From: Spirogloea muscicola
Lineage: Eukaryota > Streptophyta > Zygnematophyceae > Spirogloeales > Spirogloeaceae
Reading direction: 5' to 3'
DNA length: 38,931 nt
Assembly (NCBI GenBank): GCA_009602725.1
Contig: WELB01000108.1
Span: 189,744 to 228,674, forward strand
The position numbers were made by a program, and so were the translations under genes. The stretch's first letter is position 1. Each line of letters starts with the position of its first letter. Of this stretch, positions 1 through 38,931 are shown piece after piece. The notes beneath the pieces were generated by a model. It ran no database searches. It worked only from the letters and a program-made list of their open reading frames with translations, and was not told where the DNA came from.

Positions 1-3000
1 CGGCGCAGCCGGCGTGAGCAGGCTCGCCAGCTGCGCGTGCGTGCCACGCCAGACTGCGAGCCGCCGCTGCCGTCGCCGCCGCCATTCGTGGCGCCGCCAG
101 GCGGCAGCAGCGGCGGCAGCGGCGGTGGCCGGCGGTCCGTGCTGGCGCGGCTGCTGGATGCCGGCGTGGTGGAGGAGGGCGAGGGCGTGACGTACACGTG
201 CCGCAAGGATGGGCGCGTGATGCTGGAGGGCCTGGCATTGCGCGATGGCATCCTCTGCACCTGTGGCTGCAACCGCCACCTCTCCATGTCTGACTTTGAG
301 GCGCACGCCGGCTCCAACCTCCGCCGCCCTGCCGCCAACATTTTCCTCAGTCGAAGTGCGGCCTGATCCAAGCCTCCTTGTGCCATCGCCGCAGTTGGGC
401 GTTTCATGGCCACCACTATTGCCATCCAGCTGATTGATCCTTGGCTGCGGCCGTCACAGACGGGCGCTCGCTGGCGCAATGCCAGCTGGAGGCGGGCGTG
501 TCGTCGTGCGTGGCCGCGGCAGCAGTGCGGCCAGACGTGGCCGGTGGGGCCGCCGTCATGGACCTAATGCCGGGTGCCTGCTGCGACAACAGCGACGAGC
601 TGTGCCGCATCTGTGGTGACGGAGGGGAGCTCATCTGCTGCGACGCCTGCCCCGCCACCTTCCACTTCAAGTGCATTGGCATCGAGGCGAGCCCTCACCA
701 TCGCCTTTGCTCCTGCCGCGGCCATTTTGCCCTTCTTGCACTCCCAGACTGACCTGCACAGGCAAGTATCTGGTCATCGCTCTCTACTTCTTCCGCTGAG
801 TCTGCTCCTGACACCCCCTATCGCCATGCACAAAGCAGGAGGTGCCTGATGGCGATTGGTTCTGCCCCTCATGCCGGTGTGCCATCTGTGGGGGGTCCCA
901 ATTTGATGCCTCAGGGTTCAGCGAGGCCACGGTACTCCTGTGCGACCAGTGCGAGCGCGAGTGTGAGCAACGCACCGAGCTCCAACATTTCATGCCACCT
1001 TGACACACGGTTTCTTGGCCTGTAGAGGCTACCGTACTGGTGCCCTCTCCTCCTGCCAATCTGCTAAGCCTGATGCTCGTCACTCGCCTCTTGCCGGGTG
1101 CTGCAGATCACGTATCATGCGTCCAGGGGCAGGGCAAGCAGGACCTCGAGCAACTGCCCAAGGGAAGCTGGTTCTGCAGCCAGTCATGCAAGCAGGTCTG
1201 CCTGTGTGCTGTCCTCCTCCCTCATCTCCCCCCCCCCCGTCTCTGCCAATTGCCAGCCGATTCTGCTGCTGACTTTGTCGACATCTGTGTCGCCTTTGCT
1301 GCAGATCAACTGCGTGCTGAGGAAGCTGGTGGGCCGGCCTCAGCAGCTGGGCGACAGCCTTTGCTGGACGCTGCTGCACTGCAGCGACGAGGATCACGAG
1401 CACAGTGGCGGGGGAGGAATTCGGCAGCTGCAGGCTGCACTCGCGGTGATGCAGGAGTGCTTCCACCCCATCCGCGACTTGCGCACGCAGGAGGACCTGA
1501 TCCCCCTCATAGTCTTCAACCGCAGGCGAGTGAATTGATGGGAGCTTATGTTCTTGCAACCATCTCTTGTGGCCGCACAGCAGGTCACTGTCCCAAGAGC
1601 TTTCGCTGTTTCACAATGGGAGAACGCCGTTGCTGTAGGAGAAGGCCAGGCTGGTGCACGACAGATATGCAGTGGTGTTCTCCGGTCGCTGATCTTGCTG
1701 AGCATATGCAGGCGGCCACACACTGACTTCACGGGTTTCTACACACTCCTCCTGGAACGCGATGGCGAGCTCGCCACAGCTGCCACAGTCAGGTAGCTGA
1801 CGCACGTGCCATGGAGACAAGGGAGGCTGAAGCTTGCCACTATGGTCCTGCGTTGCCCTTGCAGGGCCAGAACGAGCAAGCGAGGCTCCAGGCTCCGCAA
1901 AGAGCATATGCTGTGCATAACCTCCAGACAGTGCTGTCTTCTCGCTGGGTCCCCTACTTGCATAGACCAGCCTGGCATCGTATCACTTTCTGACTTCCTG
2001 TTGCGCATCTCCTTTTGTGCAGAGTATTTGGAGCTCGCCTTGCAGAGATGCCCCTCATTGGCACACGCTTTGCTTACCGCAGGCAGGGCATGTGCCGCTG
2101 GCTGATGATGGCCCTGGAGAACGTGAGTGCTCTTGTCAGCACGTCTGTAGCAGTCAGCACTGCTCCATTGTGACGAGACAATGAGCAACTTCACTGCACT
2201 GACGAGACATTGAGCGAGCGACAGATGCTTCATGACGGCGTCCAACCACTGATGCCCTCACTGACCAGTCTTGGTGTAAGCCTGAGCAAGCTCTTAGGAG
2301 TGCTGGGGGTGGAGAAGCTCGTGCTGCCGGCAGTTCCAGGCCTGGGTGACACGTGGACGAGCGCCTTCGGTTTCCGCACCATGGCAGAGAGCGAGATGCG
2401 GCGGCTTGCGGAGCTTGGCATCCTCGTCTTCCCTGGCACGACCACTCTTGAAAAGCTGGTCCAGCCCTTGCCGTGCAGGACGTCGAACATGGCAGGAATT
2501 GTCTTGCCACCCAATGGTAGGGAGCTATCATAATGCCTGAATGCTCTTCTCAGTGATAGCTCCTTTAAAATATTACTAGCTTCAAGCTTTCTCATTACTA
2601 AACCAAAGTAGCTTCATCAACGAGCGTGTGAGGAGCTATGATCCTTGTGAAATAGTCACACCCTACTTATGTCGCCTGAGCTTTCTCTGCGCATCAGGTG
2701 TTTTTGACCAGTCAAGCTGTGAGGGCGGAGGTCACAGGTCAGAGCTGAATGGGTGCAACGTTGAAGACAGGCAGCAGCTAGGTAGGCAAGAGGCGCTCAA
2801 GAAGTGGTCGAGGGCCGGGAGGGCAGGCAGCGCGCTGGGACATGACGACCTGTACTCTCTGCAGCCGTTGCTGGTTGGGCTGGAGGCTGTGGCCGAGACG
2901 CCACTGCTGGCACTAGCGAGCCAATTCATCAGTGTCGACAACGGCAATGATGAGAGTGACTGCAACTGGAAGTCAGAATTCCACGCCTCCGCTGTGGACA

Positions 3001-3311
3001 TGAGCTGCGGGCTCCAGTACCAGCAGGGGAGCATTCCACCAAGCTTGGACTTTGCCTGCGGCGCACCGCTGCCGCCATCGTCGCCGTCCTTGGTAGGAGC
3101 CTCTCTCAGCGGCAAGTCCCCCACCAGAATCAAGTTCAAGTGGAGCAGTCTAGAGAGCCCTGTTGCATCAACGGCAGGCGAGCGCGTAAGCTGGCAGGGG
3201 CTGGCCAGCCCCAGCCCGGGGGGACGGCTCAAGCGGTCATCAGATGACATTGAGATCTACGCAGAGGCCAGCGTGGTTGTCGGCACGACACGCTCTCACA
3301 GACAGGTCTAG
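1..3311 (+). CDS. IDM1-like Tify/PHD/PHD/GNAT chromatin acetyltransferase, 5' partial
   Basis: Nuclear protein of the plant family typified by INCREASED DNA METHYLATION 1, which reads histone marks and acetylates histones (family knowledge). The frame is open from base 1, so the start lies outside the window. Exons I infer: 1-about 357, 460-686, 839-962, 1107-1195, 1305-1525, 1712-1792, 2023-2122, 2291-2516 and probably 2698-3305/3311. Domains in order: a Tify/Jas-like segment (GIxCx[24 protein letters not shown]); PHD1 with all ligands (CRIC, CCDAC, FH, FCPSC); PHD2 (CAIC, CDQC, YHVSC, FCSQSCK); a GNAT domain with RRQGMC for acetyl-CoA and the family end pattern [22 protein letters not shown]. 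All junctions agree in phase; two introns use GC donors. Exon 1's 3' end is uncertain. The gene could stop at 2531-2533, at 3309-3311, or run on into the PLATZ exons downstream. Confidence 0.85.
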
Positions 3312-3661
3312 CCACAGAGCTTATTGATGCTTGTTCTGGACATCTCTGTGACAAATGCGTGCCTCCAGAGATGGGTTGAATACCTGCATATTGGAACGAG
3401 CTACCCATGAGTTGCACATCTGCATGTATGGTAATAGCTACTCTATTGCTCTCCACCGCCTTCTAATTTGTGATAGCTACTGGTCAGGGTGCGGCAGAGG
3501 TGAGCTTGGCAATCACATATCCATAAGATTCAGAGAATTTGCAGAGAATTCGAAATGCGAATTGCCTCTGCATTTGCAGATGTATAGCCCTTCAGTCTAG
3601 AGTCCAGATTGATGGGGGCAAGTCAGCCTGGAGGTACTGATAGCCCCTTATTCCTGAATGT

Positions 3662-5665
3662 ATGTGTGACCAGGTCAAGCAGTCAAAGTGGGTGGCGGCA
3701 GCCATGAAGGAGCTTGTGAGGCAGAACCCCAGGCCCAAGGAGGCTAACTCGCCGCCGTCAGCAGGCTGGGAGGATGTTGCAAGTCCCACACCAGATGCAC
3801 TCTCTTTCCTCACGACGGACAGCCCACAACCGGGCAAGGTCCACAGCGCCCCAGCTCGCGCAGGGAAGCCGTTCAAGCGCATGAAGCTGAAACTGCTCTC
3901 TGCGTCTGGAGGAGTACCACGGACAGCTTCAGTATTAAGCGTCTCCAGCAGAGACGCCAAGGTGCTGGCGGACAAAGGAAAGCAAGGACGAGAGCGGGAG
4001 TCGCGCAGGGCGGGTGAGCCACTGCATCCCGAGGGCCTGGAGTGGGAGCCCCGCAAGCGCAGGGTCAAGTTACATGGACAGCCGGAGGTAAGTCCCACAG
4101 CAACCGCAACTCCAGGAAAGGTCACCTTGGTCAACGAGGACGCCAGCCAAGAGCAGTGTGCCAGGACGGAGGGAGTCAGCGCTCTGCAGATGGCCAGGCT
4201 CAGGAAGGCCGAGGGGCCCCAGTGCAGTGGGGTGTCCAAGCTCAAGATATCTCCACACTTGAGGTCGGAACAAGGTGCTGGACTGATTGTGATGAGAGGG
4301 GAGGCGGAAGATGAGGCGCCAGCGTCGCCTGGCTGGGCAAAGGGGCCAGAGTGGCTGCACGCCCTCCTGGAAGCCCAATTCTGGGGCGTGTGTCCGGAGC
4401 ATGCCCTCCTGGAGAGGAAGGGCAAGCCAGAGCGGAATCGGTTCTGCATTGACTGCTCCATGTCGACCCCTCAGTGCCCACCCGAGTCGCTGTCGTTCTG
4501 CAGCACTTGCCTGAGCGAGCACCATGCAGACCACAGTGTGCTTCAGGTGATTGCGTGGACCTGGTCGTAGGGGGCTGATGAGGAATGTCCTAGTCCAATT
4601 CCGGCGGCTGCAAGTCTTGCCAATGCTTACGCCCAGCAACTTTACTCATGTGCTCCTGCCTCTAGTGGTCATTGGTCCTTCCCTGGTGTGATATTCACTG
4701 CAGTCTTACAAATTTGTTGTTCCCAATCCTCGTCCTGCCCAGATCCGCAGAGCCTCCTACAGAGACGTCGTGAAGGTGGCCGACATTGCCCCTCTTCTGG
4801 ACATCAGCACCGTACAGGTCTATACAATTAACAGTGCCAGAGTGGTCTTCCTAACGCCTCGGGAGGAGCAGAAGCTCACCAAGGGGGTTACCATCTTCTG
4901 CGAGTCGTGCAGTCGAGGACTCCTCAATGCATTTCGCTTTTGCTCCATTGGTTGCAAGGTCAATCAGGCTTACCCTACTTACCAATACAGAGCATTCCTC
5001 GCATGTCCTTCACATTGAAGTAATAGAACTTCAATGGTAGGTGCAGCAGTCATGAATAGCTACTTGCTGATGTTAAGTTGTCATGGGGCTTGAGTGATAA
5101 GCTGCTAATGTGATATAGGTCACCAGGGTCCTTGACGCTCGGAGCATGACAGTCCATCGGACCACATCTGCAGATCGCTGGCATCATGCGGGAGGGGTCT
5201 GGCAGCGGCCTCACCATGCAGCCAGCTGGTGTACAGAAGAGCAGCTTGGCTGGCGCGGTTCGCAAGCCCATGGCAGGGCCGCCTTCTTCACCACTTGTAC
5301 TTGTAAGCATTGACTCACCTCAGCAGCAACAGCCAATGACCTCCACAGAGCCAGTGCCAACTCCAGGGGCCGGGGAAGCACTGCAGGCACCTTGCACTGT
5401 CTCTGGGACCAGGGAGGTGTACGTTGATCTCGTCGCTGAGAAGGACGAAGATGGAGCTTTTGATGCTCCCCATTCTGAGCAAGCGGAGCAATCATGGACG
5501 TCAAGGAGTGACTCAAAGGAGAGAATGGCTGAGGCCATTGTAAACAAGTCCGGCAAGGGTGCAGGCTTGACGGTGTATACAGGCAGGAATGGTTACCACT
5601 GCAGCCAGCCGGACGAGGATGGAGGCCCGCCCCTTCAGCAGGGACGCTTGGAGTGTGGTGCCTAG
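3662..5665 (+). CDS. PLATZ zinc-binding protein with long N-terminal extension
   Basis: PLATZ proteins are plant-specific zinc-dependent DNA-binding proteins that bind A/T-rich sequence and often repress (family knowledge). Exons: 3662-4546, 4743-4958, 5174-5665, all joined in phase 0. With ATG 3662 the protein is about 530 residues, far longer than the usual 200-250. The PLATZ core starts near residue 230: EWLHALLEAQFW, CPEH, CIDC, CSTC, HHADH; then after the intron IRRASYRDVV, VQVYTINSARVVFL and CESC-x10-CSIGC. About 230 residues of basic, low-complexity sequence (KRMKLKL, RKRRVKLH) precede it. The spacing between CPEH and CIDC and after CIDC is larger than usual. The start is doubtful: GTGTGACCAG just after ATG 3662 is also a good acceptor (exon from 3674) that joins in phase 0 to 3305. 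The last exon is Gln/Pro/Ser-rich. Confidence 0.85.
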
Positions 5666-6579
5666 GGCATGACTTGTCAGTTGTGTTGATATTTGCCATT
5701 ACTGGAGCAGAGCGGCTATCATGGCCTTTTGGGCGTGCGCCACGCCTTGCGAAGGATGGAGAGCCGCCTTTGCATGACCTTGAGAGCCTGTTCGCCCATT
5801 TTGCAATGCCAAGGACTGGCACATTTGCTGGTACCTTTGGACTACTGCTTCATCTCTTTGCAAACATTTTGGATCGTGTTGCTGCCAAAGGCCCTGGGAC
5901 AAAAGGCAGAGAGCTTGAGTTGAGAAGGCGTGAGCCGCTAGCAATAGCAGCAATTCAAGCATATGTGCTCGACTGAAGGCAAGCAGAGGTATTGGGAGCC
6001 TGCATGCGTTCCCTGGCCACGGGCTTCATCTGAGCTGCTGCTCTGATTGGCGTTCTGCGCCGCTAGGTATAGCAACTACAGTGTTACCATGGTTAATATC
6101 ACCAGCGGCGCCAACTTTTGCCGCCCCTTGCCCTGCCACCGTTGGTGGTGCTGGCAACTTGAGCCTGACAAGTAGGCCAGGCTCTACCTTGGGCAGAGTA
6201 GCAAGGAAACAGATGAATGAGCCGGTTCCTGGATTTGATCACCGCCTTGGCAAGGCGTTCCTCATTCCGTGCTCAAAGCATAAGGCTTGAAACTGCACTC
6301 CCCCATACCTCCCTTCTGGCTGTGCCCTTGCTTCATGACCACTCCTGTGGCATACCCTCAGGGCCTTTCAATGGGGCCTTCTCATCAGGACTCTCGGACT
6401 TCACTATGATCTCCTTCACATCTTTGTTTTGGTAGCAACTGCTGGTAACAGCAAGCCACTGTGAAGGCCGGCCATGAGATCGCACGCAGATTGGCGGAGG
6501 GTGCTCCTAGATCGATAGTGCCTGAGGCTTGGGGGACGTACTCCTTGCTTCAGCAAGCTGTTGAACTACGTGCTAGAGG
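5666..6579. other. Unassigned sequence downstream of the PLATZ gene
   Basis: There is an open frame at 5653-5976 (+), but it has no family I recognise and overlaps the PLATZ stop. It may be 3' untranslated sequence. I see no RNA gene or repeat tail here until the retrotransposon end at 6580. Confidence 0.4.
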
Positions 6580-6613
6580 GCGAAAGAAGAAAGTGCTCGC
6601 CCATTGAGAATAG

Positions 6614-6632
6614 GGGCTGGAACAACCAGCCC
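6614..6632 (-). repeat. LINE 3' stem-loop, reference copy
   Basis: A perfect 7-bp stem GGGCTGG/CCAGCCC with a 5-nt loop, in the 3' untranslated tail of the LINE. The same stem with different loops recurs throughout the window. Confidence 0.85.
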
Positions 6633-6708
6633 GTAAAAGAATAAACAGAGTACGATAAGGGGGCCAGGGGAAGCGCTAAGTAACAGAAACAAAGCTGCTA
6701 CGAGACAC

Positions 6709-7790
6709 TCAGTAACCCCTGCTAAGCAGCCGCAGATCAGAGATGCTGGGCTCCTGGAAGTGGGTCCCCTGGCCAGAGCCAGAGGCAGCAGCGAGGGCTC
6801 TGCCGGCACGAAGGTGCAGCGCCCGGGCCATGGACCTCTGCAGCGAGACGGCCAGGCGCATTCGATACACTTGCGCCAGCGACCCGGCTGCAGGGAAGTC
6901 AACCGGCTCCCCATGGAAGCGCCGGGCGATGGTGTGGCGGGCGAGCTGGGTGAGCAGCTCGAGCCACCGAGCGCCCAGCGCCCCATGTGTGTCGATGGCC
7001 AACGGGAAGAACTCGTCTTCCCGCGGATGATCCGCGTACTTCAGCTCTTTGGCCCGAGCAGCGCAGGCGACCGCATACCCAGCCGTGGTGGCACATTTGG
7101 CTGGGTGTGAGCGGTCATAGGCATCAGTAGTCACCACGTCCAGGAGAAGACGTGGCCCGCCGGCCTGTCGGGTGGCCACCAGGTCTACACGCCTGGCATG
7201 GAGACCGTCGGCCCTGTGCTGGATTGGCATGATTCCGGAGTGCTCTGCTGCCACGGAGAAACCAGCCTCCAACAGGATGCCATGCATTACGTCGCGGAGG
7301 CGGTCGTGGGCCGCTGTCCGCTCTCCGCCGTGGGAACAGCGCAGAACATGAGCAGCCAGCTCTCCAGGCTCGGTCCCGCGCTCGCCACACTCACATTGAC
7401 GCACACCCTGGAGACATGGCGGCAGTAGGCCCAGGAGCCGGTGGACGGCACTTCGGAATACCTCGTCCGGGAGGGTGAGGGCGTCGTAGAGGGGGAGGGC
7501 CTGGAGCCACGCCGCAGCCCCCGGGGAAGAGGCCGAGTGGAGTCTCGCGCGCCCGCGCAAGTCGGCCTCGGGGAGCTGCAGCACGGCGGTGGTGTAGGCG
7601 GCCTTGTCGACCACTGCCGCGATGCGCGCTTGGACGCGCAAGTCGGCGGTGTGCGCGAGGTGCGCAAGGGATACCGCCTGGCCGGCCAGGTCCGGGTGCG
7701 CCGCGAGCAGCTCCTGGTGGGCGGAGCGAAGCGACACCTGGAACGGCAGCGGGCCCATGTCGACCTCCGCCACAACAGGGCGAAAGGAAG
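6709..7790 (-). CDS. LINE polyprotein C-terminal fragment (zinc knuckle plus nuclease-like domain)
   Basis: About 360 residues are open with no ATG of their own; the open frame reaches 7842 only by running through the neighbouring hairpin tail. Visible motifs: AWLQALPLYDAL, then CECG...H-x3-C...H (zinc-knuckle-like), then RRVDLVAT...LLLDVVTTDAY and KELKY, and the end SDLRLLSRGY. The arrangement C-x-CG/HxxxC followed by (R)xxD...DVxxT...K resembles the segment after reverse transcriptase in LINEs with a restriction-like endonuclease; that assignment is inference. The frame is uninterrupted, so the copy is probably young. It is non-functional alone because the polymerase part is missing. Confidence 0.7.
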
Positions 7791-7794
7791 CGCG

Positions 7795-7846
7795 GCCAGA
7801 TTGACTGGTGGCTGGGAAAGGCCAGCCCAAAAGAATGGACAAGCGA
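7795..7846 (-). repeat. Hairpin-only LINE-type tail
   Basis: On the minus strand it reads GTCCATTCTTTTGGGCTGG, loop, CCAGCC, then ACCAGTCAATC. It is nearly identical to 18168-18222 over about 50 bases. It lies between the LINE coding fragment and the pyrophosphatase gene, about 90 bp upstream of that ATG. Confidence 0.8.
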
Positions 7847-7934
7847 AGCAGACGAGCTCTCGGCCACCGAAGTGTCCCCCCCGACTTGCCAGCACGCAGC
7901 GGGCTCGCCGCCGCGCTCCTGCTGGGCGCCGGCC

Positions 7935-9179
7935 ATGGCCGCCTCGGACGCGGCCCCGCCGCGCCGCGCCTCTGCGGCCTTCATGTCCGCCGCCGCGGCC
8001 GGCGCGTGGCGCGGGCAGGTGGGGCTCTTGCCGGCTCGCGCGCTCCTTCTCTCCCACTGCAGCGCCGGCCGGCCGCACCACGCTGGTCCGGTGCTGCCGG
8101 GGGCGACCCAGAGCCGCGCACCAGTGGACCCGTGGACTGCGGCGGAAGCTTGACGGCGGCGGCTTTGAAGCCGACACCCCGCTCCACGTTTGCAGCTCGT
8201 GGCGGGCTGGCCGGCGGAGGTGGAGGTGGTGGTGGAGGTGCCGGCGGGGAGCTTTGTGAAGCGGCGGGCCGGCGGCGCCGTCGACTTCGTCGCGCCGCTG
8301 CCCTGCCCCTTCAACTACGGCTCCGTGCCGGGTGTTCACGCGCCAGACGGTGGGCCACCATGCTGCCCGCCCGCCAAGTCGCACGGCATTGAGCTTTGTG
8401 ACTGCTAGTCGTGTCGTGCTTGTCAGCCTGCACGAAAGGGAACAAGAGTCTGCTAGCTGACAGCATGCGCTTGGCTGGTTGCAGAAGCTACCGCTGTCAC
8501 TACCGCAGTTGTATTGGCCATCTTCTTGTGTGTCAGCAATCCGTCCGCTGGATGCTTGTCAGGCCCTCTTGATGTCCCGTCATGATCAACACTAAGACAT
8601 GACCCGCTTGGCATACGGCTGCAGGCGACAACCTGGACGCGGTTGTCCTGGGACCGTGCTTGCCGTACGGGTCCAGGGGAGTCTGGCCTGTGCAGGGCAT
8701 TGTCAAGTTTGTCGACAACGGAGACGTTGATGATAAGCTGATCTGCATCCAGCCCCGTAGCAGGTCCTTGCACCACATTCACCTTGCACATGCACCTTGC
8801 ATTGCACCTGCAGTTTGCAATTGTGAAGATCATCATCTCGCACAAGGAAGATCCACTAATTGTTAACTGACTGCCTATGACCATCTGCAGGGTAAGGTGC
8901 CAAACTGGTTCAAGGGTGGGCTTTCCGATTAGCCAAACAGCTCCATTCTGCGTGGCACAGTCCTCCACTTCACCAGAGGGGCATGTAGCCAGGCAGCACT
9001 CGCCTCCTTCCATAGCAACAGGCAGAGACGATGACTTGACTCTTGCTGATTGGTTACTTGTCTCAGCATTCTTCGGCACATATGCAGTCCTGAAGAGTGC
9101 ATTGAATCTTGTACGAGGAAAGCATGGGCGGACAGCATTTGACGGCTGGCAATATGTCTCATCAAGGACTACTCAGTAA
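7935..9179 (+). CDS. Soluble inorganic pyrophosphatase (family I)
   Basis: Hydrolyses pyrophosphate to two phosphates and so pulls biosynthetic reactions forward. Four exons: 7935-8018, 8196-8349, 8625-8763, 9026-9179, with matching phases (0, 1, 2); the product is 176 residues, the usual family size. The N-terminal 28 residues are Ala/Arg-rich and may be a short transit sequence. Family marks: VVVEVPAGSFVKRR (substrate Glu and Lys), PCPFNYGSVPG, the metal site DGDNLD, VDNGDVDDKL (Asp, Asp, Lys), and FFGTYAVLKSALNLVRGKHG with the Tyr-x3-Lys pair and the end TAFDGW. The metal site has Asn where Pro or Glu is usual (DGDPxD). A LINE copy points away from this gene just upstream, inside its likely promoter. 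Confidence 0.9.
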
Positions 9180-9901
9180 GCTGTTGACTATGCTGCCCTC
9201 ATAAGAGATCACAAGAGGAGTCACATCATGGCCGCAGTAATTTGTCTTCTTGGCGAGCCCGTCATCGTTTTTTAAAAGCTACGCATACACAAGCTGCTGC
9301 GTAGCCTTGCTGCTTATAAGCAGCATCCACCATCCTTTCCTGATGCAAGGATCATGGGAGGTCTTTGCCTTATCATACTAGCAGCTTACAACCTGAGCTG
9401 AAATACATACTCGATGTTTTGGTGACCGAGTTATTTTACACAGTAATCAAGGTAGTGATCTTCGATGAAACCGTGTATGCTCAGTACAAGCCTCAGTAGT
9501 ACCCAAGAAGCAATTGTCCTGGTGGTTGAAGCCTTGTCGATAACACAGCAACCATCTCCCTGAAGAGGACCCCATGCCCAGTAGGGAGTTGGGGATTGGA
9601 TCAATGTTCGCCGTTGAACAGGTGTAAGCCAGCGCTTGAGGGGGTGGCCTGTGATTCCTTGTTATACATTTCTTCACAGGAAACACAAATTTTTATCACT
9701 TGTACTTGTGAAAAATCAAAGGAACTGGTGACTTCTGGGGTCATGCATGCTTCAGTATGGCTTGTCAAACGGCTGTAATTGAAGGCCACCTCATAGATCG
9801 CTGGGCAAGCTGACAAGCGTCTGAAAGCCAGGTTGTTATATGTGCTTGCAGCAAAAAGGCGGAGTGTGTACGTTTAGAGCAATATGTATCATGTACTGAG
9901 C
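9180..9901. other. Convergent intergenic region, pyrophosphatase and MYB 3' ends
   Basis: The pyrophosphatase gene (+) and the MYB gene (-) end toward each other here. I see no coding exon, repeat tail or RNA gene. The region should hold both 3' untranslated regions. Confidence 0.5.
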
Positions 9902-11078
9902 TCAGTAAAGCAGGGAGGCCCAAGCTGGCCACTGGACGGACTCTATCCATCCAGCTTCCCGTGCTTCTAACAGAGAAATCATGGGGCTCTCACGCTGCTC
10001 CACTTCAGATGAGCAACTAAGTGAGGAAAAGTCCGTGGGCTCCAGGCAAGTCGGAGCTGGCGAGCTATGAGCCATACCATGCTGTAAAGAACGACAAGGA
10101 TGGCATCCAGGCCTCCATATGTGCAGAGGTGCTGGAGGGCTCTGGCTGGACGTGTTGCTGAGACTTCCTGCTGGACTAAGCGACCTCTTCCAGCAGTCGA
10201 TCTGTTCTGGCATCAGGTACTCCTCAAGGCGTTGCAATGATGGCGCTTGCATGCCGTTGCTCAAGCAGGTCGGCACTGTTGCTATTGCGGTGACATAAGC
10301 TGGGTCGTCATCATTCCCCTCTTCGAAGGCTGGCCTACGCAGTCTCTTGAGAGGTGGAAGAACGTCGACAGGCTCCAGGATTCCTGTCAAAAGCTGGCTG
10401 CTGGTCGAGCAGATCGAGGAGGTTGCGCTCGCAACACTGGAGCTGGCGGCCTTGGCGAGCTTGCTCAGATGGGCGTGCTCTGGGTACACCGGGAGCCCTG
10501 CCCGGCTTCGCCGCTTGAGGCGGGTGTTCCAGAAGTTCTTGATCTCGTTGTCAGTGCGACCCGGCAGGTACGCCGCCATGTTGGCCCACTTGTTGCCGAG
10601 CGTCGTGTGCAGCAGCACGACAAGCGCCTCCTCCTCGGCAGTGAACGAGCCCTTCCTCAAGTCTGGCCGTAAGTGGTTGGCCCATCGCAGGCGGCAGCTT
10701 TTCCCGCACCTCCGCAGGCCTGTCCTTTTCTCGACAACGTTCCACTTACCCTCACCATGCTGCACAGGTGGACGTCTCCAGGTGAGCGTCGACTTGGTCG
10801 CACAGTGGCCAGCCAGCTTGTAGAGAGAGAGCAAAATGGAGCGATGTGGCCTATTCGTACAGAGTAGCTCATCTTCCACGATCTGCTTCCACACCTCAAC
10901 TCTGGATATGATCAATACTGGCTGTCGAGGTTACCTCTGTGACGTAGGCAAAAAGTATGGCGTCCTCTTCAGCCGTCCAAGGCCCTTTCTTAAAGCCCAC
11001 TCCTTCCCAGCCCAAGGATGCAGTTCCTGAAGCCTCGTCTGGGGCAGATAGGCTTGGCTCGCTTGTGGTGTAGGACAT
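9902..11078 (-). CDS. GAMYB-like R2R3-MYB transcription factor
   Basis: Nuclear DNA-binding regulator. Two exons, 10935-11078 and 9902-10759 (intron 10760-10934, GT-AG, phase 0); 333 residues from ATG 11078. R2 starts at residue 30 ([20 protein letters not shown], then [18 protein letters not shown]). R3 follows ([19 protein letters not shown]). [15 protein letters not shown] and the segment after R3, [21 protein letters not shown] without the last residue, mark the GAMYB group (subgroup 18), whose members act in reproductive and sporophytic programmes in land plants. The C-terminal 200 residues are Ser/Pro-rich and hold no further GAMYB box that I recognise; no miR159-like site was found by eye. 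The protein is shorter than angiosperm GAMYBs (about 500). Confidence 0.92.
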
Positions 11079-11610
11079 TCTCGCGGCTGCGCAGGGTGCA
11101 GCGTCGCCATGTCAGCGCCGGCACTTGTCCGCTGCTGCGGTGGTGGGCAGTCAGCTGGGAGGGAGCACCGAGCGATCGAGCTCGAGGGCAGCAATTGCTG
11201 AGGTGCGAGCAGACGCGTGGACGCTGGGAGCTCGCTTACTTGTTGGGCCGCCGCACATTGGGTACGCCGGCAGCGCAACTTCCACCCGACTCCGACGAAG
11301 TGCACTCCCCCCCGAGGCTTCTGGCGCGGGCGGTGGGCGGGGGCTCCGACGTGATCCGAGGGAGCAGGCTCGTCGGCGGCGGCGGCGGAGCGGCACGCCG
11401 GAGGGGCAGGCGGGGGGGTCGGAGGGCTGAGCGCCGGCGCCTGGGCCTGGCCGGCCTCGGCGGGCGAGGAGGAGGATGGGGAGGGGCTGTTACGCCCTGG
11501 GGCAGGGCGCCCGGGACGAGGACGCCGACGGGAGGGGAAGTGGGACGGGGCCTCGGAGGCGCAGCTGGGCGACAAGGACGCCTGGCCCGGGGGTGGCTTT
11601 GAGTAGTACC
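11079..11610. other. GC-rich region upstream of the MYB gene
   Basis: Very GC-rich sequence next to the MYB start, likely its promoter and 5' untranslated region. The long open frames on both strands are low-complexity Pro/Arg/Gly translations typical of GC-rich DNA; I do not call them genes. Confidence 0.4.
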
Positions 11611-11682
11611 CTTTATCTGTTCATTCGTTTCGGGGCTGGCCTTGTCCAGCCCCTAGTCTCAGTGGGCGAGGCCCTTTCTTCT
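11611..11682 (+). repeat. LINE-type 3' tail, hairpin only
   Basis: TGTTCATTC, then an 8-bp perfect stem GGGGCTGG (11632-11639) / CCAGCCCC (11646-11653), then a diverged AGTGGGCGAGG box and CCTTTCTTC. No LINE coding end precedes it. Beside it, 11701-11716 is a 16-bp GC palindrome (GGCCGCGCGCGCGGCC). Confidence 0.75.
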
Positions 11683-11924
11683 TTGATGGGCGCACCCCCC
11701 GGCCGCGCGCGCGGCCTGTCCAGCCGGGAGGAGGGAGGGGGAGGGGGGGTGAGCTTGTGGCGCACGTGGGGCCCGGCGGGAAGCGCGGCGCGCCTCGCGC
11801 AGTGGCGGCCGCCCACCCCGCCGCTCGGGCTTTTCCCCAGTCGCCGGACCCACCACTCCCTTGGACCTTGTCAATCGGTGAGTAATTCACAATCATCCAC
11901 GGGCTTGCTTTCCACCTTAGGAGA

Positions 11925-12110
11925 GCCACCTTCTCTGACCTGAGGCTGCTTAGCAGGGGTTACTGAGTGATCCATTGCTGCTTTGTTTCTTTGTGTGCTT
12001 GTTTTTCTTAGCGCTTCCCCTGGCCCCCTTCTCGTCCTTTGTTGATTTTTTTGGGCTGGCTTTTCCAGCCCCTATTCTTAATGGGCGAGCACTTTCTTCA
12101 CCTTTTCTTC
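11925..12110 (+). mobile_element. LINE 3' end (last codons plus tail)
   Basis: It begins within the final codons of the LINE frame (DLRLLSRGY, TGA) and runs through CTTAGCGCTTCCCCTGGCCC to the hairpin GGGCTGG (12053-12059) / CCAGCCC (12065-12071), ATGGGCGAGC and ACTTTCTTC. It is a severely 5'-truncated insertion. Confidence 0.8.
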
Positions 12111-13180
12111 CTGGGATCCCCCCACCCCCCCCCGCGTTCCTGCGCGCCGTTTCGGGCTACCGGCGCGGCGGCTCAGATGGGAGCACTTGGCGTCGATCCG
12201 CCGTCGCGGGCCATTACTGCCGCAAAAGCCCCGCGGGCCCGGACGTCCTGTGCGCAATCTCGATTGCTCGCCTGGTCCAGATCCGTCCGCTGTGGAGCGA
12301 CGCCTGGGCTCGTCGGCGGCACAGCCTTCGCCCCATTTGAAAGAGCTGCTTCTTCTGCTACTTCGAGCGGTGTGCTGAGGCCTGGACGAATTAGGGGCGT
12401 CCCACCAGGCATGGCCCTCCCTTAGCTTCCGCAGTCCATGGCGTTGAGAACTCAAATGTACAGACGGCTGGCTCCATAGATGGGCCAGGGCAGTGCGCGT
12501 CTAGCGCAGGCGACCGCACCAGTGACACTCTCTGCCATCAATAGCACTAAGTGTTGGAGCCCTCCGGTGGCTTGCAGAGAAGTTATCCTCTTCGTTCAGT
12601 TTGGGTTGGCCTCTCACAGCTAACGCCTTACTTTGGAAGAGCTATTCTTTCTTCTCCAGCCCTGACCAATGTTTGGCTCCGCTTAAAGTCTCACTCGAAT
12701 CATGTGCACTGCGCACCGTCTCTCCTTGATAAGCAGCTCGCTGAGGGTCCGGCAGGCCGCGCTGACCGACTTGCGCAAGTCAACCATTGACCAGGCGGAT
12801 TGGGTAGTTCTCGAATCGGATGGGGCCAGCTTCTGATTGGGCGTAGCGGCCAGGGCCACTGAACCGTCGCTCTGGTAGTGAAGGATGCCCCCCTCCCGTC
12901 AAAGGTCAGCCTTTAGCTGCCTTGACCGCGGGCCAGTGGGCCCCGCCCGGCGGACTCGGTGCCCAGCCCTCAGGCGCGGCGGTTGCCGATTTGCTCCACA
13001 TGCGCCAGAAAGCGCCGCCCTGCCGTGCGGCGAAGAGATCCGCGCCCGATGCTGATGCTCACACCGCTGCTGACGGCTTGCCTGCCAGTGCGACGGTTGG
13101 TCCCTTTGGTCCCTTTTTCCATATGAGGCAGTCTCGTGTCTAGCTGTATGGAATCAGGCACCTTACGGCTCTTTGGACGG
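12111..13180. other. Unassigned sequence with one diverged hairpin
   Basis: No gene is recognised. At 12595-12660 a diverged class II hairpin segment (GGGTTGGCCTCTCACAGC, then GGAAGAGCTATTCTTTCTTC) is embedded. The open frames are GC-driven and have no conserved motif. Confidence 0.4.
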
Positions 13181-13183
13181 CTT

Positions 13184-13258
13184 TTTGCTCTTTATCCATT
13201 CATTTTGGGCTGGCCTTGTCCAACCCCTACCTTCCATGGGCGAGCCTTCCTTTCTTTA
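13184..13258 (+). repeat. LINE-type 3' tail, hairpin only
   Basis: TATCCATTCATTTT, GGGCTGG (13207-13213), loop CCTTGT, CCAACCC (13220-13226, one mismatch in the stem), then CATGGGCGAGC and CCTTTCTTT. The order of parts is the same as in the full LINE tails. Confidence 0.75.
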
Positions 13259-14858
13259 GAAAACATCTCGTCCACAGCACGTCGATGGCGCCCTCTACTG
13301 GAACATTCTTTCTCTTGTAAGAGGCCAGCTTTCGGTTAAATCGTTTGCGTGAGGATCGCACTAAAGTGCCTGGCGGTATGTGTAAATACGAAATGGACGA
13401 TTGCCACCTGCAGTTTAATACTTGCAGAGAGATTTGGTGCGTGACGGCTCTCGAAATGCCAAAACCCACTGCCGCAGCATGACCGCGCAGTCAGCCTACA
13501 GTCTACAGAATTTGCAGCCAGAATGTAGGAAGATACGTGCCACCGACACACAGCAAACGAGGCCTGCACACGTCATGCCTGCTTTGAGGCTACCGACTGG
13601 CCTGCCCACTTGTAACCACCCTTAAGAGTGACTTAGACCGACTCCAAGGACCTGGTGGATGCCCTTCATCACGTCAGACAAGGGAGGACAATTTCAGTTG
13701 TCCATCACGTAAAAGCCAGCACATGACGCCACAGAAGAACAAACAGAAGCCCGATAAGCTAAGGCGATTATTAGTCGCTGTTCGCTGTCAAGAATGATTG
13801 CAGTCAGTCAAGCAGCTCCCTGTTGACAATAATGAGTACACCACTACTGATGCTGGCGGCACAGAGAATGGCGTGTGATTACGATCGAACTTGTGAGGCG
13901 GCCACCGTGAGGCTGATTGTTACGGAATGTGCAAAATCACAATCCTTGACAACAATGTCGCTACATCTGCTGCTTTGGGCTGCAGCACCCTCATGACAGA
14001 TAGCGTCTACAAAGGCTGATAGCCATCACTTTACCAGCCAAACACCAAGTAAGTATCTAGTGTCACCTACCACCAGCCAAGCCAAGCTACACATATCAAA
14101 ACAACACCACCTTCTCAAAGTGCACCAGGACTGATTGAGCAAGATGGCCACATGTCGAAGGATGCACTTGACAGTAGCATGTATGGCGTTGCTGCACAGG
14201 CGGTTGCAAATCTGCCATGACACTCAAGTCCTTAACAGAGTATCTGAACAACAGTGTGTGCTTAACCACTAGACATTAGGGGCTACTCACACATAGGTGG
14301 GCCCGCATGCTTGCCCTGCAGCTCTTCAGGCTATCTGAACATTAGTGTGTGCTGAAAAACAGTGTGCTGAACAAGAGTGTGTGCTATAACACCAATTCTT
14401 AAGGGCCATTCACATACAGGCGAGCCTGTGTGCTTGCCCTGCAGCCCTCCTAACATGGGGTGGGCTTCAAGTGCTCACCACATGCTGGTACTCAAGTTAC
14501 TCAGCTGCCACTTGGCCCCTCAATATGCCACAGACTGGCAGCAGACAAAGCAGCTCGCTGCCAGATATATGGAAACGCCTGTGCTACATGTGACCATCCA
14601 AGTAGCTATGGCACTACAGTTGCTTGGCATCTATACATCCCAGCTCATGCTGGCCAGTTGCCTATCTCCAGACCATTGCCTGTGCAAATAGGAAAGTACA
14701 ATCCAATATAGCCTCAGGCACGTGGTGATAAGAGACAATTCCATGCTTCTTTGTCATTGACGAACACCTCCTAGTCATTCACTAGAGCACAGTATTGGCA
14801 GATCGTACGCAAGCAAGTCACATGCAACCTCGCTTCTACTGCAGCCTTGCTTCTAATT
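13259..14858. other. Unassigned sequence, includes a tandem duplication
   Basis: No gene is recognised; the open frames are short and lack family motifs. The only clear structure is the imperfect direct repeat at 14238-14455, listed separately. Confidence 0.4.
14238..14455 (+). repeat. Imperfect tandem duplication of about 100 bp
   Basis: TATCTGAACAACAGTGTGTGC ... GCATGCTTGCCCTGCAGC (14241-14326) is repeated as TATCTGAACATTAGTGTGTGC ... GTGTGCTTGCCCTGCAGC (14333-14450). The second unit carries extra internal AACA(A/G)TGTG repeats. Confidence 0.7.
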
Positions 14859-16462
14859 CTACACTGAGGTGCTTATCTGTGAAAGCACGGCACAAGATGA
14901 GAGTCCATCATTGCATACGCCACCAAGTCCCTCACCGTCAGGGTCAAAGAAGAAGCACTGCTTGACCTTGCCATCCTGCTGCGTCTTCTCAAAGAACTTG
15001 ATGCTTCTTTCCTATCACCATCATGAGGATGCCTACTTAGATTACGTCAAATGCCACCAAGTCCTTCTCTTGAGGTGTACAGAAGCTGGGGCAAGTGGTG
15101 TAGTTTGCGGGCAGACAATGAACAGATGAATGGGCTGGTCAATCACCTGAAGGATCTGAATGCAGGCATCATAATCAGCTACCTTGAAGGACAAATGTGG
15201 CCCCCTCCATAGATCACTGGTATCTTGTCTGTTTGCTTGTCCAGGCAATTGCAGCATGTCAACTTGAGATCAGTTTCAAAGCTCGAGTACATCAAAGAGA
15301 AGTGCCCAGTCAAAGTCTTGGATTTCACGTCCTATCTGCACGCTGCAAAGGTGAAAACACTCTGTGGGTTTCAATCGGCAATACACCCATACTGAGGCTG
15401 ATAGTATGAGCCTCAGTATGACGAGGCAAGTATTGCTGGCTTCAATGTAGCACCTGGCACCATCAGCTGCCACGAATGGGCTCTCTGGTAGAGAGGACGA
15501 GGTGTTTCGCTGCACAATGTGGAGAGAGTACGAAGGGGGCAGGTGAAGCCAGGTGACAGGGAAATCACCGAAGGACTCGGGAGTCTTCATCTCCTCAAAT
15601 CCAAAGAGCTGTCACAAGCAGGAAAGCTGCTAAATTAGGCATGCGTCATGGAGACTGTGATGCAACACAAGACCAGATCCAAGCTCTGGAAACGTGGTGC
15701 TCGTTGCTAAAGCGCAGTTTCCTAGTCTTAAGGAATGAGAAGGCTGAAAGGGCTAACAACTGAGAGGATGGCAATCAATGTATTCGTTATGACGAGGAGA
15801 AGGCACCAACTGCAGCTGGAATGGGTATTACTGACTGGGAACGCAGTAAATAGGGCAATCGCAACCATTGACTACTTGTAAAATCTACTTACTGCTTCTA
15901 CTTTCTTCTTTGTGCTCCCACTCAGCTTCCAAGTTCCTTATGGAATAGCCCTGTGCTTGTCTTGCTTGAGCCTGGGTTGGGCTTGATTGTGTTCAAGCTT
16001 GCAATCGGGGCTGGAAGTTGGGCCTGGGCTAAAGCTGTGAACTCTGACCTAAACCCTGAACCCTCAACCAAAACAAGCTCTAGCTTCGACTTGAGCTCGA
16101 GCTCAAGCTCTCACACACCCACAGGTCCACTTCTTCACGAGCGTCTTGACTTCAAGCTGACGACGATGTAGCTACACAGCGAAGCTTGCAGGTACCACAC
16201 GGTTCCTCCAGAGCGAGTTGCCTCCCCAGAGCTTTTGCGTCTCAATGTAGAACTTGCCAAACCCGCAGTGCTTTACACAGCTGCTACATGGACGAGGTGG
16301 TCTTGGCACTGAGCTCTTCCTGGGGTCTTCCAGGTCCCCAGTGGAATCTGAACATGCTCATAAGCTCCACTGGCTCACCTCTCGATAGAAGGCTGCTAGC
16401 TTGGCCACATCCTCCGTCTCCCGGGCGACGTGGTGCAGAGACACGCCCGCAAATGTGCCCAT
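14859..16462 (-). CDS. Glyoxalase/VOC superfamily protein (lactoylglutathione lyase-like)
   Basis: A small metal-binding VOC-fold protein; the plant relatives are glyoxalase I-like proteins. Minus-strand exons: 16379-16462, 15454-15608, 15147-15216, 14859-15011 (phases 0, 2, 0); 153 residues from ATG 16462. Motifs in order: LHHVARETEDVAKLAAFYRE, LFGFEEM, WLHLPPSYSLHIV, PHLSFKVADYD, IKFFEKT, then KVKQCFFFDPDG and VCND. These follow the plant glyoxalase-I pattern HV-ARE, WL--G--IHL, HISF, FFxDPDG, IEICN. Where the family has a metal-binding Glu (MIEICN) this protein has LGGVCN, so lyase activity is doubtful. Using a possible donor inside the last exon (14934-14935) would give another C-terminus (KHLSVELEARLQ), which looks less family-like. 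Substrate unknown. Confidence 0.8.
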
Positions 16463-16805
16463 TGCAAGCTTGGCTCCAAGCTCTTGTGCAGCGCCTCTCA
16501 CCCAGCAGCAATTGCTTGCACAGACGGCTGCGCGGCACGCTACTCTGCTTAATATGCCGAGAGGGTAGCTGGCTCAATATATGAGACGCCTCTCGTAACT
16601 GAGACGGTGGTCGCAGCACGCCAGAGGACCTGGCGGCGGCAACAAGCGAGCCTTACAAGCAGGGGAGACGCCGACTGGCAGCAAGACTACACAGGCGGCT
16701 GAAAGGTGGGGCAACCGCGGAACGAGCCACTTGTCATGTTACGCGGCATACAACAGACCTGCCACTTGGCTGGGACAGCTGCCTCCCTACAAGCGAGGAA
16801 AACGG

Positions 16806-17010
16806 CGCGCAGTGCGCATGAAATGGCCATGTTAAGCCAGTACACTGTTCAGGCAAAAGGGAGTGCGATTTTTGAGGATTCATTAATCGAAGCACTTTGC
16901 ATAAGGTGGCTAAGGTAACAGCGTGACGTTAGAATCCACGGGTGCACATACAGGTCCGACAGTCTAACTTGGGAAACCGGAGCACCGCCACGGAAACCGG
17001 TGGCCTGACT
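16806..17010 (+). repeat. Dispersed repeat B, copy 1
   Basis: Shares several blocks, in the same order and orientation, with 28795-29005: GCGCGC(A/G)GTGCGCATG, TTCAGGCAAAAG, GTGACGTTAG, CTAACTTGGGAA and CCGGTGGCCTG. It has no coding capacity. It could be a SINE or a non-autonomous DNA element; I see no clear tRNA-type promoter box or terminal inverted repeat. Confidence 0.65.
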
Positions 17011-17029
17011 CAGGCCCTTTCAGACCTTG

Positions 17030-17105
17030 TCCAATCCTTTGGGCTGGCCTCTCACAGCCTTTACTGTCAATTCACAAGAGCTGTTTTCGCTCTTTACTGT
17101 CTTAG
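17030..17105 (+). repeat. Class II hairpin tail
   Basis: TTTGGGCTGGCCTCTCACAGCC forms a GGCTG/CAGCC stem (22 bases shown as two parts: TTTGGGCTGG and CCTCTCACAGCC). It is followed by CTGTCAATTCACAAGAGCTG and TTTTC, which resembles the class I sequence CTCAATGGGCGAGCACTTTC. It sits right after repeat B copy 1. Confidence 0.55.
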
Positions 17106-18164
17106 AACGCGCCCAGCACGCTGATGAATGGCCAGAGCTTGGAAGCGCTATAGCTAAGCGAAAGCCGCATCCTGTAACACGCAACTAATGCCTGCGGAAA
17201 GCTAGTGTGCTCAAGCTTGCCCCCTGACCGTGACAACGTTCGTCAAGCAGCCGGGCCAGACGTTGGATGAGGGAGGACCACTTAACACTGTAGCCACCGT
17301 ATATACTCATAGCGCATGGATAGAAGTGGTCTCCTGAGGGTTATAGCGCTAAGTGCCCAGTCGGCATTTCACAAAGATGAGCGATGGCGCATGGTGCACA
17401 TGAAATGAAAGGGAGGCCAGGTTAGGCTCAATACAATGTTCAGGCAACAGCTAGTGTGGGGGTACACATAGTGAAGCCCTACGCTCACGGAAACGGGAGA
17501 ATTCACCAGCATTCGCCAACTTCTGCGCTCGTTCATTCATCTGGATCCTGGACCTTGTCCAGTACTTCTCGGCATCCACATAGTATATTTAATTTCCTCA
17601 CATGTGCCTCTAGTGCTTGCCTGAGCAGCATAGCTGGTGCAGTGCATTTGCATCCTTCGTTCAAGCTCACTCTTGTTCGCCACAATGTCTTTTAGGGGCT
17701 GCTGAAAGGAAAAATGTTGCTCCACCAGGCTGAGCTTCATGCGGGACATCCTTGTCACTGCAGATCATTTCACTGCTGGCGCACCCTCTTTCTACCTCAT
17801 TGACTGGCATCGACCGACCCCCATGACACCGGACCTTGTATACGTCATGTAGATTGCCAAAACCAAGTGGAGTAAGATCACTCACGCGAGCGCACCATTG
17901 AGAATCCAAAGGAAAGTGGGACCAAACGGTCCCATTGGTATCAAGAAGTCTCATGGAGCCCGATGGTGCTCCACTGAGGCATCTCACAGACAACCCCTGA
18001 ACCCTAAACAACCACCTCCATAACCAGAACCCTCACACCTGCTTTGTCCGGCCAGGCTGGCACCTCGACCCTTTGGCCAGTGATCTGACTGATTTTGAGA
18101 GCTTTCCGTGGTTGCCATTTCTCCGAGTTTTCTTCGAAACGCCTCCCCTCCCCTTGATAAGGAA
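17106..18164. other. Unassigned sequence with a partial repeat B
   Basis: 17385-17460 (+) is a partial copy of repeat B (GGCGCATGGTGCACATG, then TGTTCAGGCAACAGCTAGTG). On the minus strand 17820-18010 there is a moderately coding-like stretch (LLDTNGTVWSHFPLDSQWC) that I cannot assign to any family. Confidence 0.35.
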
Positions 18165-18222
18165 AGCTCGGCCAGGATTGACTGGTGGCTGGGAAAGGCC
18201 AGCCCAAAGGAATGGACCCCTT
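18165..18222 (-). repeat. Hairpin-only LINE-type tail
   Basis: On the minus strand: GTCCATTCCTTTGGGCTGG, loop, CCAGCC, ACCAGTCAATCCTGGCCGAG. It matches 7795-7846 almost base for base but sits in unrelated flanks. Confidence 0.8.
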
Positions 18223-19465
18223 GATAGCAGTCTCTTGCTGAGCTCCTTGATCCTTCACACTTTTGCGAGTCGCATCTCAGTAATCTTTGCGAACCATGCA
18301 TTCGCACCTGGAATCGTTCCTCCAAGGGACATGACAGCCTACTGGCCTTATGCTTTCCTTCACCACAGCAGGCATTCTAATTAAGTGGGCAAGGCACACT
18401 TCTGAGCCATTTGGCCCACTCCTACCAGCAATATGGCCTTTTATATACCACAGAGGTCGCCATTTGTCGCCGTCTCTTGTGTAAAGAATGAGGATCGTCA
18501 AGCCCAAGGACGAGGCGTTGGTGTCGCGAAGCAAAGGAGTCGGAGCCAAACGTATGCAATGGGTCAAAACAAACCAGCTGTTGAAATGTAAACAATGGCA
18601 AGTGTAAGCGTTTGGGGGGGGAGAGAAGGATTGCCATTGGCTGCCCCTCCTCCTAAGTAACCATCGAGGTTCTCGGGGCCCTGCCCCCGGCCTCATGGGA
18701 TTATTAGGCGCCCGGCCACTTGCTAAGCCCTCACAGAAGATCCACCCGTGGCCGCCGCCTCCGCCGCTGGAGTCGCCGCCGATTGCGGGGACCCGCGCGG
18801 AATACTAATACTAATACTAGTAGAGTTCTAACACTAGATTCCGGCTTTGCCGCCGTCGCGCTCCTGAATTCCATATTGCTCCTTCATCAGCGTCGCGCGC
18901 CATTATTCAGAGATGCGCTTTCTCTAATATCGCGCGCCCGTCCTTCGCCTCCTCAGTACCCCCTCCAGCTATCATTTCCCATGATATAGATGTTCCATCT
19001 TGTGTAACTTCGTTACATCTTGTGCGACTCTGGACCTGCTCGATCCTCTCGCACAGACAAGAGCGAAAAGCTGCTTATATCTCTATCTGTCATGAACCTG
19101 GTACAAATTCAACATCGAATATAGGAAGGACAAAGCACATGTTCTAATGAACGACATCTCCAAAAGCAAGCAAATGAGTATGTAAGAAGACAAACAAAAC
19201 CAAAGAGGGGCTGAGTGGGTAACACGACCGCATGAGAAGTACGGATGGGAACTTCGATATTCACTGGTTGGCACATCACGCGAGGACTAACGTCGCGTAA
19301 GAGGCGAGGTCCCGGCGCTCCGTGAGTGATTTTAGCAAGTTGTCCCGGACTCCGAACGGCTTGCGAGCAGGGTGCCCGACACGTCATTGCCGGTTGGTAC
19401 CCAGCCTCGCCCATAGTCGTAAGCAAATTGTATCCCGGAGGAGATTAGATACAATGCATTCACCA
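18223..19465. other. Unassigned sequence
   Basis: No gene is recognised. A short microsatellite, three units of AATACT, lies near 18800-18820. The open frame at 18277-18696 (-) has no family motif. Confidence 0.4.
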
Positions 19466-19565
19466 GAAGACGTAAGGGCTCGCCCATTGAGGATAGTGGC
19501 TGGAAAAGCCAGCTAAAAAAAGAATGTACAAAGTACGAGAAGGGGGCCAGGGAAAGCGCTAAGCG
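19466..19565 (-). repeat. LINE 3' tail, diverged
   Basis: On the minus strand: TTAGCGCTTTCCCTGGCCCC, then a stem AGCTGG/CCAGCC weakened by substitutions, then CAATGGGCGAGCCCTTACG. It lies just upstream of, and opposite to, the LINE remnant at 19640. Confidence 0.75.
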
Positions 19566-19639
19566 CATTTACCACCCTCTGCATACTTCAACACCTCAGC
19601 ATGTGAGCAGCCATAGAGATTTCACCAGCTCCGCGTCCC

Positions 19640-20388
19640 CACTCGCGCTGGCAGATGCCAGATACGTCCGAAAGGGACAAGGAAAGTTCGTGCCTAATTG
19701 GGGTGCGCCAGTGCGAGTGCGGCTTCCGTGCAGAGGGTGCTGTGCTCGCCACTCACATGCTGAGATGCCCCACTGGACCAGAAGTGGTGGGCATTCACAA
19801 CCTCCTTCGCGATGCCCTGGCGGGCTTGATGCGCGACGCCGTCTACCGAGCAGTCGTGGAAGTCAACAATATCATGCCTATCACCGCGGACGCCCAGGGA
19901 CGTCGTCATCACCGCACACTTGACATTGTGGGCGTGCAACCTGGTGGAGGACCACGGGCCCTGGTCGACGTTGTTGTTATGAGGCATATAAGGGCTCAGC
20001 ATCGACACACATCGCTGGGCATGCAGTGGGCGGTGCAGAACACAGAAAACTGCGGCACTACTCCGATTGCCCCCAATGCGATCAGCTCCTGCCAGCGGCA
20101 ATCGACATCTATGGCTGTCTGGGTCCTCGTTTCCGCACGCTCCTTCAAGACATTGCCAATCTAGGCTACAATCGACGTGCAGATGTGTTTCCGGCTGAGA
20201 TGGGCTTGCCAGCTGCATATCTGTCGCTCTTGCGACGACGAGTTTCGGCCTGTTTGCAGCGTGCTCAGGCTAGTGCCTTGCACCAGAAAGCTGGGCGAGC
20301 TCTAGTAGGTGGCAGAAGGGCTCCGTTCCTGGCATCTAGTATTCATGCATCGAGTAGTGACCTTTATGTTTTGACCCGTGGTTACTGA
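19640..20388 (+). pseudogene. Frameshifted LINE polyprotein remnant
   Basis: It is related to the fragment at 6709-7790 but diverged. The first part (19655 to about 20040) reads CECGFRAEGAVLATHMLRC...HRTLDIVGV...ALVDVVVM. The frame then shifts between about 20027 and 20050, and the second part (to 20388) reads LPAAIDIYGCLGPRF...SSDLYVLTRGY, TGA. The intact copy has ECGERGT, RRVDLVAT, LLLDVVTT, FFPLAIDTHGALGARW and SDLRLLSRGY at the matching places. The different end (LTRGY) and the lack of the usual hairpin tail downstream suggest a separate subfamily. It is probably inactive. Confidence 0.75.
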
Positions 20389-20534
20389 GCGGGTCAATCT
20401 GCTGTAGATTATGTAGATCTTTAGATGTGCTTGCCTTCGTACTTGGCCATTTGGCCTACATTTGTTTCTCATACACGGGTTTTCCCCTTGCTTTCGGAAC
20501 GGGCGGTGGCTATGGAATTATTGCGCGCGCGCCC

Positions 20535-20935
20535 ATGGAGAAGAGGGGCTGGCAGAGGCCAGCCCTAAAAGAATGGACAAAGTCCAGAAGGCCAGCCCCA
20601 AGAGAGTGGACGAGGGCGGCCAGCCCAAGAACTTATCCAGGAAGAAAGTGCTCGCCCATTGAGAATAGGGGCTGGAAAAGCCAGCCCAAAAAAGGATGAA
20701 CAGAACACGAGAAGGGGGCCAGGGGAAGCGCTAATATCCAGGGGCTTCTCAAAAGAAGAAGAAGAAAGTGCTCGCCCATTGAGAATAGGGGCTGGAACAA
20801 CCAGCCCGAAAAAGAATGCACAGAGTACGAGAAGGGGGCCAGGGGAAGCGCTAAGTAACAGAAACAAAGCAGCTACGAGACACTCAGTAACCCCTGCTAA
20901 GCAGCCGCAGATCAGAGATGCTGGGCTCTCAAAAG
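20535..20935 (-). mobile_element. Head-to-tail stack of LINE 3' tails
   Basis: On the minus strand, a complete LINE end (SDLRLLSRGY, stop, tail with GGGCTGG/CCAGCCC near 20795) at about 20935-20755 is followed directly by a second tail (20735-20640, hairpin with CTTTT loop). Two half-units with TTGGGCTGGCC follow (20635-20590). A final hairpin with an 8-bp stem GGGCTGGC/GCCAGCCC (20546-20553 / 20558-20565) closes the stack. The units share order and orientation, so they look like repeated insertion at the tail of an older copy. Confidence 0.75.
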
Positions 20936-21339
20936 GCCAGCCCAAATAAGCTAGACGAGGTCCAAGGACCGAGCAGATTCTGCGACACGGTTGTCGGACG
21001 GCACGCCGCCAGCGAAGGAGGCCGACGCTGACGCGGCACAGCCACGCCACGCGGCGCTCAAATATAGCAATTAGGTCGGGCAGACCGTCGTCGCAGAGCC
21101 ACTTGTCGAGTAACTGCGGGCGAGAATAGAGTGGCCAGCCGCCGCGTCCGTCACCTGGCGACAGAGCTGTCAGACGAGTCGTCCAGGGGGGCGCCTCCGA
21201 CAGCGGACCGCCGCGTGTGGCTGATAATCCCTTCTGGCGGCAGCCCTCCATCGCTCAAATCACAATCCAAGTTTTTCTCGCTGCGACCACCGCCGTCACC
21301 TTCGCCCTCTCAGTCCAGCTAGGGCTTTCCAGGACCCTA

Positions 21340-21440
21340 GCCTCTGTGATTTGCGGCTGCTTAGCAGGGGTTACTGAGTAATTTGTAGCTGCTTTCTTTC
21401 TTTGTGTGCTTTGGTTTCTTAGCGCTTCCTCTGGCTTCCC
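21340..21440 (+). repeat. LINE 3' end fragment without hairpin
   Basis: TTTGCGGCTGCTTAGCAGGG and the stop codon region, then CTTAGCGCTTCCTCTGGC; it stops before the hairpin. Both ends are broken. Confidence 0.7.
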
Positions 21441-22200
21441 CAGCTAGGGCCTTCTCTGAGTAGCCCCACCCTTCGCAAGAAGTCTTCTGCCTGAACACTT
21501 ACTAGCTCGTTCTTCTGGCTTCTGCTACTGGCTCGGCTTAGCTCCCGCTTGTTCCATGGGCACCGCCCGCCTTCTCTCTTCTATGTAGCCTTGTTTAGTC
21601 TGCACTCGACTCTGCCTGAATAATGTATTGGCTTGAATTGGCCTCCCTTTCAATTCATGCGCCCCGCGCGCCTTCTCTCTCTTCTATGAGCTCGGCTGTC
21701 GAGAAAGGCCTTGTGTAGTCGTGCGCAGAAGAAGCAGCTCGTCGAATGAGGCGGAGGGCTGTGAATGAGAAGCAGCTCTTCCAAAAGAAAGAATGAGCTC
21801 GCCCATGGAAGAGAGGGGCTGGCAGAAGCCAGCCAAAAAAGGAGCGAGGGCTGTGAGAACGAGGCAGCGGACAAAAGATCCGGAAACCGCTGGATTGCAC
21901 TGCACAGCTAGGAGCGGAGCTTGGAGAAAAGCCAGCCAGAGAAGGCGGCGCGCAGAAGAAGAAGAGGTGCTGGCAAAGCCAACCCAAAATGAGCGCATGG
22001 AAAGGAAGGGTGGGGGCCAACTTGAGCCAATACACGATTCAGGAAAGGGGGCGGGCAGCAAAGCAGAAGACAAGGGGATGGGCATGGCGGGGTCCAAGGG
22101 AGCCGGGAAGGGGAGAATGCGCGCGGAATGAAAGTTTTCCTTGCTCTCTGCATGAACAGTGTGCCTTTGGCTTGCATTGGCCTCCCTTTCATTCAAGGAA
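21441..22200. repeat. Repeat mosaic: hairpin tails and repeat B fragments
   Basis: 21610-21690 and 22140-22200 are minus-strand repeat B pieces (GCCTGAA, GGCTTG, TTGGCCTCCCTTTC). 21985-22050 is a plus-strand piece. 21785-21850 (-) is a class I hairpin tail (GGCTGGC, TTCT, GCCAGCC, then CCATGGGCGAGCTC). 21555-21610 and 21655-21720 share a GCCTTCTCTC(TC)TTCTATG block, a local duplication. No gene is seen. Confidence 0.5.
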
Positions 22201-23027
22201 AACTCTTCCAGTGAGGTGGCTGTCATTGGCCAGCTCGGTGCAAAGCACGAACGGAAAACCGAACGGGCCAGAAAAGCAAGCAAGGCACCCGGCCGGGCCG
22301 CGGGCGCCGGATCGTCGGGCGGGCGGGGGTNCTCCCCCCATGTGGGCCCCGCGCCCGGCTCTCCCACTTCGCTCCCCCGGCCGTACCGCCGCGACGGCCT
22401 CTTCCCACTGGGAGCGCCCGTCTCGTGGCGCCGTCTCGGAACGCCGGCCCCCACCGTTCCGTGCCGCGCCTCCGCTTGCGTCGCCCCAGCGAGCCCCCGC
22501 CAGCTTCTCGCCCGGCCCGCCGCCACGGGCCCTGCGGCGGCAGCCCTCCCGGCGGCGCCATCCGCGGCCCCTTCTCCCACCCCCGCCGCCGCTGAAGCTC
22601 CCCAGGCTTGCCGTTACCGAGGAGGATCCATCGATCCGGCGCGGGCTCCGGGTCCCCACGCGATCCGGCGCCGGCGAACGCAGCTCCTAAGCCATGCCTA
22701 GAAGCCGGAGGGGGAGGACCAATGCGCCCCGGCCCGCCGAGGCGCCAGCGTCGCCCTCGCCGCCGCTCTCGTCCATCGGCTCCGTCTGCTCTGTGCAGCC
22801 GGTGGAGCCGCCGCACGGTCAGCTGGCTCCGCCGCCCCACATGCCAAACGAGCTGCCTGCTCCTTGTGTAGCTCGAGCTGGCTGCTGGGTAGAAGCCGCT
22901 GCGCTATCAAAGATGTCACTTTCCTCCATTGCCAATGCATCCATAGTGCACGCTGCAAGCAGCTCTCTGCTGAACCTCTGTGTACCGTCCGGCCGCAGCT
23001 CTCATCAGGCGGCCCGCGTTACCCACG
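22201..23027. other. GC-rich 5' region of the HD-Zip gene
   Basis: Very GC-rich, with one N at 22331; likely promoter and 5' leader of the downstream gene. ATG 22694 opens a Pro-rich frame that could be a first exon (22694-22865) joined in phase to 22999, but the donor would be weak (CTT/GTGTAG), so I leave it out of the model. Confidence 0.4.
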
Positions 23028-25167
23028 ATGCTGCCAAGGCCGGTGCTCCCTTTGACAATGAAGGTGGAGATGGTGCCAGTGCCCATGCAGCTGGTCCCAG
23101 CCGGCAGCTCCTCTCCCAAAAAGGTCAAGGTGCCACTGGGCTCGAAAAGGCCTCATCTGGCGGCCTCCCCCAAGGACGGCGATAGTGCCTGTGCCGAAGG
23201 CGGCATAGAGGACCAGATGTTCCATTCTGAGAAAAAGCGACGGCTGACCATGGAGCAGGTTAGGACTGAAACCATGCACAAGGCCTACTCCTGTGTATGC
23301 CTACACACAGTAGGTGGCGAGCTTGGAAGCTCTGCTTTTAATTAAGATGGGCGCATGTGTCATTTTGGCGGCAATGGCTGGTATCTACAAACTCGTGGTT
23401 GGGGGCCTCCCTTCAGCTGTGGTTCAGACGAGGGCCACCCTTTGCCCAACAAGGCTGCCAGCGAGATCATCTGGGCTCTCCTCCCCCCCTGTTTGCTCTC
23501 GCCCTCCATCAGGTTCGGTTGCTCGAGCAAAGCTTTGACGAGGAGAACAAGTTGGAGCCTTCGAGGAAGGTGTTGCTGGCCCGCCAGCTGGGCTTGCAGC
23601 CGCGCCAGGTGGCTGTCTGGTTCCAAAACCGCCGGGCTCGACGCAAGACCAAGGTCTTGGAAAGGGACTTCGACTCCTTGCAGCTGCAGTTCAATGCAGT
23701 GGTCTCAGAAAACGAGCGCCTGTGCATGGAGGTGCATTTCTGCACCACAGCTGGCGCCTCCAGTGGTTTTGCACTGAGCCACATATGCCAAGGACTGTGT
23801 CACATGTCAGACACTAAGTGATATTCTCTTTGTATATAACAAAAGCACATGTTGTAGCTCCACTCCAGTTGGGTCACTGGTCTTTGACTCCGAATTTTGT
23901 AATTTGTGCCTCCTTGTTGCACAGCTCCGAAGATGCAGAGCCGGCCTGTGCAAGCCATTTGGACGAGATCAGACTGGATACCCTTCGTCCCGGGACTCCA
24001 GCTCAAGCCCGCTTGACAATGACATACTCCTCTCTCGAGTCAGACATTTGATTCCCTGCGCATACAACCTCACTCTTCAGTCTTGTTTAGTATCTGTATG
24101 CTGCAATTATGCTCTGTCTCAGTTTCAGCGTTCACTGGCACTGAGAGATGTGCTGCAATGGTCTTGACTTTAATTGCATTGTGATCTTGGAAGCTGATGA
24201 AGCATGCTTGACTTTGCAGGATCAGGGCATGTCTACAGGAAACCACTCTGTTTCTAACGACATACCGAACAATTCCGACATCATGACCATGTTACCACTG
24301 AGCCTGCCCTATGTGCGCAAGCTTTCACACAATATCCGTGCTGCAGCAGACCTAGTCAGCGACCTGATCGCATTTGAACCATGCCATTTTGTTGATGCCA
24401 GCATATGCATCTCGACAGAATAGGCAGGTGGGATAGTATACTTGGCCTGCTCATTGCCACTTGGCTGACGTCTTGAAGCGTCTTAAAGCGGTGGGTGCTT
24501 GTTGTCCACCAGAAGGAATGTGATGGAAGCTGCCACAGTGGTCTGAGCGAAGAAAGGGATGGGAGCAGCCCTAGGGGTGCTTCAGACAGCGCCCTTTCCA
24601 ACCTGGCTGAGGCCGCATTTGTGAATGCGGACAAGGGGAAAGGAGCGCAGACTTCTCTGCCGGCAGCAACCAGTTTCACTTCTTTTGCACCTTTCCTTGG
24701 CCTGCCTCCTGACCTGCCAATTACGTGAGTCCCTTCACTTCACTTATCATTGACATAATTGCCTTGACCTCTCTTCGGTCATTACCGGGACATTTGACTG
24801 TCTAGCTTGGGCAACTGAGGGGAGGTGGTCTATCATTAAAGTCAAGTGTATTGCATAATGGTAGGCAGTGATACGGTTCTTGCTAAGGTGTGAGTCTCAA
24901 GGCAAGGTTAGTTACTGCATGAGTGCTTCACTGAGATTCACTACGTCTTCCTCGTCACAAGGCCTTGGACGTAGAGTACAGACTGATGGATGCCCTTGTG
25001 CATGATATTGCAGCCTGCAGACTTCACCAATTGTGAGTACTTCAATCGGAGCTGAAGAGGGCAGCTCTGAGGATGACTGCAGCTGCAATTTCTTCCTTCT
25101 CCCTGACTCTGAGGACCAGCCAGAAGCGCCTTGGTGGGACGGCCTCTCTCTGAGTGCCATCCCCTGA
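23028..25167 (+). CDS. Class I HD-Zip homeodomain-leucine zipper transcription factor
   Basis: Binds DNA as a dimer; class I members act mainly in stress and growth control. Exons: 23028-23258, 23513-23731, 23925-24038, 24220-24312, 24513-24724, 25014-25167; phases agree and the sum is 340 residues. The homeodomain starts near residue 68 ([10 protein letters not shown] then [19 protein letters not shown]) and ends with [15 protein letters not shown]. The leucine zipper follows at once (L at [14 protein letters not shown], then V and L). An acidic Ser stretch ([13 protein letters not shown]) and the C-terminal [20 protein letters not shown] with aromatic AHA-like character fit class I. Exons 4 and 5 are the least certain. 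The start is the first in-frame ATG; an upstream first exon is possible. The family's Trp in RARWKTK is Arg here. Confidence 0.85.
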
Positions 25168-26420
25168 GAGACCAGATGCCTTAAAGGAGGAGCATCCTGT
25201 AAATACTTTTGCCATTGACTCCCCTTGAAGTTCACTCTCCCCTTCCCATCAGCACAGCATCCTTGTTGGCACAGCAGACGATTACACTTCGGGAAGTAAA
25301 CTTGTGGGAAGGGCATGTTCCGCTGCCCAGATGATTTGCAGAGGCACCAGGGCAAGGTGATCAGCCTTCACCGACCACATGTTCACTCAACCCCAGCACT
25401 CGACCCAGCACTTGCTGTCTTCTACCTCAAGAACCCTACGTGCTTGCTTACAATCTGTCAAGGACTAGAGTTCGGTGGAGCTGCCCGTTGTGCTGTTAAC
25501 TCAGCCACTGGCTTCTACTAGTGTCAATGCTATGTCAAATCTCATGGCATTCTCGTCTCCCATATATTTTACTTGGCTGGAGAGTAGTGATGGTTGTTGC
25601 ATTATATAACTGCCAGCGGTGCTGCCAGCCAATAATTTACTAGCAGATACAGTGGGTATGCTGTCAGCATCCCATCCAATGCGCTACATCCTAGGTCAGA
25701 ATAGTTCTTGTCAATTTTGAGCCGGCTTTGGCCTGCTAAGTAGGCAGGGCTACTGCCTGGCTGTGTACTTTAATTAATATCCTTTTTTCTGCAGCCGTTT
25801 TGCGATTTTTATGGTGAAAGTGTGTTCTGCCTGCCGTGAGGTCCCCTGGATGAGAAAGCGCGCTGTGGAGTCATAACAGGTGTCAGCACTTTCTCGGCTG
25901 CCAAGTAAAATTTGGCATTAGTTGCAAGCCGTTCTTGTATTGCCCTTTCACAAAGGTTCAAGAACAACTCACCAGCTTGCCCATCTGGACTTCGCCATTA
26001 GCATGGAAGTATGACAGTGGATCACAACCATCGACAGATAAACACCAATGGCGAAGGACAGGACTTCTGGACATTGCTGGCTACTTTCACAAGTGAAAGT
26101 AGCCAGCAATGGTGCGCATGGCAGGGCTACTTTGGGCCTCACACTTACTAACAATTCGTACAACAGCCAGCACAACCTGACTGCAACACTGAGCTTGCCG
26201 GTCTGGACTCAGACGAGCGCGTCTGCGTGGGCCGGCGCGACGTCCACCTCGTTCAGGGTCTGCAGACGCAACGTGCGCTGGGTAGGACCTCAACCACAGT
26301 GCCTCAGCCACAAGCCGCTGTGAAAGTTAGCAGGGCGCCCTCGGCGACTGGCCGCTCGGGCACAGTCTCAATCTCTCACGATGATAGGAATTCGTCATGT
26401 GTAGCCCCGACTTGTGCACT
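25168..26420. other. Unassigned sequence with a perfect foldback
   Basis: No gene is recognised after the HD-Zip stop; the first part should be 3' untranslated. The 19-bp foldback at 26072-26111 is listed separately. Confidence 0.4.
26072..26111. repeat. Perfect 19-bp inverted repeat with 2-nt loop
   Basis: CATTGCTGGCTACTTTCAC (26072-26090), AA, then its exact reverse complement (26093-26111). It ends sharply on both sides. It could be a natural cruciform or a foldback join in the assembly. Confidence 0.85.
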
Positions 26421-26424
26421 CGCT

Positions 26425-27025
26425 TTTGCCTGAACGGCGTCTTGGTTACAATTGGCCTCCCTTTCACTTATGGGCACCGCGCACCTTCCCCTGCTGGAAT
26501 GCGACCCTGAAGGTCATATCTCATATCTCACATCTCATCTGACACTCAATCGGCACTCAAGCCACTCAAGAGTCTTCTGTTGATAGTCACTCCGTTGAAA
26601 GGTGACCACCAGATGGAGTACTCCGACGCCCCAAGCGGTGAGCCACAACCGGCCCGGAGCCAATCAGTTTTCTTGAAAACCGTGCTGACCTTACCTTGCT
26701 CCATGCGTACTTTTCTTTCGGAAAGGGAATTCATCAGCTGAGCTCCAACAAGCCCGCCACTGCCTTTTCTAGCGGTGCTGCAGCTCCCTAAATCAGCCTG
26801 TATGTGCACATTCGTTGCTACGAACATCCCCCCCAGCCTGCAAATGATACCTAAGCCCCCTTAATTTAGGGCTTCACTTCGCTTGGCCCAACTCCCGGCA
26901 CTAGCTCTGCCTGAACAGTGTGTTGGCTTGACTTGGCGGCCTCCTCATTGCACGCCATTGGGCTGGCCTCTTACAGCCATTGCCCCCTTCAGACGAGCTT
27001 CTATTCTTCATAGCTGCTCTTAGGA
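26425..27025. repeat. Repeat B fragments (-) and a class II hairpin tail (+)
   Basis: 26428-26490 and 26903-26945 are minus-strand repeat B starts (TGCCTGAAC, TTGGCCTCCCTTTC or GACTTGGCGGCCTCC). 26955-27025 (+) is a class II hairpin, GGGCTGGCCTCTTACAGCC, then CAGACGAGC and CTATTCTTC. The same pairing of repeat B with a class II hairpin occurs at 16806-17105. Confidence 0.5.
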
Positions 27026-27989
27026 GACAACCTGCTTAGGCGGGAACCGGCTAGAGTTGGCCTGTATGCACTTCCTTAAAATATCTGCTCGTCAGTAAAC
27101 AATGCCTTCCTGCCAGGCTGGGTTCCACACACATCATGCACGCTGCTCCAATTTGCTGCAAGTCTTCTATGAGTACCTGCAAGCTGCTTCAAGGGTTTAA
27201 TCTACTAAACCTCTGGCGGTGCCATGCTTCAAGAGCAAGCTCGTCAGCCTGTCTTCACCCACTAGATTGTCCCCCACAAGCAATGCTCTCAGCTCATGAG
27301 GCTTCACATGATCAAGCATCTGTCCCCCTTTTCCCAATGCACACTCATCCTGCACGATGCCTTACTGCTCTAAGGCACAAAGAGCCCCACTGGACGCATC
27401 TCTTTGCACATTCTCATACCGCTCAGAGCCACAAAAAGCCCCATAAAACTTGTGTCTTGCACATTCTTAACCATGTTACTGGTGGCAAGCTAGATGAGTG
27501 ACAAGACATAGCAGAACAAGTACCCACTGGCCTAGAGGTTGTTGAGATATAATGAATGGTTGCTGTGGTACTCGGCACATTAACGCAGACTGGAAGGAGC
27601 TCAGCCACCAATGACACGACTCCACAGAGCACGCAAATCGCAGTGACCTTCACGCAACACCTCATAAATTGGGCATTGTTCAAGTGGTGGCTGCTTGAGA
27701 GTGGTGGGCTGCATGTCAATCCCTCGAGCATCAAACAATGACATTGAAGAATCAACACCTGAGTGTAGGGGAGCAGAGCATGCCAACGGCCTCAACCATG
27801 AGGCGGCTTGACACCCTCCTTTTCTGCAAAATCAACAATGACTGCACCACACAAGGCAGGGTGTTACAAACCCTTTAACGACATTTGCTTGGGGTGCGGT
27901 AGGACATCCTGTGACACTGTACTCAAGAAAGCACGACAGGATCCAGGCCTTCTGTCACATTTCAGACAGTCCAAGGCGCAACCTCTTGA
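27026..27989. other. Unassigned sequence
   Basis: No gene is recognised. An open frame at 27808-28050 (+) has a C-x2-C-x5-C pattern (CLGCGRTSC) but no family I know, and it runs into the foldback arm. Confidence 0.35.
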
Positions 27990-28203
27990 CCAAGCACTGA
28001 AGTCGATGATCTTTGTTGGTAGCTATGGTGCCAAAGATGAAGCATGCTAGGGCGACTGAATACTTGGCGACCAAGGCTCGACTACATTGTCGGAGTGCAG
28101 GGTCCCGAGTAGCTCATAGACAAAGCCACCAGTGCCTAGTGCCCTAGCATGTCTTCAATGCACCCTGTAGCTACCAACAAAGGTTATCGACTTCAGTGCT
28201 TGG
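27990..28203. repeat. Large imperfect foldback, arms about 64 bp
   Basis: The left arm 27990-28053 and the right arm 28141-28203 are reverse complements in three blocks: CCAAGCACTGAAGTCGAT (18 identical), TTTGTTGGTAGCTA (14 identical) and CATGCTAGGGC (11 identical, at the loop side). Mismatched stretches separate the blocks. The loop is 87 nt. It could be a MITE, a hairpin RNA precursor or a local inverted duplication. It lies about 150 bp past the end of the ATP synthase epsilon frame. Confidence 0.75.
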
Positions 28204-28349
28204 ACACAGGTCGCATCTTGGAACGGGTAAGCGACTCGCAGATCGAAAATGGCAGCAGGCACAGGGTGTGAGAAGAAAAACAGTAGTAGCGGCACAATAA
28301 GCTGACATCGGTGACAATGGGCTGAATGGGGGCCAGTGCAGCCAACAGC

Positions 28350-28547
28350 TCATTTGACTCCAGAAAGGAGCTCACCAGGCTTCTGGGCCTGGCCGTCGGA
28401 CCACTTGGATAGCTTGTAGTGCACGGCTTCGCGTGTGGCCACCTGCGTCTAGTAAGGCTCCTTGAGGCACGCGCGCAAGTGAGCTGCGCAGGCGTTGGCA
28501 TAGGACAGGTAGGTCATCCCGGCGGCGCGCCAGTAGCCGCCCGACAT
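28350..28547 (-). pseudogene. Mitochondrial ATP synthase epsilon subunit, in-frame TAG at codon 33
   Basis: The F1 central-stalk epsilon subunit of plant mitochondria is about 70 residues. From ATG 28547 the frame reads [16 protein letters not shown] and CLKEPY, then TAG (28449-28451), then TQVATREAVHYKLSKWSDGQ without interruption to TGA at 28350: 66 codons, near full family length. The TAG stands exactly where plants have Lys after CLKEPY, and the sequence on both sides keeps the family pattern without indel. It could be a recent nonsense mutation, a sequencing or assembly error (AAG to TAG), or a decaying copy. GTGAGC after CAGAAGCCTG could also be a donor to another 3' exon. A CGG-repeat stretch (about 28636-28680) lies in its 5' leader. 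Confidence 0.8.
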
Positions 28548-28794
28548 GGTAGACGCCCCGCCGGGAAGCGAGCCGGACTCGTCTTGGCCGCCAAAGCGCG
28601 CAGACGCGCCCGACGGGGCAGAGGCGCCTCTGCGGATGCGGCGGCGGCGGATGCCGCGGCGGCGGCGGCGGCGGCGTGGGACGGCCCCAGGTGCCTTCGG
28701 GTGGGAATGCGAAGGCAGTCTAGCTGAGACGAGAACAAGTGGAAGTTCAGGTAACTGATGTTCGATTATATGAGAGAGGGGTGTTCCCAAAAGT

Positions 28795-29005
28795 GCGAAG
28801 GCGCGCGGTGCGCATGGAACGAAAGGGCGGCCAATTCAAGCAAGCCAATACATTGCTCAGGCAAAAGCTAGTGCAAATGAATTGGGCTCCATGGAAGGAA
28901 CCCTATGCTAAGGTAATAATGTGACGTTAGTACTCACTGGTGAGCACAAAGAGATACGACGAGCTAACTTGGGAAGCCGGAGCTCCGCCATGGAAGCCGG
29001 TGGCC
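28795..29005 (+). repeat. Dispersed repeat B, copy 2
   Basis: GCGCGCGGTGCGCATGGAA, AAAGGGCGGCCAATTCAAGC, CAGGCAAAAGCTAGTGC, GTGACGTTAG, CTAACTTGGGAAGCCGG, CCGGTGGCCTG: the same order as at 16806-17010. It lies upstream of ATP synthase epsilon, within its likely promoter region. Confidence 0.65.
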
Positions 29006-29918
29006 TGTCTTAGAGAAGGGGGAAATGATGTCTTTGGCTCTGCGGACGAACTGTCATTGCTCGGCTTGGCTCGGCGTTATCGACGACACTGAAGCTGGCA
29101 AAGCCGGCCTTTGGTCCATCACAACCGACAATATCTGCACTATATAGTTGCATCACTACTTAGGCTGGTGCTCGTGAACTTCTGCTATCATTCTCTGGCG
29201 TAGCTCTCATGGCTCTCTTGGGTCCAGAGCAATCTGAGCCATATAGTTGTGGCACCTCATAGCAGAAAACAAAAACCTGTCAGACTTTACACACTTCGCC
29301 TGTATCCAGTAGCCCCTTTCTGTGCAAGGGGTGCGATTCTCCTGCTGTCGCCTGGAGGAGCTCACGTTCATGAGCTCCACTCGATGAAGGGGTGTTTATC
29401 TATTACAAGCGAACGACCTCATTGGCCAAATTATGGGATGGTTATGGTCACTTACTCAGTTGGAGGAAAAATCTCAGGATCTACGGTCACGAGTTCATGA
29501 GTTAGGACTTTAGGCCTGCACGTTGGTGGATCATGCAGCAAAAGCATGAGCAGGAGCAGAAAGCGAGCTATGGGTTCTGATTGAGGCTCTGGTCCTGCAC
29601 CAGGCTCCAGTCCTGTGTCCTCCTACCACCACCCCTTCACCATGCTTCCCAACTCCTCCTTCTTCAACAATACTGCTCTCTCAACTCCTATCACGTCACC
29701 CCATCATGATACTTTCCATCTCTCAGGTCATCTATCATAATGCATAAACACCAAGGGATCCTGCCACCTTGAGCTCGACATGAGCTTAGTGAGCTTGTGC
29801 AGTACAGAAGTGCTTGAACATCCAAGGCGGACTGCTCCGCAACGTACAAGCACAAAGAATGGAAAAGAATAGGCCTTGCTTCATGAGAAGTCAAGGCCGA
29901 CTGACATATATAAAATGT
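29006..29918. other. Unassigned sequence downstream of COQ10
   Basis: No gene, tail or RNA gene is recognised. The part next to 29919 should be the COQ10 3' untranslated region. Confidence 0.4.
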
Positions 29919-31920
29919 CTAGCGAGCTGGGCATGATTGTAGCAAGCGTCTCACATCGACACCGGGCCCATAGACCACCAAGCATCGCCGTTCAAAAGAG
30001 CCAACAAGCCGCGAGACAACCTCATCAAAGAATAAGTCAGCTGCCTGCATCATGCACAAGGTTGTCAATGTGTGTGAGGTCATGGTCAGGTCACACCAGC
30101 AATGATGATTGAAAGACCTGGACCGGGGGTGTAGATTGTCAATACCCCACCAAAAGCAATGGCAGGGCATCATTGTACAGTATGTCTGGGCCTGCTTAAA
30201 AGCTCACTCTGCGGTACAGAGCAGATTTGAATCGGAAGTCCACTGCAAAGTGGAGGTTTGTGGTCCCAGGGGCCGGGCCCGGCCGAAACTCCCACATATT
30301 GTCCAGATGATCAAACAGTGTGCTTTGTGACACAGTTGTCTGTGGCAATATTAAGTGTGATGATCAGTTCCTGAATTAAAGGACTGCCAAATACAAGTTC
30401 CACTTTCCATGGTCGATTAGGATCGCAGTAGCTACTTTGCTAAGTTGAACACGACTGATCGAGGAAATGATCATCACAATCAATTTGCATACTGGAGGTT
30501 GTGGACTATCGAGGCAAACTAGTAAGAGCATATGCATAGGGACAAAGTGGTAAGTAAATGCTCACCTTGACAAGGCTGGGCCTCGTTGTTCGCACATGTG
30601 AAATATATCTCTCCCTGAAAAGCTTGAAGCCTATCTCCAGCTCAGCATCCATCTCATCACCCTTCTTCCAGATCACATTTGACCGTTGGCACCACGGAAC
30701 GAAGTCCTCATACAAATCTACTGCTGATACAACGTCAAATAGTTGAGTTGGAGAGTATCTGCAGATTCAGCACAATGAGCATGTATCAACAGCAACACAG
30801 GAGCTATGCCCATGACTCAGTATTCTCAAGCTGGCAATTGGCAGCCATTGAACTCAATTGGCAGGCACTTGTGCAGTTACCAGATAAAAGCTCCATAAAA
30901 GCTTCAAGATGTGCTTGCAGCTCATTCAACTGCTTACTTGTATGTGGCTGCTTGACTCAAGAATGACGTGGCAGCGCTGAAAATCTTACGGGCAGGATTA
31001 CAGAAAGTGCAGTCTGTTCACGGACTGCTTATCCTGGACATATGTGGGTTTGCTGTGTTCTGCTCCTGCCAACTTGCCACAACCAAGGGTAATTAACAAG
31101 GAAAAAAGGCCAGGTAGAAGGCCTGGAAGATCACCCTAGAATGCGCTCTTCCTCATAATGCCTTGCATCGCCAGCATCCTCGTCCCCATCACCCCAGCTC
31201 AAGATATGTCTCCTTTGCTGGTGATGCAGGCGCTCCTCAAGCGGGCCCCTCTGGAGCTCACGCCGGATGGAGGTTGCAGCTGTCAGCAGCCCATCTGGCA
31301 AGCTGGCCAGGTATCTGGCAGCACATAGTCTCCTCTGCAGGGCAAAGAAGCAGGGTGCATGATTACAGTAGTCCACGTTGATGCAGAAGGTAAATTACGT
31401 AGAACTCCTGAGATGCTCCAGACCTAGTCCATGGTTGTAGACAATCTAGTGCGTGGATGTTAGACCAGTAACCTAGTAGATTATCACCTCAGTAGACCAC
31501 CATCAGTAGACCAGTAACTGGTGGTCAAGGTCTCCAAGCCGTCCAAGACAAGAACAAGCTCAGCAGCTCGCCGTGTAAACAAAGTTTCCCATTACCACAA
31601 CTAGCACTGAAATTGTTTGCATGACGAATCTGAGTTCGGCACTGCCAGGCACTGACGCAACGGCGAACACGAAAGTCGATGGTCTGATGTCGCAGGCGAC
31701 GTGGATTGCGCCTGATGTGAGCGTGCATAACTGGTGTACATATGGCCTGGTTGGAGGGACTCAGGCACGGGGCGAGTGAAGGGCGCGGAAGGCCTCAAGA
31801 GACCTCGAGGAGGAGGCAATGGCAGTCTCGCCCGGCTGCCGGCCGTGAGCCGCGTCCGGCGGCCCGTCGCAGCAGCGGCAGCATGACGGCGGCCGCGGCG
31901 GAGGCGCGGCGGCCCGCCAT
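29919..31920 (-). CDS. COQ10: Coenzyme Q-binding protein COQ10 homologue, mitochondrial
   Basis: A START/polyketide-cyclase-fold protein of the inner mitochondrial membrane side that binds ubiquinone and is needed for its function in respiration. Minus-strand exons: 31804-31920, 31135-31334, 30566-30758, 30208-30339, 29919-30044, with matching phases; 255 residues, the usual plant length. The N-terminus is Ala/Arg-rich (MAGRRASAAAAV, MLPLLRRAAGRG), a good mitochondrial transit peptide; ATG 31884 is an alternative start. Core motifs: YEEERILGYSPTQLFDVV, AVDLYEDFVPWCQRS, MDAELEIGFKLF, TTVSQSTLFDHL, WEFRPGPAPGT, LHFAVDF, and the end FFDEVVSRLVGSFERRC. The first exon and its junction are the least certain part; the other four are strongly family-like. 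Confidence 0.9.
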
Positions 31921-32434
31921 GCTTCGACGGGGGCGGCGGCGGCAGCGGCGGCAGCGGCGGCCGGAGAGGGTAGTGAGTGTCGCNCGAGCTGGCCGGCGCA
32001 GCGATCGATGATCGCGCTCGTGGTTCTTACCCCGGGCGTCTGTCTCTCGCTGGATCAGACGCTGCCCCAGGATGAAAGTGGCTCTCCCAATGGGGGCAAG
32101 GACCGGGGAGAAGCCAGCCCGAATAGAATTGATAAGGTTCGAAGGGGCCAGACTACGAAGGGGCCAGAAGCGCTTTCTCCGAACAGGTGTAGGATGAGTC
32201 ACTCAATAAGTACGTGTGAGGAGCCTCAAATCCGACAAACTAGCACGATGAACTTATTTGGACAACTTTCACTAACCCTGGGCCGCCGGCCTCGACACCC
32301 AACATCTCGCCTGCCGGGCTGCGGCAGTCACGGCCGTAGCGACCCTGTGTATAGCCCACTCGTCAAAGCAACAGGCTCCGCTGTGCTTCGAGGCTGCCAT
32401 CCCAGCAATTGAGCTCACTGCTTACGTTGATTCT
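31921..32434. other. COQ10 upstream region with a diverged LINE tail
   Basis: GC-rich next to the COQ10 start, with an N at 31984. 32080-32185 (-) is an old LINE tail: AAGCGCTTCTGGCCCC, TATCAATTCTATTCGGGCTGG, then CCCCATTGGG; the stem is degraded. Confidence 0.5.
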
Positions 32435-32640
32435 CTTCGGCCTGGCTGTTCACAGCCCTTGCCCCTTTATAGAGAGCCACTTTCCTCTGTCCTCAGGGGA
32501 GCCCCGTTTCCTTCCTTTCTAAGCGCTTACCTTTCCTTCCTCGCCTTTCTGGCCTCTTCAGCCTTACTTCTCTCTTTTCCTGGGCTTGCCACTCACAGCC
32601 GCCGCCCTTTACTGGAAGAGTCATTGTTCTGTCTCCCTTC
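32435..32640 (+). repeat. Two class II hairpin tails in tandem
   Basis: GGCTGTTCACAGCC (stem GGCTG/CAGCC) with CTTGCCCCTTTATAGAGAGC and CACTTTCCTC downstream, then about 140 bp later GGGCTTGCCACTCACAGCC with CGCCCTTTACTGGAAGAG downstream. Both follow the class II order seen at 12600, 17037 and 26960. Confidence 0.55.
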
Positions 32641-33543
32641 TTTGGGGCAGCTTGGGACCTACTGGCATTCGGCAGGCCTTAACAGGTGTGCAGACCATCC
32701 TCTTCAGAATGATAATGTCCTGCTCTCAGTCATTCTTACTGGACTTGGTGGCTTGCAGCTGCTTGCGCAGCAAGCAGTGGCCCGTCGTTAGGTGTAGCAA
32801 AGAGAGCAGCTACACTTTGAAGGCTTCTTGGCTGCATGTTGTGCAGGTTCAGATATGTCCTATTAGACTGCGGGCTCACTGTTGAGATGTATTGAATGTG
32901 CCTCTCATATTTTGGTGCACCCATCCCAGGCGTTTAAAGCATCGTCTGCAGCATAGCTTGTGCTTGAGCAGTGAACTGGCTTGACTTGGCCTTGCTCCTG
33001 CTCCCTGCCCACAGTGCCTTCTTCTCCCCACCTAAATCCACGGCGCGTACCACGCACTCTGGGCTTCTTCTTCTCCGGGCGGCTTGCTCAGGGCGGGGTG
33101 GTGATAGTGGCTGGCAGCGGCTCCAAGCTGCTCCCGGCGGTGGCGGTCCAGCGCCGCCAGCCCCAGCGCCGGGCCGCGCCACCCATACAGCACTGCTGGC
33201 CCCGAGTCCTAGTGTAGCTCCTGGCAGCCTGGTCAGCCCATGGCCTCCGTCGCCGGACACGCAGGCTAGCCCACAAGCGCCATGCAGTCCTCCTGCAGTA
33301 ATGGAGGATGCCCAGGAGCTCTGCGCCCCGGAAGCCCCTCGATTGAGATAGAGACGTGGAGGAGAGGGCGGAGCCCGGCACGTCCCTCGAAGCCCAAGAG
33401 CAGCAGAGGGAAGAAGCAAGGTGCGGCAATGCTCTGCTTGTGAGAGCCGCTTCAGAGGGCCGTGTATTTGGTAAGGTGGACATTGCCAGCAGACAAAGCA
33501 GAGAGTGGGGGAGAGGCCGTCAGAGCAAAGGACGAGGAGTACA
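32641..33543. other. Upstream region of VPS9A, no gene recognised
   Basis: The second half is GC-rich and is likely the promoter and leader of the VPS9A gene. 32955-33010 carries a weak repeat B piece (TGAGCAGTGAACTGGCTTGA). Long frames on the minus strand (32934-33683) are low-complexity and overlap the VPS9A first exon. Confidence 0.4.
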
Positions 33544-36500
33544 ATGGACAGCGGTGGGGATGCCTTTGGGCAGTCCACTGCGGCTCTGACATTCCACGAC
33601 TTCCTCGACCGCATGCGCCAGCCTGCTGCTGCAGACCTCGTACGCTCCATCAAGAGGTAAGACCTGGGTTGTGCAGTTGTCACTGCGGATCTGCCGTCGG
33701 CTGCGGCATGCAGGCTACCACCTACACTGCTGCTGCAGTCAAGGTCCTAGCTACTCAAACCACACCAGTCAGCCTCACTTCCCTCAATGATTAACTCCAG
33801 CCACTGCCATATCTCTCACTCCCTCCTCCCGGCCCCCCTCTGGCATCTCCTCTCTCCCCTACCTCTTCTCTTCACCTGCTGCCATCCACTGTGCTGCTTC
33901 TCCTCTGTCACCGCCTCGCTTCCCTCTCTCCCTCCTTCTCAACCCGAGTGCCTCTCCTCCTTTTTGCACCGCCCCCTCTCTCTTACCTTAACCCGCTTCC
34001 TTCCATCTTCCTCTCAAGCAACAACCCCTTGTTCCCCACCCCCGACAAATCAATGAGAGACGCTTCTTGCTCGCCCCCTTGTCCTCAACCTCTCTCCGCA
34101 TCTGACTAAGTGCTTCTAAACAACACAAGTAGCTCTTCGAATTGGCAAGCAGAGTCTCGCAAGAGCAGCTCCTACGCAAGTATGCACGTAGTCAGTTGTC
34201 CTGCAATTTAGACCCCTGTTGACAATAGCATGCCTATTTTGTAGTACCAATTTGCAATCTGGTGGAGCTCACAGTCTAAATCTTTTGCTGCCTGTACAGC
34301 TATATTGTAGCCTTCTTAAGCAGCACACCCAACCCCGAGAAGGACAGCTCGAGTGTCCAAGAGTTTCTCACGTCCACCGAGGCAGTCCTGTGGACACACC
34401 CCTTGTGGTCAGGAGCCTCTCAAGAAGAACTTGACAGTGCTGGCGAGGTTGGCTGTGATCACCACCTTCCTCACTGATGTAGCTCTCAGAAGCATATTCT
34501 TTGTCAGTGAAGACAGCTTGCTACCTTCCTTTTCTGGAATCTAATGAGATATCGAGATAGTGGTCCTTACTTGGGCTCTTACCAAACTGACAGTTGCAAG
34601 GAGCAAGTGTAACCACAGATGACTAGGCAGCATATGGCTGTGACCACTCATAACAATAGGACCTATTGTTCTTCTGCTGTGACACGTATCCGATCCGAAT
34701 AGACACCTCACGGTTGGGATTAATTTTAAAGTAAGCACTAGGAAAGCGATGACTGACAGCCCCTACCTTCCTCTCTCTCTTTGCACATGAATGATGCAGA
34801 GTGCCAAGAAATACCCGTGGTCAAGCACAAATTGCATACACTTTTTGTGATGGTCCGTGTGCAGGGCTTGGAAAAGTACCTGATGACTAAGCTCTTCCAA
34901 CGAGCGTTTGCCCCCACTGGAGAGGATCTGGACACTGACCGGCAGCTGTCAGAGAGGATGGCCGTCCTGCAGCACTTCATCAAACCAGAGCATCTAGACA
35001 TCCCTCCCAATTTCTACAATGAAGCAGCATGGCTGGTGCACAATTCCTCCCCTCCTCATCTTCCTCCCTCCTCTTGACACTCTCGATGTTGGCCCCTCAG
35101 AATGATGGCGATTCCTCAAACAGGTACAGAGGATTGTGTCAGCCAAGCTATCTGTACATGCTATTCTTCCATTGTGCCCCTCGTGACTACAAGGTACTAG
35201 CTGTGCCATACTGATATGTGCAATTCTGAACTCAGTTAGCACAGAAGGAGCTGCAGAAGATCAACATCTACAAGGCTCCCAGGGACAAGCTTGTTTGCAT
35301 TCTCAACTGCTGCCGCGTCATCAACAACCTGCTGCTAAACATGTCAATGGGCTCGGATGGTAACCCTCCTGGAGCTGATGACTTCCTCCCTGTTCTCATC
35401 TTCATTATTATTAAGGTTTGCAGCTTCATACTGGTTGTCTGGTTCAACAGATCATGGTGGTCTGCAAGTTCTGTTACTTGACTAGTTATATTCACTGACT
35501 TGCAGCTTTGCTCTCAGTAGCCAATACCTTGTGTAGCCAAAAGCCTCCGCATGTAGTGACTTTGTGGCATATTGGCACAGCAACCTCTCAAGAGGCCCGT
35601 ACGAGCATGAATGTGATAGCTGCGAGCATGATTTAGTAGGTTTGCTACCAAGGCAGATGGGGGGCTGCATCTCTGTCAAGCCCTGAATGGCCTGCTGTTG
35701 TACACAGGCCAATCCCCCACAGCTTCAATCCAATTTACTATATATCCAGAGATACAGGCACCACTCACGCATGGTGTCAGAGGCCTCGTACTTCTACACC
35801 AACCTGGTGTCAGCTGTTTCATTTGTCATGAACCTGAGTCCCACATCCCTATCTATGGACCCTGGCGAGTATGCACGACTCATGCAAGAAGTAGCACACA
35901 CTCCTTTCTCTCAAGAAACACAGGCCTCTGCCCTCCCTCCTGCTCCAGCACCTCCCACTTGGGTCGCCCCCGAGGCAAGCGGTCAGTCATCGCCTCCTTA
36001 GCAGGGTTGCTTGTTGCTCAAGCCTTGTTACCTCTCTTTTGGGCCCCCTGCATGGTACTCGATCTATGAGCAGGCTGCAAGTCGCTGCTGGAATTCAGCC
36101 ATGCTCGAACACCCATTTCTTTCAATATCCACCTTGAGCTCTTGCGTACTGATTGAAGCTGTAAGTTAGTATCTCTAGCAGCTGAAGCTATCCAGGGCCG
36201 TCCTCCTGCTTTCTCTCCAGATAAGGTTGGACAGCGTACAGCTTCGCCTTTGGGTCCTGCATCTCCCTCCATCAGTGAGCAGGACTTTGCTTCTATGGAG
36301 TCGTCTCTGGAAGGTGCCCTTGGCATTCTCGTTCATATGCTTCCTGCTCAGCTCATCTCAATGCACTGCTCTTGGTTTACCACCAGAGCTTCTTCTTGCA
36401 ACTTTAGACGTGGGCTGCTTGTTACGACCTTGAGACTTTCTTGCAGGAAGGAGGGCAAGCGCAAAGAAGGACATGCAGTCCTCAGGTGAAGTTGATGGCA

Positions 36501-37653
36501 CACTCTTACCAGCCAGAAATTTCTTATCAGTCCTGGCAATGCGTCGTTTGGTCAGCCAAAATTGCTGGATGCGGATACACCATGGAATCCAGGAACAGGT
36601 CTCAGTCTTCCATGGTTTCACATCGTTTGCCTATGTCAAGGATTGTTGCTATTATGGTGTTGCTGGCAGCATGAACCCTGATGCATCTTGTGCTACAGTG
36701 GATGTAGACACGGCGTCAGCTACTGCTTTGCTCCAGGCTGACTCAAGTGGGCAGCTAGCCAGAGATTACCCATTCCTCTTTGCGACCGCCGGCGACCTTC
36801 GTGTAGGCGATGTAACACTGCTTCTTAATGATTATAAGGAGCTTGTGCTGAAGCACGAGAAACTCTGCCACAAGTTCAAGGTGGACTTTCCAGGAACCAA
36901 GAGAAGCGCCAATGTGCAGAGGCATGCCTCCCTGCTTGTTTAGCAAAAATGTCACTGCCAGCTTAATTGATCTTGTGTGGGCATAATTGGCTCACAAGTG
37001 ACTGGCTGTTCCAATGCAGCTATCACAAGCAGGTGGAGAAAGGAGCACTCCCCCTCTTGCAGGCCCTGCCAAAGCCTGGTCCCCACTTACAGAAACTGAC
37101 AGCCAGCAGGCGTTGAGAAGTCCTCCTTTAGAAGTGAGTCTCCGACCTACGACTGTAGTCTGCTGCCCTGTGAGCATTAAGAATGATGCCCCTTTCATGT
37201 GCAAGCACCTTATAGAGAAATATGTCTGGCGTGAGCACTTCGCCTGAGAATTGTAGCTTGACTATGCAGGCCATTTTCGAAGGGCTCCAGATGATACCGC
37301 CACTCCAAGCTGGAGATGGACGTGAGCTTGTGGTCGAGCTTGCTCACAGCAACCTCGCTGATGGTTTGCCACCAACTCAGATCCGCAATGAAGATACTGC
37401 CAGTGAGGCTTTGCAGGCTGGCCCTGCTACCGTGCCCACAGATAGGTCGCCACTTACGCCCCTCATTCCGTCCATTGAGGGAGATGGTTTGGCTGTTGAG
37501 GAGGAACTGAGTGATTCTGCACCTGCTCACGACAGCTCGGCCACAAGCTTCTCTTATCCCGTAGCTGCCAGCCAAGCACCCACCTCTGAGGAAGAGGCTG
37601 GTCAAGACAGTACAAGCACTGTCACAGGCACGTCACAGCCTGCCAGCTCTTGA
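33544..37653 (+). CDS. VPS9A: VPS9A-like RAB5 guanine nucleotide exchange factor
   Basis: Activates RAB5-type GTPases on endosomes. Ten exons: 33544-33656, 34300-34447, 34865-35035, 35236-35415, 35708-35981, 36221-36313, 36447-36485, 36699-36880, 37020-37133, 37270-37653. All phases agree; 565 residues. N-terminal helical part: TFHDFLDRMRQPAAADLV, NPEKDSSSVQEF, THPLWSGASQEELDSAGE. VPS9 domain: GLEKYLMTKLFQRAF, LAQKELQKIN, YKAPRDKLVCILNCC, GADDFLPVLIF, ANPPQLQSNLLYIQRYR and YFYTNLVSAVSF, with the conserved Asp and the Tyr-x2-Thr-Asn motif for exchange. The C-terminal YPFLFATAGDLRVGDVTLLL with NDYKELVL is the plant-specific VPS9A tail domain. Exon 7 is a 39-nt microexon. The last two exons are Ser/Pro/Glu-rich and less certain. 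Confidence 0.92.
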
Positions 37654-38380
37654 CCGTTCGCCTCCAGCTGGAAGTAGAGCTTAAGGACGAGCGCAAGTGG
37701 ACAAGCTTGAAGCAGGTGCTCTGGACAGAACGTAGCATTAGGGGCTGCACTGCCTTGTCGTCTTCGAGTTGTCATTGCTTACTGGCGAGTTGCTGTAAAT
37801 GCTGAGTTATTTAGTCCATTATGTCCTTACAACTGTGCTTTCCATACTGCTTGGTGCTGTGTGCGCTCATTACCATGCCTTGTCTGGTTTCCTGATGACA
37901 TACAACCGATGGCAAGCAGAGAAATGTCTGTGTCAAATGTGGAGCTCTAAAAGCTGCTTTGCGGATGGAGCATTTGTTACCAGAGATCCTGGAGGAATGA
38001 AGTAAAAGATGGGGCCGAGGAAGGGCCCAATTGCTGGCCGGCTTTTGTCGAGCCTGCTTAAAGGAGCGGTGCTTTTGAACGAGCCCAGATGCAATGCAGG
38101 CCACCATAAAAGCTCAGTGTACAGTACATGCGTGCATGATGAAGGACACGTGACCATCTGTTCAAGAGTGTCGTGCTCATCGATCCCACGCCACTCCCCA
38201 TCGGAGCGTTGTCCTGGCGACGGCTTCGGAAAGGGGTCCACTTGCTTCGCTGTCGGGCCGGGAGACGGGCGCCGCGGAGTGCGCGCTTCCAGCCACGGGC
38301 TAGTGGCGCAATGGTCGCCGGCCGGCGGCGGGAGCCGCAAGGGGCCGGCCAGGCGGCCGCGACCGGGGGCCCTTCGCTCC
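37654..38380. other. Unassigned sequence downstream of VPS9A
   Basis: The first part is probably VPS9A 3' untranslated sequence. From about 38200 it becomes GC-rich and runs into a LINE end; the open frame 38009-38413 (+) only gains its DLRLLSRGY end from that insertion. Confidence 0.4.
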
Positions 38381-38382
38381 TC

Positions 38383-38540
38383 TGATCTGCGGCTGCTTAG
38401 CAGGGGTTACTGAGTGTCTCGTAGCAGCTTTGTTTCTGTTACTTAGCGCTTCCCCTGGCCCCCTTCTCGTACTCTGTTCATTCTTTTTCGGGCTGGTTGT
38501 TCCAGCCCCTATTCTCAATGGGCGAGCACTTTCTTCGCTC
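38383..38540 (+). mobile_element. LINE 3' end (last codons plus tail)
   Basis: SDLRLLSRGY, TGA, then the full tail: CTTAGCGCTTCCCCTGGCCC, TGTTCATTCTTTTTC, GGGCTGG (38490-38496), loop TTGTT, CCAGCCC (38502-38508), CAATGGGCGAGCACTTTCTTC without its first base repeated. It is nearly identical to the tails at 6584-6745 and 20755-20935, so these three are young relatives. Confidence 0.85.
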
Positions 38541-38931
38541 CTGGGCCCGGGCCGGACGAGCGAAGCCGCCCGGCGCCTTGTGGCCGGAGCGGTGGGGAAC
38601 GAGCGGGAGCGGGCCGTCGGGAGGCCAGCCCCCCGACGGAGTGGGGCATTCGTCCGGCTTCTTCCTGACGGCGGACTGGCGTGGTCAGGCCCCGTCTTCC
38701 CCATTCACTCCGCGCGCCCCTTCTCTCCGTCTCTCGTCGATCGACGGGGCGGCGCGTTAGCGGCGGGGCGCGCCCGTGGGCGACCACGAGGGCGCCCCCC
38801 AGCCCCCCAAGCGGCACGGCCCCCCCACTAGCCAGCTACGTCTCCAGGCGCCCCCGCCGTCCCGTCTCGCTGGTCAGTGCCACCCCCCCGCCCGCCCCCC
38901 GATGCGCCGCGGCGCGCGGCCGCCCCGCCCG
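38541..38931. other. Very GC-rich end of the window, no gene recognised
   Basis: The open frames here are Arg/Pro/Gly low-complexity products of high GC. A promoter of a gene beyond the edge is possible, but nothing in the sequence shows it. Confidence 0.4.

Follow-up and report, generated by a model that had tools for sequence, protein, structure and literature searches.

The window, i.e., the whole 38,931-nt stretch of DNA that was analyzed, harbors 14 homologous tails on both strands, seven with exact hairpins and the others diverged, in keeping with the original prediction of at least a dozen sites sharing a hairpin tail. It is fairly probable that these tails represent the 3′ end of an RLE-like non-LTR LINE whose protein would bind a module of ∼70 nt. 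Reverse transcription would start in the pyrimidine tail at the nicked target (target-primed reverse transcription), and the usual early stop of synthesis would leave 5′-truncated copies with 8–10 bp duplications. The hairpin is probably the handle gripped by the element's enzyme during RNA-to-DNA copying. The family is best read as a LINE 3′ tail of the stringent type, the LINE being RLE-like, comparable to the Chlamydomonas RandI/SINEX pairs; it is a known kind of element, and one copy here is little more than the hairpin module. How the 3′ end of the template is recognized has been studied in depth for R2 and a few APE LINEs, and much less for green-lineage RLE LINEs. The module, with its inner hairpin and possible outer helix, occurs on LINE copies as well as by itself and offers a small RNA directly testable for binding and priming. 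The tail copies also account for many of the short GC-rich repeats of the window, which are retrotransposon ends.

Copies of the tail and their flanking duplications

The motif GGGCTGG-N3-12-CCAGCCC was found at eight exact occurrences in the window against 0.01 expected; seven of these are tail copies, and the one at 3198-3217 is not, the hairpin there having no full-length match to model R1. Allowing up to 3 mismatches, CTCAATGGGCGAGC gave 17 matches, a number reached in 0 of 100 shuffles, and part of these are chance matches as 5.7 were expected. Six of the tails carry upstream LINE sequence (sense strand given):

6587..7776, minus strand: longest LINE copy, 5′-truncated, 1190 nt (copy 6586); hairpin at 6614-6632, TTC tail
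20756..20926, minus strand: LINE copy, 171 nt (copy 20761); hairpin at 20789-20807, TTC-repeat tail
20642..20734, minus strand: LINE copy, 93 nt (copy 20641), beginning TTAGCGC in the 3′ UTR; hairpin at 20669-20687
19466..19564, minus strand: LINE copy, 99 nt (copy 19469), starting at most 2 nt from the start point of the 20642 copy
11937..12098, plus strand: LINE copy, 162 nt (copy 12047); hairpin at 12053-12071
38382..38532, plus strand: LINE copy, 151 nt (copy 38484); hairpin at 38490-38508

These long copies are 5′-truncated retroelement ends that agree in their 3′ end and start at differing points, and the copies mostly terminate in short CTT/TTC runs. Duplications of 8–10 bp were observed in all six, two of them with one mismatch. 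The 1190-nt copy is bordered by CTTTCGCCCT (6577-6586/7777-7786; nominal p 0.0017) and the 151-nt copy by CTTCGCTCCT (38372-38381/38533-38542; nominal p 0.0017). The 171-nt copy, inserted inside an older GGGCTGGCC unit, is bordered by CTTTTGAGA (20747-20755/20927-20935; nominal p 0.0083), and the 93-nt copy by CCTGGATA (20634-20641/20735-20742; nominal p 0.011), an 8-mer also found once at 36189. The duplications matching at 9 of 10 positions are TGGT[A/G]AATGC of the 99-nt copy (19456-19465/19565-19574; nominal p 0.026) and CACCTT[C/T]TCT of the 162-nt copy (11927-11936/12099-12108), the latter with p 0.13 in the fixed-window test, in which the duplication was truncated.

Permutation of the flank pairs, which included overlapping nested windows, gave p 0.11 (not significant), a test spoilt because nested copies have flanks in common. 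A second test against random window flanks, in slightly narrower windows, gave a Fisher combination of p 1.4e-6 over all 14 tested copies; this value and the nominal p values are optimistic since the junctions were chosen with the flanks already inspected.

One further copy stood outside the random-flank test set of 14 copies:

21330..21439, plus strand: LINE copy ending before the hairpin, its first 11 nt being of other origin

It is flanked by the exact 11-mer duplication CCAGCTAGGGC (21315-21325/21440-21450), which on extension by eye matches at 14 of 15 positions. As this copy lacks the hairpin and has an 11-bp duplication, it is evidence against an absolute requirement for the hairpin.

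The encoded protein

The 6587..7776 copy retains a 356-aa ORF stretch (ORF 1) ending SDLRLLSRGY, followed by the 3′ UTR with the hairpin. The ORF end was translated from 6712-7779, its first residue or so being flank, and the open frame continues to 7980 across the duplication and the adjoining 7790 copy. Copies were originally described as carrying either the SDLRLLSRGY codons or the hairpin alone. Of the six long copies with a hairpin, four (6586, 20761, 12047, and 38484) have these codons, and the 20641 and 19469 copies contain part of the 3′ UTR only. The hairpin-less 21330-21439 copy also carries these codons, with the first residue changed. ORF 1 is homologous to a second ORF of the window (ORF 2):

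19664..20388, plus strand: second LINE C-terminus, frame-broken, belonging to the protein family of ORF 1; it ends SSSDLYVLTRGY and its 3′ UTR differs

ORF 2 matches ORF 1 at 47% across 96 aa and at 38% across 128 aa, and the two have in common the positions C-E-C...H-x3-C, H, D, D, and K-x2-[KH]-Y. The RLE LINE motif is KX2KY, with the catalytic K in the second helix, and a zinc knuckle CX2-3CX7-8HX4C lies upstream of the endonuclease (excerpts of PMC5678591). KX2KY is present as KELKY in ORF 1 and as KLRHY in ORF 2, with H in place of the second, less conserved K. Similar to R2/RLE LINEs as described in those excerpts, the window ORFs have this motif in a predicted helix (low confidence) that follows predicted strands, with an H starting an earlier helix and a zinc knuckle upstream; the knuckle spacing, however, is unlike theirs (CX1CX12HX3C in ORF 1 and CX1CX11HX3C in ORF 2; PMC5678591). 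Hence, the protein is called RLE-like and is not filed as an RLE member. At the GXW position beyond the fourth strand, GARW in ORF 1 and GPRF in ORF 2 are near but not exact.

Structure models were of low confidence (mean pLDDT 36 and 40); in the model with mean pLDDT 40, the predicted helix-strand-strand-strand-helix order fits a PD-(D/E)XK fold. In the Foldseek ranking, 9dou, an R2 retrotransposon structure, came 26th of 146 (E 2.2, not significant). For ORF 1, neither Pfam (up to E 1) nor the PDB sequences yielded a match, and a profile of the two ORFs found nothing among PDB sequences up to E 10. One piece of ORF 2 gave two weak Pfam matches under the cut-offs, namely, UPF0547 (E 0.023) and zf-WRNIP1_ubi (E 0.12). 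The RT domain is absent from the copies in the window, both ORFs being C-termini only. No relatives were found in viral contigs, prokaryote genome contigs, and phages, which means little as these collections hold no eukaryote genomes.

Structure and conservation of the tail RNA

The tail module of ∼70 nt consists, in order, of an upstream arm, a U-rich strand, the 7-bp hairpin, a pyrimidine spacer, and a downstream GGGCGAGC arm, 3′ of which it ends in a short CTTTCTTC/TTC tail. The mean majority fraction was 0.96 and 0.92 in the stem arms vs 0.71 in the loop, supporting the earlier description of a varying loop on a maintained stem; it was 0.79–0.81 in the neighboring boxes and spacers and 0.66 in the tail. 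The stem of the 19466..19564 copy has one U-A replacement and one mismatch. Two copies had been thought to extend the stem to 8 bp with matched bases, and alignment A1 showed both extensions to be one-sided. The extra C of the 11632 copy is present in 14 of 14 rows and the G alone is new. The C of the 20546 copy occurs in 11 of 14 rows, and its G is seen in three rows, that of the copy itself included.

Covariation in the apical stem was at the shuffle level in the available sequences, with one pair changed on both sides and a score reached by 202 of 500 shuffles; for this stem, the result agrees with the first outcome that the original prediction had named as refuting its RNA element. Its claim of a LINE 3′ element is upheld as to a LINE-type 3′ end (common 3′ end, variable 5′ ends, and duplications) and not supported as to apical stem covariation. 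A conserved 3′ stem-loop backed by compensatory changes, a mark of the stringent-type LINE/SINE pair, was not obtained.

The two flanking boxes can form an outer helix around the hairpin, weakly supported within the family and not across families. The score of stem plus outer helix was reached by 4 of 500 shuffles, and covariation of the outer arms as RNA is weak; two-sided changes were no commoner than in some slid registers. Across families, own arms paired no better than permuted arms (p 0.14–0.63), i.e., p 0.14–0.32 in the main test with 16 of 19 loci and six window sizes, and p 0.63, 0.33, and 0.32 in subsets of 5, 7, and 13 loci. Compensation between the GGGCGAGC and GGAAGAGC families was therefore dropped and is not claimed. 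In 4 of 14 tails, the minimum-energy fold coincides with the drawn outer helix. Among five tails or 3′ UTRs folded, with 20761 left out of the comparison, four were better than shuffles at z −2.0 to −3.3 and the fifth at −1.4. A candidate conserved 7-bp hairpin farther upstream in the 3′ UTR (6586 and 38484) was rejected, being missing from the 12047 fold.

A 3′ stem-loop followed by short repeats is also described for zebrafish ZfL2-1 and ZfL2-2 and eel UnaL2, which are L2-clade LINEs unlike the window element, and ZfL2 mutants deleted for the stem-loop were unable to retrotranspose (excerpts of PMC4176376). In ZfL2-2, the loop is decisive for protein binding, whereas in the window tails the loop is variable and the stem constant (PMC4176376, in part). 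In the plant L1 lineage (L1 clade) with the monocot SINEs ZmSINE2/SINE2_SBi, CGAG is conserved on the 3′ side of the hairpin, and the stem varied with compensation while the loop was fixed (passages of PMC3747384). The window tails likewise have GGGCGAGC 3′ of the stem, but show the reverse pattern of stem and loop.

Hairpin-only copies and alternative explanations

Eight of the tails are hairpin-only copies:

18160..18216, minus strand: hairpin-only insertion, 57 nt (copy 18176); 13.0 bits vs a best shuffle of 12.9
7784..7842, minus strand: hairpin-only copy (copy 7790), from self-BLAST
11613..11684, plus strand: hairpin-only copy (copy 11628); 40.5 bits; possible 6-bp duplication CTTTGA, p 0.11
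13190..13257, plus strand: hairpin-only copy with one stem mismatch (copy 13202); 26.9 bits; no duplication, p 0.48
20515..20583, minus strand: hairpin-only copy with a 4-nt loop (copy 20527); 28.6 bits; no duplication
21785..21852, minus strand: hairpin-only copy (copy 21797); 25.8 bits; no clear duplication, p 0.38
32070..32137, minus strand: old hairpin-only copy, stem partly broken (copy 32082); 13.5 bits; no clear duplication, p 0.32
21936..22002, minus strand: old hairpin-only copy with a TTC-repeat tail (copy 21948); 10.4 bits; no duplication

An nhmmer profile built from the six long copies alone and then scored on these eight recovered all of them (40.5, 28.6, 26.9, 25.8, 15.6, 13.5, 13.0, and 10.4 bits). 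Among 100 dinucleotide shuffles, the highest score was 12.9 bits; seven of the eight exceeded every shuffle, two barely, and the 21948 copy did not. Short copies with the LINE's 3′ tail sequence, candidates for separate elements and another mark of the stringent-type LINE/SINE pair, are thus present in the window. The earlier check for duplications of their own gave a divided answer in the flank test: the 18176 copy has the perfect 10-bp duplication TATCAAGGGG (18150-18159/18217-18226; nominal p 0.0023, one of 14 tests), and the other seven of eight have no clear one. The 7784..7842 copy, with 93% identity to the 18176 copy over 59 columns and a match stopping at the same 5′ point (self-BLAST), has flanks without a common 6-mer, and no duplication was found when looked for. 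A second pair, 20642/19466, begins within 2 nt and has separate duplications. The 5′-end points named for the copies are TTAGCGC and GTCCATTC.

It may well be, the chances being evenly balanced, that the hairpin-only copies are extreme 5′ truncations of LINE RNAs (from several subfamilies) or old fragments, with no separate short RNA mobilized and the hairpin kept through a few recent sources. The graded insert lengths (1190, 171, 162, 151, 99, 93, and 57 nt), the clear duplication in one of eight hairpin-only copies, and the absence of stem covariation agree with truncation, whereas the common 5′ points of 18176/7790 and 20642/19466 would fit either discrete source RNAs or RT stops at fixed points. 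Truncation is an account of the hairpin-only copies and does not conflict with the LINE part of the preferred explanation.

Under that explanation, an RLE-like LINE with a 3′ tail module, use of the LINE machinery in trans by RNAs carrying the module alone is plausible. That the module is instead one or more SINEs, having a head of their own and a borrowed LINE tail and mobilized in trans, is rather unlikely. The common start points of both pairs and the independent duplication of the 18176 copy would suit it, as would the precedent of Chlamydomonas SINEX/RandI (PMC3747384, in part), but no tRNA-like or other head was found, with no tRNA gene called in the window and no Rfam match at gathering scores. 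Candidate joins of a family C head to the hairpin tail are located at 21948 and 26898. The 21948 copy is located within a family C repeat in the alignment, and its reading as a SINE with a family C body was rejected, a nested insertion being simpler because the family C 3′ end picks up again past the hairpin. It is improbable, a step further, that the 57-nt unit is an independent retroelement and one of the smallest known, formed from a module-only RNA (hairpin, pyrimidine tail, and possibly an outer helix) mobilized in trans by an RLE-like LINE; discrete source RNAs would then account for the shared 5′ ends.

In Chlamydomonas, SINEX-1, -2, -4, -5, and -6 are partner SINEs with 3′ tails common to RandI/Dualen LINEs (excerpts of PMC3747384), and Dualen encodes both APE and RLE (excerpts of PMC4640811). 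By their descriptions, RandI/Dualen and the window element, which is represented by its C-terminus, are alike in green-lineage origin, an RLE (RLE-like in the window), non-poly(A) 3′ repeats, and short elements with the same tail. The (CTTT)n repeat given for SINEX-2 resembles the window tails, whereas the (ATT)n and (CTATTT)n given for RandI do not (PMC3747384, in part). Most RLE LINEs are described as target-specific (PMC4640811, in part), whereas the insertion sites of the window element are varied.

Constraint on the stem and boxes as DNA, e.g., as protein-binding or recombination sites, would account for conservation without apical-stem covariation, but is very improbable given the asymmetric copies with a fixed 3′ end, variable 5′ ends, and junction duplications, and the weak RNA-sense covariation of the outer arms.

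Self-BLAST also showed that the 32070..32137 copy resembles 32430-32487 (plus strand), and model R1 gave distant tail-like copies:

17025..17090, plus strand: distant tail-like copy, family B; E 0.006
32422, 12586, and 26944, all plus strand: other distant tail-like copies; E 0.04, 0.064, and 0.07

Among these distant tails, 17025 and 26944 alone reach E 0.1 with model R2.

Hairpin-bearing LINE tails

The exact hairpin GGGCTGG-loop-CCAGCCC was found eight times in the window against 0.01 expected, and seven of the eight belong to members of the repeat family, the hairpin at 3198 being a non-member. The family comprises 14 LINE 3' tails on both strands, six of which are preceded by LINE sequence, with the following inserts between their duplications:

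6587-7776, long copy, 1190 nt
20756-20926, long copy, 171 nt
11937-12098, long copy, 162 nt
38382-38532, long copy, 151 nt
19466-19564, long copy, 99 nt
20642-20734, long copy, 93 nt

These long copies have one common 3' end and differing 5' ends. A profile built solely from them detected eight further copies without LINE sequence (hairpin-only copies). Of 100 dinucleotide shuffles the best reached 12.9 bits; seven of the eight copies scored higher, two by a narrow margin (13.5 and 13.0 bits), and the copy at 21936-22002 (10.4 bits) fell short of it. The hairpin-only copies differ from one another and probably derive from more than one subfamily.

Encoded protein

The longest copy (1190 nt) keeps an ORF end (ORF 1) of 356 residues as translated, about the first of which is flank. 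A homologue of ORF 1, ORF 2, lies at 19664-20388 and is interrupted by a frame change; the two have identities of 45/96 (E 6e-23) and 49/128 residues (E 9e-19). Both ORFs contain C-E-C ... H-x3-C followed by an H, two common D positions (VDLV/LDIV and LLDVV/LVDVV), thereafter K-E-L-K-Y or K-L-R-H-Y, and a similar C-terminal end, SDL..L.RGY. In LINEs with a restriction-like endonuclease (RLE), the catalytic K has been described within a KX2KY motif of the second helix, the second K being less conserved, along with a conserved H where the first helix starts (PMC5678591). The K motif and the H of the window ORFs match this description well, whereas their zinc-knuckle spacing differs from the one described there. 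For ORF 1, neither a Pfam match (up to E 1) nor a PDB sequence match was obtained, a profile of the two ORFs retrieved no PDB sequence up to E 10, and an RT domain was absent from the LINE copies in the window. Two predicted structure models of the ORF were of low confidence, and a structure search with such a model as query placed an R2 structure only at rank 26 (E 2.2). Judged by its motifs, the element protein appears RLE-like.

Insertion marks and tail structure

Duplications were tested for at all 14 copies in flanking windows of fixed size, with flanks drawn at random from the window as the comparison. Five long copies and the hairpin-only copy at 18160-18216 gave nominal p < 0.03 (6/14), and the Fisher combination over the 14 tests was 1.4e-6, these p values being optimistic because the junctions were placed after the flanks had been inspected. 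The sixth long copy (11937-12098) gave p 0.13 since the fixed window cut its duplication short; a 9/10 duplication was seen with a wider window. A flank-pair permutation test gave p 0.11, its null being raised by nested copies at 20500-20960 with flanks in common. Three of eight duplications (at 6587, 20756 and 38382) start with CTT, like the element tail, so that one base or more there might be part of either the duplication or the tail; one possible explanation is that the tail anneals to the target.

The copy at 18160-18216 is the telling one, as its 57 nt are flanked by two perfect TATCAAGGGG repeats. The other seven hairpin-only copies showed no clear duplication in the fixed-window test, and with one clear case in eight, mobilisation of hairpin-only RNAs in trans is no more than plausible. 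The 18160-18216 copy and that at 7784-7842 are 93% identical over 59 columns, the match ending at one 5' point (self-BLAST), and the longer copies 20642-20734 and 19466-19564 have start points within 2 nt. Discrete short RNAs and fixed enzyme stops would both fit such common 5' points.

At 21330-21439, a match to the LINE 3' UTR can be followed as far as CTTCCTCTGGC, where the copy ends, and CCAGCTAGGGC is repeated at either side of it. This copy apparently inserted without the hairpin, which is evidence against a strict hairpin requirement; it may derive from a different subfamily or reflect internal priming.

The apical stem was 91.8% paired over 98 cells and nearly invariant, with covariation at shuffle level. 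In the folded 3' UTR, the two conserved boxes flanking the hairpin can pair (CUC.GUUCAUU with AAUGGGCGAG) and enclose it in an outer helix. This was the minimum-energy fold, in some cases with a mismatch, in four of the 14 tails folded alone (those of the long copies starting at 6587, 20756, 20642 and 38382, all near relatives); the other ten folded differently. Shuffle results are given below.

Shuffles (of 500) reaching the observed value; relatedness is ignored, and such numbers can arise without structure
Both helices, 14-row alignment: covariation score 4, two-sided-change pairs 18
Both helices, 16-row model-fitted alignment: 8 and 41
Outer helix alone, 16-row alignment: 12 and 43

In slid controls the covariation score dropped at every shift, and the two-sided count was equalled or exceeded in at least one slid register in the 14-row and 16-row tests alike. 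Some two-sided changes fall in rows with a hard-to-align 3' arm, and a cross-family duplex test of the outer helix was negative. Accordingly, the outer helix is treated as a lead. A covariance model of all 14 copies added four distant matches (E 0.006 to 0.07), two of which still reached E 0.1 under a model including the outer helix; the 14 tails match both models by construction.

An RLE-like LINE 3' end with a recognition module is the best explanation and a reasonably likely one, its likelihood being slightly lowered by the outer helix forming in only 4/14 tails and by the post hoc duplication p values. LINEs requiring a 3' stem-loop shared with SINEs are well known (PMC4176376). Chlamydomonas SINEX-1, -2, -4, -5 and -6 have tails in common with RandI/Dualen LINEs, the repeats being ATT or CTTT (reviewed in PMC3747384), and Dualen carries both APE and RLE (PMC4640811). 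Given these precedents the design is known, and the window element probably represents a new family within it; no description of its tail was found among the open-licence papers and passages retrieved by searching text rather than sequence.

Other repeats and genes in the window

The 3' UTR of the ORF 2 LINE, 20388-20530(+), is without the hairpin family and has TTGGCC-ATTT-GGCC; its fold scored no better than those of shuffled sequences (z 0.69), and the flanks searched have no 7-mer in common by which to fix its ends. By eye, 20515-20975 contains nested insertions, two LINE tails having landed successively among several units that resemble GGAC..GTCC..GGGCTGGCC. Family C, another dispersed repeat whose two longest copies measure about 215 nt, has the body CCTGAACAGTGTATTGGCTTGAATTGGCC and, in several copies, the 3' end GCGC-ACC-GCGCGCCTTC; it may be a SINE.

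16804-17013, minus, family C
28795-29013, minus, family C
17381-17456, minus, family C
21602-21683, plus, family C
26415-26488, plus, family C
26898-26937, plus, family C
22146-22195, plus, family C

An inverted repeat at 27970-28053 / 28141-28222 (80% over 86 columns, 87-nt spacer) resembles a small inverted-repeat transposon. Palindromes lie at 26072-26111 (40 bases, 95%) and 15388-15420 (33 bases, 91%), and a tandem pair with units of about 90 nt, 75% alike, at 14234-14448. Its gene content marks the window as eukaryotic, and the pairing found there points to the green-plant lineage. The gene at 9905-10930 (minus) encodes two Myb repeats (Pfam Myb, E 1.3e-22), and that at 23342-23818 (plus) a homeodomain (Pfam, E 4.3e-15) with a weak HALZ match after it (E 7.9e-4, below the HALZ cut-off).
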